This document shows, piece by piece, positions 1-59,885 of a DNA stretch of 59,885 nucleotides (the stretch's first letter is position 1; the number at the start of each line of letters is the position of its first letter). Under the pieces are notes generated by a model. The model did not search any database. It saw nothing but the letters and a program-made list of their open reading frames with translations, and was not told the DNA's origin. The position numbers and the translations under genes are program-made. Source of the DNA: Clostridia bacterium (GTDB lineage Bacteria; Bacillota; Clostridia; Oscillospirales; CAG-272); assembly GCA_017471825.1 (NCBI GenBank), contig JAFURQ010000009.1, forward strand, positions 1-59,885, given 5' to 3'.

Positions 1-744
1 ACTTTCGCAAGGGTGCAAGAGGAACTCGCAAGGCGAAACGGAAAGCTCAAGGTTAAGCAGGTCGGAACAAAGACCGAGCAAGGCAAATACTCAAGCAAAT
101 ACGCATTGACCGAACTGCTCGTCTGCGGAGAGTGCAAAACCCCATACCGCAGATGCACATGGACGGTCAAAGGAAAGAAGAAAATCGTGTGGCGGTGCAT
201 CAACCGTCTCGACTACGGCAAGAAATACTGCCACGAATCACCTACGGTAGAAGAAAGCGTACTCCAAGAAGCTATTATGAACGCAATTATGAGAACGGCG
301 AACGAGAACGCAGAACTGCTCAAGACCTTAAAGCTCCACATCGGAATGGGCTTGGATATGGGAGAGAGCGAGGACGAAAGCCTCGACCTCCAAATCAAGA
401 TAGCCGAGATCGATGCGGAATTTAAGGCAATGCTGAACGCCATCTCAAGCGATACGGTGGAAGCCTTTGACGAGCAAAGAGCCAAGGAGCTTATGGACGA
501 AAAGAGCCAACTCCAACAACAGCTTGCACAGATAGCCGAGCGAAAGCAAAAGCGTGAAAACACGAAATCCCGACTCGATGAGATTTTCACGATACTCGAC
601 GGATTAAGAAATCGCCCGATGGAATACGATGACCGACTCGTCCGTCAGATACTCGAATGCGTGGTGGTCGAATCCAAGGAACGCATCAAGGTGGTATTCA
701 TCGGCGGTTTGGAAATCACAGAAACCCTAATAAACAATATATAA
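1..744 (+). CDS. Large serine recombinase, C-terminal part (truncated by window start)
   Basis: The reading frame is open from the first base, so this is the C-terminal part of a longer protein. Seen: a zinc-ribbon motif (LLVCGECKTPYRR, then a second Cys pair around RCINRLDYGKKYCHES), followed by a long charged coiled-coil stretch (QLQQQLAQIAERKQ) and a closing beta-rich segment (VVFIGGLEI). This order of recombinase zinc ribbon, coiled coil and C-terminal tail is typical of large serine recombinases of phages and integrative elements. The catalytic N-terminal resolvase domain would lie upstream of the window. A GTG at position 13 is in frame but is unlikely to be the true start. A SpoVG-family gene follows after 15 bases, so this is probably the end of an integrated element. 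Confidence 0.85.
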   Translation, partial: TFARVQEELARRNGKLKVKQVGTKTEQGKYSSKYALTELLVCGECKTPYRRCTWTVKGKKKIVWRCINRLDYGKKYCHESPTVEESVLQEAIMNAIMRTANENAELLKTLKLHIGMGLDMGESEDESLDLQIKIAEIDAEFKAMLNAISSDTVEAFDEQRAKELMDEKSQLQQQLAQIAERKQKRENTKSRLDEIFTILDGLRNRPMEYDDRLVRQILECVVVESKERIKVVFIGGLEITETLINNI

Positions 745-759
745 CAGGAGGAAAACACT

Positions 760-1164
760 ATGCCAAAAAAGAACGCAACCACAACCAAAACCCCGGAAAA
801 GCAGGCGGCACCAAAGAAAGCCAAGCTCCCGTCCATCGACGTGCGAATTGACTCGCTCGTCGACTACGAAGGCAGTAAAACGAAAGCCTTTGCAAGCGCG
901 AACATAGGTGGCGCGTTTGCCATCCATGGACTCCGAATCATGGACTCCGAAAAGGGCTTGTTCGTATCGATGCCGTCAAGAAAAGACGGTGAGAATTACC
1001 GTGAGGTATTCCACCCCGTATCAAGCGAAGCGAGGGATGAACTCAACAAAAAAGTCCTCGCAGCTTACGAGCAAAAACTGACCGAAGAACAGAGTCAGGA
1101 ACAGGAGGAAACGGAAACGCTTTCCGAGGATGAATCGCAAGCCCCCGTCACCCAAACGATGTAG
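760..1164 (+). CDS. spoVG: SpoVG family protein of a mobile element
   Basis: 134 residues, with a good ribosome binding site (ACAGGAGGAAAACACT) before the ATG. Residues about 25-107 match the SpoVG fold: a DVRI-type first strand, GGAFAIHGLRIMDSEKGLF, SMPSRK and the HPVSSEARDELNKKV helix. The Lys/Thr-rich N-terminus and the Glu/Gln-rich C-terminus look disordered. SpoVG proteins bind nucleic acid and affect septation and virulence genes in Firmicutes; mobile-element copies like this one are common and their role is unclear. It is likely co-transcribed with the recombinase just upstream, and a hairpin terminator follows. The domain assignment is firm, but the chromosomal spoVG role should not be assumed. 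Confidence 0.85.
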   Translation: MPKKNATTTKTPEKQAAPKKAKLPSIDVRIDSLVDYEGSKTKAFASANIGGAFAIHGLRIMDSEKGLFVSMPSRKDGENYREVFHPVSSEARDELNKKVLAAYEQKLTEEQSQEQEETETLSEDESQAPVTQTM

Positions 1165-1229
1165 AACGCACAGGGGTTCAAGTCCATACGAAAACTCTTG
1201 AAAATATCTTTTTTATCGCCCCTTCACAA

Positions 1230-1275
1230 AAATAACCTAAATTGAACCGTAAGGGACGATTTAGGTTATTTTTTA
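1230..1275 (+). terminator. Intrinsic terminator after spoVG-like gene
   Basis: The arms AAATAACCTAAAT and ATTTAGGTTATTT surround a loop of about 15 bases and run into a T stretch. Confidence 0.8.
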
Positions 1276-1280
1276 TTCAA

Positions 1281-1417
1281 GTCGCAGACTTGGCATATCA
1301 TCACGGCATGGCCGTGCATACACTTTCTGCGACTTGATGATATGCAAAACTTCGTTTTGATGATATACCGCAATAAATTGCAGATGATATCCACGGCTCC
1401 GCCGTGATTTTGCATAG
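1281..1417. repeat. Cluster of short palindromic repeat modules
   Basis: Successive short palindromes (CACGGC/GCCGTG, AAAACTTCGTTTT, CACGGCTCCGCCGTG) are separated by GATATG/GATATC-like spacers and nested inside an inverted repeat (AAGTCGCAGA and TCTGCGACTT). No coding potential is seen. It belongs to the same style of repeat as the block at 3.3-3.6 kb. With its flanking terminators it fills the gap of about 320 bases between the spoVG-like gene and the next gene. Confidence 0.65.
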
Positions 1418-1419
1418 AC

Positions 1420-1452
1420 AAAGGCGAGCTTTGAAAGCTCGCCTTTTGCTTT
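1420..1452. terminator. Hairpin terminator, likely bidirectional
   Basis: AAGGCGAGCTTTGAAAGCTCGCCTT forms a near-perfect hairpin with T-rich sequence on the right and A-rich sequence on the left. It can end the convergent minus-strand gene as well as read-through from the left. Confidence 0.65.
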
Positions 1453-1482
1453 TGTTTCGGTATGAGGTTGGCGCGATTTTTC

Positions 1483-2040
1483 TTATAATCTTTTTTCCTT
1501 TGTTAGTTTTAATATTTCTATTTTGCGACCTTTACATTTCTCGCATTCGTAAATACAAAATACAATTTCTGATCTGACGAGATATTTATAGCGCACGTCA
1601 TCTTCTTCTGAGTATCTTTCTTCTGTATACTCTTCAAACTCTAAGCAATGAGTAAAAATTCGCTCACTTTTTCTGATAGAACCGCAAAGCTTGCAGCTTG
1701 AAACTAAATTGGGGAAGATAAAGGAACCCACAACAAAGCCGATAAACAAACCGCCACCCAAGATAACGACAGTCAGTCCCTGTGCGTTGAGTGCCACCGG
1801 CAAAAGAATGATTGGGGGCAAAAGCAAAACGCACAAAAATCCTATGTAAGGATGTGATACGAACAAAAACTTGATAATTTTCTTTATGACATTCAAATTC
1901 AAATCGAGTGCCGCATTGTACTGCTGAATGCTTTCTGTAGTTACCCAATCTTCACCGCAATCTTCGGCTACCTGCTCAGAAAGCTCCCTTAAAGCATCCG
2001 GTTTGTATTTATGAGTCATTATTTGATCAAGACTAGCCAT
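1483..2040 (-). CDS. Membrane protein with C-terminal cysteine pairs, unknown function
   Basis: 185 residues, with a consensus AGGAGG site before the ATG. The N-terminal 60 residues are soluble and acidic. Two hydrophobic segments (around FLCVLLLPPIILLPVAL and VVILGGGLFIGFVVGSFIF, about residues 67-110) form a hairpin in the membrane. The C-terminal part has CKLCG and CEKCKG about 50 residues apart, resembling a split zinc ribbon that would sit in the cytoplasm. No family is recognised. The gene stands alone, flanked by repeats on both sides, which suggests accessory DNA. Confidence 0.7.
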   Translation of the reverse strand: MASLDQIMTHKYKPDALRELSEQVAEDCGEDWVTTESIQQYNAALDLNLNVIKKIIKFLFVSHPYIGFLCVLLLPPIILLPVALNAQGLTVVILGGGLFIGFVVGSFIFPNLVSSCKLCGSIRKSERIFTHCLEFEEYTEERYSEEDDVRYKYLVRSEIVFCIYECEKCKGRKIEILKLTKEKRL

Positions 2041-2108
2041 TTTTCCTCCTAAATTAAAAAGTGCGCCAACCGGAGTTAGCGCACCGAAAAACGCAAACTC
2101 CTATTGTT

Positions 2109-2263
2109 GCTACACAAACTAAATTAGAATTAGGGTATTACCCATAATCATTTAGTGGAATTCACGCTTTTACCGTATTCTGAAAATGATTATGGCGAAA
2201 AAAGGGTATAATATCCCCATACAGATAAAAATACCGCTAATTCTAATATTCAGTTTGTGTAGC
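2109..2263. repeat. MITE-like inverted repeat, about 155 bp
   Basis: The ends are GCTACACAAACT and AGTTTGTGTAGC, and the similarity continues inward (TTAGAATTAG against CTAATTCTAA; CATAATCATTT against AAATGATTATG), so the whole segment can fold into one long imperfect hairpin. There is no ORF inside. It accounts for most of the gap of about 400 bases between the two flanking genes. Confidence 0.6.
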
Positions 2264-2378
2264 GTATTTATTATACCACATTTATTGATAAATTACAAGT
2301 GATTGCGCCAAAAAATAACGAATTCTGTCCGCGGAGCGTGTCTAATTATAAACTATTCTTAATTCTTCAAAAGCCATA

Positions 2379-2407
2379 TTGCTCGCGCGCGTTTTATTAT
2401 GTATAAT
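2379..2407 (+). promoter_or_regulatory. Sigma-A-type promoter for the YwaF-like gene
   Basis: TTGCTC, a 17-base spacer and TATAAT lie about 35 bases before the start codon. The -35 element is weak and the -10 element is perfect. Confidence 0.5.
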
Positions 2408-2442
2408 TGTGTAGAAAATAACAAACGGACAGAGTGGGCAAT

Positions 2443-3264
2443 ATGAGAGAAATTATAAGAGAGTTTTTCGGCTTTGGCGAGCTCGGCTACACGAGGGAGC
2501 CCGAGGGATATATGTCGTGGCAGCATTTGACCTTTGTCACCGTTTTAATGGTGATAATGGTAGGGCTTGCCGTATATTTTGGACTGAAATACAAGCATAG
2601 CACAGACAGCGAGAAGAATAAGGTACTGATTTGGGCGGCAATCCTGATTGATGGCTTCGAGCTTGTAAAAATCGTTTTGCACCTTATTGACAGCGATAGC
2701 TTTCTGGCGATTTTCGACGTCCTTCCCCTCTTTCTTTGCTCTATACAGCTCATTACCATTCCGCTTGCGGCGTTTACGACGGGCAGAATGAAGGAAGCTT
2801 CGCTCGATTTTGTTTCGATTTTCGGCGTGCTCGGCGCGGTGCTCGGCACCTATCTGGCAGGTAACAATTACGCGGCGTATCCCGTCATATCCTTCACCAA
2901 CGTGGTGTCGGGCATTACTCACTCGATATCGGGATTTGCGGCGCTTTACATAATCATTTCCGGAATGGCAAGCATGAAGAAAAAGAACATTCCGATAACC
3001 TATGCTATCCTTACGGGATTTGCGGTGCTGGCATATATCGCAAACGTATTCGGGGATTATAACTATATGTTCCTCGTGCGCGGCGACGGAACTCCGTACG
3101 ACCTGCTGTATAGCCTTGTCGGCGGTAACGCAGTGCTCTATCCCATAGGTGTTATGCTGCTTTTCTTTATCTACATTCTTGCGTTTAATCTTATCTTCAC
3201 GGATATAAGAACGAAGGCGGGCAAAAAGGCCGCCACCGAGCCCGAAGAAGCGGTTACTGTTTGA
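2443..3264 (+). CDS. YwaF/TMEM164-like multi-pass membrane protein (TIGR02206 type)
   Basis: 273 residues from the ATG; an in-frame GTG three codons earlier is a weaker alternative. About seven hydrophobic segments are visible, beginning with LTFVTVLMVIMVGLAVYF. The LPLFLCSIQL segment, the later GNNYAAYPVISF stretch and NYMFL are typical of the YwaF family, related to the TMEM164 acyltransferase-like proteins. The family sits in the cytoplasmic membrane; its biochemical role in bacteria is not settled. The gene has its own promoter and no operon partner, and a palindrome-rich element begins four bases after its stop codon. Confidence 0.7.
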   Translation: MREIIREFFGFGELGYTREPEGYMSWQHLTFVTVLMVIMVGLAVYFGLKYKHSTDSEKNKVLIWAAILIDGFELVKIVLHLIDSDSFLAIFDVLPLFLCSIQLITIPLAAFTTGRMKEASLDFVSIFGVLGAVLGTYLAGNNYAAYPVISFTNVVSGITHSISGFAALYIIISGMASMKKKNIPITYAILTGFAVLAYIANVFGDYNYMFLVRGDGTPYDLLYSLVGGNAVLYPIGVMLLFFIYILAFNLIFTDIRTKAGKKAATEPEEAVTV

Positions 3265-3268
3265 TTTC

Positions 3269-3699
3269 AAAAGAGAGCTTACATTAGCGTGTTATCCTTA
3301 ACGGAAAACACGCATCGAGATAAATCCTTCACGGGATTTTCGATATACGCCTGCGGCGTTCAATATGTTTGCTTCGCAAACGAAGGATTTATCTCATATC
3401 GAATTGGCGCAAAGCGACAATATATCGAGCTTGAGCACTGGGGTTCCCCAAAGTGAAGTATGAGCTTTTGGGGGGTCTCAGCATAGCGAAAGCATATCGA
3501 GTCAACGAAGTTGACATATCGACAGAAGAAAAATGAGAGCAAGAGTACAAGGAGAAAATCCTTATATTCTTGCTCTCTTCTGTTCGTTATATGGGTTTTG
3601 GCTTAGCCCATACTGCATTTGTCCAGACAAATGCGATGCTCGCACTTAGTAGAGTTTTCAAATTCTCCGTTAAGAACATCACCCATTAAGCTCTCTTTT
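3269..3699. mobile_element. MITE-like palindromic element, about 430 bp, with terminal inverted repeats
   Basis: Both ends carry AAAAGAGAGCTTA pointing inward, followed on each side by a block containing TTAACGGA, giving imperfect terminal inverted repeats of about 35 bp. The interior is packed with hairpins: GATAAATCC/GGATTTATC, GCCTGCGGC, TTTGCTTCGCAAA, CAACGAAGTTG, GAGAGCAAGA/TCTTGCTCTC and CATTTGTC/GACAAATG, separated by ATATCGA-like spacers. There is no convincing ORF. It could be a non-autonomous transposable element, a structured RNA, or both. No target-site duplication was evident. Confidence 0.55.
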
Positions 3700-3772
3700 C
3701 TTATTTTTGCGACGAGTGCGCTGATTTGTGTATAAAATATTATTAAAATATTACCATTCTTCATTTTTTACC

Positions 3773-3801
3773 TTGACAAAAGTGCTGTTAAATGCTAAAA
3801 T
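3773..3801 (+). promoter_or_regulatory. Promoter of the small protein/ABC exporter operon
   Basis: TTGACA, 17 bases, TAAAAT, about 75 bases before the first start codon. Confidence 0.6.
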
Positions 3802-3877
3802 TACCTTGTCGATTTTTTTGACATTTGCACGCTTTTTGTGCGATTTATGCAAAAACTGTCAGGGGAGAATTAAATTT

Positions 3878-4048
3878 ATGGAAGAAGTACGCGAGCAGAC
3901 CGTCTCGGAAAATGCGGAAGAGCCCAAGAAAAAGCGCGAGCATATAGCTATATCACTCACAAAAAGGATACTTTTCAGCTCTGTGCTTATTTTGACTATC
4001 GGATTTGTTTCATACCTTGTTCTTCTTGCGGTTATGTTCCTATTGTAA
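3878..4048 (+). CDS. Small single-pass membrane protein
   Basis: 56 residues. The start is chosen because AGGGGAG lies at good spacing before this ATG; a longer frame upstream overlaps the promoter and lacks a site. The first 30 residues are charged (EEPKKKREH), followed by one hydrophobic helix (VLILTIGFVSYLVLLAVMFLL) reaching the C-terminus. It is the first gene of an apparent operon with the anchored repeat protein and the ABC exporter. No family is recognised; it may be an accessory subunit or an exported peptide. Confidence 0.6.
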   Translation: MEEVREQTVSENAEEPKKKREHIAISLTKRILFSSVLILTIGFVSYLVLLAVMFLL

Positions 4049-4069
4049 TTATTATAAGGAGATATAAAA

Positions 4070-5401
4070 ATGAAAAAGAACTCTTGGATTTTTATCATTT
4101 GCGGAATTTTCGTTATAGCAGCCCTCGCGGTTATGCTTGTTTTCGTATTTTCCGACAAGGGCGATGAGCCCACGCCCGAGCCTGTTGACATTACGGGTAC
4201 GTGGGAGGTAGTTTCCACAATAACAGCCGGCGCTCCTGCACTCGTGGACAACCAATTCGTCGTTATTACCGAAGATACGTTCACGATGTATAAGGATTCC
4301 ACCGATACCCCTCACACTACAAGCAAATACGAGCTTGACGGTGCGAAGCTTAAGCTCACCGATATTTCGAAAAAATACGACCTCGAGGTAAAAACCAAAA
4401 ACCATATCAGACTCTTTGAGGGTGCGAGCTTCGGTCTTGTTCTCGTAAGATACCCCAATGCCGACTTCTCTCCCGTAAGCTTTGACGCATCGAAGCTTAT
4501 AGGCAAGTGGCAGGTTAAGTACAGAAGCACTATGGACACGCAGGCGCTTGACGAGGCGCTCGAGTTTACCGCTACCGAGGTTACCGATTACAGAAACGGA
4601 CTGCCCAACGGCTCCTCAAGCTATACTGTCGAGGGCAATATTCTTACCGCTCCATTCTGGAATATGCAGGTAGAGGTACATTACTATTCAGAGGATAGAA
4701 TATTCTTCGTTGAACCCAATTCAGGTAATGCCTGGGAGATTGAAAACGTTAATGCAACGCCCGAGCAGCCTGAACAGCCCGAGGAGCCCGAACAGCCTGA
4801 GCAGCCCGAGGAACCCGAGAACACCACGTCTGCTTTTGACGGTACTTGGGAAATCGTTTCTCAGGTAACCGCATCAACCCACGTGCTTATTGACAACCAA
4901 TTTGTTGTTATCGGCAACGGCTCGCTCTCTATGTACAAGGATGGCTCTGCTACTCCCTATGCAACGAGTAGCTACAAGGTTGAAAACGGAAAGCTTATAC
5001 TTCCCGATATTTCCCGCGAATATGACGTTGAGGTGAAGACGGCAAACCATATCAGACTCTTTGCCGGCGGTGCAGGTCTCGTGCTTGTCAGATACCCCAA
5101 TGCAGATTTTTCACCCGTTACGGTTGACACCTCCAAGCTTGTCGGCAAGTGGCAGGTTAAGTACAGAAGTGCTATGGACACCGACCCGACACACGACGAG
5201 GCTCTTGAATTTACCGCTACCGAGATTACCGATTACAGAAACGGCGCGGCTGTTGCTACTGCCGGCTACACTCTCGAGGACGGCGTGCTCACTGCCGCCG
5301 CATTCGGTATGACACTTGAAGTACACTATTATTCCGAGGATATAATTTTCCTCGTTGAGGTTGCTACGGGCAATGCCTGGGAGCTTGAAAAAATAAACTG
5401 A
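4070..5401 (+). CDS. Membrane-anchored protein with two tandem lipocalin-like repeat pairs
   Basis: 443 residues. An N-terminal hydrophobic segment (WIFIICGIFVIAALAVML) without a lipobox suggests an uncleaved anchor, placing the rest outside the cell. The rest is a clear duplication: two units of about 190 residues, each made of a GTWE(V/I)VS module followed by a GKWQVKYRS module, joined by a Pro/Glu/Gln linker (PEQPEQPEEPEQ type, about residues 231-250). The GTW/GKW openings and beta-rich character resemble small lipocalin-like barrels. It lies 22 bases after the small membrane protein and 28 bases before the ABC exporter, so it probably works with the exporter, perhaps as a ligand-binding or immunity-like partner. 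That role is inference. Confidence 0.75.
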   Translation: MKKNSWIFIICGIFVIAALAVMLVFVFSDKGDEPTPEPVDITGTWEVVSTITAGAPALVDNQFVVITEDTFTMYKDSTDTPHTTSKYELDGAKLKLTDISKKYDLEVKTKNHIRLFEGASFGLVLVRYPNADFSPVSFDASKLIGKWQVKYRSTMDTQALDEALEFTATEVTDYRNGLPNGSSSYTVEGNILTAPFWNMQVEVHYYSEDRIFFVEPNSGNAWEIENVNATPEQPEQPEEPEQPEQPEEPENTTSAFDGTWEIVSQVTASTHVLIDNQFVVIGNGSLSMYKDGSATPYATSSYKVENGKLILPDISREYDVEVKTANHIRLFAGGAGLVLVRYPNADFSPVTVDTSKLVGKWQVKYRSAMDTDPTHDEALEFTATEITDYRNGAAVATAGYTLEDGVLTAAAFGMTLEVHYYSEDIIFLVEVATGNAWELEKIN

Positions 5402-5429
5402 TTGCTCTATATGAGCGCGGAGACGTTCA

Positions 5430-7127
5430 ATGATTAAGCTTTTGCTTAAATACAAGTGGTATTTGGCACTCATAATCGTACTTATGATTGTAGAGCCGCT
5501 ATTAAACTCCATACTTAATTTCTGGCTGCAAAGCATATTCAATTCCGCAACGCCGGGAGCCGACAAGGTTTACGTTATAAAGCTTCTCACAACGGGATTT
5601 TTGCTGTGGATGCTGAAGCGACTAACGAGCTTCGCTATGTCGGTTTTGCGCGACAGGTACATTTGCAATGCGAAGCACGACGTGAAGCACAGAATGTTTT
5701 CAAAGCTGTTTAAGCTCAACACCTCGAATTTGTCCGAAAACTCTTCGAGCGGTGAATACATTTCGACCTTCACCAACGATATTACCCTTCTTGAAACCCG
5801 ATTCTTCAATCAGATAATGGGGCTTATGTCGGGAATTTTCTCGCTTGTGATACTCGGATATTCGTTCGTAGCGCTGAACTGGAAGATCGCCGTGGCGATT
5901 ATCGGCTTCGGTGCCTGCACGATGTTCGTGCCCCTCGCGTTCTCGAAAATGCTCAACTCCAAAAACCTTGCCTACTCCGAGAAAATATCAAAGTTCACAC
6001 AGACTCTGAAGGAATATTTCGTCGCATATCCGACGATAAAGAACTATTCCATTGAGAACACCGTTACGGACAAGTTCAACGACCTGAACACCGATATTGA
6101 GGACACGAAATTTGAGGCAGACTGCGCTATTTCGCTTGCGAACAGTGTCGGTCAGCTGTTGGCTTGGTTTATGCAGCTTATCGGCGTCGGTCTTGGTATA
6201 ATCTTCGTTATCAAGGGCGAGATAATGATCGGTACCGTTATTGCGGCGCAGGCGTTTGCAAACGATCTTGCTATGCCGCTCCAAAGTATTATAATGAATT
6301 TCAACAATATCCGCTCGGTTAAAGAGGTTGTCAACAAGCTCGAAACGCTGACGTCCGATTACGACGAGAGCGTTCAGTGCGACGAGAGCAGCTTTGTTCC
6401 CACCCACCCTGCTCTGACAAGCGGTAATATAAACGTGCGCTTCAACGACATATCGCTTGTGAGAGGCGGTCGCGCAATACTTGACGGCTTTTCCTTCGAG
6501 TTTGAGCACAGCAAAAAATATCTCGTGGTCGGACTCAACGGTAGCGGAAAAAGCACCGTTTTTAAGGCGCTGAAAAAGTGGTTCAGTGATTTTTCGGGCG
6601 AGATTTACGTCAACGACGTAAACGTTAGCGAGATTTCAAACGTTGAGCTCAGCCACGTAGTTTCATATCTTAACGAAAACGTTACCCTCTTCTCCGGCTC
6701 GATCAAGGACAATATTTCCCTTTTCCGCGAATACGGCAACGATAATTTTGACACGGCTATCACGGCAGCGCACGTTGAGCTTGATATAAACCGTGAAGTT
6801 ATTGACGAGGGACGAAATATATCGAGCGGTGAGCAGAGGCGAATAGAGATTGCCCGAAGCCTTCTCAAATCGGCATCCGTGCTGATTTTTGACGAGGTGG
6901 TTTCCACCCTTGATATAGAAACCGCCTATGAAATCGAGAAGCTCGCGCTCGGCTTTAAGGACAAGACAGTTATCTTCATTTCCCACAATTTCTCGGGAAA
7001 GCTTATACGCGATTACGACGAGATTCTGGTAATGGAAAACGGAAAGCTTCTTGACCACGGAAATTATTACGAGCTTACCGAAAGGTGCGACTATTTTAAG
7101 CGCATTTGCGATATAAAATTCGGTTAA
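5430..7127 (+). CDS. ABC exporter, fused membrane and ATPase domains
   Basis: 565 residues. The N-terminal 300 residues contain six hydrophobic segments of an exporter-type (ABCB-like) membrane domain. The ATPase domain shows Walker A VGLNGSGKST (about 367-376), signature SSGEQRRIEIARSLL, Walker B ASVLIFDE followed by the D-loop STLD, and the switch His in FISHN. It should act as a homodimer in the cytoplasmic membrane exporting a peptide, lipid or drug. The signature starts SSGEQ instead of LSGGQ, a common variant. It is the last gene of the operon; two terminators follow. Confidence 0.88.
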   Translation: MIKLLLKYKWYLALIIVLMIVEPLLNSILNFWLQSIFNSATPGADKVYVIKLLTTGFLLWMLKRLTSFAMSVLRDRYICNAKHDVKHRMFSKLFKLNTSNLSENSSSGEYISTFTNDITLLETRFFNQIMGLMSGIFSLVILGYSFVALNWKIAVAIIGFGACTMFVPLAFSKMLNSKNLAYSEKISKFTQTLKEYFVAYPTIKNYSIENTVTDKFNDLNTDIEDTKFEADCAISLANSVGQLLAWFMQLIGVGLGIIFVIKGEIMIGTVIAAQAFANDLAMPLQSIIMNFNNIRSVKEVVNKLETLTSDYDESVQCDESSFVPTHPALTSGNINVRFNDISLVRGGRAILDGFSFEFEHSKKYLVVGLNGSGKSTVFKALKKWFSDFSGEIYVNDVNVSEISNVELSHVVSYLNENVTLFSGSIKDNISLFREYGNDNFDTAITAAHVELDINREVIDEGRNISSGEQRRIEIARSLLKSASVLIFDEVVSTLDIETAYEIEKLALGFKDKTVIFISHNFSGKLIRDYDEILVMENGKLLDHGNYYELTERCDYFKRICDIKFG

Positions 7128-7168
7128 CTTTTAAGGGGCTATCGCATTTAGGCATAACCGAATAAAAA

Positions 7169-7204
7169 CAGAGGTATTGTGCAAAAAACACAGTACCTCT
7201 TTCT
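7169..7204 (+). terminator. Terminator after ABC exporter
   Basis: AGAGGTATTGTG and CACAGTACCTCT form an imperfect hairpin followed by a T-rich tail. Confidence 0.65.
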
Positions 7205-7240
7205 TGTAAAATATTTCTGCTCTAAATCCGTACGCCCCGA

Positions 7241-7276
7241 GAAAACCGCCATTTTCGGCGGTTTTCTTCTTTTTTT
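7241..7276 (+). terminator. Second terminator hairpin
   Basis: GAAAACCGCC/GGCGGTTTTC with a TTCTTTTTTT tail, in tandem with the previous terminator. Confidence 0.75.
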
Positions 7277-7286
7277 GATAAAATGA

Positions 7287-7315
7287 TTGAAAAAGCGGGC
7301 GATATGTGTTATCAT
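7287..7315 (+). promoter_or_regulatory. Promoter of the endonuclease I gene
   Basis: TTGAAA, 17 bases, TATCAT, 32 bases before the start codon. Confidence 0.5.
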
Positions 7316-7347
7316 TAGTAGGATATAAAATATTTTTGGAGTTAAAT

Positions 7348-8805
7348 ATGAAAAATAACGCAAGGAGAGTTGCGGTTGTTCTGTTGGTGCTTACTCTGTT
7401 AGTATCAATTCTGTACGTTCCCTCGGGCGCGGCAGGTACACAACCGTCATCCTATTCAACCTCGAGCAACTCGGGCACGAGGCACGTCGTTTGTACTACG
7501 CTTGACGGCACGAGGACCGCTTCTTACTACATGGGAAGCTATACGTACGATAATCTTTCGGGACTGTCGCAGTCAGCGCTTTTAAGCTCGCTTCGCACAC
7601 TTATGACGAGCACGCACTCGAAAACCACGTCATACGACGACTGTAAAAATTACGCTAATAAGACCGACTGCGAGAATAACAGCGGAAAGATGGTTTCGCT
7701 TTATTCCTCATACACGACGTATTACAACGCATCCGATATAAACCGCGAGCACGTGTGGCCAAAGAGCCTTGGCGGTTATAACACGTCAGGTCCCGGCGCT
7801 GATCTGCACCATATACGCCCCACCGAGATCACCCCGAACAGCAACCGCGGCAGTCTCAGATACGGCAACGTGTCAGGTGGAAAGACCTCCTACGGCAACG
7901 CCAGCGGCTATGAGGCGGGCTGGTACGGCTCGTATTTTGAGCCGCTTGACAACGTAAAGGGCGACGTAGCGAGAATTTGTCTTTATATGTATGCTCGCTA
8001 CGGCGGTGACAGCTCCTACACCTGCTCGAATATAACCAAGGTTTTCGAAAGCGTTGACGTTCTTCTCGAATGGTGTAAGCTTGACCCCGTTGATACCTGG
8101 GAAATGGGCAGAAACGAGGTTATCGCCAAAATTCAGGGCAACAGAAACGTATTTATAGATTATCCCGAATATGCATGGCTCGTTTTCGGCAGGTCGGTTC
8201 CCGACGATATGGTTACCCCCTCGGGCGAGGCAATGAGTCAGGGCTCGGGAAGTGGCACAGGCAGTGGCACAGGTGACGGAACCTGCACTCACGTATGGAG
8301 TGCTTGGACTGTGACGAAGCCTGCGAGCTACACAGAAAACGGCACGCAGACACGCACCTGCTCCTCCTGCGGAGAGAGCGAAACCGAGAGCATACCGAAG
8401 CTTGCTTGCTCGCACCCCGACAACGAGCTCATCGGGCGAGTGGAGGCTGATTGCGGTAACGACGGATTTTCAGGTAATATATGCTGTACCGAATGCGGTG
8501 CGGTGATATTGGCAGGCTCTGTACTCCCTGCTACACAAAATCACAGCTGGAGTGATTGGAAGGTAATCACGGAGCCAACCAGATTCGATGCAGGCATTAA
8601 AGAGCGCACCTGTCAGGGCTGTGATCAAAAGGAGCACGACATCATACCGAAGCTGCCCGACGACGAGGAGATACCCGTGATTACCACGGATAAGAAGGAC
8701 GATTCTACCGTCATAACGGTAGTTGTTATAGTCGCCGGCTCCGGCGCGCTTGCCGCAGGCGGTATTACCACCTTTGCGATTATGAGAAAGCGAAGATTTA
8801 AATAA
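7348..8805 (+). CDS. Secreted, membrane-anchored endonuclease I family nuclease
   Basis: 485 residues. The ATG is chosen for the TTTTTGGAGTTAAAT site before it. A signal peptide (VAVVLLVLTLLVSILYVPSGAAG) opens the protein. Residues about 130-260 carry the endonuclease I (EndA/NucM) signature: NREHVWPKS, DLHHIRPTE, NSNRGSLRYGN; the His in REHVWP is the expected catalytic base of the beta-beta-alpha-metal fold. Two Cys-rich repeats with CSSCGE and CCTECG follow. The C-terminus has a hydrophobic helix and a positive tail (MRKRRFK), as in a surface-anchored protein without LPXTG. It should degrade extracellular DNA non-specifically, for nutrition or biofilm control. It is transcribed alone. Confidence 0.85.
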   Translation: MKNNARRVAVVLLVLTLLVSILYVPSGAAGTQPSSYSTSSNSGTRHVVCTTLDGTRTASYYMGSYTYDNLSGLSQSALLSSLRTLMTSTHSKTTSYDDCKNYANKTDCENNSGKMVSLYSSYTTYYNASDINREHVWPKSLGGYNTSGPGADLHHIRPTEITPNSNRGSLRYGNVSGGKTSYGNASGYEAGWYGSYFEPLDNVKGDVARICLYMYARYGGDSSYTCSNITKVFESVDVLLEWCKLDPVDTWEMGRNEVIAKIQGNRNVFIDYPEYAWLVFGRSVPDDMVTPSGEAMSQGSGSGTGSGTGDGTCTHVWSAWTVTKPASYTENGTQTRTCSSCGESETESIPKLACSHPDNELIGRVEADCGNDGFSGNICCTECGAVILAGSVLPATQNHSWSDWKVITEPTRFDAGIKERTCQGCDQKEHDIIPKLPDDEEIPVITTDKKDDSTVITVVVIVAGSGALAAGGITTFAIMRKRRFK

Positions 8806-8812
8806 AACAGGA

Positions 8813-8838
8813 CCATACCAAGCCTGCGGTTTGGATAT
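8813..8838. repeat. Short palindromic repeat, copy 1
   Basis: ATACCAAGCCTGCGGTTTGG forms a small imperfect palindrome; a nearly identical copy in the opposite orientation follows the tRNA-Gln terminator near 11.75 kb. Confidence 0.5.
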
Positions 8839-8841
8839 AAA

Positions 8842-8872
8842 AAAGCACTCCCGAAGGAGTGCTTTTTTTTAT
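8842..8872 (+). terminator. Terminator after endonuclease gene
   Basis: AAAGCACTCC/GGAGTGCTTT hairpin with a run of eight T. Confidence 0.85.
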
Positions 8873-8991
8873 TTGTGAGTAATCTAAAATTTTGATACCA
8901 TTTTGAAATGGGTGCAAATTTTGGCGTTATGGGTGCATTTCCCTACAAGGGTTTGCACCTATTTTAGTTCGACAAATTATAACTTGTTAGC

Positions 8992-9642
8992 TTATTTCAA
9001 TTTTCCAAGCTTCGCAGTATTTGCAATAACGATCAACGTAGTTTCCTTATCAAGCACTTGCTCGGGATTGATATTTACGTTGACCTTCTCACCCTTCTTA
9101 ATAGCGACGATATTGACGCCGTATTTTTTGCGAAGGTTGAGTTCAATCAAATTTTTACCGCACCATTCGTCCTTTACGTCGATCTCCACCATTGATACGT
9201 CCTTTGACAGCGAGATTATATCAATAAAACCCGAACTGAGCAGGTTCTTGGCAAGGCGGATGCCCGACTCATTCTCGGGAAATACCACCTGATCCGCGCC
9301 TACACGAAGCAATATCTTTTGCTGCATCTCGTTGGAGCATTTTGCGATAACGGTTTTAACGCCTGCCTCCTTGCAAAGCGTGACAGCCATGACGCTCGCT
9401 TCAAGATCGCTCGCTATACAGACAATAACGGTATCAATATTGCCAATACCAAGACGGGAGATGACCTCCGCATCGGTCACGTCGGCGCACTTGCAGACGG
9501 GTAGATATGCCGCCGCATCATTGACGATTCTTTCCTCGGTATCGACGGCAATGACCTCCATACCGTTCTCTACAAGCTCTTTTGCCACGGCTCTGCCGTA
9601 TCTGCCAAGTCCAAAGACTGCGTATGTTTTCTTCGTTTTCAT
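8992..9642 (-). CDS. ktrA: Potassium uptake regulatory subunit KtrA/TrkA family
   Basis: 216 residues, the usual length of a single-unit KtrA. The RCK N-domain opens with the nucleotide-binding FGLGRYGRAV motif (about 10-19) and continues with EVIAVDTEERIV; the RCK C-domain (about 135-216) includes WCGKNLIELNLRKKYGVNIVAIKK. The family forms a cytosolic octameric ring that gates the KtrB channel in response to ATP/ADP and, in many Firmicutes, c-di-AMP. It starts 11 bases after the stop codon of the TrkH-type gene upstream, so the two form an operon. Confidence 0.9.
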   Translation of the reverse strand: MKTKKTYAVFGLGRYGRAVAKELVENGMEVIAVDTEERIVNDAAAYLPVCKCADVTDAEVISRLGIGNIDTVIVCIASDLEASVMAVTLCKEAGVKTVIAKCSNEMQQKILLRVGADQVVFPENESGIRLAKNLLSSGFIDIISLSKDVSMVEIDVKDEWCGKNLIELNLRKKYGVNIVAIKKGEKVNVNINPEQVLDKETTLIVIANTAKLGKLK

Positions 9643-9652
9643 AATATTCTCC

Positions 9653-11014
9653 TTATCCTATACTTATATCTTCCGTCGGCTCGGAAATGACATTCTGACT
9701 TTCGTTTTTACTACCAAGCGCCACCGCAAGTGAGATGGGTCCGACTCTTCCGAAATACATTGTCACGATAATAATGAGTTTTCCAAAAGTATTAAGCGTT
9801 GACGTCAGATTTCTTGAAAGTCCGACTGTTGCCGTTGCGCTGACCGTTTCATAGACCGCATCAATAGCAGAAGCGTTACTCGTTGCCATAAGGAGTATCG
9901 TAGCAGCAGTGCAAATCGTAAGGAACATTACAACCACGGCAACCGCTTTTTTTATTGATTCTTCAGAAATACGGCGACCGAACAAGGTTGCGCTGTTTTT
10001 ATTTCTTATCGTTGCGAACGCCGAAAAAATGAGAACGGCAATCGTAACCGTTTTCATACCGCCTGCCGTTCCCACGGGGGAGCCGCCAACTAACATCAAG
10101 ATGATGGATACGACAGCAGAGGCGTTTGTTAAATTCTCCTGTGGAACCGTGGCAAAGCCTGCGGTTCTCGTAGTGACCGATTGGAAGAAGGACATTTGAA
10201 TTTTATCAAACAAGGACATCTCTCCAATGGTCAAGGGATTTGCATATTCAAAAGCAAATATGAGGATTGCACCGACAAGGATGAGTCCCGCCGTAGCCGT
10301 AATAGCAATCTTTGAATGCAAGGTCAGATGTCTGAATATCTTGCGGTTCTTTGGCGAACGGCTCTTGATAACACGAAGCACGTCCCACCATACGATATAT
10401 CCAAGTCCACCGAGAATGATGAGTGCGGAGGTGACGATATTGATTAAGGAATTGGTGGCGTAATTGCAAAGACTGTTTTCAGCGATAATATCAATACCTG
10501 CGTTACAAAATGCGGAAACCGAATTGAATACCGATATCCAAATACCTCTCGCACCAAATTCGGGAACGAACACAAGCATATATAACACAGCACCGATTCC
10601 TTCAATAATCAGCGTGCCGAACAGCACGTTTTTGACAAACTTTGCGAGTCCCGACATTGTGTTCAGATTGAAGGCATCCTGAATGAGCAAACGGTCACCA
10701 ATACCCATTTTCCGATTGAGAAGAAGCATCAGTCCCGACATAATGGTGATGATGCCAAGACCGCCGATCTGTATAAGAAGCAATATAACAATCTGCCCGA
10801 ACACGCTCCAAGTAGATACCGTGGGAAGTGTAACGAGTCCTGTCACACAGGTGGATGTGGTTGCCGTGAAAAGCGCATCGAGATACGCCACGGCTTCACC
10901 ACTTGCGGAGCTTATTGGTAATGCCAAAAGCCCGCTTCCCACGAGGATGGTCACAAGGAAGCTGAGCAATATGATCTGCGTGGTCGAAAGCGCAAATTTC
11001 TTTTTCCTAACCAT
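9653..11014 (-). CDS. ktrB: Potassium uptake channel subunit KtrB/TrkH family
   Basis: 453 residues from the ATG behind AGAGGAAAAACTT; a longer frame upstream has no site. It has the expected four-fold membrane-pore-membrane architecture, with filter-like glycines in TSTCVTGL, SAFCNAGI, TRTAGF and TATVGLS. It is an integral membrane protein that conducts K+ (in KtrB often with Na+ dependence). It is the first gene of a two-gene operon with the regulatory ring subunit. A consensus promoter lies about 80 bases upstream; a c-di-AMP riboswitch was looked for there and is not apparent. Confidence 0.92.
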   Translation of the reverse strand: MVRKKKFALSTTQIILLSFLVTILVGSGLLALPISSASGEAVAYLDALFTATTSTCVTGLVTLPTVSTWSVFGQIVILLLIQIGGLGIITIMSGLMLLLNRKMGIGDRLLIQDAFNLNTMSGLAKFVKNVLFGTLIIEGIGAVLYMLVFVPEFGARGIWISVFNSVSAFCNAGIDIIAENSLCNYATNSLINIVTSALIILGGLGYIVWWDVLRVIKSRSPKNRKIFRHLTLHSKIAITATAGLILVGAILIFAFEYANPLTIGEMSLFDKIQMSFFQSVTTRTAGFATVPQENLTNASAVVSIILMLVGGSPVGTAGGMKTVTIAVLIFSAFATIRNKNSATLFGRRISEESIKKAVAVVVMFLTICTAATILLMATSNASAIDAVYETVSATATVGLSRNLTSTLNTFGKLIIIVTMYFGRVGPISLAVALGSKNESQNVISEPTEDISIG

Positions 11015-11095
11015 AAGTTTTTCCTCTAAAAAGCATAAAGAAACCAACGTCCTCTACAGTCAGCTGGTTCCTTTGATATCGTTCATTGTAATACA

Positions 11096-11124
11096 ATTAT
11101 ATAATAAAGCACACTATTTGTCAA
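11096..11124 (-). promoter_or_regulatory. Promoter of the ktrBA operon
   Basis: On the minus strand TTGACA, 17 bases, TATAAT. The leader of about 80 bases can form a small hairpin (AACCA/TTGGTT). Confidence 0.75.
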
Positions 11125-11254
11125 TAATTTTGGAAATGGTTGTTTGATAAATAGCGATTAAAAAAAAGAAAACCTAATAATCCAAACCAAGATTTCATCA
11201 CAAAGTGCTTTCATCCACGTTAGTGGATTTATTCCAACGAGGGCGGATTTAATT

Positions 11255-11295
11255 AAAAAAGACTGCAATTTTGTATCAAAATTGCAGTCTTTTTT
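11255..11295. terminator. Terminator of the tRNA-Thr/tRNA-Tyr unit
   Basis: A long perfect stem (AAAAAAGACTGCAATTTTG against its complement) with T runs on both strands. It abuts the 3' end of tRNA-Tyr and ends minus-strand transcription. The roughly 130 bases between it and the ktr promoter show nothing recognisable. Confidence 0.85.
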
Positions 11296-11380
11296 TGGTG
11301 GGGGAAGCTGGATTCGGACCAGCGAAGTCAGTGACAACAGATTTACAGTCTGCCCCCTTTGGCCGCTCGGGAATTCCCCC
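11296..11380 (-). tRNA. tRNA-Tyr (anticodon GTA)
   Basis: About 85 nt including an encoded CCA. The acceptor stem is GGGGGAA/TTCCCCC, the anticodon arm is CAGACTGTAAATCTG with GTA in the loop, the variable arm is long as expected for bacterial tRNA-Tyr, and the T-arm contains GGTCCGAATCC. It lies 8 bases downstream of tRNA-Thr in the same transcript. Confidence 0.93.
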
Positions 11381-11388
11381 AAATTATC

Positions 11389-11463
11389 TGGAGCTGGTGA
11401 TCGGAGTCGAACCAACAACCTGCTGATTACAAATCAGCTGCTCTGCCATTGAGCCACACCAGC
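11389..11463 (-). tRNA. tRNA-Thr (anticodon TGT)
   Basis: 75 nt with an encoded CCA. The acceptor stem is GCTGGTG/CACCAGC, the anticodon stem-loop is CTGATTTGTAATCAG with TGT, and the T-arm contains GTTCGACTC. It is the first gene of a two-tRNA unit. Confidence 0.95.
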
Positions 11464-11478
11464 GCGTCAACGTTAGTT

Positions 11479-11507
11479 ATTATATCAAATGTTTTTTGTT
11501 TTGTCAA
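11479..11507 (-). promoter_or_regulatory. Promoter of the tRNA-Thr/tRNA-Tyr unit
   Basis: On the minus strand TTGACA, 17 bases, TATAAT, ending 16 bases before the tRNA 5' end. Confidence 0.8.
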
Positions 11508-11595
11508 TAGATTTTTGAGAAAAAATCAATCTTTTTTATAAAAAACTTCTTTTTTCTTCGCTTTTATCCCGAAAGAAAAAAATTATAAAGTAATA

Positions 11596-11624
11596 TTGAC
11601 AATTGAAAACATTTATGGTAGAAT
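11596..11624 (+). promoter_or_regulatory. Promoter of tRNA-Gln
   Basis: TTGACA, 17 bases, TAGAAT, 16 bases before the tRNA 5' end, divergent from the other tRNA promoter. Confidence 0.75.
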
Positions 11625-11640
11625 TATTGATGTTGCAAAT

Positions 11641-11715
11641 AGGGGTATCGCCAAGCGGTAAGGCAAAGGACTTTGACTCCTTTATTCGTTGGTTCAAATC
11701 CAGCTACCCCTGCCA
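11641..11715 (+). tRNA. tRNA-Gln (anticodon TTG)
   Basis: 75 nt with an encoded CCA. The acceptor stem is AGGGGTA/TACCCCT, the anticodon arm is AAAGGACTTTGACTCCTTT with TTG, and the T-arm contains GGTTCAAATCC. Confidence 0.95.
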
Positions 11716-11718
11716 ATA

Positions 11719-11750
11719 AAAAAAGCACTTCTTCGGAAGTGCTTTTTTTA
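11719..11750 (+). terminator. Terminator of tRNA-Gln
   Basis: AAAGCACTTC/GAAGTGCTTT hairpin with a T run, four bases after the CCA end. Confidence 0.85.
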
Positions 11751-11776
11751 TATCCAAGCCGCAGGCTTGGTATCAC
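11750..11776. repeat. Short palindromic repeat, copy 2
   Basis: The palindrome AAGCCGCAGGCTT with flanks matches, in reverse orientation, the copy after the endonuclease gene. Confidence 0.5.
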
Positions 11777-11847
11777 GGGAAATACGGTTGACATCGCGCG
11801 CGGCGCGTGATATATTAATATTGAAGAAAACAGCGAGGTATAAAGTT

Positions 11848-12267
11848 ATGGCAGATAATATGAAATGCTGGAAAATTACAGACGAAGCTGACGCCGCAGG
11901 GCAAGCGGTGATACGCGTCGGCACAAGCACGTATGCGCTTCAGGATGCTACCGAGGAGGAAATATGGACGGGCAAGATTTGGCAGGCTGTGTGGTGCGTG
12001 GAGCGAGAGTATATGGTGCAGGTGTGCGGCCCTGATGCTCCGCGCGGATATTGGGACAGAAGAAGCGAAACAGAGCGCATCTCGTTTGACGAGTTGATTT
12101 TCTGCGGCGGTGAATGCATAGGTATATACCACAATGAGTGTACCATGCTGTTTGACGATGAAAATACGCACAGTCAGAAAAAGTGGCTGGGCGAGGTTAT
12201 TACGGGCCCTGAACGCTCCATTGACGTGTATGACTACTACAACTTAAAAAGAAGCAAATTACAGTAA
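11848..12267 (+). CDS. Hypothetical cytoplasmic protein
   Basis: 139 residues. The ATG is chosen for the GCGAGG site about 10 bases before it; the longer open frame runs back through the tRNA. The protein is acidic, rich in Trp and Cys (WTGKIWQAVWCVE), without signal peptide or membrane segment. It could be a small alpha/beta fold, but no family is recognised. Transcribed alone; the next gene has its own promoter. Confidence 0.6.
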   Translation: MADNMKCWKITDEADAAGQAVIRVGTSTYALQDATEEEIWTGKIWQAVWCVEREYMVQVCGPDAPRGYWDRRSETERISFDELIFCGGECIGIYHNECTMLFDDENTHSQKKWLGEVITGPERSIDVYDYYNLKRSKLQ

Positions 12268-12407
12268 AAGCATAAGGAATAATTTATAAACCGTTATTAT
12301 ATATATTATCATAGCGTTTGGTTCGCCTTTCTTATGCATAAAGTCGGCATATTGCACGAAAGTTTTGGGTAATTATGCACTATTTTATAGAAAATGGCAG
12401 AAAATTG

Positions 12408-12436
12408 TTGACTTTTGTTTAACAAGATATTATAAT
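12408..12436 (+). promoter_or_regulatory. Promoter for the DUF4177-like gene and yidD
   Basis: TTGACT, 17 bases, TATAAT, about 50 bases before the start codon. Confidence 0.7.
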
Positions 12437-12488
12437 TATAATGTGTTTATATTTAAACATAAAAAACATTTTCAAGGAGCATACTACT

Positions 12489-12725
12489 ATGATTTACAAG
12501 GCAGTCCCCGGACCTAAGGTTATCAGAATCGAGAACGACGATCTTTCTATGGCAACCAACACCTTTGCTGATCTCATCAACGCTAACGCAACTGACGGTT
12601 GGGTTTTCCATTCTCTTGAGACCATCAACACCACCGAAACCACAAAGACCGGTTGTATCTTCAACAGACAGCTTCAGACCACCGAGCACAACATCTATAT
12701 GTTGATCTTCTGCAAGGAACAGTAA
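12489..12725 (+). CDS. Small DUF4177-like protein
   Basis: 78 residues behind a strong CAAGGAGC site. The sequence begins MIYKAVPGPKVI and has GWVFHSLETIN near the middle, and ends in a hydrophobic strand (NIYMLIFCKEQ). This beta-alpha-beta outline with a central W-containing GWVF resembles DUF4177-type proteins (WEYK...GWEL...), but the match is weak. Probably cytoplasmic. Six bases separate it from yidD, suggesting translational coupling. Confidence 0.6.
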   Translation: MIYKAVPGPKVIRIENDDLSMATNTFADLINANATDGWVFHSLETINTTETTKTGCIFNRQLQTTEHNIYMLIFCKEQ

Positions 12726-12731
12726 TTTCTT

Positions 12732-13217
12732 TTGAACACGGATAACGAAAGCAAGACGGAATTTGATCATCCGCCATCTGCCGAGGAGATTCTCGCCGCA
12801 TATCAGGCGACGTCGGAAAACGACCCTGCCTCGGTGCATTATAAGAGAATCAATATACGCCCAAAGCTACACCCTGTGAGAGCCTTATTCTTTACACTTG
12901 CGGCGCTTGCCGTTGCGGCAGGGGTCGGTGTGACGGTGTTCGTTATTTGGGAATCAAGCCTTTGGGCTTGGCTCGCGGCAGGCGCGGTATTGCTTATAGC
13001 CGTTATTGCTTTTGCAAAGCGAATTACAGTCTGGTGCATCAAGGCGTATCAGAGGTTTGCCCCCGACAGTGTAAGAAACCGTTGTAGATTTGAGCCCTCG
13101 TGCTCGCAGTATATGATTATTGCAATCGAGAAATACGGTTTATTCAAGGGGCTCAAAAAGGGCCTTGGTCGCTTGCGTGCCTGCAGGCCGCCAAACGGCG
13201 GAATCGATATGCCGTAA
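12732..13217 (+). CDS. yidD: YidD family protein with N-terminal two-TM extension
   Basis: 161 residues, about twice the usual YidD length. The C-terminal half is classic YidD: AYQRFAPDSVRNRCRFEPSC, SQYMIIAIEKYG, FKGLKKGLGRL and the CRPPNGGIDMP end. YidD sits at the inner membrane face and assists YidC-dependent membrane protein insertion. Added here are about 50 acidic residues and two hydrophobic segments (LFFTLAALAVAAGVGVTVFV and LWAWLAAGAVLLIAVIAF). No ATG is available, so a TTG start is proposed, helped by AAGGAAC at the end of the preceding gene. The frame is continuous through both halves. Confidence 0.8.
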   Translation: MNTDNESKTEFDHPPSAEEILAAYQATSENDPASVHYKRINIRPKLHPVRALFFTLAALAVAAGVGVTVFVIWESSLWAWLAAGAVLLIAVIAFAKRITVWCIKAYQRFAPDSVRNRCRFEPSCSQYMIIAIEKYGLFKGLKKGLGRLRACRPPNGGIDMP

Positions 13218-13237
13218 CCACGGTCTGTTACATAAAT

Positions 13238-13269
13238 AAAAAACCGAGCGATGAGGCTCGGTTTTTTAT
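13238..13269. terminator. Bidirectional terminator between yidD and GH29 gene
   Basis: AAAAAACCGAGC/GCTCGGTTTTTT hairpin with A and T runs on both sides, between convergent genes. Confidence 0.85.
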
Positions 13270-13271
13270 TT

Positions 13272-14957
13272 TTATTTTTCTTTTGTTACCGTAAATTCAG
13301 AATTTTCCGCAAAGGGTGCTGTGGCGATAAGCTTTATCTGATAGCTACCCGACTCGACCTCGTCAAGACGAATACGGAGCTCGTTTCCGTCTGTCTTACC
13401 GCTTGTGCGGTGAATGAAGCTCGTTCCGTCAAAGACCTCGAGTCGATACTCCGCAGGCTCTGCGAGCGTAGCACGCACGGTGTTAAATTCAAAAATTCCG
13501 CCAAACGCGAGGGTTGCCACTCTGTTACCGTCAGAGAGAGCTACACCGCCGCCGTGCTGCTCTACGAGATTTATATCGTAGGCGGCATCGTTTTCTACGT
13601 AGGACGGAGCCTCGTAAAAATGAAGAGCAAGAGCGCGCAGAGCTATCGAATCCACCCCGCGAAGCGTAAGACGAAGGTGACGGTGGGCACCCGTGTCAAA
13701 TTTTATGGCGCGGTAATAGCCAACTGAGGTTCCCTCACAGAGAATGTGCGCGCCGTCGTCAAGCGACTCAAGGGTGAAGGAGTTTATTCTCTCACCAAGC
13801 TCTACGACCTCGGAAATAGCAATAACGTTGATTTCTCTTTTTTCGGGAAGAATTATATCTACCGTAGCGGTAACGGTATCCTTAGCGCTCATATAGAACG
13901 TACCGTAGCTACCGTCAAGCAGATTACTTACCGAAAGCTCGTCCGCAAGGGTGGAGTCTGCCGTAAGCTGTGCGCCGTGCGCGAGGTTAACCGAGCGCAT
14001 TTTCTCTATATTTTCGTTTGAGATTCTCGAATATTCGGCGTCTGCCTCGTATATCAAGCCGCGACTGTCAGGCGGAAAATTGAGGAGCAGGTTGGAGTTG
14101 CGCGCCACCGAGGTAAACCAGATATTGTCGAGAACGGACGGAGTTTTGACAAACGCATCCTGTGATTTGTGATAAAACCAGCCCGGACGAATGGACACGT
14201 CGGTTTCGGAGAACAGATATCTGCTACCGCCCTGATGCCCCGTATTCAGCTTTTCTGCGGGATAGCCTGTCATACAGTCCATTTCTATTGATGCGTAGTG
14301 CGTGGTGCCTGCGGTGCCCTTTTCATTACCTACCCAGCGCAAATCAGCGGTATACTCGGTGCCGCCGAATATTGCCGCGGTGGGCTGTAGGGTGCGTACG
14401 GTATTGAGCCAGAGCTCCCAATCGTATTCCACCTCGTCACTGCCTGCACCGTCCCACCAGACCTCGTCGATTCTGCCATAATTCGTGAGAAGCTCGGTGA
14501 GCTGATTGTTGTAGAAGGTGTTGTAGTCGGGGGTTCCCCACTCCTTTACGCTTCTGTCCCACGGGGAAATGTATATACCGACGAGCAGACCGTATTCGCG
14601 ACAGGCATCGGCGAACTCTCTGACTACGTCGCCACGGCCGTTTTTATACGGACTTTTTGCAACCGTATGCTCGGTATATGCAGAGGGCCAAAGACAAAAT
14701 CCGTCGTGGTGCTTTGCTGTGAGTATAACTATCTTACAGCCTGCATCTCTTGCGACTCTCGCCCACTGATGTGTATCAAGCTCGGTAGGATTAAAGAGGC
14801 TTTCAATCTCGTCGCCGAGTCCCCATTCCTTACCCGTGAAGGTATTTACGCCGAAATGTATGAACGCCTTTTTCTCCATTTTCATATGTGCGAGCTGGCG
14901 CGGATTCGGTGTTTTGCCGTACGGCTTCAAGCCGTATTTTTCGAAAATCTCGACCAC
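13272..14957 (-). CDS. GH29 alpha-L-fucosidase-like glycosidase
   Basis: 561 residues. The start is a GTG with GGGAGG at good spacing. The N-terminal (beta/alpha)8 domain (about 1-330) has the family hallmarks FIHFGVNTF, GCKIVILTAKHHDGFCLW and EVWWDG, where Asp169 is the likely nucleophile. The C-terminal part (about 340-561) is beta-rich, with a discoidin-like stretch (YGTFYMSAKDTV to LRLTLRG). No signal peptide, so it acts in the cytoplasm on imported fucosides or related oligosaccharides. Monocistronic with its own promoter. Substrate specificity cannot be set from sequence. Confidence 0.88.
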   Translation of the reverse strand: MVEIFEKYGLKPYGKTPNPRQLAHMKMEKKAFIHFGVNTFTGKEWGLGDEIESLFNPTELDTHQWARVARDAGCKIVILTAKHHDGFCLWPSAYTEHTVAKSPYKNGRGDVVREFADACREYGLLVGIYISPWDRSVKEWGTPDYNTFYNNQLTELLTNYGRIDEVWWDGAGSDEVEYDWELWLNTVRTLQPTAAIFGGTEYTADLRWVGNEKGTAGTTHYASIEMDCMTGYPAEKLNTGHQGGSRYLFSETDVSIRPGWFYHKSQDAFVKTPSVLDNIWFTSVARNSNLLLNFPPDSRGLIYEADAEYSRISNENIEKMRSVNLAHGAQLTADSTLADELSVSNLLDGSYGTFYMSAKDTVTATVDIILPEKREINVIAISEVVELGERINSFTLESLDDGAHILCEGTSVGYYRAIKFDTGAHRHLRLTLRGVDSIALRALALHFYEAPSYVENDAAYDINLVEQHGGGVALSDGNRVATLAFGGIFEFNTVRATLAEPAEYRLEVFDGTSFIHRTSGKTDGNELRIRLDEVESGSYQIKLIATAPFAENSEFTVTKEK

Positions 14958-14986
14958 TTTACTGTCCTCCCGTGTATTTTCACCTT

Positions 14987-15015
14987 ATTCTAACACATCG
15001 CCACGCCTTTTTCAA
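14987..15015 (-). promoter_or_regulatory. Promoter of GH29 gene
   Basis: On the minus strand TTGAAA, 17 bases, TAGAAT, about 30 bases before the GTG. Confidence 0.6.
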
Positions 15016-15037
15016 TACTTAAAGGAAAAATAAAGTA

Positions 15038-15066
15038 TTGTATTTTTTGTCCGACTGTGCTACAAT
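15038..15066 (+). promoter_or_regulatory. Promoter of proBAC
   Basis: TTGTAT, 17 bases, TACAAT, about 40 bases before proB. A T-box leader was looked for and is absent; the leader is too short. Confidence 0.6.
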
Positions 15067-15104
15067 ATATATAATTTATTACTCATTATTCGGGAGGCGT
15101 ATCA

Positions 15105-15875
15105 ATGAGAGCGGTCATAAAAATAGGAACCTCGACCCTTACCCACACGAGCGGCTGCGTTAATATTCGCAGAATTGAGGCCCTTTGCAAAATTATAAGC
15201 GATATGAAAAATGCCGGGAATGAGATAATTCTCGTTTCCTCGGGCGCTATCGGAATGGGCGTCGGCAAGCTCAAGCTCAAGGAGCGCCCTCGCGACATAG
15301 CGGGCAAGCAGGCGGCGGCAGCCGTCGGTCAGTGCGAGCTTATGTATATTTATGACAAGGAATTTACCGCGCACAATCACACCGTGGCGCAGATACTGCT
15401 TACCGCGCCCGACCTTCAGTGTGAGGACAGACATAAAAAGTTTGAGAACACTCTCACCCGTCTTATCGAGCTCGGCGCAATACCGATTATCAATGAAAAC
15501 GACACTGTTGCGACCGAAGAGATCGAATTTGGCGACAACGACACGCTTGCGGCACTGGTTGCGGAAAGCGCGAAGGCAGACCTTCTCGTGCTTCTCTCGG
15601 ATATTGACGGACTTTACACTGCGGATCCGCACAAGGACAAGGATGCTATGCTTATACCCGAGGTGTACGAGATAACCCCCGAGATTGAGGCGCTCGGCGG
15701 CGGAGCAGGCACAGGACTCGGCACGGGCGGTATGGTAACCAAACTTCGCGCGGCAAAAATCGCAACCGCGGCAGGCTGTGATATGATAATTGCAAACGGA
15801 GCGTATCCCGAGCTTCTGTACAACATTATGGACGGAAAGAGCGCGGGAACGAGATTTTTCGCAGGAAAGGCGTAA
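15105..15875 (+). CDS. proB: Glutamate 5-kinase ProB (no PUA domain)
   Basis: 256 residues, behind a CGGGAGGCG site. It phosphorylates the gamma-carboxylate of glutamate, the first and feedback-controlled step of proline synthesis. The amino acid kinase fold is clear: KIGTSTLT at the N-terminus, ILVSSGAIGMG, IPIINENDTVA, FGDNDTLAALVA and LLSDIDGLYTADP, and GTGGMVTKLRAAKIA. It ends after the kinase domain, lacking the C-terminal PUA domain of longer ProB proteins, as in many Firmicutes. The next gene begins two bases later. Confidence 0.95.
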   Translation: MRAVIKIGTSTLTHTSGCVNIRRIEALCKIISDMKNAGNEIILVSSGAIGMGVGKLKLKERPRDIAGKQAAAAVGQCELMYIYDKEFTAHNHTVAQILLTAPDLQCEDRHKKFENTLTRLIELGAIPIINENDTVATEEIEFGDNDTLAALVAESAKADLLVLLSDIDGLYTADPHKDKDAMLIPEVYEITPEIEALGGGAGTGLGTGGMVTKLRAAKIATAAGCDMIIANGAYPELLYNIMDGKSAGTRFFAGKA

Positions 15876-15877
15876 AA

Positions 15878-17125
15878 ATGACTACCCTTGAAATACTTGA
15901 AAACGCGAAGGCCGCCAAAACGGCTATGCAGGCGGTTGACGGCGATAGGATAAACGCGGCGCTCACGGAAATGGCGCGATCTCTCCGTGCCTCGTGCGAT
16001 TCGATTCTTGCAGCAAACGCCGAGGACATCCGCGCGGCGGAGGGGAAAATATCCCCCGTTATGATAGACAGATTAAGGCTTACCCCCGAAAGAATCGAGG
16101 GAATGGCGAGGGGTATTCTTGAAATAGTAGAGCTTCCCTCACCTCTCGGACGCGTGCTGAAGCACGTCGAACGCCCAAACGGGCTCATAATCGAGCGAGT
16201 TTCGGTGCCGATGGGAGTTATAGCGATAATATACGAATCCCGACCGAACGTCACCTCGGATGCGGCGGCGCTTGCACTTAAAAGCGGAAACGTGTGCATT
16301 CTGCGCGGCGGTAAGGAGGCGTATAATTCCTCACGCGCTATCGTTGATGCGCTTTGTGACGGTATCGAGCGCGCGGGCGTTGACAGACGGGCTATTCAGC
16401 TCGTATCCGACACGACAAGGCAGAGCGCCAACGAGCTTATGACGGCGCGCGGCTACGTGGACCTTCTCATTCCTCGCGGCGGTGCGGGGCTTATTCGCGC
16501 CTGCGTTGAAAACGCAACTGTTCCCTGCCTCGAGACAGGCACCGGAATATGCCATATATACGTGGATGCGGCGGCAGATCAGGATATGGCACTCGGCATA
16601 ATTGAAAACGCAAAGACCTCTCGCCCTTCGGTTTGCAACGCGGCTGAGGTATGCCTTGTGCATCGCGATATTGCGGCAGAATTTTTACCGAAGCTTCAGA
16701 AAAGACTCGTCACAGAGCGCGAGGTCAACCCCGTGGAGCTTATTCTCGACGGTCGTGCGGCAAAAATCATTGAGGGCACTCCTGCCGACGGGAATAGCTT
16801 TGACACCGAATTTCTTGACTACAGGCTCGCTGTCGCGGTGGTTGACGGAGTGAGCGAGGCTGTCGCACACATTGCGGCGCATTCAACGGGACACAGCGAA
16901 TGCATTGTTACCGAGTGCGCCGAGAGTGCGGAATACTTCACGCGCGCAGTTGACAGTGCGGCGGTGTACGTAAACGCCTCGACGAGATTTACCGATGGCG
17001 GTGAATTCGGACTCGGATGCGAAATGGGCATCTCCACGCAGAAGATGCACGCACGGGGTCCGCTCGGAATCGAGGAGCTCACGACCTACAAATATATAAT
17101 TCGCGGAAAGGGGCAGGTAAGATAA
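15878..17125 (+). CDS. proA: Gamma-glutamyl phosphate reductase ProA
   Basis: 415 residues, full family length. It reduces gamma-glutamyl phosphate to glutamate semialdehyde with NADPH, in the cytoplasm, probably in complex with ProB. Diagnostic stretches are VSVPMGVIAIIYESRPNV, ALKSGNVCILRGGKEA, the catalytic Cys region SRPSVCNAAE, and GEFGLGCEMGISTQKMHARG near the C-terminus. Second gene of a compact proBAC operon; one base separates it from proC. Confidence 0.96.
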   Translation: MTTLEILENAKAAKTAMQAVDGDRINAALTEMARSLRASCDSILAANAEDIRAAEGKISPVMIDRLRLTPERIEGMARGILEIVELPSPLGRVLKHVERPNGLIIERVSVPMGVIAIIYESRPNVTSDAAALALKSGNVCILRGGKEAYNSSRAIVDALCDGIERAGVDRRAIQLVSDTTRQSANELMTARGYVDLLIPRGGAGLIRACVENATVPCLETGTGICHIYVDAAADQDMALGIIENAKTSRPSVCNAAEVCLVHRDIAAEFLPKLQKRLVTEREVNPVELILDGRAAKIIEGTPADGNSFDTEFLDYRLAVAVVDGVSEAVAHIAAHSTGHSECIVTECAESAEYFTRAVDSAAVYVNASTRFTDGGEFGLGCEMGISTQKMHARGPLGIEELTTYKYIIRGKGQVR

Positions 17126-17126
17126 A

Positions 17127-17921
17127 ATGAAAATCGGATTTATCGGCTGTGGAAATATGGGCGGTGCATTGGCGCGCGCCACCGCAGGCGCCGGACACGA
17201 CGTGCTGATTTTCGATAAAAATTCGGCTCTTGCCGAGGCTACGGCAGGTGAGCTCGGCGGCGCGGTGTATTCGGATTCAAGGGCTCTTGCCGCGGATGCC
17301 GACGTTATATTCTTGGGTGTGAAGCCCAATATCGTGCCTGAGGTTCTCGACGAGCTGTGCGAGGCACTCAGAGGACGCAAGGACTGTCTGCTCGTCAGTA
17401 TGGCGGCAGGAGTCACGTTAGCCTCGATAGAGTCGCGGCTCGGATTTCCCTTCCCCATCATCAGAATTATGCCTAATACGCCCGTGGCGGTTGGCGAGGG
17501 TATGATTCTTTGGTGCAAGAGCGATTCGGTCACGGACGAGCTCGCAAAGGGCTTCACCGACGCTATGAGCAAGGCAGGCAGGCTTTCAAGGCTTGACGAG
17601 GCGAAAATTGATGCGGGAACGGCAGTTTCGGGCTGTGGCCCTGCCTTTGTCTATATGTTCATTGATGCACTCGCAAGCGGCGGTGAGACCTGCGGTCTTA
17701 CGCGTGAGGAGGCTCTCGCCTATGCCTGTCAGACGGTTATAGGAGCGGCAGAAATGACACTCGCGAGCGACAGGACTCCAACCGAGCTTCGCGATGCGGT
17801 TTGCTCCCCCGGCGGAAGCACTATTGAGGGTGTCAAAACACTTCTCGGCAAGGATTTTGCCACGATTGTCGAGTCTGCGGTTGAGGCATCGTACAAAAGA
17901 ACGCAGGAGCTTGGAAAATAA
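17127..17921 (+). CDS. proC: Pyrroline-5-carboxylate reductase ProC
   Basis: 264 residues. It reduces pyrroline-5-carboxylate to proline. The Rossmann motif GFIGCGNMGGALA is at the N-terminus, followed by FLGVKPNIV and RIMPNTPVAVGEG. The C-terminal dimerisation domain includes SGCGPAFVYMFIDAL and the family signature region SPGGSTIEGVKTL. The third gene of the operon, so the complete route from glutamate to proline is encoded here as one unit. Confidence 0.96.
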   Translation: MKIGFIGCGNMGGALARATAGAGHDVLIFDKNSALAEATAGELGGAVYSDSRALAADADVIFLGVKPNIVPEVLDELCEALRGRKDCLLVSMAAGVTLASIESRLGFPFPIIRIMPNTPVAVGEGMILWCKSDSVTDELAKGFTDAMSKAGRLSRLDEAKIDAGTAVSGCGPAFVYMFIDALASGGETCGLTREEALAYACQTVIGAAEMTLASDRTPTELRDAVCSPGGSTIEGVKTLLGKDFATIVESAVEASYKRTQELGK

Positions 17922-17945
17922 GTTCAAAAAATTTGAGAAAAGGTA

Positions 17946-17974
17946 TTGCTTTTTCGAAAAAAATGTGTTATAAT
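17946..17974 (+). promoter_or_regulatory. Promoter of rpmB
   Basis: TTGCTT, 17 bases, TATAAT. The leader to the start codon is about 70 bases, with GGAGGTG before the ATG. Confidence 0.65.
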
Positions 17975-18050
17975 ACTATCCGTTGATTTATGAAAACAAA
18001 TATTTTAACATAGAATTCCGTCGCAAGACGAGATTTTAGGAGGTGTCAAA

Positions 18051-18236
18051 ATGGCTAAATGTAGCATTTGCGGTAAGGGCGTTGCTTTCGGACATAACGT
18101 TTCTCACTCTAACCGTAAGACCAACAGAACCTGGAAGCCCAACATCCGCAAGGTTAAGGCAGTTGTTAACGGTACCAACCAGTCCGTTTACGTTTGCTCT
18201 CGTTGCCTTCGTTCAGGAAAGATTGAGCGTGCTTAA
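18051..18236 (+). CDS. rpmB: 50S ribosomal protein L28
   Basis: 61 residues, the normal size. MAKCSICGKG at the start and VCSRCLRSGK near the end give the two CxxC pairs of the zinc-binding form; GHNVSHSNRKTNRTW is the conserved rRNA-binding stretch. Monocistronic, with its own promoter and a strong terminator. Confidence 0.97.
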   Translation: MAKCSICGKGVAFGHNVSHSNRKTNRTWKPNIRKVKAVVNGTNQSVYVCSRCLRSGKIERA

Positions 18237-18244
18237 TTGCGCCT

Positions 18245-18279
18245 AAAAAAACTCCGCCACAGAGGGCGGAGTTTTTTTA
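18245..18279 (+). terminator. Terminator of rpmB
   Basis: AAAAACTCCGCC/GGCGGAGTTTTTTT hairpin directly after the stop codon. Confidence 0.9.
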
Positions 18280-18299
18280 TCATAAAACAGGAGATTGCT

Positions 18300-19013
18300 A
18301 TGAGGACGGTTATTGCGGATTGCCGCATAAGCTATGCGTGTGAAAGAGCGCTCGCTCTTCGCGGCTTCAACGTTATAAAGCTCCCGCCGCACAAGCGGCT
18401 CGGCGAGGATATTGCTTCGCATCCCGATATGCTTCTCTTGAAGCACGGTAATACGGTTATCACGTCTGCGGATTACTGCGATATGGCGCCGCACGTCTTT
18501 TCCGATTTACGAGAATACGCGTCGGAGCTGAAAATTTCATTTACCTCTGACGAGCAGAGGGCGGAATACCCCTACGACGCGCTCTTCAATGCGCTGATTA
18601 TGGGGGATAAGATTTTTTGCCGACGTGAGAGCATATCACCCTCGGTTCTGGCGCTTGCCGACGAGTGCGGAATGGAGGTTATCGGTGTGCGCCAGGGCTA
18701 CCCTGCTTGCACCGTACTTGCTCTTTCTGACAGCATTGCGATTACCGCCGACAGAGGAATGGCAAGAGCTCTTACCGAAAACGGCATTACCGTCACGCTG
18801 ATAGAAAACGGAGACATTGAGCTTCCGCCGCACGAATACGGCTTTATCGGCGGTGCGGCAGGCGTTTTTGAGGGACGCGTGTATTTTCTCGGCTCACTCG
18901 ATGCTCACCGCGACAAAGAGAAGATAATTGATGCCTGTCGGGTGGCGAAGGTGACACCCGTGTCGCTTTCTGACGAGAAATTACGCGACCTCGGACGGCT
19001 CATTTTTATCTGA
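18300..19013 (+). CDS. DUF6873-like protein, possibly amidinotransferase-like fold
   Basis: 237 residues from an ATG behind ACAGGAGATTGCT. Soluble, no signal. Repeated patterns (GNTVITSADYCDMAP, GVRQGYPACTVLALSDS, AITADRGMARAL and GFIGGAAGVFEGRVYFLGSL) suggest a repeated alpha/beta propeller fold, similar to the DUF6873 family of Clostridia and reminiscent of arginine-deiminase-like proteins. No catalytic residues can be assigned with confidence. The last 33 bases overlap the 3' end of the convergent ytvI-like gene. It may be read from the rpmB promoter by read-through; no separate promoter stands out. Confidence 0.7.
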   Translation: MRTVIADCRISYACERALALRGFNVIKLPPHKRLGEDIASHPDMLLLKHGNTVITSADYCDMAPHVFSDLREYASELKISFTSDEQRAEYPYDALFNALIMGDKIFCRRESISPSVLALADECGMEVIGVRQGYPACTVLALSDSIAITADRGMARALTENGITVTLIENGDIELPPHEYGFIGGAAGVFEGRVYFLGSLDAHRDKEKIIDACRVAKVTPVSLSDEKLRDLGRLIFI

Positions 19014-20042
19014 ACCACCCTTAAAGCAGGCGGCGATTACGCAGACAAGAGGCACGGCAATCAGCCCGAAAAAGCCAAAGACCGAGTAGCCGACGTACAG
19101 AAGAATGAGGCTTATTATCGGGTGAATGCCGAGGCTTTTACCTATGATACGCGGCTCGGCGAGCTGGCGTATAATCTCGTGGACAACGAGCAAAACAATA
19201 AGCCCTATGCCCAAGGGTACCGACCCGAATATTATTTCAAATATACTCCACGGCACGAGCACGGTGCCTACGCCTATGAGCGGCAGAATGTCAAGCAGTG
19301 CCACTATAACCGACAGAAGAAGCGCACCCTGCACCCCGAGAACTAAAAAACCGACTAACATCACCGCGAAAGTTATAAGCATAAGCAACAGGTAGGAGCG
19401 AATGTATTTCAGGCCGACGGAAAAGAAGCTGTTTTTAAAGCGGCAGAGGGCGTTTTCAATCCTATCGGGCAGAATAGCCCGTACCCGTGCGTTGATTTTG
19501 TCAAGATATAACGCAAAATAGACAGCCGATATAACGGTTATAAGAAGGAAAAACAGGACTGACGGTATTCTTTTTACTGCCGTGGTCAGTATGCTGACTA
19601 TACCGCCGAGCAGGGACGAGATAGCACCGCTAAGCGTATCGCCGAGATACTGCTCGAGCTCTGCCGCGCCCTCCCCTTCCCCAAAGAGCGAGCCTATCGG
19701 GTCGGCAATTTTCGCGAGGATTTCGTACAGGCGCTCGTTGGAGGCAAAATCGGTGAGAAGCTGCCAAAGCTCGCTTAAGCCGTATGCGGTTATTCCCGTT
19801 ACTGCTCCGATTCCGACCACGACGGCACACGCGGCGAGTGTGGCGCTTATTATTTTCTTCGGCAGCCTGATTTTGCGCGACAGATATGCGGCGGCAGGTC
19901 GCACGAGGAATGCGACGCCCCAGGCTATCAGAAACGGCAGGACGGGTACAAAAAGGTATCGTATGACAAGGAATGCGGCAAGCGCTACTCCTATGACGGT
20001 TACGGTCAGATGTGCGTAATATTCTATCCTTTCCTTATTCAT
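18981..20042 (-). CDS. ytvI: YtvI-like AI-2E/PerM family membrane protein
   Basis: 353 residues. The start is placed at the ATG with GGGGGCTAT before it, five codons inside a longer frame that has no site. Seven to eight hydrophobic segments; hallmarks of the family are FLIAWGVAFLVRP near the N-terminus, LLDILPLIGVGTVLVPW, and the C-terminal EPRIIGKSLGIHPIISLILLYVG. The sporulation protein YtvI is the closest named relative, and its presence suggests a spore-forming lineage. The family is often annotated as AI-2 exporters, but that function is not supported here. Confidence 0.85.
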   Translation of the reverse strand: MNKERIEYYAHLTVTVIGVALAAFLVIRYLFVPVLPFLIAWGVAFLVRPAAAYLSRKIRLPKKIISATLAACAVVVGIGAVTGITAYGLSELWQLLTDFASNERLYEILAKIADPIGSLFGEGEGAAELEQYLGDTLSGAISSLLGGIVSILTTAVKRIPSVLFFLLITVISAVYFALYLDKINARVRAILPDRIENALCRFKNSFFSVGLKYIRSYLLLMLITFAVMLVGFLVLGVQGALLLSVIVALLDILPLIGVGTVLVPWSIFEIIFGSVPLGIGLIVLLVVHEIIRQLAEPRIIGKSLGIHPIISLILLYVGYSVFGFFGLIAVPLVCVIAACFKGGSDKNEPSEVA

Positions 20043-20124
20043 ATAGCCCCCGCTCATTTTTTACTTTATACTATATATGAAATTTTAAGCAAAAAATATA
20101 ACAATATACCCAAGGAGAAGAAAA

Positions 20125-20595
20125 ATGGTAATTTTCGAAATGGAAAACGGCGGAAAAATCGAGCTTGAGCTCTGCCCCGATGCAGCTCCGATAACCGTCA
20201 AAAATTTTGAGACGCTCGTCAAGTCGGGCTTCTATGACGGGCTGACGTTTCACCGCGTTATCCCCGGATTTATGATTCAGGGCGGCGACCCACTCGGCAA
20301 CGGTATGGGCGGCGCGGAGAACAAGATAAGGGGTGAGTTTCGCGCAAACGGTCACAACAACCCCATAAAGCACGAGCGCGGAGTAATTTCGATGGCGCGC
20401 GCCTACGACCCCAACTCTGCATCCTCGCAGTTCTTTATTATGCACGCAGACGCTCCCCACCTTGACGGTCAGTATGCGGCGTTCGGTAAGGTTGTCAGCG
20501 GTATGGAGGTAGTTGACGAGATAGCGTCCATCCCCACCGATTACAGCGACAGACCCAAAATTGCAGTCAGAATAAAGAAGGCTTACATCGCTTAA
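20125..20595 (+). CDS. Cyclophilin-type peptidyl-prolyl isomerase
   Basis: 156 residues with an AAGGAGAAG site. No signal peptide, so cytoplasmic. The cyclophilin active-site stretches are all present: FHRVIPGFMIQGGDP, GVISMARA, SASSQFFIMHADAPHLDG and YAAFGKVVSGM. It speeds cis-trans isomerisation of prolyl bonds during folding. It stands alone between a divergent membrane protein and the YitT gene. Confidence 0.95.
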   Translation: MVIFEMENGGKIELELCPDAAPITVKNFETLVKSGFYDGLTFHRVIPGFMIQGGDPLGNGMGGAENKIRGEFRANGHNNPIKHERGVISMARAYDPNSASSQFFIMHADAPHLDGQYAAFGKVVSGMEVVDEIASIPTDYSDRPKIAVRIKKAYIA

Positions 20596-20722
20596 TTTGA
20601 AGGGCGGCGTCATTCGGAGCCGCCCCTTGTTTTTGTTTTGAAAACACCTGTATTCAGTTCGTAGAATAAAGACTTTTTGGACAATTTTTCCGCGATTTAA
20701 AAACATTTTTTTGCAAAAACTA

Positions 20723-20751
20723 TTGACTTTCGGAATAATATTTATTATACT
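20723..20751 (+). promoter_or_regulatory. Promoter of yitT-like gene
   Basis: TTGACT, 17 bases, TATACT, 31 bases before the start codon. Confidence 0.65.
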
Positions 20752-20781
20752 CAATACAATATATCCGGAGGTGACGGAACT

Positions 20782-21654
20782 ATGAGTAACCGTTTTGTAA
20801 AAGAGCTAATCAACACCCTAATAACCCTGGCGGCCGCCGCTATGTCGGCATTTGGCCTGCATATTTTCGTATATCCTGCGGGATTTGCGCCGAGCGGAAT
20901 CGACGGTATCGCAACCATGCTGCAGGAGGTTACGGGCTTAAACGCGGGATACTTTACCCTTCTTTTCAATCTGCCGCTTCTTATCGTTGCTTGGTTTTTC
21001 CTGAAGCTGAGATACGTTATTTACACGGTGCTCTTTACCGTTTTGTCATCTCTTATGCTCGTTGTGCTTGAGGCGGTTGACTTTTATAGCTACGTTACGG
21101 CAACCGACCGACTTATTCCTGCGATTTTTTCGGGAATAATCCTCGGTGTAAGAACGGGTATTATGCTCAAGATAGGCGCATCAACGGGCGGCGTTGATAT
21201 TGCGGCGGGAATGATACAGAAAAAGCTTCCGCACGTGAATATTGAGAGAATTATAACCATAATTTGCTATGCGATTATTCTGGTATCCTACTTTATTTAC
21301 CGCGACGTTACAGCTATCCTTCTTTCGATAGTACAGATGTTCGTTTTTGACATTTTTGCAGGTCGGATGCTCAAGGACCACAGAAATGCAGTTGAGGTCA
21401 AGATAGTGACGAAGTGCCCGGAGGCTATAAAAAATGACATAATCTGCAATCTGAAGCACGGTGCAACCGTATTGAACTCACGCGGTATGTTCACCGACGG
21501 AGAGAGCTCGGTGATAATTTCTGTAATCAACATACGGCAGATACCCGAATTTCTCGAGATTATGAAGAAATACCCCGACACCTTTACCTACTACGGAGAG
21601 CTTATGGGCGTCAAGGGAAATTTCCGCTGGCGCAAGGACGATGCTGTGAAATAA
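20782..21654 (+). CDS. YitT family membrane protein (DUF161 plus DUF2179)
   Basis: 290 residues. Five hydrophobic segments in the first 180 residues, with FVYPAGFAPSGIDGIA and ASTGGVDIAAGMIQ, the repeated glycine motifs of the YitT_membrane domain. The last 80 residues form a DUF2179 domain (HGATVLNSRGMFTDGESSVI to FTYYGELMGVKG), a ligand-binding-like cytosolic domain. Function in vivo is unknown. An own promoter and GGAGGTG site precede it; the next unit begins with its own promoter. Confidence 0.88.
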   Translation: MSNRFVKELINTLITLAAAAMSAFGLHIFVYPAGFAPSGIDGIATMLQEVTGLNAGYFTLLFNLPLLIVAWFFLKLRYVIYTVLFTVLSSLMLVVLEAVDFYSYVTATDRLIPAIFSGIILGVRTGIMLKIGASTGGVDIAAGMIQKKLPHVNIERIITIICYAIILVSYFIYRDVTAILLSIVQMFVFDIFAGRMLKDHRNAVEVKIVTKCPEAIKNDIICNLKHGATVLNSRGMFTDGESSVIISVINIRQIPEFLEIMKKYPDTFTYYGELMGVKGNFRWRKDDAVK

Positions 21655-21744
21655 ACGACGGTATTGCTACGGGAATTAAAAGTATGCAAATTATACAAAA
21701 CCAAAAAACAGAATTGTGCAACCGTACAAATTGCAAAATCACCG

Positions 21745-21773
21745 TTGACATTTGTAAATTTATTTGATATAAT
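21745..21773 (+). promoter_or_regulatory. Consensus promoter of the flotillin-like gene
   Basis: Perfect TTGACA, 17 bases, TATAAT, placing the RNA start at the 5' end of the riboswitch. Confidence 0.85.
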
Positions 21774-21782
21774 AAAAGTGTC

Positions 21783-21889
21783 AAAAGGGAGTAGTTCACC
21801 GTATATATGCGGTGGTACCCGCCGTCAATACAGCAGCCACGGCTGCTCGGTGCGTACTAATCTTTATAAGATTACAACAAGACTTTTAG
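21783..21889 (+). promoter_or_regulatory. yybP-ykoY (Mn2+) riboswitch aptamer
   Basis: The 5' side AAAAGGGAGTAG and the later CCGTCAATACAG and CAAGACTTTT match the conserved blocks of the yybP-ykoY aptamer. P1 is formed by AAAAG and CTTTT; internal helices are ACCG/CGGT and CAGCAGCC/GGCTGCT-like. The 3' strand of P1 is also the 5' arm of the following terminator, so ligand binding should block termination (an ON switch for Mn2+). The identification rests on conserved blocks and overall layout, not on a covariance search. Confidence 0.78.
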
Positions 21890-21917
21890 TGTTAGCTACG
21901 CTAAAGGTCTTTTTTGC
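21879..21917 (+). terminator. Riboswitch expression-platform terminator
   Basis: AAGACTTTTAG/CTAAAGGTCTT hairpin followed by T6. It shares its left arm with P1 of the aptamer, so the two structures exclude each other. Confidence 0.8.
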
Positions 21918-21973
21918 ATATTACGGCTATTATCCCAATAAGGCAAACAATTTTATTCAGGAGGAATATATTT

Positions 21974-23368
21974 ATGACAGGTGCAATTATTGCCATTGTT
22001 GCCGTTGCCGTGCTGCTGATACTCTTTTTCGCTCTCGGCTATCTTAAGGCACCGCCGGACACCGCATACATAATTTCGGGTCTTGGCAAAAAGAGAATAC
22101 TTATAGGTAAGGCGGGCTTCAGGGTTCCCTTCTTCGAGCGCGTCGATAAGCTCTCGCTGAGCGTTATGCAGGTTGACGTAAAGACGAGCGAGGCGGTTCC
22201 GACCAACGAGTTTATTAACGTAACCGTTGACGGTGTTGCAAACATCAAAATTTCGTCTAACCCCGAGCTTTTGAAGCGCGCGGCTGAGGCTCTCCTCGGC
22301 AAGACCAGACTCGAGCTTGTTGCACTCGTTACGCAGGTGCTCGAGGGTAATATGCGTGAGATTGTCGGCTCCGTCGGACTTAAGGAAATGGTTCAGGACA
22401 GACAGGGCGTTGCGAAGAAGATTACCGAAAACGTTGTTCCCGATATGGAAAAGCTGGGTATTGAGGTTGTTAACTTCAATATTCAGAACTTCAAGGACGG
22501 TGCGGGTACCATCGAAAATATGGGTATCGACAACGTTGAGCAGATCAGAAAGAACGCACAGATTGCAAAGGCAAACGCGCAAAAGGACATCGCGATTGCC
22601 ACCTCTAACGCACAGCAGGAGGCAAACGCCGTAAAGGTTGAGGCGGAAAAGAAGATTGCCGAGCAGAACGCCGAGCTTGCTATTCAGCAGGCGGAGATGA
22701 AGGTTCGCGCCGATACAAAGACTGCCGAGGCGGATGCGGCTTACTCCATTCAGCAGGAGGAGCAGCGCAAAATAATTGAGGTTGCCAGAACCAATGCAGA
22801 CATCGCTCGCCGTGAAAAAGAGGCAGAGCTTGCCGAGAAGGAGATTGCCATTCAGGAGCGCAAGCTTGATGCCGAGGTTAAGAAGCAGGCAGATGCCGAA
22901 AAGTATAAGACCGAGAAGGAAGCAGAGGCAGAGCTTATCAGACGCCAGAAGGAAGCCGATGCGCGCACCTACGAGGCTATAAAGGAGGCAGAGGCAAAGA
23001 AGGCAGAGGCTGAGGCTCTTCGTTACTCCATGGAGCAGGAGGCCGAGGGTATCAGAGCCAAGGGTCTTGCAGAGGCTGAGGCTATTGAGAAGAAGGCAGA
23101 GGCGCAGAAGAAGATGGGCGAGGCATCGGTCATCGAGATGTATCTCACAGCTCTTCCCGAGATAGTCAGAAATGCGGCCGCTCCTCTCGCACAGACAGAC
23201 AAGATAGTTATGTACGGCGACGGAAACTCCACCAAGCTTGTGCGTGACGTTATGACAAGTGCAGATCAGGTAATAGCAGGTGTTAAGGAGTCCACGGGCA
23301 TTGACGTAACGAGTCTTATCTCCGGCTTTGTCGGAGGCAAGGCTGCGGCAAAAACCGAGGAAGAATGA
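21974..23368 (+). CDS. Flotillin-like SPFH/Band 7 protein
   Basis: 464 residues from an ATG behind CAGGAGGAA. One N-terminal membrane helix (IIAIVAVAVLLILFFALGYL), then the SPFH domain (about 30-190, with GKAGFRVPFFERVDKLSL and VNFNIQNFKD), a long Ala/Glu/Lys coiled coil (about 200-400, many EAEAKKAEAEA repeats) and a glycine-containing tail. Flotillins oligomerise at membrane microdomains and affect fluidity and protein quality control. Transcribed alone, under a Mn2+-type riboswitch; the usual NfeD partner is not adjacent. The riboswitch suggests a role in manganese homeostasis or Mn-linked membrane stress, which is inference. Confidence 0.88.
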   Translation: MTGAIIAIVAVAVLLILFFALGYLKAPPDTAYIISGLGKKRILIGKAGFRVPFFERVDKLSLSVMQVDVKTSEAVPTNEFINVTVDGVANIKISSNPELLKRAAEALLGKTRLELVALVTQVLEGNMREIVGSVGLKEMVQDRQGVAKKITENVVPDMEKLGIEVVNFNIQNFKDGAGTIENMGIDNVEQIRKNAQIAKANAQKDIAIATSNAQQEANAVKVEAEKKIAEQNAELAIQQAEMKVRADTKTAEADAAYSIQQEEQRKIIEVARTNADIARREKEAELAEKEIAIQERKLDAEVKKQADAEKYKTEKEAEAELIRRQKEADARTYEAIKEAEAKKAEAEALRYSMEQEAEGIRAKGLAEAEAIEKKAEAQKKMGEASVIEMYLTALPEIVRNAAAPLAQTDKIVMYGDGNSTKLVRDVMTSADQVIAGVKESTGIDVTSLISGFVGGKAAAKTEEE

Positions 23369-23375
23369 TTTTTTT

Positions 23376-23405
23376 AGAGAACGGGCAACGCCCGTTCTCT
23401 TTTTT
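23376..23405 (+). terminator. Terminator of flotillin-like gene
   Basis: Perfect AGAGAACGGGC/GCCCGTTCTCT hairpin with a T run. Confidence 0.92.
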
Positions 23406-23442
23406 ATATGAGTATTTGCAATATATTTTTTATTTTTTACTA

Positions 23443-23472
23443 TTTACATTTTATTTGGTTGTGTGCTATTAT
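23443..23472 (+). promoter_or_regulatory. Promoter of nagBA
   Basis: TTTACA, 18 bases, TATTAT, about 27 bases before nagB. No operator was identified. Confidence 0.5.
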
Positions 23473-23499
23473 AGATATATATAAACTATGGAGGTAGTT

Positions 23500-24258
23500 A
23501 TGAAAAGCTTTAAAAAGGACGAGCTTAACGTCAGAATTTTTGAAAACCGTACTCTTATGGGTGAGGCGGCAGCGAAGGATATAAGTGCAAAAATCAAGGA
23601 GCTGCTCTCTGAAAAGGCGGAAATAAATATGATTTTTGCGGCGGCACCCTCGCAAAACGACGTGCTGCTGGCACTTGTCAACGATAAAAGCATTGAATGG
23701 GAGCGTGTAAATGCTTATCATATGGATGAATACGTAGGTCTTGCTCCCGATGCGCCCCAGGGCTTCGGCAATTTCCTTCGCGAGCATATTTTCGGGCTCG
23801 CACCCTTCAAATCGGTTAACTACATAGACTGCGCGGCACCCTGCCCTGCCTGCGAGTGCAAAAGATACGGCGCGCTCCTCGAAGCCAACCCCACCGATAT
23901 CGTGGTAATGGGTATAGGCGAAAACGGTCATATCGCGTTCAACGACCCCGGCGTTGCGGACTTTAACGATACCGAAATTGTGAAGGTTGTTGAGCTCGAC
24001 GCTGTTTGCCGTCAGCAGCAGGTAAATGACGGATGCTTTAAGACTCTTGACGAGGTTCCCACACACGCGCTTACTCTTACCGTTCCGACGCTTGTGAAGG
24101 CGCCCTGGCTGTTCTGCATCGTTCCTGCGAAAACGAAGGCAAATGCGGTTGCGGCCACCGTTAACGGTGAGATAACCGAGGACTGCCCCGCTACCATACT
24201 CCGCACGCAGAAGAACGCAGTTCTTTATCTCGACAACGAAAGCTCGGTGCTCCTATGA
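23500..24258 (+). CDS. nagB: Glucosamine-6-phosphate deaminase NagB
   Basis: 252 residues; the ATG is chosen because TGGAGG lies before it, while an ATG 12 bases upstream is part of that site. It converts glucosamine-6-P to fructose-6-P and ammonia. The family motifs are YHMDEYVGL (active-site Asp), VMGIGENGHIAFNDPG (catalytic loop; Asp replaces the more common Glu after FN) and THALTLTVPTL. Somewhat divergent from E. coli NagB but of normal length. It overlaps nagA by four bases (ATGA), so the two are coupled. Confidence 0.88.
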   Translation: MKSFKKDELNVRIFENRTLMGEAAAKDISAKIKELLSEKAEINMIFAAAPSQNDVLLALVNDKSIEWERVNAYHMDEYVGLAPDAPQGFGNFLREHIFGLAPFKSVNYIDCAAPCPACECKRYGALLEANPTDIVVMGIGENGHIAFNDPGVADFNDTEIVKVVELDAVCRQQQVNDGCFKTLDEVPTHALTLTVPTLVKAPWLFCIVPAKTKANAVAATVNGEITEDCPATILRTQKNAVLYLDNESSVLL

Positions 24259-25403
24259 TAACTAAAATCAAAAGCGACAGAATCATTCTGCCGGGCGGTA
24301 TCCTTGACGGATATATCTGCTTTGACGGCGGCACTATAACATACGTCGGCACGGACGACGCGCCCTGCGATGAGTATTATGACCTCACGGGAAAATACGT
24401 ATCACCCGGATTTATTGATATTCACACTCACGGTGCTGTTGGAACAGGCTTCTTAACCGACAATCCCGCGGCCGTTGGATGTGCGTGTAACTATCACCTT
24501 TCGCACGGCACAACCTCTATAATGCCCACTCTCTCGGCATCTCCGATAGAGGAAATGGCGAGCGCCGTTGCTACAATAGGCGAGGCTATTGAATACGGTT
24601 TTTCAGATGCTAATATCCTCGGTGCGCACCTCGAAGGTCCCTACCTGTCCACGAAGCAGAGCGGTGCGCAATGCGCCGATTTCATAACCCCACCGATAAA
24701 AGAAGCCTACGAGGAGCTTATCGCTAAGCACGGAAAATACATCGCAAGATGGACATACGCGCCCGAAAACGACGAGAGCGGCGAGTTTGCCGACTTTAAT
24801 GTAAACAATGATATACTTTTGTCCGCTGGTCATACTGATGCAAAATATCCTGATATTGACCGCGCAATTTCACACGGGTGCCGACTTATAACCCATTTAT
24901 ACTCCTGTACGTCTACGGTTACGCGCAATATGGGATTCCGTTCACTCGGAGTTATTGAGAGTGCGTTTTTGCGCGACGAGCTTTACGTAGAAATCATAGC
25001 CGACGGCAAGCATTTGCCGAAGGAGCTCGTGCAGATGATTGTAAAAATCAAGGGCGAGGACAAGGTTATCCTTATAACCGACTCGCTTGAGATAACCGGC
25101 ACGAATATCAAAGAGGGCGTTATGGCGGGTACCCCGTTCATCGTCGAGGACGGCGTATGTAAGCTCCGCGACAGGAGCGCCTTTGCAGGAAGTGTTGCGA
25201 CGGCTGACGTTCTTATTCGCTTCGTTGCATTCGAGTGCGGACTCGGCATAGAGAGTGCGGTCAAAATGATGACTGCCACGCCTGCCGCCCTGCTTGGAAT
25301 CAACAAGGGAAATCTCGCTGTTGGATACGACGCCGATATTATCGCCTTTGACGATGACGTAAAGATTAAAACCGCTTTCGTCGGCGGCAAAAGGATTTTT
25401 TAA
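24255..25403 (+). CDS. nagA: N-acetylglucosamine-6-phosphate deacetylase NagA
   Basis: 382 residues, normal length. It removes the acetyl group from GlcNAc-6-P to feed NagB. The amidohydrolase metal site is visible: FIDIHTHG near residue 60, the Glu in GAHLEGPYLS, the His in SAGHTDA and in RLITHLYSC, and the catalytic Asp in LITDSLE. Together with nagB it forms an amino sugar degradation operon, fitting with the nearby glycosidases. Confidence 0.95.
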   Translation: MITKIKSDRIILPGGILDGYICFDGGTITYVGTDDAPCDEYYDLTGKYVSPGFIDIHTHGAVGTGFLTDNPAAVGCACNYHLSHGTTSIMPTLSASPIEEMASAVATIGEAIEYGFSDANILGAHLEGPYLSTKQSGAQCADFITPPIKEAYEELIAKHGKYIARWTYAPENDESGEFADFNVNNDILLSAGHTDAKYPDIDRAISHGCRLITHLYSCTSTVTRNMGFRSLGVIESAFLRDELYVEIIADGKHLPKELVQMIVKIKGEDKVILITDSLEITGTNIKEGVMAGTPFIVEDGVCKLRDRSAFAGSVATADVLIRFVAFECGLGIESAVKMMTATPAALLGINKGNLAVGYDADIIAFDDDVKIKTAFVGGKRIF

Positions 25404-25422
25404 GTTTGTTTTATGCGTATAA

Positions 25423-25457
25423 AAAAGGAAAAGTCAAGCGACTTTTCCTTTTTTTAT
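25423..25457. terminator. Bidirectional terminator, nagA and GH2 gene
   Basis: AAAAAGGAAAAGTC/GACTTTTCCTTTTT hairpin between convergent genes. Confidence 0.85.
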
Positions 25458-25464
25458 TTTACTG

Positions 25465-27921
25465 TTACGTGTCTTCGCGAAGGTATCTTTCCGATTCTAC
25501 CCAATACGCCATAGATTCGACGGGCTCGGCATCAAGCTGCCAATACTGCGTCATCATTCCCTCCTTCTGCGGTCCTTCCTCTGCCACGGAGCGAAGGTAA
25601 GCCTTGAGGTCGGCGGTTGATATATGCTCGCCACTGCCGAAATCGGCGCTGTGGCAATAGGACACGAGTGCCTTGAGCATCGCGATTACAGCAGGATTTT
25701 CCTTATCTGCGAGGGTGAAGTTGAAGCCCGTAACGAGCAGTCTGCCCTTTCCTACGCGAACGTCAAACGCATAGCTGAAGTTACGCATAGTGCGCTCGTA
25801 TCTAAGCTCGGAGAATTGGAATTTAGTTACGTCAAAGCGGTCGCGGTTTGCCTTATCAAGTCCGCTGACCAGAGATTTTACCCTTACGGGAAAATCGTCG
25901 AGTGTGATTTTATCGGAATCGTCGATAAGCGGATAGTACTGGAAATTGATTTGACCGTCGGTGACAAAGCCGCCTCTGTTGAGGATTTGTGCCTCATCTC
26001 TACCGCCGTTTACAGTACCGCGGTCCCAGATAACAGCCTTATATCTGTCCCAGACGTGTCGGAAGGAGTACTCGGGTGCAGCCATTCCCTTGTGGAGAAG
26101 GTGGCGAGTCCAATCAGTGCGGTATATCAATATAACGTCCCTGCCCTCGTCGAGAGCTTCAAAAAGGCTATCGTCAAGCTTATCGGTTACGGTGAGGTCT
26201 GAATCGGGATTAAAGGCTATTACACGGTCGAGGTATTTTTCCGTCATATCGGATTTCGCGTCGATTGAGGTAGGAACCGTGACGCTCGGGAATGCCCAAA
26301 GCTCCCAGCTGTTCACACACTCGGTGCCGTCACAGAATTTGAGTCCGCATTCGAGCGTGAGCTTTGTGGCAACCTCAAGGGTGGGAATCTTAAATTCAAG
26401 ACTGCACAAGTCGTAAAGCCCCGATGCCGCGGTATCGACGTCGGTCATGGCTCCGACGAGCAATTCTCTGCCATCTGCGGAGAGCTTATAGCTGAATTCC
26501 GCTGTTTTGGGCGGATTTATCATATACTGTGAGAGAAGAACGGGAATCTTCACAGTTTCGCCGAAGAAATAAATCTGTTTCGGGAGCCTTGCAAGGACGA
26601 CGGTATCGGCATTGAACTTACAAAATTCCTCGGGACTGATTCCGTGGGGATCGTCAAAGCAATCGACAACGCCGTTAGAATTTTCATATTTCTCTGTGTC
26701 GGCAAACTGGAGCATATGGAAGCCTGAGAGAAGGTGGCTCGCGCGGATGCCCTCAAGGGCGTTTTTCCATGCGCGGAATTGGAAATCCTTGGTTATCTGA
26801 AGGGTCTGCGCAAAGGATTCCTTATATCCCTTTGCCTCGAGAAGCTTGATCTCCTCGTCAACCCACCATGGAGCCTTTTTGCCATATTTTTCAAACTTCT
26901 CCTTGAGGGAATAGTAATCGCGCCATGAGGTATAGTGGCACACCTCGTGAGCGATGAGGGGGCGTGTAAACTTTATTCCACGGCGGATTTTAGCTCCGTT
27001 TTCGCCGTCGACAACCATCTCGCGATCTCTTACGGTGCCGAAGCCCAAAAGGTTATCGGTATCGGAGAACATATCGGCGTTTCTACCGTAGGGGAAATAA
27101 TATCCCATATGCTGAACGTCAAAATCCACGTAATCACGGTCAAACTCGCCGTGGGCGCAGGTGTCGATAAAGAGTCTTGTTTTGTCGTGGAGCTTAATAA
27201 GGTCGCAGATCTCCCTTATTCTTGGATTCTTGCCCGGCTGGCGTATTTCATTACCTACGCAGTAAACCATAAACGACGGGTGATTGTACAGACGGTGAAT
27301 TATCCCGAGAAGCTCCTCGTCGCTTACAAAGTCGTTCTTGCCGTAAAGCATCTCGGTAAGGTTATTATAGTCGTCATTTTCCGGGCGCATCTCTATATGT
27401 ATGAGCATACCGAGGTCGTCTGCGGCGCGGAAGCATTCATCAGTCGGGATTGTCGAATGGAAGCGAATGGTATTATAGCCGTAGCTCTTCGCTGTGAGAA
27501 TATTTTTCTTATAGAAATCGTATTCCGAGAGATTGCAATTGTTCTGATGCTCGTGGGCGGCACAGCCCCTTATATAGGCGCGCATATAAAACGGGAAGCC
27601 GTTGAGATATATGTTCTTCTCATCGACGCCGATGTATCTGTAACCGAATCTGTCGCATATCTGCTCACTCTCGCCGTTTGCATACTTCACCGCCAGGGTT
27701 GCCGTGTACATCACGGGCGAGGACGCCGACCAGGGTTTAGCATCAAAGAGCACCTCGAAGGTGGGGGCGGTAGCGTTTCCCTGCGCGCAGAGGCTGCCGT
27801 TGGCATCGGTTATTTTCCAATCAACGCTTACTACTGCGTTTTCCGAAATTATCTCGAAGCGCGCAGGCTCGGATACCTTACCTGCGGTTATTTTCAAAAC
27901 GTTGCTTTTTTCCGTTATCAT
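25465..27921 (-). CDS. Glycoside hydrolase family 2 enzyme
   Basis: 818 residues with AAGGATATAACG before the ATG. It begins directly in the immunoglobulin-like domain (about 10-97, ending ICDRFGYRYIGVD), so the usual N-terminal sugar-binding domain is missing. The (beta/alpha)8 domain (about 105-450) has YGYNTIRFHSTIPTDE, the acid/base Glu225 in VGNEIRQ and a likely nucleophile Glu326 in LIAHEVCHY. Extra beta-rich domains follow. No signal peptide, so cytoplasmic; it could be a beta-galactosidase, glucuronidase or mannosidase type. It follows a DMT transporter gene by 34 bases, suggesting uptake and hydrolysis of the same sugar. Confidence 0.85.
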   Translation of the reverse strand: MITEKSNVLKITAGKVSEPARFEIISENAVVSVDWKITDANGSLCAQGNATAPTFEVLFDAKPWSASSPVMYTATLAVKYANGESEQICDRFGYRYIGVDEKNIYLNGFPFYMRAYIRGCAAHEHQNNCNLSEYDFYKKNILTAKSYGYNTIRFHSTIPTDECFRAADDLGMLIHIEMRPENDDYNNLTEMLYGKNDFVSDEELLGIIHRLYNHPSFMVYCVGNEIRQPGKNPRIREICDLIKLHDKTRLFIDTCAHGEFDRDYVDFDVQHMGYYFPYGRNADMFSDTDNLLGFGTVRDREMVVDGENGAKIRRGIKFTRPLIAHEVCHYTSWRDYYSLKEKFEKYGKKAPWWVDEEIKLLEAKGYKESFAQTLQITKDFQFRAWKNALEGIRASHLLSGFHMLQFADTEKYENSNGVVDCFDDPHGISPEEFCKFNADTVVLARLPKQIYFFGETVKIPVLLSQYMINPPKTAEFSYKLSADGRELLVGAMTDVDTAASGLYDLCSLEFKIPTLEVATKLTLECGLKFCDGTECVNSWELWAFPSVTVPTSIDAKSDMTEKYLDRVIAFNPDSDLTVTDKLDDSLFEALDEGRDVILIYRTDWTRHLLHKGMAAPEYSFRHVWDRYKAVIWDRGTVNGGRDEAQILNRGGFVTDGQINFQYYPLIDDSDKITLDDFPVRVKSLVSGLDKANRDRFDVTKFQFSELRYERTMRNFSYAFDVRVGKGRLLVTGFNFTLADKENPAVIAMLKALVSYCHSADFGSGEHISTADLKAYLRSVAEEGPQKEGMMTQYWQLDAEPVESMAYWVESERYLREDT

Positions 27922-27955
27922 ATAGCGTTATATCCTTAAATATTTTTTGAGCAAT

Positions 27956-28924
27956 TTACAGTACAATTGCCGGCAGAAGATTCATACACACGAGCGCGAG
28001 CACCATTATCGAGATGCCGATTACGTTGAGCCGTGAGAGCTTTTCCTTAAAGAATATCCACGAGATAAGCACGCTCATTATGAGCACCGAGGAGTTATCA
28101 ATCGTGTATAGTATGGTGGTATCGAAGTGAGGAATGATTATAACTATGAGGTTAATCGCGAGGGCGAAAACCAAGCTTGTTGCGATAAGATACATTGCCG
28201 ATATTTTGTTCTGACGGAAGGCGCCGAGGAATGCCCCCTTTTCCCTAATCAAGCCAAGCACAAACGAGATAAGCGCGGCGAAGAAGAAGGTTGTGATAAC
28301 CATTTCATCGCGGTTTGCCTCGCCGCCTGCGGCTTCGGTCTGATTTTGCAACGTCAGGAATATGCCGTAAACTCCGTTACAGACCGCGAGCCCGAGGCAA
28401 GAGAGGATAAAGCTTGCACTGATTCCGCTCTTTTTGCCGCTTTCGGTGCTTTTTCCATCTGCCGAAGCTTCTTTTTTCACGCTGACCATATACACCGCAG
28501 AGATTATTGCGAGTATTGATACGGTATTGAGTATTATCTGAAAGGTGGTGTCCCACGAGCTGTCCCAGCCCATTATAAGAGCGGCTATGATGGGAATGAT
28601 TATTCCGCCCGAAAGATTGAACATCATAAGGATTGAATAAGGTCCCGAGCTTGACGCCTTCACTATAAAATAATTATAGCCGTAGAGTGCCACTGCGTTG
28701 AGCGCGCCGATAAGTATGCTGTAAGGGTTGAAGGTAAAGCTGCAAAGCGAGAAGCAGAAGAAGGTTATTATCACCACGGTGATTCCCGAAGCCACTGTTA
28801 AAACAGAGGCGGCGTTTTCCGGCTTCCCGGGGTATTTTTCAGTATAAAGCTTCGTAAAGAGCGATTGAAGCGTGTATAGGATAATGAGCACGAAAACCGC
28901 GCCCCACCAAAATAAATTTTCCAT
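27956..28924 (-). CDS. DMT superfamily (EamA-like) transporter
   Basis: 322 residues with GAGGG before the ATG. Ten hydrophobic segments in two repeats, opening with LFWWGAVFVLIILYTLQSLF and closing with NVIGISIMVLALVCMNLL; a soluble loop (KKEASADGKSTESGKK) divides the halves. DMT carriers move small metabolites or sugars; the substrate is not readable from sequence. First gene of a likely operon with the GH2 enzyme. Confidence 0.82.
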   Translation of the reverse strand: MENLFWWGAVFVLIILYTLQSLFTKLYTEKYPGKPENAASVLTVASGITVVIITFFCFSLCSFTFNPYSILIGALNAVALYGYNYFIVKASSSGPYSILMMFNLSGGIIIPIIAALIMGWDSSWDTTFQIILNTVSILAIISAVYMVSVKKEASADGKSTESGKKSGISASFILSCLGLAVCNGVYGIFLTLQNQTEAAGGEANRDEMVITTFFFAALISFVLGLIREKGAFLGAFRQNKISAMYLIATSLVFALAINLIVIIIPHFDTTILYTIDNSSVLIMSVLISWIFFKEKLSRLNVIGISIMVLALVCMNLLPAIVL

Positions 28925-28954
28925 TTAATCCCTCTGTAATTGTATTTCGAGAAT

Positions 28955-28983
28955 ATTATAACTAATCACAGGTAAATATTCAA
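28955..28983 (-). promoter_or_regulatory. Promoter of the DMT-GH2 operon
   Basis: On the minus strand TTGAAT, 17 bases, TATAAT, about 30 bases before the start codon. Confidence 0.65.
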
Positions 28984-29012
28984 GTGCTTTTGTAAATTTA
29001 TTAGCCCCGCTA

Positions 29013-29041
29013 TTGCAAAAAGTCGAGAAATGGTATATACT
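29013..29041 (+). promoter_or_regulatory. Promoter of the 5'-nucleotidase gene
   Basis: TTGCAA, 17 bases, TATACT, 31 bases before the GTG start. Confidence 0.6.
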
Positions 29042-29072
29042 TAATTATCACTTATTTTAAGGAATAGCTTTT

Positions 29073-30578
29073 GTGAAAAAAATTATTGCATTTTTGATTA
29101 CAGTATCCATACTTCTTCTCTCCGCCTGTCAGGTGGTCGATGCCGATGCCTGCAAGCACCGCGACGGTGACGGTAACGGCGTTTGCGACAGATGCGACGG
29201 GAGTGTTGTTGAGGTTATTGATTTTTACGCGGTCAACGACCTGCACGGCAAGCTTGCCGACGGTGACGGACACCCCGGTGTTGACGAGCTGACGACCTAT
29301 CTTAAGAGCGCGCGGCAGACGGACGAGCATACGGTTTTCCTCTCAAGCGGTGATATGTGGCAGGGCAGCTCCGAATCCAATATGACGGGCGGCATGATTA
29401 TTACCGACTGGATGAACTCGCTTGATTTCGCCTCGATGACGGTTGGAAACCACGAGTTCGATTGGGGCGAGGAATACATAGAGAGCAACAGTGCGGCGGC
29501 TGAGTTTCCCATTCTGGCGATTAACATCTATGACAGGGATACCAACGAGCGCGTTGAATATTGCGAGAGCTCGGTTATGATAGAGCGCGGCAACGTGAAA
29601 ATTGGCATTATCGGTGCCATCGGCGACTGCTACTCCTCCATTTCGCCCGACAAGACGGGTGGCGTTTATTTCAAGGTCGGCTCCGAGCTCACCGAGCTTG
29701 TCAAGGAGGAGGCGATAGGTCTTCGTGCGCTTGGTGCGGATATAATCGTCTACTCACTGCACGACGGACACGAGAGGAGCAAGAATAGCGGTGTTATAAC
29801 CGAATCCATGCTGTCGCAGTATTACGACCTTTCACTCTCCGACGGCTACGTTGACCTCGTATTCGAGGGGCACACGCATCAGAGCTACTCTCTTGTAGAC
29901 GCTCACGGTGTTTATCACCTGCAGGGCGGCGGCGACAACGACGGAATAACGCACGCAGAGCTTGCCGTCAACTACGTGACGAGCGAGGTTGTCAGCGTTA
30001 ACTCTGCCGAGGTTGTTCCCACCTACAAGTACGAGCCCCTGAAGGACGACACGATAGTTGCGGAGCTGCTTGAAAAATACGCCGACGAAATAGCCGAGGC
30101 GAACCGCGTGCTTGGCTATAACAATATTTACCGCAGCAGTGATTATCTGCGCGGGCTTGTGGCGAAGCTCTACCTCGAATACGGCGAGGAAAGATGGGGC
30201 GAGAAATACGATATTTTCCTTGGCGGCGGCTTTATTTCGGTGCGCAGTCCCTACGACATTGCGGCAGGCGAGGTAACCTACGCACAGGTGCAATCGATTT
30301 TCCCGTTTGATAACGAGCTTGTACTTTGCTCTATCAGCGGCAGAAATTTAAAGAGCAGATTCCTCGAGACGACAAACTCGAGCTACTTCATACACTGCTC
30401 TGCTTACGGAAATGAAAATATAGAGGCAATAGACGACAACGCGACCTATTACGTCATCGTGGATTCCTACACCTCTACCTACGCGCCAAACAGGCTCACG
30501 GAGATTGAGCGATACGGTTCACCCCTGTATGCACGTGATATGCTGGCGGAATATATCGAAAACGGCGGATTAGTATAA
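29073..30578 (+). CDS. 5'-nucleotidase/metallophosphatase lipoprotein
   Basis: 501 residues, GTG start after TAAGGAAT. A lipoprotein signal peptide (FLITVSILLLSAC) places it on the outer face of the membrane. A Cys-containing stretch (CKHRDGDGNGVCDRCDG) follows. The metallophosphatase domain (about 48-320) has NDLHGKL, SSGDMWQGS, VGNHEFDWG and EGHTHQSY, the two-metal site of the UshA/5'-nucleotidase family; the C-terminal nucleotide-binding domain contains PFDNELVLCSISGRNL. It should hydrolyse extracellular nucleotides for salvage. Transcribed alone and convergent with the ten-gene operon. Confidence 0.9.
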   Translation: MKKIIAFLITVSILLLSACQVVDADACKHRDGDGNGVCDRCDGSVVEVIDFYAVNDLHGKLADGDGHPGVDELTTYLKSARQTDEHTVFLSSGDMWQGSSESNMTGGMIITDWMNSLDFASMTVGNHEFDWGEEYIESNSAAAEFPILAINIYDRDTNERVEYCESSVMIERGNVKIGIIGAIGDCYSSISPDKTGGVYFKVGSELTELVKEEAIGLRALGADIIVYSLHDGHERSKNSGVITESMLSQYYDLSLSDGYVDLVFEGHTHQSYSLVDAHGVYHLQGGGDNDGITHAELAVNYVTSEVVSVNSAEVVPTYKYEPLKDDTIVAELLEKYADEIAEANRVLGYNNIYRSSDYLRGLVAKLYLEYGEERWGEKYDIFLGGGFISVRSPYDIAAGEVTYAQVQSIFPFDNELVLCSISGRNLKSRFLETTNSSYFIHCSAYGNENIEAIDDNATYYVIVDSYTSTYAPNRLTEIERYGSPLYARDMLAEYIENGGLV

Positions 30579-30613
30579 AAAACGGGCGCACCTCTCGGTG
30601 CGTCCGTTTTTTT
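30577..30613. terminator. Bidirectional terminator at the end of the ten-gene operon
   Basis: AAAAAACGGGCGCACC and GGTGCGTCCGTTTTTTT form a strong hairpin with A and T tails, serving the nucleotidase gene on the plus strand and the operon on the minus strand. Confidence 0.9.
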
Positions 30614-30618
30614 GCTTT

Positions 30619-31779
30619 TTAAAGGGGCTCGGTCATACAGTTCTTGAAGTTTGCGTAGGACTCGAACACCTCGTTTGATATACTCGGAAGCTTTTTATCA
30701 AATGCCGCCTTGAACATATCGTAGGTTACGGGAAGGTTTATGTTTTCTGCGTTTGTTGCGATGAGCTGCTCTATCGCCATACCGCACGCACTCTCTATGA
30801 TTCCGCAAAGGTCTGCACCCGAATAGTAGCCGTCGGTTGCGTACATCTGAGCCATATGAAGAAGCTCCTCTGCGCTGACCTCCGACGGTATTTTCTTAAG
30901 CTTGCCCGCTATAATCGCAAGCATCGCTTCTGCATCGGGGGGAGTTACGTGAATGATGTGCGAGAAACGCTTGTAGCGAAGGTAGGCGGGGTCGATTTTG
31001 TCGGGGCGGTTGGTTGCGCCGATAAGAATACGCTTTGAACCGTCTACGCCATAGCCGTTAAGGCGCTGAAGAAGCTCGGTGGTTACTGCCGATTTGTAGT
31101 CCTTATCGTCCTGTCCGCGCTTGCTGAATATGGATTCACACTCGTCAACGAAGAGTATCGCTCCGTCCTCGCAGGTTTCCATCTCTGCGAAAATTCTCTT
31201 TACGCTCTGCTCGGATTCACCGACGTAGGACTTGAAGATGTCGGCGGGGGTGATAACGTAAAGGGGCTTTTTTACCTCGTTTGCTATCGCCTCTGCTATC
31301 ATCGTTTTACCGGTACCGGGAGCGCCGTAAAGAAGCATACCCATACCGCCCTGCATATCGTAAATCTTGAGTATCTCGGGATGCTCTATCATATAGATAA
31401 AGTTCCTGACAACTGCCTTAACTTCCTTCAGACCCTTAACGTCGTCGAGCATTATATCCGAATCGGAAACCTTCATTATTGAGCCGTATTTCTGGGCTCT
31501 GTCATTCATAAACGCGGCTTCTGCCTCGAATTTTTTAACGTCCTCCTCGCGAAGTGCCATGCTTGCAAGCTTCTGTGCCTGGTTTGCGGCGCGACGGTAC
31601 TCTACGCAAAGCTCGTTTTTCTCCTCGCGCTCAAGCTCGCTTATGTCCTTTTTGTCCGCAAGTATTGCACGGATTCGTGACTTTGTTTCCTCGTATTCCT
31701 GAAAGAGCGCCTTATAGCTGCTGCCCGCATCGTTTGCGGCGGGGGCTGTGCTGTCGTTTGCTCTGCCTAATCTTGCCAT
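30619..31779 (-). CDS. Vps4/katanin-type AAA ATPase with N-terminal helical (MIT-like) domain
   Basis: 386 residues, AAAGGAGAG before the ATG. Residues about 18-103 predict as three helices, the layout of an MIT domain. One AAA module follows: Walker A GAPGTGKT (152-159), pore loop FKSYVGES (182-189, aromatic Tyr185), Walker B ILFVDECES (208-216), sensor 1 Asn257 in GATNRP, arginine fingers around Arg268/Arg271, and a GADL sensor-2 region. A single AAA ring with this architecture matches meiotic-clade remodellers (Vps4, katanin, spastin), uncommon in bacteria. Last gene of the ten-gene operon, 34 bases after a helical protein that could be its substrate or adaptor. The MIT comparison rests on predicted helices only. 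Confidence 0.85.
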   Translation of the reverse strand: MARLGRANDSTAPAANDAGSSYKALFQEYEETKSRIRAILADKKDISELEREEKNELCVEYRRAANQAQKLASMALREEDVKKFEAEAAFMNDRAQKYGSIMKVSDSDIMLDDVKGLKEVKAVVRNFIYMIEHPEILKIYDMQGGMGMLLYGAPGTGKTMIAEAIANEVKKPLYVITPADIFKSYVGESEQSVKRIFAEMETCEDGAILFVDECESIFSKRGQDDKDYKSAVTTELLQRLNGYGVDGSKRILIGATNRPDKIDPAYLRYKRFSHIIHVTPPDAEAMLAIIAGKLKKIPSEVSAEELLHMAQMYATDGYYSGADLCGIIESACGMAIEQLIATNAENINLPVTYDMFKAAFDKKLPSISNEVFESYANFKNCMTEPL

Positions 31780-31813
31780 TTTTTCTCTCCTTTATATTGG
31801 ATAACGTTGGGTA

Positions 31814-32521
31814 TTAAAGTCCTTCAAGACCCGAGCCGCCTGCGGGAGGTGTTGATGCATCAGGCTTCGATACGGGTGCGTCGGGACTTGCAGGTGCGGA
31901 GGTGCCGTTTTCGGCGGTGTCGACCCCTCTTTTTGCAAGGAACTCACGCGCTCCGTTGGTGCAGGCTACGGTTGCGCCACTGCTGTTTGTGCGCTTGATT
32001 TTGTTAAGCTTGTTCATCGACTTGCTCATCTTGCCGCTCAGCTTACCCATCCAGGTTGACATATCGACGATGAGCTTATAGTTCATTGTCATATTGTCGA
32101 AAATCTGCATTATTCTGCCGTAGTTGTTGCGCATTGCTCTCTTTCTGAGGCGCTTTGCTCTGCGGCGTGCGAAGAAGCCGTGGTCGGATTCGAGAGATTT
32201 CTCGTATATTCCGTTTTCGTATTCGAGTGCGTTGTCAAGGAAGGTAATAGCATCGCCAAGGCAGTCAACCGCGAGGTTGATAGCGTCAAGCTGCTTCATC
32301 ATTGCCTGCATCTGAAGCGCCGCATCAAAGAATGCGGAAAGCACGATGGTAAAGGGGCTGTCTACGCCGAACTCGTTTTCAAATTCAACGGTCTTTTCAG
32401 CGAGCATAACAAGCTTTTCGCTGAACTGAATACTTCTTTGCTCCTTTTCCTTTTTGAGTCTTTGCTCTTCGAGCTCCTTCTTTTTTCTCTCTATTTCGGT
32501 TTTGGTATTAAGATTGCCCAT
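31814..32521 (-). CDS. Helical, basic coiled-coil protein, unknown function
   Basis: 235 residues with AAAGGAG before the ATG. Residues 5-35 form a strongly charged coiled coil (ERKKKELEEQRLKKEKEQRS); about 40-170 is almost all helix, including a very basic patch (FARRRAKRLRKRAMRNN); about 190-235 is a Pro/Ala/Ser-rich flexible tail ending GGSGLEGL. No membrane segment. No family is recognised. A helical body with basic surface and flexible tail next to a Vps4-like ATPase invites comparison with ESCRT-III-type substrates, but there is no sequence match to support more than that. Confidence 0.7.
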   Translation of the reverse strand: MGNLNTKTEIERKKKELEEQRLKKEKEQRSIQFSEKLVMLAEKTVEFENEFGVDSPFTIVLSAFFDAALQMQAMMKQLDAINLAVDCLGDAITFLDNALEYENGIYEKSLESDHGFFARRRAKRLRKRAMRNNYGRIMQIFDNMTMNYKLIVDMSTWMGKLSGKMSKSMNKLNKIKRTNSSGATVACTNGAREFLAKRGVDTAENGTSAPASPDAPVSKPDASTPPAGGSGLEGL

Positions 32522-32536
32522 TTTATATTTCTCCTT

Positions 32537-35500
32537 TTATGCTTTATCATTTGCTATTGCGCTTGAAATAAATTCGCGGAGCGACTCTTTTTCAGCGGCG
32601 TTGTTGTCGACCCAATCGTGAATGTAAATGCGGTGAAGCTTCCATCCGCGGCGTGCCGTAAGCTCTGTATAGTAGAGCTGGTTGTAGTCAAGGTAGTCAG
32701 CGCTTGCATCGAGATTCTTCTCGCACCAGATGCCTGCCACCGCGTGTGAGAAGTCCTCGGAGAGAATCGCGATGGGAATGCGTACGGAGCCCTCGGTAAC
32801 ACCGAAATCGGTAACTATGCGGCTTCTGTCGATTCCGCAGGACACGATGTACTCGACTACGCGTGAAACGAAGCCGGGCTTCAGAACGGTATTGCTTACG
32901 AACTGCGATTTACCGCCCTCGCTGAACTGCTTGACAATGCGGAGATAATCTCCGATGAAGGCAACGTTCTGATTGGTGATCTGCTCTGCCTTAATTGAGT
33001 GCACTACCGCAACCGAGCTCTTCGCACGGGTGACGGCAACGTTGAAGATACAAAGACCGAGCTTGCTTCCCTCGCTCATACCTCTGTTCAGCTGACCGAA
33101 CGCCTGCGAGATTTCTCCGTTTGCGCGTTTGCCGTATGTTATTGAGATGATGAGGTGATCTGCCTCCTGACCCTGAACGGTTTCGATGGTCTTGAAGAAT
33201 ATAAGCTTCTCGGGCAGGTCGTTGAAGTTTGCTATTGCCTTATCAATTTTAGCGCCGAGGTAGAGGTCCTGTGCTATCTGACGCTTAATTTCCTTCACCT
33301 GCTCCTCACCGAAGGCTACGATACCGACGGATTCGGAGAGAGTTTCGGTTTCCTCGTTATAATAGCTGTCGAAGTGTGCCTTAAGCTCTGCGACGACTGC
33401 CTTTGCCTCGGGAATATTTTTCTTATCCTCGATATATCCGTCCTCAACGTAGATATCCTTGAAGCCGAGTCCCTTTGCATTGGGATTTGCCGTGGGGAAG
33501 GTACGCATATAGTCGTAGAATCTCTGCTGTGAGAAGGAGATGAGCGACTCGGTGCGGCTTCTGTAATGACAGCAAAGCTGCATCGCGGGGAAGGCGCAGT
33601 TGTTAAGAGCAAGACCGAGAACCGAGGTATCGGGATCAAGTATTTCTACCGAGCCGTCCTCGTCGGTTACGACTCTGTCACCGCGTGTCACAAAATGCTT
33701 AATGGGAGGCATCTGCCATTCGTCACCGACCATAACAACCTGCTTTGCTCTGAAGAGCACGGGAAGGATGGAAACGGGCTCAAGCTGGCTCGCCTCGTCT
33801 ATGATTACAACGTCGAAATCCTCGAACACCTCGCTTCTCATCATTACGCTGACGGTTGAGGGCGAGAGGATGAAGCACTTTTTCAGCTTCATTATTGCTC
33901 TTGCGTGATTTTTGAAGAGCTTGCGGAGGGTTTCGTTTATTCCCTTCTCCGCATTCAGGAATGCAAAGTCGGGGTCTGCCTCGTTAATGCGAGAGAAGCA
34001 GATGCTCTCGGTTATGAGAAGGACTGCCCTTTCAACGAGCGAATTGCCGTCACTGAGCTTTTCGAGCTCGCCGGTTATGCGATTGCCGAGTCCGTAGCGG
34101 TACTTTTCAAGCCTGCGGAGCTTTTCCTGTATTGCGAGATACAGAACCGAGTGCTCGAACAGGTCGACGAATGAATGCTCACCGCGAGAGCGGACACCGC
34201 ACTCAAATGGACGGAAGAAGCGCGCCAGGTCAACGCCTGCGTTGGCATCCTTTCTGGTTATGATGAGGTATTCGTTAGCCGCGTGGAGAAGCTCGCGGTT
34301 AAGAGCCTCGGTGGCAATATAATTAAGGTCGCCGAAGGTGACGAGCATAGGATTGTGCGAATAGTAGGTTTCAAAGAAGGTCTTGCCGAATTTTTCAAGC
34401 TCCTTTTGCACCTGCTCGATGCCGAGGGAGAGCGTTTTGCCGTTGGTTTTGAAGCCGCCGATGCGAGTTGCCATATCCGCTTCCGCCTTGCCGAAGATGC
34501 CGCTTTCATATACGTTGGCAAGCGCATATACTACCTCAGCGGTAGCGAGGGTGTTCTCGTCGGTGATTTCGCCAAGGGGCTTTTCCTCGCCGTTGAGAAG
34601 CTCGAGCACACGGGTAAGACCGTGGAGCGCCTTTGCACTGTCGATTGCGCGGAAGAGCTCGGCAAGAGTTTCACTGCCCGAATACTCTGCGGTTTTGATT
34701 GCCTCGCGGATAGCATCCTTGTGCTTTTCAAGCCTTGCGGTATATTCATCGGTTGCGACACCTGCATCGGTTGAATAGTCAACGAGGGTGTCGAGGATGT
34801 CAAGCTGCTCGTCGGTGAGCATTATCTGGAAGAGCTTGCAGACCTTTATTTTCGCCTGCTTATCCTCCTCGACGAGCTTACCGATTTCGGTCCAATGGGC
34901 GAGAGCCGTAAGAACATCGGTAAAGGGGATGGTGGGCTCGTAGCCGAGGGTGTTTATCTGTGCGTAAAGCTTTTTGCCCTTGAAGTCGAAAACTCCGGGC
35001 TTCTGCGGCTTTGCCTCGACGCTGTATCCCGACAGAGCGATGGTGGCTTCCTTGATAAGATCAAGCTCCTCGTCGCTGATGTCCTTGCGGAATATCGAGA
35101 AAAATTCGTGCTCGTGCTCCTTGCACTTCTTCATTCTCTCGCTGTGTCCCTTGCCGTATTCGGCAAGGATTTTCACCTTAACCTTATCGGTTGCGAGCTT
35201 GCAAACCTCCCAATTGTCGTAGAGGTCGAGGAATGCCGCGATGGTAAGAGCGGTATCGACGTCCTTTTCAGTGGGAAGCGAATCGAGCTCGAGCGATGCC
35301 TCGGTGGCTTTAAGCGTTTTGGGAAGGGCTACTCTGTTGCTAACGAAATCACGGTAAACGTCGCACACGTTTTTAACCGCTCTTGCATTTTTAGAGTCTA
35401 TTACCGTGCGAATTGCCTCGAGGGAGATTTTGTTTTTGAGAATGCAGGCAGCTACGGAAAGAGGAAGATTTTCGCCTCTTATTCCGCACTCCTCGAAAAT

Positions 35501-37150
35501 CTCCGTTGCCTCCTTAAGAAGCGCCGACACACCCTCACCCATTTTTTCATAAGCGGCGAGAGCGGCCTCGGTGTTCACGTCCTCAAGGGTTCTGAAACCG
35601 TAGGGAATCCAGGGGGATTTTTCAAGCGGATGATTCTTGCCAAGGAGGTCGAAATGATTTGATGCCGTGCCGACCTTGGTGGCAAAGAAATGATATACGT
35701 CGCGGGGCATTGCATAAGCGAGTGCGCCCTCGCAGAATTTTACGGGCTCTGCATCGATTTTGCAATACGCGTCAAGAGCGGCAAAATAGGAAAGACCTAC
35801 GATATCGGTGCCCTCGGCAACGCTAAACATTATCTCGCGGTAGTTCTCTATTTCCTTGGATGCAAGCTTTGCCTTGGATTTGCCTGCGTTGAGGTCGTTG
35901 TAGGAGCCTATGGGATTGTTGAATTTCTTCTTCTCCTCAAGAAGGCTGTTGAAATCCTTGCGGACGTCGGAGGGGTTGAGCTTCGCCGCCTGCGCCTCTG
36001 TTTCGCTTGAAAGCATCATAACGAATTTACGGAGCTCGGGCGGAAGCTTCGCATAAACCTCGGACATTGCGGCAGGCTTCTGCGAGGAGAGCATAACCTT
36101 TTTACCCGAAGCGAGCAGTGACGCTATCATATTGGTGATGGTGAGCGTCTTACCTGTTCCGGGAGGGCCCTTTATGATGAGAGAATCTCCGTTCACAACG
36201 CGGCGTATGATATCCTCCTGCACGCTATCGTGCGGAAGGACGCACTGCGGCTCTTCCCTGACCGGCTTTGCGGGGAGGAAGGAATCGTGCTTGGTGAATA
36301 TGCGCTGTATGAGGGGATGCTCGAATATTTTCGTCTTATTGCGCTTTATATCGTAGTACATACAAAGCTCATCGTGGTTGTACTGAAGGATAACCGCAGA
36401 ATCTCTGTCAAACTCGAATACGGTATCGAGGGTGAGGTCATCTCTCTTTTGCCTTGAGATATACTCTGCCACCTTTTCGAAATAGTCGACTCCGTTATCA
36501 AGCTTTTCAAGATCAATGGGGGTATCCATATCGTGACACTCGTCGCCGTTGGGGTGCGGGAAATTGTCAACGAGCTTGTCGCCCCAGACCTGACGGAGCT
36601 TCGCCATGAGGCAGGGGTTGATATAGATATCATCGTTTACAAATTCTATGTAAACGGGGGTTTGGTAGGTACCCGTGCGAATTAAACGGATGGGAAAGAG
36701 GATAAGCGGCGAGGTGACGTTCTGCACGTCGTCTGCCGTTGCGACCTTCCATTTAAGTGAGCCGACACAGAGAAAGAGGGGGTTGTTGCCCTTCAGGGAT
36801 ATCTCCTTATAGGTGTCGTCTATGAATTTATGAAGGACGTCGGAATTTTTCGTACCGTCAAGAGAGGACCAGTCGACGCAGTTTATATCGTCGCCTATCA
36901 GCTGCTCCTGCTCGGGATTTCGCGAGCTTTTACGGAGCACGGTATTACCGGGCGCTCCTATGCGCGCTCTTGCTACGTTGAGTATGTAGCGGCTTCTGCT
37001 GTCGTATTCCGGCTTTTCAAGGCAGAAGGTTTTGGAATTGTCGCCTGCGTAAAGATTTATGAGCTTGTTTTTGGAAACGTCATCAATATGGTGCAGCTCG
37101 GTAACGAAAAGCTCAAGTGTTTCCTGCTTTAATGCGTTATTGTTTTCCAT
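32537..37150 (-). CDS. Giant SF1 helicase, DUF4011-like, with degenerate C-terminal nuclease-like domain
   Basis: 1537 residues with GGGAG before the ATG. The N-terminal 300 residues resemble the DUF4011 region (FLCVGSLKWKV, SPLILFPIRLIR). The helicase is split: Walker A KGPPGTGKTL (327-336); a helical insertion of about 750 residues; Walker B VVIIDEAS (about 1114-1121); VGDEWQMPP; CCHYRSR; TVQGQEADHLI; and NVAVTRAKS (about 1370). This is Upf1-like SF1 architecture, which usually moves on DNA or RNA. Residues about 1420-1530 resemble the Vsr/MTES_1575-type nuclease that ends many DUF4011 helicases (ending GWKLHRIYIHDW), but the expected acidic residues are replaced (RIPIAI, GIWCEK). Core enzyme of the operon. 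Confidence 0.88.
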   Translation of the reverse strand: MENNNALKQETLELFVTELHHIDDVSKNKLINLYAGDNSKTFCLEKPEYDSRSRYILNVARARIGAPGNTVLRKSSRNPEQEQLIGDDINCVDWSSLDGTKNSDVLHKFIDDTYKEISLKGNNPLFLCVGSLKWKVATADDVQNVTSPLILFPIRLIRTGTYQTPVYIEFVNDDIYINPCLMAKLRQVWGDKLVDNFPHPNGDECHDMDTPIDLEKLDNGVDYFEKVAEYISRQKRDDLTLDTVFEFDRDSAVILQYNHDELCMYYDIKRNKTKIFEHPLIQRIFTKHDSFLPAKPVREEPQCVLPHDSVQEDIIRRVVNGDSLIIKGPPGTGKTLTITNMIASLLASGKKVMLSSQKPAAMSEVYAKLPPELRKFVMMLSSETEAQAAKLNPSDVRKDFNSLLEEKKKFNNPIGSYNDLNAGKSKAKLASKEIENYREIMFSVAEGTDIVGLSYFAALDAYCKIDAEPVKFCEGALAYAMPRDVYHFFATKVGTASNHFDLLGKNHPLEKSPWIPYGFRTLEDVNTEAALAAYEKMGEGVSALLKEATEIFEECGIRGENLPLSVAACILKNKISLEAIRTVIDSKNARAVKNVCDVYRDFVSNRVALPKTLKATEASLELDSLPTEKDVDTALTIAAFLDLYDNWEVCKLATDKVKVKILAEYGKGHSERMKKCKEHEHEFFSIFRKDISDEELDLIKEATIALSGYSVEAKPQKPGVFDFKGKKLYAQINTLGYEPTIPFTDVLTALAHWTEIGKLVEEDKQAKIKVCKLFQIMLTDEQLDILDTLVDYSTDAGVATDEYTARLEKHKDAIREAIKTAEYSGSETLAELFRAIDSAKALHGLTRVLELLNGEEKPLGEITDENTLATAEVVYALANVYESGIFGKAEADMATRIGGFKTNGKTLSLGIEQVQKELEKFGKTFFETYYSHNPMLVTFGDLNYIATEALNRELLHAANEYLIITRKDANAGVDLARFFRPFECGVRSRGEHSFVDLFEHSVLYLAIQEKLRRLEKYRYGLGNRITGELEKLSDGNSLVERAVLLITESICFSRINEADPDFAFLNAEKGINETLRKLFKNHARAIMKLKKCFILSPSTVSVMMRSEVFEDFDVVIIDEASQLEPVSILPVLFRAKQVVMVGDEWQMPPIKHFVTRGDRVVTDEDGSVEILDPDTSVLGLALNNCAFPAMQLCCHYRSRTESLISFSQQRFYDYMRTFPTANPNAKGLGFKDIYVEDGYIEDKKNIPEAKAVVAELKAHFDSYYNEETETLSESVGIVAFGEEQVKEIKRQIAQDLYLGAKIDKAIANFNDLPEKLIFFKTIETVQGQEADHLIISITYGKRANGEISQAFGQLNRGMSEGSKLGLCIFNVAVTRAKSSVAVVHSIKAEQITNQNVAFIGDYLRIVKQFSEGGKSQFVSNTVLKPGFVSRVVEYIVSCGIDRSRIVTDFGVTEGSVRIPIAILSEDFSHAVAGIWCEKNLDASADYLDYNQLYYTELTARRGWKLHRIYIHDWVDNNAAEKESLREFISSAIANDKA

Positions 37151-37153
37151 TGT

Positions 37154-39124
37154 TTACTCCCAATCTATCGTATGATATACGTTTTTGCTCTGGTCGAAGC
37201 AATCGTATTCGAAGGCTACGGCATCGCTTTCAACGACCTGTACCTTATATTCCGTGCCGTATTTTGAGCCCTTATAATTTGAGAAATTCAACTCCCAGCG
37301 CGGCACGCGGCTACGGGTGACGCCGAGCTCCGTCCAGTGCCATTCCTTCCAGCCGTGGTCGGTGAGGGTATGCTGAAATGCGTGGTAGCACTCGTGGCAG
37401 ACCGCTCTTGCCGTCCAGTCGAAATCGTCACAGCAGTCCTCGCGGTATTTTATCAGCTTACCGCCGTCACAGCAAAGACCGCCTGCGCTCTTGTCCTCCC
37501 ACTCATCGTAGGGTATCACCTCTACCTCAGGTGTGTATTGAGTCTGAAGCATATGAGCGACGAGAGTTGTGGCGTCGTTTAGTCGGCGCGATTTTTCATC
37601 CGCCTCTATTCCGTGCCAAACGCTTGAATCGTCGCCGCAGGTCATACAGTAACGAACGAGCAGGCCGCATTTTTCAAAGATATTGAGGCCGGAGCCTATA
37701 ACCTTGCGTATGTTGGCGGGGTTCGAGGTTCTTATAGTATCGTAGTCGAACTCGCGCGTTTTCTTGGTGAGGTCACGCTCAAGCTGTAAATCCGCCCAGG
37801 CAAGATCGAGGAACATCTCCTGCATGGGAATATTTTTTATGTACTCGTGAGAGCGGGACTTGTTTGCGGTGGATATTTCGAGAATATCGTCCCACCATGG
37901 CTTCTTTGCCGTGGCGAGTGATACTATCAGATTGAGCCCCACGTATCCCATATAGGGCATATTTTTACGGAGCTTTTCAAGCTCTGCGGCGGTGAGAAGC
38001 CCACTGTCCTGAAGGATTCTCGTAACCTCGTTATATGGGGGCAATGAAAGATATTTGTGGTTAACGTCAAGGCCTGTCAAGCCGTCCTGCGATTTGGCAA
38101 TATCGTAAAGCCGTTCATAAAGAGCACCGTTGCCCTTCGAGTCCATAATAAAGACGGTGAAGCCCTCTTTACCGTAGCGGATCGTGCGTTCGTAGAGCTC
38201 TGCCGCGTTGGTATCGTGGTAATCGGCGGCGTTGACGATAAGACAGCACTGACCGCCCGATTTCAGCCTTGTAAAGACGACGTCTATAAACTCCTTTGGC
38301 TTGCCCGAGAAGCCGTAGGCATCAATGACGGAGAATTGCCGCTTCGTTCTGTCGGCGTGGGAGTAAACAGCAAGCATTACCTCGTCCCTCAGGGGCGAGC
38401 TGATAACCGTGGTGCCTGCACTTACGAGTGCGCCGACGATGCCGGGGGCGTGATATACGGTTTTGTATTTTAGGTTTTCCGATAGGGGCGTTACGTAATT
38501 TTTAAAGAACTCGTCCGCCTGACCGCTCTGGAAGGAGTCAAGGGTTGCCTTTATAGAGTCGCAAATTTCCTGAAGGACTGCGACCAGGTCGCCACCTATA
38601 TCGTACATATTGACGTTTTCGGTGAAAACGTAGGTGGTATCGCCAAGCTCCTTTGCCTTCGCGAGCTTGCGCTCAAAGACGGTCAGAGTGTTGGCAAGCA
38701 GGTCGGGCGAGCTGGTAATGGGGTTGCCGTCCGAATCCTGCACCTGATGGAGAAGCTCGAGGGCGTCAAACATAAAGTTATGCACCTTCACCGCGAGCTC
38801 GTAGAGATTTTCGCACAGCGTTCTCGCCTGCTTATAATCCGTACATTCGAGCTTGGCACGGGCATCGGTGAGGAAATCGATAAGCTGTCGGTAATCCTCC
38901 TCCGTATAGCCCTCGTTGAAATAGCAAATCGCATAAACCTTTGCTTTAAGGCGATAATAGCAGGATTCTGCCGCGGCTCTGTTTTCCTCATTCAGCCCGC
39001 TTTTTTTAAGCATATTCGCCATTTTTTCGGCACCTGCCTCAAGCTGTGCCTTGTCAAGCGAGTCGAAAAACAGAATTTTTTGTTCTTTAATTATATCCTT
39101 GTAGGTAAGTGGTGCGTTTGCCAT
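37154..39124 (-). CDS. HExxH zinc-metallopeptidase-like protein
   Basis: 656 residues with GGAG before the ATG. Residues 1-230 are helical and charged; about 230-380 looks like an alpha/beta domain (FSVIDAYGFSGKPKEFIDVV, CLIVNAADYHDTNAAELYE, FTVFIMDSKGN) that could be a degraded P-loop or Rossmann unit without a clear Walker A. The C-terminal domain has CHECYHAF, an HExxH motif (His577, Glu578, His581), and about 50 residues later VVESDAVAFEYDCF, where Glu632 could be the third zinc ligand, as in IrrE/ImmA-like zincins. Predicted cytoplasmic protease, possibly a regulator or effector in the operon. No family name can be given for the whole protein. Confidence 0.75.
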   Translation of the reverse strand: MANAPLTYKDIIKEQKILFFDSLDKAQLEAGAEKMANMLKKSGLNEENRAAAESCYYRLKAKVYAICYFNEGYTEEDYRQLIDFLTDARAKLECTDYKQARTLCENLYELAVKVHNFMFDALELLHQVQDSDGNPITSSPDLLANTLTVFERKLAKAKELGDTTYVFTENVNMYDIGGDLVAVLQEICDSIKATLDSFQSGQADEFFKNYVTPLSENLKYKTVYHAPGIVGALVSAGTTVISSPLRDEVMLAVYSHADRTKRQFSVIDAYGFSGKPKEFIDVVFTRLKSGGQCCLIVNAADYHDTNAAELYERTIRYGKEGFTVFIMDSKGNGALYERLYDIAKSQDGLTGLDVNHKYLSLPPYNEVTRILQDSGLLTAAELEKLRKNMPYMGYVGLNLIVSLATAKKPWWDDILEISTANKSRSHEYIKNIPMQEMFLDLAWADLQLERDLTKKTREFDYDTIRTSNPANIRKVIGSGLNIFEKCGLLVRYCMTCGDDSSVWHGIEADEKSRRLNDATTLVAHMLQTQYTPEVEVIPYDEWEDKSAGGLCCDGGKLIKYREDCCDDFDWTARAVCHECYHAFQHTLTDHGWKEWHWTELGVTRSRVPRWELNFSNYKGSKYGTEYKVQVVESDAVAFEYDCFDQSKNVYHTIDWE

Positions 39125-39164
39125 TTTATCTCCATTCTGCCGCGTGGGCTATTATAGATAATTA

Positions 39165-40604
39165 TCAGTTTTCGTCAAGGAGTGTGGAGCGGAGGCTGTT
39201 TCTTCTGTTCTGACGCTCGGTGTTTTCCTCATTTTCATCCTCGGGCTCCTCGCCGAGAAGACCCTTAAGGCGCGAGGTGGTCTCGGCATCGCGCTTTCTT
39301 TCGCGCTTTTCGCGGCGCGCGGTTTGACGCTCGACTCTGTACCCCTCTCTGTCGCCGCGGATTTGAACCGCCGCAGCGCCGATGGTACCCAGCTCCTCCT
39401 GCTGAAGAATCTTCTCTACCATGCCGAAGATACGAACACTGTCGATATCCTCCTGGTCTGCGTTACCGCGCATTACGTTGTTGAGAGCATCGAAGTCGAT
39501 CTCACCGTAAATATATCCAAGCTTTACATAGTCTCCTGCGTATTTGTCGATAACCTCCATAAGTCTCTCAAGCATTCTGAGGTGGCGGCGGAAGGCGGAG
39601 CCTGCGGTCTTGGTTTCTCTTATATAATCCTTAAGGTCGGCGATTTCGCCCTCTGCATCGTCAAGGTCTGCGGTGATATCCTCGAGCTCGTCAAGAGCGT
39701 CGTCCTCAGACATCTCACCGTTCTGATAAGCGGTGCGGACCTCCTTTATGCGAGCCTTGAGGCTGTCGCGGGTTTCCTCCTCCTTTGCGAGTCTTGCCTC
39801 GTCCTTTTCGGTGGAGTATCTGCGCTCGACCGTTTCGGTATAGGTTGCAAGGTTCTCACGGAAGTGGTTAGCCTTGACGTCAAAGCGTCTGACCTTTACC
39901 GCCGCGGTAAGACCGTCCTCCATATCATTCTCATCGAAGGTTATCTTGGTCATATCTACCTCGCCCTTACGGGTGCTGCGTATGCCCGCCCAACCCTTTG
40001 TTTTATCAAGCGCCGCATCAAGACTCTTGAGAGACTGTTCATCCTGCATTGAATCGGCAACGTCGTTTGACCAGACCTTGAGGGAGGAAACGATTTCGGT
40101 TGCGTGCTCCTGTGCCTCCTTGCCCGTGAAAACGGACACGTTCTCAACTGCCGCCTTGATTTCCTTGAGCTTTTCAAGGCCTGCCGAGAGAACCTCTCTG
40201 CGCTCGGGACGGGTTTCGTCATCGAGGTATGCCTGCGTGCCTTCTATATACGTGTCAATACGCTCCAAAAGTTCACTTTTCATTATGAGTATATCTCCTT
40301 TTCTCATTACTTTTTCCGTTTTTTCAACGACCTTTTCGACCTTTGCCGAATATTTTTTCAGCTTGAGGCCGTTTTTTTCTTCGCTTATATCGGAAATGAG
40401 GTCTATTATATCCTCGATATTTCCCTTCATTCCCTTCGCAAAATGAGTATTGACGCCGTGGACGAGCGCCTCCTCGAGAGTATTAAAGAGCGAGGTGAAC
40501 GTATCCACGTAATCGCCGATACAGCCCATACGCTTTGCCGAGGTCAACGGCTTCACGTTGAAGCCGTTTTTATTAAGACAGTCACATAAAACGCTAAATT
40601 CCAT
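39165..40604 (-). CDS. Long coiled-coil protein, unknown function
   Basis: 479 residues with GAGGG overlapping the end of the preceding gene. Mostly helical and highly charged: about 85-215 and 245-345 have heptad-like character (DALDELEDITADLDDAEGEI); the C-terminal 60 residues are extremely basic then acidic (ARREKRERKRDAETTSR, EEPEDENEENTE), probably disordered. No catalytic motif, signal or membrane segment. It could be a scaffold or filament-forming component. It starts one base after the stop of the zinc-ribbon gene upstream, so translation is coupled. Confidence 0.72.
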   Translation of the reverse strand: MEFSVLCDCLNKNGFNVKPLTSAKRMGCIGDYVDTFTSLFNTLEEALVHGVNTHFAKGMKGNIEDIIDLISDISEEKNGLKLKKYSAKVEKVVEKTEKVMRKGDILIMKSELLERIDTYIEGTQAYLDDETRPERREVLSAGLEKLKEIKAAVENVSVFTGKEAQEHATEIVSSLKVWSNDVADSMQDEQSLKSLDAALDKTKGWAGIRSTRKGEVDMTKITFDENDMEDGLTAAVKVRRFDVKANHFRENLATYTETVERRYSTEKDEARLAKEEETRDSLKARIKEVRTAYQNGEMSEDDALDELEDITADLDDAEGEIADLKDYIRETKTAGSAFRRHLRMLERLMEVIDKYAGDYVKLGYIYGEIDFDALNNVMRGNADQEDIDSVRIFGMVEKILQQEELGTIGAAAVQIRGDREGYRVERQTARREKRERKRDAETTSRLKGLLGEEPEDENEENTERQNRRNSLRSTLLDEN

Positions 40605-40605
40605 C

Positions 40606-41721
40606 TTATCCCTCGCTGCATACGTTGCCGATCAGCTCCTCGGCATTTTTGTAGAATACAATGTCGTCACAGAAGAAGAGGAACTCGGTTGCGGACGATT
40701 CGCTGATGAGTCTGTATATTGAGGAATCGTCGCTGAGAATCTCTTCCTTTACCGATTTTATCTGCTTTTTCTTCAGATATTCGTGCTTTCCTGCTTCGTT
40801 GTAGAAAAGGAAATAGATATAGGGCTCTGCGGTAAGCTCGTCAGTCACGTCTATGCCCGAACGGATAGCGCTGAAGCAGGAGTTTTCCTTTGCCTTCTTC
40901 GTTCCGCTTTCGTTACAGGGACAGTAGTGGAAGTTAAGCTTTTCACGCATTACGTCAATGTTATACTGACGCTTGCCGTATTTGCCCTTCATTTTAAGAA
41001 GCTCCACCGCCTGAGCGCCGCTCATAAGGAACATACCGAAAAGGGGCGGTCTTTTGGGTGAGAAGGTCGAGCAAAGAGTGTTGAATATACGGCCGAGGGG
41101 GTCGCCGCCGCCCGTGCTTTTTCCGCCGCTGACGGGGAACGCAACGCCGCAGGATTCAACGATCTTCTTGAGATTATCTCTGGTATAGGGGGGTGTTGCC
41201 TCCTTTTTGTCACTGAAGGCTCTCGGGAATTTCTGATAAAGAGCAACTATGCGCTGTGCCGCCTTGCGACGAAGGAGCTGAAAATCCTTGTTCGTGAAGC
41301 CGGGGGTCTCGGTTATTTCCGAGCGAACGGCACAGATTGAGGAGTAATTCTTAAACGCGGTACGGGCTCTGACGGTTTCGGACTTTTCGCCCGTCATATA
41401 GAACTCGTTGTAGAAGCCCATTTTATAAATTGCCTTTATATTTCCCGTCTTTGCGGCGAGGGAGCAATAGTGAATCGCGTTCTTCAAAAGCTCCTCGGGA
41501 GCCGCGGTGACGGGCGCGGGAATCGCGCCCTTCTGCGGTGAGATGTAACGAAGATAATAGATTTCGGAGAGTCTGTAAAGCTCGTCGTTTTCTTCGGTAA
41601 TCTGCATTCCCTCGCTGTCGGACAGGGGTTCCTTACAGTTAGGACAAGCAAGGGTGCCGTTATAAAGCTCGAGCGGCTGCTCAAATTCTTTTTTGCAATG
41701 AGTACATACCTGTTCTTTCAT
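40606..41721 (-). CDS. Zinc-ribbon protein with Sel1/TPR-like helices
   Basis: 371 residues with AAAGGAGAG before the ATG. The N-terminal 40 residues form a zinc ribbon (CTHCKKEF, then CPNCKEPL). About 70-175 contains a Sel1-like repeat (NAIHYCSLAAKTGNIKAIYKMG). The middle holds a glycine-rich linker (SGGKSTGGGDPLG) and the C-terminal half is alpha/beta with FEYCPCNES-like cysteines near LNFHYCPCNESG. Soluble. No enzyme motif. Likely an adaptor for nucleic acid or protein; the Cys-rich ribbon recurs in two other proteins of the same operon. Confidence 0.75.
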   Translation of the reverse strand: MKEQVCTHCKKEFEQPLELYNGTLACPNCKEPLSDSEGMQITEENDELYRLSEIYYLRYISPQKGAIPAPVTAAPEELLKNAIHYCSLAAKTGNIKAIYKMGFYNEFYMTGEKSETVRARTAFKNYSSICAVRSEITETPGFTNKDFQLLRRKAAQRIVALYQKFPRAFSDKKEATPPYTRDNLKKIVESCGVAFPVSGGKSTGGGDPLGRIFNTLCSTFSPKRPPLFGMFLMSGAQAVELLKMKGKYGKRQYNIDVMREKLNFHYCPCNESGTKKAKENSCFSAIRSGIDVTDELTAEPYIYFLFYNEAGKHEYLKKKQIKSVKEEILSDDSSIYRLISESSATEFLFFCDDIVFYKNAEELIGNVCSEG

Positions 41722-41736
41722 TTAAGCTTCTCTCCT

Positions 41737-44700
41737 TTACTGTATTTCTTCTTCGACGGGCGCCGTAATTTCAAAGCTTACGGGGCTCGCGTTCGTTATA
41801 ACGTAGTTGCCGTTGTCGGTGCTTGCGCTTACCTTATAGGTGCCGACGTCGGTGGGGTTGGATACGCTCACGCCTGCGCCAGTGGTGTAGGTGTAGGTGA
41901 GCTCAACGCTCTCGCCCGATACCGCACCGCTTACGGTTGCTGTGGGGGCGTGTGCTTTTCCGTCGTAGACGAAATCAACCGTGCTATCCCATACAAGCGT
42001 GATTTTCCTTGCGACGATTGTGTATTCGCACGAGAGATTTGTCGCGGGGAGCTTGTAGTTCGAGTTCGTAGTGCCTGTGAGGGTTGCGGTATAGGTGCCT
42101 GCGTTCTTGCTTTCGCTACCGGCTGAATAAACGGGTGCTACGCTGTCACCGTAAACGGTGTTGCCAAGCGTTGCAGTTACCTTATGAAGCTGTCCGTCAT
42201 AGGTAAATTCCGTATTCGAGCCCCAGATAACGGTGAGCTCGCGCTCTACTATCTTGTAGCTTGCGGAGGCGTTGGTGGGGAGCTTGTAGTTGGTGTCGGA
42301 GAGTGTGGTTGCGGTCATAGTATAGCTGCCGACGCTCGCACTTCCCTTCGCGCTGTTTTCGTATGCGGTAACAGTTACGATTTCGCCGTCAACGGTGCCG
42401 CTCACGGTCGCGGTAAGAGCCTTTACAGTGCCGTCATATACAAATTCCCTCTCGCTGCTCCAGTTGAGCGTAACGGTTTTGGGAAGAATCTTGTAGGTGC
42501 AGGTTACGTTTGCGGGGAGCTTATAGTTGCCGTTGTCCTTACCGATAACGGTTACCTCGTAGCTGTTTACGTCGGTATTGTCCGAGGTATCGGAATAGTA
42601 GATGTTGACAACGTCGCCCGAAACGGTGTTACCGACCGTTGCGAGAACGGTTTTTGCAGTGCCGTCATATACAAACTCTCTGACGTCGCCCCAGGTGAGA
42701 GTTATCTCTCTCGGGGTGATTACGTAGGAGCAGGTTACCGATGCGGGAAGCTTGTAGTTCGAGTCGGTAACGCCTGTTACGGTTACGGTGTAATTGTTAG
42801 CGTTGATGTTCTCCGAGGTATCGGAGTAGTTGAGGGTAAGCCTTTCGCCAAGTGCGCCGTATGCAGTTGCGGTTACGGTTTTTGCCGTTCCGTCGTATAC
42901 AAAGCTCTTAACGCTCTGCCAATTGAGAGTAATCTCATACTTCTCTATCGAGTAGTAGCAGGTGAGATTGCCCGTCGGGAGCTTATAGTTGCCGTTGCCA
43001 ACGCCGGTTACGGTTATGGAATAGTCGCCAACGCTTATGCTGTTGGTCGAGGAATAGAGCGGAACGACCGAGTCGGAGCCTACTATATTACCGAGCGTAA
43101 CGGAGGGCATCTGAACGTTGCCGTTGTAGGTATAAGCCGTGTTTGCGGGCCAGCTTACAGTGAGCTCACGGGCAACTATTCTGTACGAGCAGGAGGTATT
43201 GGCTGTGGGAAGCTTGTAGTTAGACGAGCTCGCACCCGTAACTGCTACCGAGTAGCTTCCTACGTTCTTATTGCTTGCGGTATTAGAATAGATGGGAGTA
43301 ACCGTCTCGCCGGGGACAACGTTATCGAAGGTTGCTGGAACGGTTTTTGCCGTGCCGTCATAGGTAAATTCGGTGGTGGTATCCCATACTACTGTAAGCT
43401 CTCGTGCGGTGATTTCGTAAGCACACTTAACGTTAGAGGGGAGCTGATAGTTGGGGTTGTTGATGCCCACCACCTCGGAGGTGTAATTGCCCTTGTTCGT
43501 ATTCGTGCTGGTGCTTGAATAGGTGAGAATTACCGAATCCCCGAATACCGTGTTGCCTACCTCTGCCGTCACGGAATGAATCGCGCCGTCGTACACGAAG
43601 GAGGTCGTGGTATCCCACGTGAGAGTGAGAAGACGCTTGGTTATCGTGTAGTTGCAGAAGGGATTTGCAGGGAGCTGATAGTTATCGTTACCGAGCGATA
43701 CTGCGGTTACGGTGTGTGTGCCTACATAGCCGTTGCTATTGCTGTTGGTGTAGCTGATGCTTACAACGTCATCGCCGATAACTCCGCCAACGGTGGCGGT
43801 GAGTGTCTTTGCCGAGCCGTCATATACGAACTCTCTGACGCCCGACCAGGTGAGCGTAACGGTTTTGGGAGTGATAAGATAGGGGGTGGTTACGTAAGCA
43901 GGAAGCTTATAGTTCGGGTTGTTCGTGCTTATTACCGTCACCTGATACTGACCAACGTTCACGTTGTACGTGGTATCCGAATAGCTGAGGGTTACGGTAT
44001 CGCCGCTTACCACGTTGCCGGGGGTTGCGGTGACCTGCTGAGCCTCGCCGTTATAAACAAGGCTTGAGCCCGACCAGGTGAGAGTTATCTCTCTTGCAAC
44101 GATTTCGTATTCGCATGTGATATTTGCGGGGAGCTTATAGTTTGCGCTGTTAACGCCGGTTACGTTAGCCGTATAAACACCGACGCCTATATTACTGCTT
44201 GTGTCTGCATAAATAAGACCTACGGTTTCGCCTGCAGCCGCGTTGCCTACCGTGGCGATTACGGACTGTGCCCTGCCGTTATAGGTGAGGGCGGTGCTTT
44301 CCTGCCAGGTGAGGGTTATTTCCCTCTGGATTATGCTGTAATCGCAGGAAACGTTTGCAGGGAGCTTATAGTTCGGGTTGCTGGTACCGATTACGGTTAC
44401 CACGTAGCTTTCGACACCGACGTTGCCGGCGTAGTCAGAATAATCCGGGCTTACAGTATCGCCGTCGATTATGCCGTCCATAGTGACCGTGGGTGCCTGT
44501 GCCTTGCCGTTGTATACAAATTCGGTGAGCTCGGGCCAGGTAAATACAAGCTCCTTGGGAGTTATCTCAAACTGCTGTTCTGAGTTGGAGATAACGTAGT
44601 TGGGGTTAAGGCTGGTTGCGGTTGCGGTGTATGCCGTGCCCGCGTTCTGCTGTCTGCCCTCTATTGCAAGCTCAATGCTTGTTGAAGCATCGGCTCCGAC

Positions 44701-46707
44701 ACCGTATGCAGTAGCTGTGGGTGCCTGCATCGTGCGATTGTAAACGAGGGAGGTGTTCACCCATACCGCCTCTATGGGACAGGGGGTGATTACAAGGGTT
44801 CTGTATCTGTCGGGCTCGTCAACGCAGTAGAGGTCTGCCATAGCACCGTCAATGCTTATCATAAGCGTGTAGGAGCCTGCATCGCGGACAGAGCTTATAT
44901 TAAGCGAGCCGGTTACGTTATCGCCGGGAACAAAATCGGTAACGTCGGGGTTGATTGTAATAGCCTTGTCAAGACCGGAATAAACCGTGCTTGCGGGAAG
45001 GGTCCAACCAAACGTAACGGGGCGCTTTGCCACCTCGACGTCAATGCGTGCCGTAGACTCGGAAACGAGCGAGGTTTCAGAGCTTGAGCTTGCGATTACC
45101 TTGAAGGTATATACGCCGTCCTGCGAGGGCAAGACCTTTTCCATTTCTGTTTCCTTGTCGGTTGATATGATTTCGCCGCCGAAGCTCCAGCTGTACGTAA
45201 GGTCGAAGCCTGCGACAGGAGCGAGTGCAACGCCCTTGAGGGTTATATCCTCGGCATAGATGAAGCTATTGCTCTGGCGGTTGGTGCCGATGAGGGTGAT
45301 TTCGGGCGCGTTAAGCGACCATACGGGATAAACGGTTACCTCGCTGACGTCACCAAGAACGTCGGAAAGCTTGGTAAGGGGCTGACTTGCAGAGCTGCCG
45401 ACCGAGTATTCCCACTCAAGCGAGAAGCCGTCGCGCTTTGCAATTCCTGCAAGAAGGTTGCCCGAATCCGAGCCGAGAACGTAGCGGTAGCCGCTGTTCT
45501 GATACTGTCTGAAGGAATCCGCGGACTCGTACTTGGTATCGTTGTCCTCTGCAATCTGTATTGCGTAAACTCTTTCGAATTCAACAGCGACCTGCTCTAC
45601 CGTATCCTTGATCTCGGTGCCGTTAAGCTGAGTGCCGTTTGCGGTAAGAGGAAGGAGAACCTTTTTGTTGTTATTATAGCTGCGGTAGAGGAAATCCTCG
45701 CTCGCAAGGTTGTAGCCCTCTGCGTAAACGATGCCCTCTGCGTGCTCGTCAAGGGAGAAGGTATCGCCCTTCTTACCGAACCAGGTTTTGATGAGCTTAT
45801 AATCTGCGCTCTCAAGGCTTTCCTCGGTATAGGCGAAGGTGATGTATATCTCGTTGTCCTCAAGTCCCGAGGGCTTAACGCGGTTGCAGAGCTCAATGTA
45901 CGCCTCATCCTCTCTTGCGGCCTCGGCAAGATTGGTGCGAAGGACGTCTATCATTTCCTTGCGGATATAGATGTTAACGTCGCGGTTGAGCGAGGGGTTA
46001 ATGAACTCAACGGTTGCATCGCATTCGAGATAAACGTGGTTTACGGTTTCGTTATTGAATATCGAGCAGTCGATTGCCTTTACGGGCTTGCCGTTGAAGT
46101 CGGCGGGGATAACAACGCTCTCACCCTTACCGTCGAGGACGTCGCAAACCGTGTACGACTGCGTTGCGTCGTCAAAGCTGTACGCTACGTTACGGTTAGA
46201 GATATCACCCTGACCGTAGATACCGTTCTGCCAGATGTAGAGGGGGTATGCGGCGGCAAGAACGAGGAGAAGCACGGTACAAAGCACCGCGATGCCGCCC
46301 ATGGATTTCTTGGGCTTTGCCGCTCTGAAGGTAGCGACAAGCAGCGATATAAGCGACATTACCTGAACCACCGCGAATACGATAAGCGCGGTTATAGTGA
46401 ATACGGTAAAGCTCTTTGAGAAGTTGCGGAGTACTATGAGTGCGATAAACACCAGCGCAACGAGCTTAAACACGAACACGGAAAGCTGCGCATATCTGAA
46501 ACGGAAGTTTGAGGCAAGCGCTACGGGAATTATAATCAGGTCGAGTATTGCGACTATCATCGGGAGTACCCAATGCACCGCATCAAGCTCGCCGAGCAGG
46601 GCTATTGCCATCAAAGAAGCATCCACAACGAGCGCCAGAATCGCTACTGCGATCACGAGGAACTTGCTGTCGGATATTCTTTTCTTAAACATTGATGTAT
46701 TTGACAT
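41737..46707 (-). CDS. Giant membrane-anchored surface protein with about 14 MBG-like repeats
   Basis: 1656 residues. The start is the ATG behind TTGGAGCGAACAGAT; a TTG further upstream lies inside that site. Five hydrophobic helices fill the first 160 residues, so the C-terminal 1500 residues should be outside the cell. A mixed region follows, including a BspA-like piece (VVIPADFNGKPVKAIDCSIF) and a PKD/Ig-like stretch (FDLTYSWSFGGEI). From about residue 580 to the end are some 14 repeats of about 80 residues, each starting EITLTW or ELTVxW, then FVYDGTAKTVTATVG and ending NYKLPANVTC, the MBG/YGX-type pattern of adhesins. No LPXTG. In an otherwise cytosolic operon it could be a sensor or docking receptor. 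Confidence 0.85.
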   Translation of the reverse strand: MSNTSMFKKRISDSKFLVIAVAILALVVDASLMAIALLGELDAVHWVLPMIVAILDLIIIPVALASNFRFRYAQLSVFVFKLVALVFIALIVLRNFSKSFTVFTITALIVFAVVQVMSLISLLVATFRAAKPKKSMGGIAVLCTVLLLVLAAAYPLYIWQNGIYGQGDISNRNVAYSFDDATQSYTVCDVLDGKGESVVIPADFNGKPVKAIDCSIFNNETVNHVYLECDATVEFINPSLNRDVNIYIRKEMIDVLRTNLAEAAREDEAYIELCNRVKPSGLEDNEIYITFAYTEESLESADYKLIKTWFGKKGDTFSLDEHAEGIVYAEGYNLASEDFLYRSYNNNKKVLLPLTANGTQLNGTEIKDTVEQVAVEFERVYAIQIAEDNDTKYESADSFRQYQNSGYRYVLGSDSGNLLAGIAKRDGFSLEWEYSVGSSASQPLTKLSDVLGDVSEVTVYPVWSLNAPEITLIGTNRQSNSFIYAEDITLKGVALAPVAGFDLTYSWSFGGEIISTDKETEMEKVLPSQDGVYTFKVIASSSSETSLVSESTARIDVEVAKRPVTFGWTLPASTVYSGLDKAITINPDVTDFVPGDNVTGSLNISSVRDAGSYTLMISIDGAMADLYCVDEPDRYRTLVITPCPIEAVWVNTSLVYNRTMQAPTATAYGVGADASTSIELAIEGRQQNAGTAYTATATSLNPNYVISNSEQQFEITPKELVFTWPELTEFVYNGKAQAPTVTMDGIIDGDTVSPDYSDYAGNVGVESYVVTVIGTSNPNYKLPANVSCDYSIIQREITLTWQESTALTYNGRAQSVIATVGNAAAGETVGLIYADTSSNIGVGVYTANVTGVNSANYKLPANITCEYEIVAREITLTWSGSSLVYNGEAQQVTATPGNVVSGDTVTLSYSDTTYNVNVGQYQVTVISTNNPNYKLPAYVTTPYLITPKTVTLTWSGVREFVYDGSAKTLTATVGGVIGDDVVSISYTNSNSNGYVGTHTVTAVSLGNDNYQLPANPFCNYTITKRLLTLTWDTTTSFVYDGAIHSVTAEVGNTVFGDSVILTYSSTSTNTNKGNYTSEVVGINNPNYQLPSNVKCAYEITARELTVVWDTTTEFTYDGTAKTVPATFDNVVPGETVTPIYSNTASNKNVGSYSVAVTGASSSNYKLPTANTSCSYRIVARELTVSWPANTAYTYNGNVQMPSVTLGNIVGSDSVVPLYSSTNSISVGDYSITVTGVGNGNYKLPTGNLTCYYSIEKYEITLNWQSVKSFVYDGTAKTVTATAYGALGERLTLNYSDTSENINANNYTVTVTGVTDSNYKLPASVTCSYVITPREITLTWGDVREFVYDGTAKTVLATVGNTVSGDVVNIYYSDTSDNTDVNSYEVTVIGKDNGNYKLPANVTCTYKILPKTVTLNWSSEREFVYDGTVKALTATVSGTVDGEIVTVTAYENSAKGSASVGSYTMTATTLSDTNYKLPTNASASYKIVERELTVIWGSNTEFTYDGQLHKVTATLGNTVYGDSVAPVYSAGSESKNAGTYTATLTGTTNSNYKLPATNLSCEYTIVARKITLVWDSTVDFVYDGKAHAPTATVSGAVSGESVELTYTYTTGAGVSVSNPTDVGTYKVSASTDNGNYVITNASPVSFEITAPVEEEIQ

Positions 46708-46725
46708 ATCTGTTCGCTCCAATTT

Positions 46726-48396
46726 TTAGACTTTATTCGTGTTGCTTGGGGGCTTGAGGTAGCCGCGATCCCCGGCATTCAGCTTGTTGAAGATGTATCT
46801 CTTACTGCCTAATACGAAAATAATTATCTCGTCATCCTCAACACACGCCTTTTTCGCAAAGAGAGAGGCTACGCGCGTATGGAGCGGAAGCATACCGCTG
46901 TACGTTCTGTAGCGCGCTCTTGCCTTGGTGTCGGTCGGTGCTTTTGCAAGGCTTGCGCAAAGGGGGCATTTTTTAGCAACCAATATACTGTCTGTGAAGC
47001 GGCGTCCGCAAACGTTACAGGTGCCGAGATTTTCATCGTTGGGAACAAGCTCGAGCTTGTCGGTTGCAACGTCGAGCGAGGGCGTGTAATACTTGCCGTC
47101 CCAGATAACCTCGGGGTGAGGACAGTCCTTACACATGGTTTTGAGAGTACCTCCGCCGATGTCGATAGAGATAAGCTGTGATGCACACTTAACGCGGGAG
47201 CAGCCTCTGGACGCCTTAATGCTCTCAAGGCCGTGAACCTCGATAAGATGGTTGTGCATAGTGCTGTATTCCTTTATCTCCGCTACTTGCTCCTCGGTAA
47301 GTCCGAAGCCCTCGACCTCGGGATTGATTACGACGGTGCGGGTGGTTTCATCATCAACGGTGTAGGTGATTTCGTTGTGGTTGATGAGGTACTCACGGGC
47401 ATTGCAGTTCATACAGCGGATGGAGAGGGTGTTGTTAAGTCCTATCGAGAAGCGAAGCATGGGTATCTCGTTTATGCAAAGGTCGCATACGTAGGGCTCG
47501 GTTTTGATATGGGTGATGTACAGGCAGTCGATCTTCTGACATTCCAGAGCGAAATTGTCGTGCGCCATCTGCTTTTTCAAAACCTTCAGCGATTCCTGAT
47601 CCTTCTCGTCGCTGAAGCAGATGTAATCTGCAAAATTCTTGCGCGGGTCATTCGATATTTCATCAACGAGGCGCTCAAGCTCTGCGAGAGTAAGGTCGAT
47701 TATTTTGGTATTGGTGGCGGAGCCTGCAACGGCGGTGCCGTCGTCGTTCTCGGGAACGAGGTCGAGTATATTCTGATTAAGGCTTTCCGCAAGGCTTGCA
47801 GGCATGGGCTTGAAGGTGTCCTGCATGCAGTTGAAATAGATCTTGCAAAGGAAGGGCATAGGAGCGCTCTGCGTTACCTCGGAGGCAAGATCGACACGCA
47901 TTGCGATACCGTAGAGGTCATCGCTTTCGTTAGTATTGAGCTGCGGAACTATGGAATAGGGACGGTTTTTAAGCTCGGGATAGAAAACGCCGAAAAACGC
48001 CTCGGCAACCGCCTGCGCATTTCTCTTTGCTTCCTCGAGCTCTGCCTTATCCTTCTTTTTGGGCAGGTATTCAACGACGGAGAATTTCTTGTGATACTCC
48101 TTCTGAACCTCCTGCTTAAAGCTGAGCCATTCCGCGTTATCGTCCTTCTCGTCATCGCTGTTGCCGCGCAGGGTTTTGAACCAGGTTGCGCCGCTTTCGT
48201 TGAAGCCGAAGCTCTGTGACGCCTCGGTGCTGTTTTCAACGCTCAGGAGGACGTATTCGTGCGTTTCACCGATTATTCGGGTGTTATCGCCGTTTACCTG
48301 ATAGCCGGAGTTAAAAAGTCCGGCGCTGCTGAGCAGCAGGCATACGCTTTCAAAGGCTTCCTTATGTTCGAAGCCGACTTTTATTATTCTTGGCAT
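46726..48396 (-). CDS. Multi-zinc-ribbon protein, unknown function
   Basis: 556 residues from the ATG; a TTG two codons earlier is possible. A degenerate AAGGAAG site precedes it. The N-terminal 300 residues are alpha/beta without known motif. From about residue 305 come several Cys pairs: CDLC with CMNC, GCSRVKC with CKDC, and CNVCGRRF with CPLC, that is at least three zinc-binding modules. The C-terminal end (DDEIIIFVLGSKRYIFNKL) is basic. Soluble. It sits 15 bases after the SNF2-type helicase, whose tail is also Cys-rich in the same style, so the two may bind the same nucleic acid or each other. Confidence 0.72.
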   Translation of the reverse strand: MPRIIKVGFEHKEAFESVCLLLSSAGLFNSGYQVNGDNTRIIGETHEYVLLSVENSTEASQSFGFNESGATWFKTLRGNSDDEKDDNAEWLSFKQEVQKEYHKKFSVVEYLPKKKDKAELEEAKRNAQAVAEAFFGVFYPELKNRPYSIVPQLNTNESDDLYGIAMRVDLASEVTQSAPMPFLCKIYFNCMQDTFKPMPASLAESLNQNILDLVPENDDGTAVAGSATNTKIIDLTLAELERLVDEISNDPRKNFADYICFSDEKDQESLKVLKKQMAHDNFALECQKIDCLYITHIKTEPYVCDLCINEIPMLRFSIGLNNTLSIRCMNCNAREYLINHNEITYTVDDETTRTVVINPEVEGFGLTEEQVAEIKEYSTMHNHLIEVHGLESIKASRGCSRVKCASQLISIDIGGGTLKTMCKDCPHPEVIWDGKYYTPSLDVATDKLELVPNDENLGTCNVCGRRFTDSILVAKKCPLCASLAKAPTDTKARARYRTYSGMLPLHTRVASLFAKKACVEDDEIIIFVLGSKRYIFNKLNAGDRGYLKPPSNTNKV

Positions 48397-48411
48397 AATC
48401 AAACTGCTTCC

Positions 48412-51258
48412 TTATCTTCTTTCTCTGTCATTGGACAAAATGTTCTGGATATTCGATACCTTATCCGCTTCGTTTAGCAGGTTGGGACAGAACGCCTTTC
48501 CGCCGTCCTGCTGATAGCTGTACGCAGAGCGTATATACGTTTCAAAGGTTCTGGCAACAACGGGCTTGATTGCACTCTTACAATCGGGACAGGTTGCTAT
48601 CCATTTATCATCTGCAAACTCGATTACGTGAGGCTTAGGATGCACGCAGCTGGAGTCCTCACAGCTAAGACAATGAAGTATTGCCTTATCCTCTATACCC
48701 GAGGAGGGCACGAGGTGACATCTGTCGGGACAAATCGAGCGAGAGGGACAGTCGTTACAAAGGGTTTCGAGGTACGCCTCGCTCGCGTTGGGCGTCGACT
48801 TATAGTACTTAAGCGCCGCGCATTTATCCTTGAGAGGACCGCTTGTGAATCTCTTACAGTGGGAAATTACGCATATCTTGCGGCAGTAGAGCTTTCTGTC
48901 GCCGCGCTCACCGGTATTGCAAAGCACGCCGTGGCTTCCGTCGTCGGTGGAGGAGAAGCAGTAATAGCGGTTATCTCCCTCTCTCTTTATGACCTTGCCG
49001 CATCCGGTACACTTCATTTCGTGGGAGTTTATCTCCTCCATAAGAGTACCCTTGGGGTCGAGCTGTGTACACTCTGCGTTCTCGGCGCAGTAGAGGTCCT
49101 CGGGGTTACGGAGCTGCTTCTCCACGTATTCCTCACGGGAAAGAAGGCGAACTCTCTCACACGCCTTACAGCGTATGGTTACCATGTTATCGTTATTACA
49201 GCCCGCTATGATTGCGGCGTCACCGGAGTTGCTCGTCATAAGTCCGATGTGAGTGAAGTACATAAGCACGTAGCCCTCGAGAGCGCGCATATCCGCAAGC
49301 GAATATACGGTTACGTCGTTCTCCTGTCCAAGACGGAAGATACGTCCGATTCTCTGCTCCATTGCGAGCGGGCTGGGCGTTACCTGGAAGTTTACGATTA
49401 CGTTACACTTCTGAAGGTTTGCACCCTCGGTGAAGGCGCTGTTCGTGACCACGAGGACTGCGTCCTCCTTCTGATCGAAGAGCTTTATCTTCTGGTCCTT
49501 GCCTGCCTTATCCGACTCGCCGCCTATGAGCACGCGCTCGGAAAATTCCTTATCCTTACGAAGCTCTGTGAGCACCTGCTCGTAGCAGCGCTCGCTTCTT
49601 GCGATATCGTAGTCGAAGAATATAAGAACGCGGTTGTTCTTGTTTTTACGAAGTATGCTTTTCAGCTCTGCCATCTTTGCATCGAGCATATTGCCCTTTG
49701 CAACGGGGGAGAAGTGGAAGCCTATACCGTCATTTGAGGTCGGGGGAGTTACCTTCGTTCTTCTCATAAGAGAATAGTAGAAGCTGAAGCTGTCGGGCTT
49801 ATCAAAGCTGTTTTCACCGAGACCGTACTCCTGAAGAATGCCGCCCTTTGCGAAGAAGAGCTCCGCATACGCATCACGGTAGGTCTGGTTGCCCTGATGG
49901 GCCATTATGTATTCGGCGAGCGAGTAGGAGCCGTCCTCTGCCTCTATGGCGCCTGCCTCGTCGATTTTGTCAAAGTGAACGGTTATCTGCTTGCCGTTAA
50001 GTCCGTTACAGCGTACAGAGGTTGCCGTTTTCTTCGCATCGAAGAAGAGAATATTCTCAATTCTCTTACCCTTCAGAAGAACCTCGTTATCGTCCTTACC
50101 GGGCTGGCGTATCATTATTGAGCGCAGGACGCCGTCGTGATATGCCGAGGCGATATTGTCGTTAACCTTTTCCTTAATTTCGGGGTTGAGGTCGAGGAAT
50201 TCTCTGATAAGTCTCTTTTTCTCGCTGATAAGGAGCTTATGGAAGGCATCCATGCTTCTTATCTTCTGCTTTGCAAGGAAGGCGGAGAACTCGTGTCTGA
50301 AGGTAATTGTTACCTCGTCCATTCTTACATTCTCTATAAACTCGCTGACTGTTGCTGCTCCGCGGCAAACCACGGTGCGATAGTATTCCTTCTCCTCGCG
50401 GTACTCTGCGGTACGTGCAACGTCGTCCTTCTCGTCGAAGTCGGTGGGATTACCGCCCTTACAGCGAACGAAATACCAAAGACGGAACATATTTTCAAGG
50501 CTTCCCGAGTGGGGTGTTGCGGAAAGGAGAACGCAATAGGTTTTCTTTGCCGCCTTCTTAGTCTGCATAAGCAGTGAGAGAAGCTTCATTGATTTTGCCT
50601 CGTGTCCCTCCTCGCCGCAGAGGTGGTGCGCCTCGTCGACTATAACTACGTCGAAGAGCACGTTTTTGATGCTGTGCTCATTCCATTTCGCGAAGTCCTC
50701 GGCGGTTACTATCATCGGCGATTTCGGACGGCGGAAGGCTCCGTCGGTTACGAGGTCTGAATCGCGGATTTCGGTGATGTGATTAAGCACGCCCTTACCG
50801 AGACCGAAGCTCATCTCAAGCACGTCTATCCAGGTCTGATATACCTGCGAGGGCACGATGAGAAGCGCGGAGGTTATTTTACCCTTCGCGGAAAGCTCGG
50901 AGAGAACCGCGCACGCCTCGTAGGTTTTACCGCTTCCGACGACGTCGGCAAGAAGTCCGAAGCCGCGGAGCTCCTTGAGGAAGCGGTGTGCCGCCTTCAT
51001 CTGTCTGGGGAGAAGTCTGTCTCTTGAGCCGTGGTGGAAGCGGCGCTCGGGAATGCCGTATTCGCTTTCATCATTCTTGGCATAGTCCGAGGAGTGAAGC
51101 GAGAGCTTGTCGAACTCGTCATCTCTGTCGAGAACCTCTGCCGCCTTGTTCATTTCAGCTACCTTTTTGGTGAATTTTCTCGTCTCGCCGAATTCACCGC
51201 GCTCGTGCTGCTTATTAAAAGCGCCTTTAGCAAACGATATTTTCAAATTGTTACTCAT
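48412..51258 (-). CDS. SNF2/RapA-type SF2 helicase with Cys-rich C-terminal region
   Basis: 948 residues with TAAGGAG before the ATG. RecA-like domain 1: LLPRQMKAAHRF (82-93), Walker A DVVGSGKTYEA (105-115), DEAH box VIVDEAHHL (205-213), motif III LSATPHSG (245-252). Domain 2: FTEGANLQKC and motif VI QRIGRIFRLGQ, as in SNF2/RapA translocases. About 60 residues later a Cys-rich region of about 200 residues begins, with repeated CxxC pairs (CKACERVR, CTGCGKVI, CNDCPSRS, CLSCEDSSC, CPDCKSAI), at least four ribbons. A translocase that remodels protein-DNA or RNA complexes is likely. Second gene in the operon. Confidence 0.88.
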   Translation of the reverse strand: MSNNLKISFAKGAFNKQHERGEFGETRKFTKKVAEMNKAAEVLDRDDEFDKLSLHSSDYAKNDESEYGIPERRFHHGSRDRLLPRQMKAAHRFLKELRGFGLLADVVGSGKTYEACAVLSELSAKGKITSALLIVPSQVYQTWIDVLEMSFGLGKGVLNHITEIRDSDLVTDGAFRRPKSPMIVTAEDFAKWNEHSIKNVLFDVVIVDEAHHLCGEEGHEAKSMKLLSLLMQTKKAAKKTYCVLLSATPHSGSLENMFRLWYFVRCKGGNPTDFDEKDDVARTAEYREEKEYYRTVVCRGAATVSEFIENVRMDEVTITFRHEFSAFLAKQKIRSMDAFHKLLISEKKRLIREFLDLNPEIKEKVNDNIASAYHDGVLRSIMIRQPGKDDNEVLLKGKRIENILFFDAKKTATSVRCNGLNGKQITVHFDKIDEAGAIEAEDGSYSLAEYIMAHQGNQTYRDAYAELFFAKGGILQEYGLGENSFDKPDSFSFYYSLMRRTKVTPPTSNDGIGFHFSPVAKGNMLDAKMAELKSILRKNKNNRVLIFFDYDIARSERCYEQVLTELRKDKEFSERVLIGGESDKAGKDQKIKLFDQKEDAVLVVTNSAFTEGANLQKCNVIVNFQVTPSPLAMEQRIGRIFRLGQENDVTVYSLADMRALEGYVLMYFTHIGLMTSNSGDAAIIAGCNNDNMVTIRCKACERVRLLSREEYVEKQLRNPEDLYCAENAECTQLDPKGTLMEEINSHEMKCTGCGKVIKREGDNRYYCFSSTDDGSHGVLCNTGERGDRKLYCRKICVISHCKRFTSGPLKDKCAALKYYKSTPNASEAYLETLCNDCPSRSICPDRCHLVPSSGIEDKAILHCLSCEDSSCVHPKPHVIEFADDKWIATCPDCKSAIKPVVARTFETYIRSAYSYQQDGGKAFCPNLLNEADKVSNIQNILSNDRERR

Positions 51259-51268
51259 AATCTACTCC

Positions 51269-53410
51269 TTAGCTAAGTGATACGTCGATGTTATCGATAC
51301 CGTCTATTCTCGGCTCGACGTCGCGAAGATTTATGGTTATTCTCGAAGCAGCCGAAAGGATTTCTCCCCTGCTTCCAAGCGTGAGCACCTCTACCTGAAC
51401 GCGCTTGTTCTCGGTCGAGCTCTTGTCGTTTACGATGAAGGGGGCTGCCCTTCCGCTCTTGCTCACTATTATTCCCTCACGGGCTTTGATTTTCGTGCCG
51501 CTCGGCAGGCGAATCGGTTTGTTATTGTAGTACAGACGGATTTTCGCCTTCTGACCGTTTCTGCGTGCGGGAATTACCTTCAGGTCGAATACCTTCTCTG
51601 CCGCATTCCAGCATTTTCTTGTGAATTCCCTTTCCTCTGCGGTTTTCTCGAAGTTTCCTATAACTATCTTTCCGTTGTAGAAATGGAGATCCCTGTGCGG
51701 AGGATTGTGGGAGATTGCCTGTATTTTGCTCGAGGTGAATACTGTGCTGTAAATCTCCTCACCCTCGGCGCCGGCACCGTAAACGTCAAACGGATCCGAT
51801 TCGAATCTGCCACCGTTTTTGTTAACGTCTGTACCGCGCTCAACGAAGAAATCTATGAATTTCTGACCGTTTGCACTGTACCACGAGCCGTAGGAGCGTG
51901 AGAGTACGGTTTTAATTTCTATGTTCTTCAGAGCGATGATTGCGCCGCCGACCGCCGATGAGAAAACCGAGTCCTCGTATGACGAAAGCTTAAATCCGTC
52001 TATCGTCTGGTTTCCGTCGTCGAAGGTACAAACTGGGATGGTGACGCCGTGCTTCGCAAGCTCGCTCTTGATGTAATCAAGGAGTGAATAGGTTTCGATA
52101 AGTCCGCCGGAGAGGAATATCTTCTGCGCGTCGGTATTTACCGTTCTCTTTACCTCGCCGAGTATGTAGTCGAAGATGCGCTTCGCTATTCCGCCGGAGC
52201 CGTCGGTGCCGAGGCACGCCTTTACCTCGCTCTTTTTGAGGCGTCTTTGTACGAGGAGCTCTCTGTGGAAGGAGAGCGGAACTCCGTAGCGCTCAAATGA
52301 GGAATCGGGGGGAAGAGGACGGCTGAAGATAACCTTCGCGTTTTTAACGTCCTTCATAAGAAGGTACTGCTTTGAGTAGGCGCTGTCCTCAACGATGTGT
52401 CCGGGCTCGCCCGCGGGGGCGCTTCCTATGGTTTCTCTGTCGTTGATGTTGCCTTCAAGGTAGTTTACAAGAGCCTCGTCAACGTTGTTGCCGCCGATAT
52501 CAATGGGGGCGTTGTGGTCCTCGTCGCCGTCTATAAGCACCTGATTGTTCATTATGGTTGCCTGAACGACCGATATGGTTTCCTCACCCATATCGAACAC
52601 GAGGAAGCTCTGCTCGTTCTTCACCGCGTTTCTGTGCAGGGCGTAAAGAGCGAGAGCCTTGTTGGAATTGATAATCTTGGTGGGGAGTGTGCCGAAGGCG
52701 TATTTGATAAGCTTCGAGAGCTGATCGAGGTACGCCTCGCCGACCTTCGCAGGATGGACGAGCGCGATTTTCACCGTGGAAAACGGTCTGCCTATCTGCT
52801 CCTCGAGCTCAAGCTTACGCGCATCGACGAGCCCCTTTATGTATTTGAAGAAGCCCTTGCAGACCTTCTCGGGTGTGAAGCCCGGAGCCTCAAAGGTCAT
52901 ACCCTTATTTACCATCTCGTCAAAATCGCTGAGCACGGCAAATCTGACGGGGAAATAGAATTTCGGGAAATGCGATTTATTGAAATAATAGTCCTTGTTC
53001 TTCTCCTCGCCTTCGGCACTTGCCTGCGGTGCGAGCATTGAAATAAGGTGCTTGATTTTTACCGTAGTGATAAAGGAGTCGTTGCCGTGCTTATCAACCT
53101 GATCGGAGTATATCCATTTACCTGCCGCCTTGTCGTAATATGCAAGTGCGGGGAGAGCGACCTTCGGGACGTTGCATTTTTCTGCAAACTTACCGTAGTG
53201 GACGGTGCCCTGCTCCTTGTAAGCAAATGCAATCTTCAGGGTGTCTCCGCCGAGGTCAAGACCGATGTAGAGTGCATCTGAATCGGTACACGTATCCTGC
53301 GGTGCGACCGGCTCGCTCGGTGCTGTGCTATCCTCGGGTTTTGTGGTTTGAGCCCGAGCGCCGTTCAGCATAGAGCTGAGAGAGTTATACAAATCGCTGA
53401 TGTTTGCCAT
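51269..53410 (-). CDS. Hsp70-like ATPase (actin/Hsp70 fold), first gene of the operon
   Basis: 713 residues with a perfect AGGAGG site. An N-terminal flexible stretch (1-44) precedes the nucleotide-binding fold: phosphate-1 YIGLDLGGDT (48-57), phosphate-2 VFDMGEET (271-278) and adenosine motif IFLSGGLIET (431-440), plus SSAVGGAIIAL. The C-terminal 200 residues are beta-rich, in the place of the Hsp70 substrate-binding domain, but with no strong DnaK similarity. No signal or membrane segment. Related Hsp70-like proteins occur in bacterial conflict and stress operons as chaperone switches. It is the promoter-proximal gene; a hairpin lies in its leader. Confidence 0.86.
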   Translation of the reverse strand: MANISDLYNSLSSMLNGARAQTTKPEDSTAPSEPVAPQDTCTDSDALYIGLDLGGDTLKIAFAYKEQGTVHYGKFAEKCNVPKVALPALAYYDKAAGKWIYSDQVDKHGNDSFITTVKIKHLISMLAPQASAEGEEKNKDYYFNKSHFPKFYFPVRFAVLSDFDEMVNKGMTFEAPGFTPEKVCKGFFKYIKGLVDARKLELEEQIGRPFSTVKIALVHPAKVGEAYLDQLSKLIKYAFGTLPTKIINSNKALALYALHRNAVKNEQSFLVFDMGEETISVVQATIMNNQVLIDGDEDHNAPIDIGGNNVDEALVNYLEGNINDRETIGSAPAGEPGHIVEDSAYSKQYLLMKDVKNAKVIFSRPLPPDSSFERYGVPLSFHRELLVQRRLKKSEVKACLGTDGSGGIAKRIFDYILGEVKRTVNTDAQKIFLSGGLIETYSLLDYIKSELAKHGVTIPVCTFDDGNQTIDGFKLSSYEDSVFSSAVGGAIIALKNIEIKTVLSRSYGSWYSANGQKFIDFFVERGTDVNKNGGRFESDPFDVYGAGAEGEEIYSTVFTSSKIQAISHNPPHRDLHFYNGKIVIGNFEKTAEEREFTRKCWNAAEKVFDLKVIPARRNGQKAKIRLYYNNKPIRLPSGTKIKAREGIIVSKSGRAAPFIVNDKSSTENKRVQVEVLTLGSRGEILSAASRITINLRDVEPRIDGIDNIDVSLS

Positions 53411-53429
53411 AGTTCCTCCTACAATAGTT

Positions 53430-53448
53430 AAAAAGGCGCGTGCGCCCT
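53430..53448 (-). terminator. Hairpin with T tail in the leader of the ten-gene operon (possible attenuator)
   Basis: On the minus strand AAGGGCGCACGCGCCTT followed by TTT lies between the promoter and the ribosome binding site. The stem is short but GC-rich. It could be a leaky attenuator or an incidental structure. Confidence 0.45.
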
Positions 53449-53469
53449 TGATAATAATATTTATGTAAA

Positions 53470-53498
53470 ATTATAGCATAATAATGAACAAGTGTCAA
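53470..53498 (-). promoter_or_regulatory. Promoter of the ten-gene operon
   Basis: On the minus strand perfect TTGACA, 17 bases, TATAAT. The first start codon is about 60 bases further on. It is the only strong promoter seen for the 22.8 kb unit. Confidence 0.82.
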
Positions 53499-53773
53499 GG
53501 TATGTCAACAAATATCGAAAACTTTGTTAATAGATAACAAATAATTCATGATTTTTTGTTGAATTTTAAATCTCACACTCAAAAGAAAAAAGAGGCGACC
53601 TCGCGCCTCGCTCTGCTTTGTTTTTCAATATTATAGCTTGAATTTACTCATTTTTGACAATAATTGTTTATAAATATACTCATCCGTCGCAAGATGCAAA
53701 AATGCATTTTACGCAAATAATTTCACACGGGGGTGGTCTGTATGCTTAAAATTCGAGTTAAACCTCGCAAACA
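53499..53773. other. Non-coding spacer between divergent promoters
   Basis: AT-rich, with one GC-rich hairpin (GAGGCGACCTCGCGCCTC) near 53.6 kb. No gene, tRNA or known RNA is recognised. An operator for either flanking promoter could lie here. Confidence 0.5.
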
Positions 53774-53802
53774 TTGACAGTGGCAATATTTTGTGCTATA
53801 AT
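53774..53802 (+). promoter_or_regulatory. Promoter of the LRR protein gene
   Basis: TTGACA, 17 bases, TATAAT, about 58 bases before the start; the leader contains GAAAGGTG before the ATG. Confidence 0.78.
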
Positions 53803-53860
53803 TAACTAAAAGCAAGTGCCGAGTGAGCGTGACCTTCGGCGCAGAAAGGTGTGAAATACA

Positions 53861-54952
53861 ATGTCAATAACCGTTTTGAAGCTTTTAGAGGGCGACCAAT
53901 ACGGAAGAAGCGAGGCGAAGGACTATAAGCTCGAGCCCGAGGTAATCGAGGGCGCCGCCGAGGCGGCTCTTATGGCAGAGATAGCCTGCTGGGGCTTACA
54001 GATAGTCAGAGTCGAGGTCTACGAGCACGAGGAATACGGCAAGTGGGAGGACGAGGTTTTCCGCGGTGTTACCCCGTTTTCCGAGGCTATCGACAAATGC
54101 ATAGTGTGCGGTGGCAGGCTTGCAGGCATTGCCTACGGTAGCAAATTGATATTCCTGCCCCTCGGCACCGTCGCCAAGGGTACGAGCAACGTTATGTGGT
54201 CGGATACCTCCGACCGCAGTGAGGAATACTGCACCGAAACGCTCACCCTTGTTCAATATTCCCCTTCCCCGAGGTCTGTTTACTATGACGAGCAGGACGG
54301 CAACCCGACTCACACCGTGGTTGGAGTTGACCCCCGTGCCGCCGAGGTTGAGATTGCCCCCGGCACAAGAAGGATATTGCGCCACGCATTTGATGACTGC
54401 ACCCGTATCACCTCGGTACATATTCCCGCAAGCGTTGACGAAATAGAGCCTGCCTGCTTTTCCTGCCGCGCGACTCTTGAAAAAATAACCGTAGCTCCTG
54501 AGAATCCCGTCTATCGCTCCGTGGGCAACTGCTTAATCGACGTCAATACAAAAGCCCTTGTTTCAGGCTGTAAGACGAGCGTCATTCCCGAGGGCGAGGG
54601 CATAAGTGCCATCGAATTTCAGGCGTTTGCAGGCTGTCATTTCATTGATTCCGTCGCCATTCCCGAGGGTGTTACCCTTTTGGGTCAATGCGCGTTTTAC
54701 GACGCAAAATTTAAAAATATCGTCATTCCCCGAAGCCTCGAGGAGATAGACATCAACGCCTTTGGCTATTGCGAATGCACGGGCGGCGTCTACTATCGCG
54801 GCACCCGTGAGGAGTGGGAAAAAATCAAAATTGCACGAATGAACAGCAACTACCTTCTCCGCCACCCCCGTTACTACTATTCCGAAAGCAAGCCCGACAC
54901 CGACGGCAGCTTCTGGCACTACGGCGAAGCCGACGAAATCCTCGTTTGGTGA
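53861..54952 (+). CDS. BspA-type leucine-rich-repeat protein
   Basis: 363 residues. The N-terminal 150 residues are acidic and have no signal peptide (CIVCGGRLAG contains a Cys pair). From about residue 155 to 315 come BspA/LRR_5 repeats (ILRHAFDDCTRITSVHIPASVDEI, AIEFQAFAGCHFIDSVAIPEG, DINAFGYCECTGGVYYRGTREEW). BspA proteins are usually surface ligands; absence of a signal peptide here suggests a cytoplasmic repeat protein. It is divergent from the ten-gene operon and shares its regulatory region, so a functional link is possible. A stretch resembling BspA also occurs in the operon's MBG surface protein. Confidence 0.8.
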   Translation: MSITVLKLLEGDQYGRSEAKDYKLEPEVIEGAAEAALMAEIACWGLQIVRVEVYEHEEYGKWEDEVFRGVTPFSEAIDKCIVCGGRLAGIAYGSKLIFLPLGTVAKGTSNVMWSDTSDRSEEYCTETLTLVQYSPSPRSVYYDEQDGNPTHTVVGVDPRAAEVEIAPGTRRILRHAFDDCTRITSVHIPASVDEIEPACFSCRATLEKITVAPENPVYRSVGNCLIDVNTKALVSGCKTSVIPEGEGISAIEFQAFAGCHFIDSVAIPEGVTLLGQCAFYDAKFKNIVIPRSLEEIDINAFGYCECTGGVYYRGTREEWEKIKIARMNSNYLLRHPRYYYSESKPDTDGSFWHYGEADEILVW

Positions 54953-54964
54953 GTGAGAACAAAA

Positions 54965-55006
54965 AGCCCCCTTGCGCCGTAACGCGGTGTTCCGAGGGGT
55001 TATTGA
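54965..55006. repeat. Hairpin repeat unit, copy A
   Basis: A unit of about 41 bases containing CTTGCGCCGTAACGC and CCGAGGGGTTATTG, seen again about 655 bases further on in the same orientation. It lies directly after the LRR gene. The following 130 bases up to the next gene show nothing recognisable. Confidence 0.6.
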
Positions 55007-55144
55007 TAGCAAAAAAATAAAACGCATTTATAAATACGATGAAAAAAGCGAGCTTTTTATCACTGTCAACCGATGGAATAATATTTACTTTTATGCCAAG
55101 AAGCAAGAAAAAATTTGAATTATGCAAATGGGAGGATATGTTAG

Positions 55145-55381
55145 TTGCTTATTAAAAATTGTTTTATATGTGGCACCGAATACGACGTAAATGCAGATGA
55201 TATATGCCCTTACTGTAACTGGTGGTATATGGGATTTGAACAAAAACTTATTGATATGGGTGACGATTATTCTGAGGAGAACTCCATGACAATCACCGAG
55301 GCGCGTAACAACTATGCAAAGGGTCTTAACATTTGGGGAGAGCCGCTTCCTAAAGTGCGCCCGAAAATGAACAAGGATTAA
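55145..55381 (+). CDS. Small CPCC-like cysteine-rich protein
   Basis: 78 residues. A TTG start is proposed with GGGAGG nine bases upstream; an ATG between them leads into another, very short frame. The sequence has NCFICGTEYD, ICPYCNWWY and SMTITEARNNYAKGLNIWG, close to the CPCC family (Cys-rich pair, then a conserved NxMTLxEAxxNY segment). Likely a small zinc-binding cytosolic protein; these often sit near toxin/immunity and mobile loci. A terminator follows immediately. Confidence 0.65.
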   Translation: MLIKNCFICGTEYDVNADDICPYCNWWYMGFEQKLIDMGDDYSEENSMTITEARNNYAKGLNIWGEPLPKVRPKMNKD

Positions 55382-55390
55382 CTATACAAA

Positions 55391-55425
55391 TACCCCCTAC
55401 CGCAATTGGCAGGGGGCTATTTTCT
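55391..55425 (+). terminator. Terminator of CPCC-like gene
   Basis: TACCCCCT/AGGGGGCTA hairpin followed by TTTTCTT. Confidence 0.7.
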
Positions 55426-55446
55426 TAGTATTACTCGTTCTTCACG

Positions 55447-55575
55447 TCAGAAGAAAAAAGATAATGATATTCGGCTTTTTTCTCTTCTCGCCTTAGCCGA
55501 ATTTTGACCGCCTCTCTTGGCTTCCTCTTGGGTTAAATGATATTGCGACGGCTTCAAATTCTTCTCATTCGCCAT
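55447..55575 (-). pseudogene. Truncated phage-type KGG-like protein fragment
   Basis: 42 codons on the minus strand. The start MANEKNLKPSQYHLTQ, followed by EEAKRGGQNSAKARREKS, matches the conserved N-terminus of small phage/integrative-element proteins that continue for another 80 or more residues, but here the frame stops soon after (ISLSFFF). A weak GGAAGTGAG site precedes the ATG. Most likely a decayed remnant. Confidence 0.55.
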
Positions 55576-55619
55576 TCATCTCACTTCCGTTTTTTCTTCT
55601 GTAAAATGGGTATAAAAAT

Positions 55620-55661
55620 AGCACCCTTGCGCCGTAACGCAGGGTGCCGAGGGGTTATTGG
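55620..55661. repeat. Hairpin repeat unit, copy B
   Basis: The second copy of the unit of about 41 bases. Here the stem GCACCCT/AGGGTGC with TGCG/CGCA is nearly perfect. It directly abuts the 3' end of the minus-strand small ORF. Confidence 0.6.
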
Positions 55662-55799
55662 TTATTTTTGACCTTTTTCTTTTGGTAATTTTTCTAAAAG
55701 ATATTCAAAGCCTTCAAATAGTTTTTCTGGCGAATCATCAAAACAAATAAAGTTTTCTCCTTCTTTGCTATCTTTTTTCTGCTCGTTACTATCAATCAT
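55662..55799 (-). CDS. Small acidic protein overlapping the JAB-like gene
   Basis: 45 residues (MIDSNEQKKDSKEGENFICF, then an amphipathic SPEKLFEGFEYLLEKLPKEK helix). Its start lies 8 bases inside the end of the upstream gene, and that gene's last codons provide GAGGTGG as ribosome binding site, so the two are translationally coupled. The tight overlap of a larger enzyme-like protein with a small acidic one recalls toxin/immunity pairs, but no family is recognised. Confidence 0.6.
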   Translation of the reverse strand: MIDSNEQKKDSKEGENFICFDDSPEKLFEGFEYLLEKLPKEKGQK

Positions 55800-56508
55800 T
55801 CCATTCCACCTCGAACTTTATATTATATTTATGTGCATTTTCGTATAACCAATTCTCTTTATATTCATTGACAGCCTTGCAAAATGCGTCATATTCAGAC
55901 AAAAATTCAGAGTATTCCTCAAATTTTCTTTGAACTTCTCTTGCTCCCTCAGTACCACGAGTACCAGCTTTTTTATAGTCAGATAACAGGTTGGGTTTTA
56001 CCCAATCTTTAACTCTTGTGATTACATAAACCTTTCCGCTCGGAGTACTTGCCCGAAGCTGTAACAATTCACCTTCAATAAAACCTTTTATGTCATCAGT
56101 CGAAAACATCGAACCTTTAGGGTGATTGTGTGTCACAATATTACCTTTAAGCAAGGACTTATCCATATAGACTACATTACTTCCACCATCGTTTGAGGCT
56201 ATTACCAAACCGTCCGGAGAAATAATCGTTCCAACTTCATAATCGAGATGGCGTGATAATTTCTCAATTTCGTGGCATTTTTGAATTACTTTACGCGCTC
56301 TGAATTGTTTTTCTTTATCAATATCTTCCTGCAACCGCAAATCATCCACGCTTCCGTCCGCGTTCAACGGAACGGGAATACCAAGCTCTTTAGCTTCCGC
56401 AATTCTCGCGTTAACGCCGTCGGTGTATGCGGAGCTCGAAGATCCGTCTTTTTTGTCAAACCGGCCGTTTTCTTTTTTGCGAGGATGCTTGCTTTCGTCC
56501 CACGCCAT
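55792..56508 (-). CDS. JAB/RadC-like domain protein of phage/mobile-element type
   Basis: 238 residues. The start MAWDESKHPRKKENGRFDKKD is typical of tails attached to phage minor-head (MuF-like) and polymorphic toxin proteins. Residues about 90-150 have the strand pattern of a JAB/RadC domain and end in THNHPKGSMFSTDDI, matching the JAMM-like HxHPxG...SxxD zinc motif of RadC. The C-terminal 90 residues are helical. It could be a metallopeptidase/deubiquitinase-like enzyme or a toxin. It sits between two repeat units and a recombinase gene, in accessory DNA. A downstream small ORF overlaps its end. Confidence 0.65.
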   Translation of the reverse strand: MAWDESKHPRKKENGRFDKKDGSSSSAYTDGVNARIAEAKELGIPVPLNADGSVDDLRLQEDIDKEKQFRARKVIQKCHEIEKLSRHLDYEVGTIISPDGLVIASNDGGSNVVYMDKSLLKGNIVTHNHPKGSMFSTDDIKGFIEGELLQLRASTPSGKVYVITRVKDWVKPNLLSDYKKAGTRGTEGAREVQRKFEEYSEFLSEYDAFCKAVNEYKENWLYENAHKYNIKFEVEWND

Positions 56509-56544
56509 TATTATATCATCCTTTCACTCGTATGTCAAGCACGC

Positions 56545-56576
56545 AAAAACGCACCCCACCGAAGCGAAGTGCGTTT
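56545..56576 (-). terminator. Terminator-like hairpin, minus strand
   Basis: On the minus strand AAACGCAC/GTGCGTTTTT with a loop of about 14 bases. It lies upstream of the JAB-like gene, so it would end transcription coming from the recombinase side. The surrounding 56.52-56.67 kb region has no credible gene. Confidence 0.5.
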
Positions 56577-56675
56577 CCTATGCAATTGCAGACCTCAAGC
56601 CGCCATAGCGGAGCATCTTTCTGCTCGGTCCGTTCGGACGATGCTTACAAAAGGAGGTTGACCTATGCGCAACCT

Positions 56676-56703
56676 TGGCGTCGGCAAAGGGAGTCGAACC
56701 CTC
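56676..56703 (-). repeat. 3' tRNA fragment (possible attachment-site remnant)
   Basis: On the minus strand GAGGGTTCGACTCCCTT, then TGCCGAC, G, CCA: a T-arm, a 7-base acceptor strand, discriminator and CCA end. The matching 5' half (GTCGGCA and D-arm) is not found nearby. A 3' tRNA piece beside a recombinase suggests an old integration site. Confidence 0.4.
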
Positions 56704-56721
56704 GTCTGCAGCGGGGGGCCG

Positions 56722-56762
56722 CCTCAAAAAGAAAATACGGAACACCCGAATGGGCATTCCGT
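56722..56762. repeat. Direct repeat, copy 1 (41 bases)
   Basis: CCTCAAAAAGAAAATACGGA and the continuation to GGGCATTCCGT, identical to copy 2 except one base. The block between the copies, about 200 bases, holds short palindromes (CATATGGC-type and GCGAGC-type) and no credible gene. Confidence 0.75.
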
Positions 56763-56911
56763 GTGAGATTCACCTTTTGAACTCTACTCCTTGCGAGCCA
56801 CAAAGCCATATGGCTTTGGCACTGTGTGCTTCGTTGCGCTGTGCGCAACGCTCGCGGAGCAACTTTGCTCGCCTTGCTGACAAGCGAGCTTGCCGACTCG
56901 GCTTCGCTGCG

Positions 56912-58537
56912 TTATCTGCGCCGACGCTTCGCGACGGTGCAATAGTGGGCAAATCTCTCTTTCTCCGCCTCAAAAAGAAAATACGGAACACCCAAATGGG
57001 CATTCCGTATTTTTGGCGGGAAGGAAGCGAGTATGTTTGAACTTTGAGGGAGAGGAAAAGCAGCCTCGGTTTCGGACTGCTTTTCAATGTCCTTTATGTA
57101 GTCTGGCGTTATGTCGGGAGTATCGTATCTATCTGTGAAATTTAACGTGATTATGATTTTATCAGGAGAGTAAATTACCTCGCGAACGAAAGTATTTACA
57201 AGCCGTTTTCTTACTGCCATATCGGTTATTTCGCCGTAGATTGCCGATTGTAGATATTTCTCAATCATCGGAACGGTCAAGTAAGAATAAGAGCGCATCT
57301 TCTCTTGTTCAATATCAAAGTCAAGCTGTGTGATCTCGCTCTCCAATTCTTTCAAGCGGATTTTCGTTTGCTCGGTGATGATGCCTTGCTCGATTGCTGC
57401 AATAAGGTTTTTGGACGCTTTAAGTGAAGCGTTACGTTTGCTTTCCAATGCTTTCAGTTTCGTATTATCTCGTACCTTCTTTTCGTGCATCTTGCAAAGC
57501 CTTTCTGCGATAACTCGGATAAAGCCGTTTTCGGTTAAGACGCCCCATACAGTATTTACAACTATATCTTCTAAATACTGCTTCTTTACCGATTTAAGAT
57601 TACAGGTAGTTCGCTTTCTTCTACGGGAAAGACAGGTGTAATAATAGTGAATATCGCCGGTCATACTCGTACCGCTTTCACCTACCATCAGCCTGCGACA
57701 GTCACCGCATACGAGCTTTCCGGAAAGTAAGAAGTCGTATATTTCCTTCTTTCTGCCGGGAGCGTGCTTGTTTGCTTCACGCTTCTTCTGAACTACGTTC
57801 CAGAGCTGATCGGGGATAATCTGCGGATAGATGTTATCATACAGTATACCGCGATACATAACCTTGCCGTTATACTTCTGATTGCCAAGCATCTTATATA
57901 TAGCCGAGGTCGTAAAGAATTTGCCGCGCTTGTCTGTTATTCCTCTGAAACGAAGATTTGCAACAATAGCAGGTACGGTGTATCCGTCTGCATATCCCGT
58001 GAACACCTCATAAACGATTGCCGCTTCTTCGGGATTTACCACGCATTTCTTGTCAACAATATCGTAGCCGTAAAGATAATATCCGCCCGTAAAATTGCCT
58101 TTTAAGTAGCTTTCATTCAAGCCACGTAATACCTTTTGCGATAATTCTGCCGAGTAATATTCCGCCATTCCCTCCAAAAGCGACTCCAAGATAATGCCTT
58201 CGGGAGTGTCGGGAATATTCTCCATAGCCGAGAGTATTTTTACTCCGTTGTCGCGCAAAGTCTTTTTGTGCATAGCCATTTCATACTTGTTACGAGAAAA
58301 ACGGTCAAGCTTATAAACGAGAACGTAATCCCAATGATGCTTGCCGCTATCGTATAACATACGTTGAAAGTCCTTGCGGTTATCGTTAGTACCCGTCATA
58401 GCTCTGTCTATGTAAGTATCCACGATAATGATTTCGTTACGCTTGGCGTATTCTTGGCAAACACGAAGCTGACCTTCAATAGATTGCTCGGTCTGGGTGT
58501 CGCTTGAATACCTTGCGTAGATAACTGCTGTTTTCAT
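56912..58537 (-). CDS. Large serine recombinase
   Basis: 541 residues, GGAGGCAAAAG before the ATG. Resolvase catalytic domain (about 1-145): AVIYARYSSDTQTEQSIEGQ with the active-site Ser after the YARYS strand, and YKLDRFSRN. The recombinase domain (about 160-260) is followed by the zinc ribbon (LVCGDCRRLMVG, and a later Cys pair), a coiled coil (about 370-440) and a beta-rich end. It should catalyse site-specific integration/excision of an element. The last 40 residues (KIRNAHLGVPYFLFEAEKER) are encoded by the direct repeat and differ from normal endings, so the original C-terminus seems to be replaced. Confidence 0.92.
   Translation of the reverse strand: MKTAVIYARYSSDTQTEQSIEGQLRVCQEYAKRNEIIIVDTYIDRAMTGTNDNRKDFQRMLYDSGKHHWDYVLVYKLDRFSRNKYEMAMHKKTLRDNGVKILSAMENIPDTPEGIILESLLEGMAEYYSAELSQKVLRGLNESYLKGNFTGGYYLYGYDIVDKKCVVNPEEAAIVYEVFTGYADGYTVPAIVANLRFRGITDKRGKFFTTSAIYKMLGNQKYNGKVMYRGILYDNIYPQIIPDQLWNVVQKKREANKHAPGRKKEIYDFLLSGKLVCGDCRRLMVGESGTSMTGDIHYYYTCLSRRRKRTTCNLKSVKKQYLEDIVVNTVWGVLTENGFIRVIAERLCKMHEKKVRDNTKLKALESKRNASLKASKNLIAAIEQGIITEQTKIRLKELESEITQLDFDIEQEKMRSYSYLTVPMIEKYLQSAIYGEITDMAVRKRLVNTFVREVIYSPDKIIITLNFTDRYDTPDITPDYIKDIEKQSETEAAFPLPQSSNILASFPPKIRNAHLGVPYFLFEAEKERFAHYCTVAKRRRR
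56968..57008. repeat. Direct repeat, copy 2, with perfect hairpin
   Basis: AATACGGAA/TTCCGTATT flanks CCC/GGG, giving a perfect terminator-like hairpin with T5 on the plus strand. The copy lies inside the 3' end of the recombinase gene and encodes its unusual tail. Confidence 0.75.
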
Positions 58538-58567
58538 ATCTTTTGCCTCCTGTGCGTTTTTTATTTA

Positions 58568-58666
58568 ATGGGAAAACTATCAGTTTTACTTATGATAGCA
58601 GCAACCGTCTTAATAATGTTACTTTTAATAGGATGTATTTTATTTCACCGTAAATCCTTAAAATAA
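58568..58666 (+). CDS. Possible 32-residue membrane peptide
   Basis: An ATG-started frame with one long hydrophobic helix (VLLMIAATVLIMLLLIGCIL) and a basic end (FHRKSLK). It has no ribosome binding site and lies divergent from the recombinase; it may be chance or a remnant. The rest of the gap of about 380 bases holds only the terminator and the fur promoter region. Confidence 0.25.
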   Translation: MGKLSVLLMIAATVLIMLLLIGCILFHRKSLK

Positions 58667-58801
58667 CTGTTTGTACTATTTACGGAATTGTTGGTCTGTT
58701 TGATGAAGATATTTTAGCATAATTAGATGGAACTCTAATGTTTTACCATCTAGCCCCTCTTCTTACGATGCAATAAAGAAAAAATATTATTAATATTTTT
58801 T

Positions 58802-58828
58802 GGGTGTCGCCAAAGCGACACCCTTTTT
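58802..58828 (+). terminator. Intrinsic terminator upstream of fur-like gene
   Basis: Perfect GGGTGTCGC/GCGACACCC hairpin followed by T5. No gene directly upstream on this strand is certain. Confidence 0.75.
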
Positions 58829-58840
58829 ATGTTCCTTCAA

Positions 58841-58862
58841 CAATAATGATAATCCGTTATTG
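58841..58862. promoter_or_regulatory. Fur/PerR-type operator
   Basis: CAATAATGATAATCCGTTAT plus TG is an imperfect palindrome (CAATAA...TTATTG) close to the Fur/PerR box pattern. It overlaps the -35 element of the regulator gene, so autoregulation is likely. Confidence 0.55.
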
Positions 58863-58888
58863 ACATAAAATTGGTTTTATGCTATAGT
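58860..58888 (+). promoter_or_regulatory. Promoter of the fur-like gene
   Basis: TTGACA, 17 bases, TATAGT, about 30 bases before the start codon. Confidence 0.7.
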
Positions 58889-58917
58889 TTAGTAAAATAT
58901 TCCTTTGTAGGTAAATA

Positions 58918-59304
58918 ATGCAGACTTCTATGGAAAAGAAGATGAGAAATTCTACTACTCGCAATAGCATATATGAATATCTCTGCGGAACAAAGGCTCA
59001 CCCAACGGCAGAAATGATATATCTTGATTTGAGAGTCAAAAATCCCAACCTCTCTTTCGGAACTGTATACCGCAATCTGAAACAGCTGGAAGAAATCGGA
59101 CGAATTGTACGAGTCTGTACGGTAAGCAATCGAGAAAGGTACGATGCTGACTGCTCAGAACATCTTCACTTTGCTTGTGAAAAATGCGGCAGAGTCGTTG
59201 ACCTTGTGGACGTAGATGCAGATATAGCTATAAAGGCTTGTGGAATGCCAAACAAAGCAAAGATAAGATGTATATACGGAGCTTGTGAACTCTGCTCCGA
59301 CTAA
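58918..59304 (+). CDS. Fur family regulator, PerR-like
   Basis: 128 residues; later in-frame ATG codons (4 and 8 codons on) are possible starts. The winged-helix part (about 10-85) has NSIYEYLCGTKAHPTAEMIY and SFGTVYRNLKQLEEIG. The dimerisation part has HLHFACEKCGRVVDL and ends CELCSD, giving the two CxxC pairs of the structural zinc site, as in PerR. PerR senses peroxide through a bound Fe(II) and represses oxidative-stress genes; the assignment as PerR, not Fur or Zur, is by overall resemblance. An operator-like palindrome sits in its own promoter. Confidence 0.85.
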   Translation: MQTSMEKKMRNSTTRNSIYEYLCGTKAHPTAEMIYLDLRVKNPNLSFGTVYRNLKQLEEIGRIVRVCTVSNRERYDADCSEHLHFACEKCGRVVDLVDVDADIAIKACGMPNKAKIRCIYGACELCSD

Positions 59305-59455
59305 AAAATCTAAAAGCCGTACTATCCCATTCTACGACGTAAGAATGAGAACCAAATAAATCAAGCGAAAAGATAATACTTATCTACGCGGTCATCTTCC
59401 AGAATACCACCTTGGACGAGCCGCGCCAATTTTTAATTCAAGGAGGTATTTTATT

Positions 59456-59518
59456 ATGCGTTGGGGTAACTGCGCTTCGCTACTCGTAATGAGTAGTGAT
59501 TATGATCATATAGCTTAA
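59456..59518 (+). CDS. Tiny ORF with perfect ribosome binding site
   Basis: 20 codons (MRWGNCASLLVMSSDYDHIA) behind AAGGAGG at ideal spacing. A structured segment (GCGG...CCGC) precedes it and a strong terminator follows. It may be a small protein, a leader peptide, or the remnant of a longer gene. No family recognised. The stretch between the fur-like gene and this ORF shows nothing else. Confidence 0.35.
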   Translation: MRWGNCASLLVMSSDYDHIA

Positions 59519-59556
59519 TCGCTGCTCTACATAATAGAAAACTGAATAGCTTTAGA

Positions 59557-59613
59557 AAGGCACTTGTTGAATGGTACGCAAATATAAGCGTATCACGCAA
59601 CAAGTGCCTTTTT
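59557..59613 (+). terminator. Long-stem terminator
   Basis: AAAGGCACTTGTTG and CAACAAGTGCCTTTTT pair across a loop of about 28 bases that itself holds a small palindrome. Confidence 0.75.
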
Positions 59614-59713
59614 GTATGCCCTGGCGAAAAATGTAGGTATATGCCTATTCGTGCGCCACCTGAAAGAATTTTGAAATTTAATGTCAAATTTTGAAATCAA
59701 TCAGGAGGCTAAT

Positions 59714-59885
59714 ATGAAGAAATTAAGCACAAATATCATAAACGAAAACGGTGAAACGAAAAAAATTACAGTCTTTGTAGAGGACGAAACTGCGGCGGCG
59801 CTCGCTCATTGTGACGAAGAAATCCGCCACCTTTATATACTTGATGAACACGAGGCGCAAAACCTTACGCGCAAGGAAACCAGAC
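59714..59885 (+). CDS. Sigma-factor-like protein of mobile elements, N-terminal part (cut by window end)
   Basis: 57 codons are visible after CAGGAGGC; the frame is open to the window end. The pattern MKKLSTNIINENGETKKITV, then EDETAAALAHCDEEIRHLYI and EHEAQNLTRKETR, resembles the N-terminus of small sigma-70-like proteins found on Clostridia integrative elements. It therefore suggests another mobile element begins here. Only the N-terminus is available, so the assignment is tentative. Confidence 0.55.
   Translation, partial: MKKLSTNIINENGETKKITVFVEDETAAALAHCDEEIRHLYILDEHEAQNLTRKETR

Follow-up and report, generated by a model that had tools for sequence, protein, structure and literature searches.

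A rare ten-gene block in Clostridia, apparently an undescribed machine that combines helicases and ATP-driven remodelling proteins with a putative zinc protease and a very large membrane protein

The window, i.e., the whole 59,885-nt stretch of DNA that was analysed, carries ten ORFs on the minus strand between positions 30619 and 53410, all of which are present (Table 1). As described in the initial annotation, the genes lie on one strand and are separated by short gaps of 1 to 40 nt (10, 9, 3, 15, 1, 40, 3, 15 and 34 nt from gene 1 to gene 10). The same ten-gene order recurs in two further Clostridia genomes, at G042:C9 and G450:C6, indicating that the block is more than a chance assembly. 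The three copies have diverged extensively, and the block proteins share 20-55% identity.

Table 1. Genes and putative expression signals of the ten-gene block in the window.
Feature	Positions	Strand	Distinctive traits
Promoter-like site, upstream of gene 1	53470..53498	-	TTGACA-17-TATAAT, TG before second hexamer, 12/12
Gene 1, Hsp70/actin-like ATPase, 713 aa	51269..53410	-	ATPase motifs alignable with those of DnaK
Gene 2, SNF2-family helicase, Cys-rich zinc-ribbon region at the C-terminus, 948 aa	48412..51258	-	21 Cys invariant in 3 copies
Gene 3, multi-zinc-ribbon protein without family, 558 aa	46726..48402	-	11 Cys invariant across the three copies
Gene 4, giant membrane protein, 1661 aa	41737..46722	-	hydrophobic segments in residues 1-161, then MBG/YDG repeats
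Gene 5, N-terminal zinc ribbon and unknown domain, 371 aa	40606..41721	-	4 Cys invariant across the three copies
Gene 6, coiled-coil protein without family, 479 aa	39165..40604	-	relatives chiefly by position and length
Gene 7, zincin-like protein with HExxH motif, N-terminal half of unknown type, 656 aa	37154..39124	-	HEC(Y/F)HAFQ
Gene 8, DUF4011-type SF1 helicase with degenerate MTES_1575 REase-like C-terminus, 1537 aa	32537..37150	-	profile matches
Gene 9, basic helical protein, 235 aa	31814..32521	-	low-complexity C-terminal tail ending in short similar motif
Gene 10, single-module classic-clade AAA ATPase, 386 aa	30619..31779	-	best NCBIfam model CDC48 in 3/3 copies
Terminator-like stem, 16 pairs	30577..30612		interval between gene 10 and convergent phosphoesterase gene; T-rich tails on both strands

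The promoter-like site is of the sigma-70 type and is located 88 nt from gene 1. Identical 12/12 hexamers, with the same 17-nt spacing, precede gene 1 of G042 by 84 nt, and a hexamer search upstream of gene 1 in G450 found no such promoter. The block had been placed behind one perfect promoter. A perfect site is indeed found upstream of gene 1, but it is not the only one: an equally perfect site at 53774-53802 faces the opposite direction, toward an LRR (BspA-type) gene adjoining the block, and an 11/12 promoter-like site at 39178-39151 coincides with the 40-nt gap ahead of gene 7, so that one transcript for all ten genes is only a possibility. Other promoter-like and terminator-like sites within the block are near shuffle level. 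The terminator predicted at the end of the block corresponds to the 16-pair stem, and no Rfam match was obtained in the region 28000-59885.

For the Hsp70-like label given to gene 1, the observations point both ways. The Pfam HSP70 score is below threshold (16.9 bits versus a cut-off of 20.6), but the phosphate-1, phosphate-2 and adenosine motifs can be aligned with those of DnaK in all three copies. Where DnaK has its catalytic Glu, the three copies carry S, T or F. Gene 1 does not qualify as a DnaK, scoring 17.7 bits against the TIGR02350 model (cut-off 822.55), and a full-length DnaK is encoded separately, at C30, in the window genome. Gene 1 has no PDB match at E 0.01.

Both helicase assignments were confirmed by scores above Pfam cut-offs, for the SNF2 and helicase regions of gene 2 as for the DUF4011 and SF1 regions of gene 8. 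The best profiles of gene 2 in PADLOC (best 25 of 50 matches) and NCBIfam are BrxH, DrmD and DpdE. Gene 2 also scores 100.9 bits against RapA, the RNA-polymerase recycling factor, and its PDB matches are five RapA sequences only. The top profile of gene 8 is PDC-S37, a candidate for phage defence (6.6e-118), with Hhe next; its NCBIfam matches are ProA and Hhe, and its single PDB match is SEN1. In G042, gene 8 is split across two overlapping frames. Active REase-like domains carry an RxD motif. In all three copies of gene 8 the corresponding sequence is (R/K)(I/L)P, which would leave no clear active nuclease in the block and the protease as its sole evident hydrolytic effector.

For genes 3 and 4, inner ATG codons (48396 and 46707, respectively) are more probable starts than the listed TTG codons, as judged by the translations of both genes and, in the case of gene 3, also by the N-termini of its relatives. 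The MBG label of gene 4 is supported above the Pfam cut-off. Gene 4 proteins vary in length (1661, 1497 and 1245 aa) and in the number of YDG/YNG motifs (12, 9 and 8) across the three copies. Envelope sensing may be suggested from the hydrophobic N-terminus and the MBG repeats of this protein only. The Sel1-like label of gene 5, in contrast, found no Pfam support at E values up to 1. Relatives of gene 6 were not found in G042 or G450 by tblastn at E 1e-3; pairwise blastp gave E values of 0.024 and 3e-6, respectively. Genes 6 and 9 show no mutual profile similarity, nor do genes 7 and 10.

The HExxH label of gene 7 proved correct, as the HEC(Y/F)HAFQ sequence and a downstream E-x-D-A motif with a conserved Glu are kept in all three copies. 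Gene 7 matches no family in Pfam, PADLOC, NCBIfam or PHROGs, and nothing convincing in the PDB; it is a putative zinc peptidase by motif alone. Gene 9 has no PDB match. Gene 10 is an AAA protein above the Pfam cut-off (AAA, 114.7 bits; AAA_5, 22.7 bits versus a cut-off of 22), and the more specific term Vps4-like is loose, as another AAA protein outscores it on CdvC in each of the three genomes.

The ten genes do co-occur as one conserved block of patchy distribution: both further loci found keep the order instead of showing scattered homologues, and the block is rare. Besides the window genome, only 1 of 97 relatives carries it, and single-gene searches in samples of 394, 391 and 388 genomes revealed no carrier other than the window genome. 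When the gene 10 and gene 2 profiles were run against 291 genomes of the class, gene 10 found, besides its own genome, one AAA protein in another setting (G725), and gene 2 found none.

The block has probably moved between genomes as a unit. DnaK is 84.6% identical between the window genome and G042, which belong to the same genus, and 67.9% identical between the window genome and the more remote G450. The block, in contrast, shows no greater similarity between the two members of the genus. Of nine comparable block proteins, six in one comparison and eight in another are at least as similar to their G450 as to their G042 counterparts; in the former, the G450 gene 5 frame held a stop, making its 25.4% identity unreliable, and the latter used another frame. 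DnaK is the only marker in this argument, as RpoB is missing from the G000 and G042 assemblies, and the G042 AAA protein compared as FtsH is a non-orthologue. The genes neighbouring the block differ in each of the three genomes.

In viral contigs, profiles of genes 1, 7 and 8 found no relative, the gene 2 profile found two short weak matches, and the gene 10 profile found 137 relatives, 80 of which were kept. At 86 loci (these 80 and six others), gene 10 alone of the ten block proteins was matched. Gene 1 is absent from plasmid and phage records and gene 7 from plasmid records. Gene 8 matched 269 plasmid records, none at 80% coverage (approximately 30% among the matches listed), and gene 10 matched one plasmid record and no phage record.

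A defence island around the block is not apparent: in the window, none of the seven flanking proteins tested matches PADLOC. Ten flank proteins from the other loci (three from G042, seven from G450) correspond in Pfam to glycosyl hydrolases, DnaX, MnmA, alcohol dehydrogenase or to no family, and no defence-type or recombinase match was found among them.

We favour, tentatively, a reading in which the block is a horizontally moving, membrane-tethered helicase-unfoldase-metalloprotease conflict system, probably directed against invaders. Beyond the observed gene content, gene order, conservation, ATPase and HExxH motifs and probable joint transfer, the topology, partner pairs, nucleic-acid target, protease effector and defence role that we infer would fit together as follows. 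Gene 4 would provide a membrane-anchored platform, with its repeat array presumably outside the cell. The gene 2 and gene 8 helicases may engage foreign or aberrant nucleic acid, with help from the proteins that bear zinc ribbons (genes 2, 3 and 5), and the gene 1 ATPase would act as an ATP-bound switch rather than as a fast chaperone. The gene 10 AAA protein would pull a partner, most simply gene 9 via its floppy tail, or gene 6. Pulling would free the gene 7 metallopeptidase, which may cleave host or invader proteins and thus stop growth. We counted for the conflict reading the gene order in three genomes, the DnaK-discordant similarity, the differing neighbours, the defence-type helicase profiles, the HExxH motif kept in all copies, the degenerate REase and the serine integrase upstream of the block in the window. 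Counted against it were the seven and ten tested flank proteins devoid of PADLOC and defence-type Pfam matches, respectively, the likeness of gene 2 to RapA, the assignment of gene 7 by motif only and the lack of direct att repeats of at least 12 nt in the end stretches compared.

A more specific version, doubtful at present, sees the block as a categorically new immune or conflict machine anchored in the envelope. Translocation of nucleic acid by the two helicases would act through the Hsp70-like switch and the AAA unfoldase to activate the zinc protease, the membrane-bound repeat protein serving as sensor or platform. If true, this would link the sensing of nucleic acid to proteolysis in a way found in none of the systems compared.

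Other explanations start from different members of the block. Gene 4 encodes the largest protein, sits mid-operon and is variable in length and repeat number, and in the window the block adjoins the LRR gene, which has a perfect promoter of its own; the giant MBG protein could hence be the working part of a cell-surface or cell-cell system, with the ATPases, the chaperone and the protease serving to build, process or display it. We consider this unlikely, as two nucleic-acid helicases from defence-rich families are hard to account for and the LRR gene has no relative at the G042 or G450 loci. The RapA matches of gene 2 and the SEN1 match of gene 8 would rather suit a stress or housekeeping machine acting on stalled transcription or nucleoprotein complexes, with RapA-like and SEN1/UPF1-like helicases, a chaperone and an AAA unfoldase. 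For such a role, which is quite improbable, the block is far too rare by the genome counts given above, and its similarity does not track that of DnaK.

The block might also be cargo that serves a mobile element itself, in maintenance or in exclusion of rival elements, and not the host. A large serine integrase is encoded at 56912-58537, 3.5 kb upstream of gene 1 (phrog_95, 6.6e-106), the protein beside it has a weak phage-family match, and the discordance with DnaK would suit transferred DNA. Nonetheless, gene 1 is unmatched in plasmid records, phage records and viral contigs, the flank proteins tested at the other two loci include no Pfam recombinase, and no direct repeat (att) of at least 12 nt is shared by the end stretches compared, which makes this explanation more improbable still. 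Bacterial ESCRT-like membrane remodelling, in which gene 9 (or gene 6) polymerises and gene 10 acts as its Vps4, is very remote. Gene 9, whose small, basic and helical product has a flexible tail, does adjoin the gene for a single-module AAA protein, and Vps4_C is weakly matched in two of the three gene 10 copies. However, gene 10 reaches approximately 127 bits on CdvC, and each of the three genomes has another AAA protein that scores higher than the one in the block; the MIT domain is absent among the families listed; and profile comparison with an ESCRT-III-like-looking G725 protein gave probabilities of 0.5% for gene 9 and 0.1% for gene 6.

Whichever reading applies, ten genes kept together despite 20-55% identity and apparent passage between distant Clostridia must work together. 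From its sequences, the block looks like an undescribed machine, and it constitutes one testable unit. Six of its products (genes 3, 5, 6, 7, 9 and the N-terminal part of 4) have no informative family and would represent new protein families. If the block serves in defence, as it may, it would bring helicases together at the membrane with an Hsp70-like switch, an unfoldase and a protease. Otherwise, it would be an envelope or nucleoprotein machine of a new kind.

The view that the block matches no known system as a whole agrees with searches of PADLOC (2023), NCBIfam, Pfam and PHROGs. By the profile matches listed, it belongs to none of BREX, DISARM, Hhe/ProA, IetAS, CoCoNuT, MoxR-vWA and Vps4/ESCRT. 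DISARM comprises DrmA, DrmB and a methylase, and BREX the PglX/BrxX methylase, PglZ and BrxC/BrxL. DISARM DrmD, BREX BrxHI/II and DpdE resemble gene 2 as its best PADLOC and NCBIfam profiles, but the zinc-ribbon tail of gene 2 is long, and methylase, DrmA/DrmB and PglZ partners were not recognised among the ten proteins. Gene 2 scores 110.3 bits on DrmD (cut-off 610) and is itself the sole DrmA match; it is also the only one of the ten to match BrxH in PADLOC and Pfam, among the matches listed (for gene 2, the best 25 of 50 in PADLOC; in Pfam, the best 25 of 28 for gene 8 and 25 of 35 for gene 10). Like Hhe, ProA and PDC-S37 helicases, gene 8 combines DUF4011, a split SF1 helicase core and an REase-like C-terminus; unlike them, it has a degenerate REase motif and sits in a ten-gene set. 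Its scores of 295.7 of 2000 bits (Hhe) and 390.5 of 1500 bits (ProA) are far under the NCBIfam cut-offs.

In the Vps4/CdvC comparison, the single classic AAA module of gene 10 likewise sits beside a small helical protein, the product of gene 9; at 127.8 of 650 bits on CdvC, and with MIT and ESCRT-III not found among the matches listed, membership is improbable. The IetAS system pairs an AAA protein with a protease, IetS, which is of the subtilisin type. Gene 10 matches IetA profiles (2.2e-29) and shares its putative operon with a protease-like gene, but gene 7 is zincin-like, gene 10 reaches 89.1 of 510 bits, and the Pfam matches listed for the ten proteins include no subtilisin.

Neither DUF2357 nor McrC occurs among the Pfam and PADLOC matches listed, as membership of the CoCoNuT/McrBC group would imply, and vWA, as in MoxR-vWA ternary systems, is absent among the Pfam matches listed. 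According to two reports, CoCoNuTs and other Hsp70-bearing conflict systems feature an Hsp70-like protein with an altered catalytic site, zinc ribbons, coiled coils and AAA proteins, sometimes with SNF2 helicases nearby (PMC11090510, PMC7159879). Of the components described there, McrB/McrC, DO-GTPase, MoxR-vWA and the tubulin homologue were not recognised in the ten-gene block, whereas a putative Hsp70-like protein with an altered catalytic site, zinc ribbons, a coiled coil, an AAA protein and an SNF2 helicase are features that it appears to have in common with them.

The ten genes on one strand reported in the initial annotation were borne out, and the gene order, whose conservation it proposed to test, is kept at all three known loci. 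A gene 1 search of 98 genomes, covering most of the genus and then the order, matched the genome of origin and G042, a relative of the same genus. A collection of 84,980 species was scanned with two short gene 1 patterns, a strict procedure that may miss distant copies; 42 candidate stretches led to two relatives, JAFTQV010000049.1 (the block contig of G042, a MAG of Clostridia recovered from the cecum of roe deer) and CALVYT010000006.1 (G450, an uncultured, distant Clostridia bacterium). By tblastn (E 1e-3), 9 of the 10 genes were recovered in the same order in G042, and the same nine, order unchanged, in G450. Gene 6, undetected in G042 at this threshold, was assigned there by position and length (499 vs 479 residues; pairwise blastp E 0.024); in G450, a 466-residue protein lies at the expected place (E 3e-6). 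Since the nine genes and the placed gene 6 keep their order in both relatives, the block is retained at 3 of 3 known loci.

Successive genes are separated by 10, 9, 3, 15, 1, 40, 3, 15 and 34 nt, and gene 10 is followed by a stem of 16 pairs whose tails are rich in T on either strand. The claim of one promoter held in part: a perfect (12/12) promoter-like site is found 5' of gene 1, at -88, but a second perfect promoter, pointing the opposite way to an LRR gene, and an internal site ahead of gene 7 were also identified. Because of these two, a single transcript is only likely, judging from sequence. In G042, identical hexamers with identical spacing occur at -84, while the same search upstream of gene 1 in G450 found no such promoter. 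The LRR gene has no relative at the G042 or G450 loci.

Coordinates of the block and of other features observed
Feature	Position	Remarks
Ten-gene block	window 30619-53410	minus strand
Internal promoter-like site	window 39178-39151	11/12
BspA-type LRR gene	window 53861-54952	divergent from gene 1; own perfect promoter
Gene beside serine integrase	window 55792-56508	weak phage-family match
Large serine integrase	window 56912-58537	near block; Resolvase, Recombinase, zinc ribbon; phrog_95, 6.6e-106
Gene 8 of G042	L004:534-5101 (G042:C9)	two overlapping frames; real lesion or assembly error
Second DUF4011-like helicase of G450	L014:6437-10252 (G450:C10)	outside block; 1271-aa open frame
Partial second DnaK of the window's genome	G000:C31:3-1274 (L059)	contig end; paralogue or contamination
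Locus of a single-module AAA and two small helical proteins in G725, another Clostridia genome	L020:1292-3643 and L019:15683-16501 (G725:C2)	AAA: CdvC 211 bits, nearly full length

DnaK identity is 84.6% between the window's genome and G042, 67.9% between the former and G450, and 68.8% between G042 and G450; against G005, a further genome of the genus, it is 80.5%. Block similarity departs from this pattern. Identities of window proteins to G450 vs G042 are 41.6% vs 38.4% (gene 1), 44.6% vs 41.4% (gene 2), 28.2% vs 27.2% (gene 3), 33.3% vs 30.2% (gene 4), 25.4% (faulty G450 frame) vs 29.7% (gene 5), 21.2% vs 21.4% (gene 6), 29.8% vs 31.6% (gene 7), 30.4% vs 26.2% (gene 9) and 54.7% vs 47.9% (gene 10). 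By blastp, 8 of 9 block proteins are closer to G450 than to G042, the exception being gene 9. As divergence of the block within the genus equals that between distant lineages, it was most likely acquired separately, with DnaK as the single marker. RpoB, looked for as a second marker, was not found in the assemblies of the window's genome and G042; FtsH was rejected, the G042 protein so compared being no orthologue; and the window's genome carries a second, partial DnaK. The genes next to the block are different in each genome. In the window, an LRR gene, an unknown gene and a serine integrase lie to one side of it and a phosphoesterase gene to the other; glycoside hydrolase genes adjoin it in G042, and in G450 the neighbours are mnmA and a gene for an iron alcohol dehydrogenase. 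The integrase region and the block possibly form an island. Of 69 genomes of the genus, 25, the genome of origin among them, contain relatives of the flanking phosphoesterase, which argues that the contig belongs to the genus despite an estimated contamination of 5.23%.

Gene 1 aligns with the phosphate and adenosine motifs of DnaK in all three copies. The position of the DnaK catalytic Glu (E171) is occupied by S, T and F, and that of Thr199 by T, D and V. Gene 1 may thus hydrolyse ATP slowly. The SNF2 helicase (gene 2) is nearest to BrxH, DrmD and DpdE, and also to RapA, and has 21 Cys residues that are invariant across the three copies; genes 3 and 5 have 11 and 4. In gene 4, hydrophobic segments are confined to the first 161 residues in the three copies and are followed by MBG/YDG repeats, which would sit outside the cell. 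Gene 7, which matched no family, carries HEC(Y/F)HAFQ and a conserved downstream Glu in all copies. Gene 8 combines DUF4011 with an SF1 helicase; its REase-like end is probably inactive because RIP, RLP and KIP replace the RxD of the active motif. Gene 9 tails are rich in Pro, Gly, Ser and Asp and terminate in a similar short motif. Gene 10 is a classic AAA ATPase, with CDC48 as the top NCBIfam model in 3/3 copies.

In G725, the AAA protein is preceded by two small helical proteins, with an SPFH/zinc-ribbon gene nearby; another AAA scores 135.5 bits on CdvC. One helical protein looks ESCRT-III-like by eye only, and Pfam, NCBIfam and PDB gave it no support. Excerpts of a 2024 paper describe ESCRT homologues as numerous in archaea and not found in bacteria (PMC10936438).

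Sequence comparison supports the composition, conservation, motifs and transfer of the block. The AAA protein might be coupled to genes 9 and 7, and the block may act on a nucleic-acid target and could serve in defence. The main evidence against defence is that the surroundings of the block are plain. Alternatively, the block could be a housekeeping machine, against which rarity and transfer weigh most strongly. Only the genome of origin was matched by the profiles of gene 1 (E 1e-12; 394 order genomes), gene 7 (391 class genomes), gene 2 (E 1e-40; 291 class genomes) and gene 8 (E 1e-60; 388 phylum genomes). Carriers are rare, and distant copies may be missed because the samples were overlapping and evenly drawn and the pattern scan was strict.

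No family tested for membership accepts the block (PADLOC version 2023), and the ten-gene set is undescribed among the titles and abstract openings of the open-licence matches listed. The comparison drew on parts of PMC7159879, PMC11090510, PMC10936438 and PMC10250203. The slow hydrolysis suggested for gene 1 resembles that proposed, in excerpts of the CoCoNuT paper, for its Hsp70-like proteins (PMC11090510). A categorically new kind of system seems unlikely, and the block is placed broadly among the multi-ATPase conflict systems.
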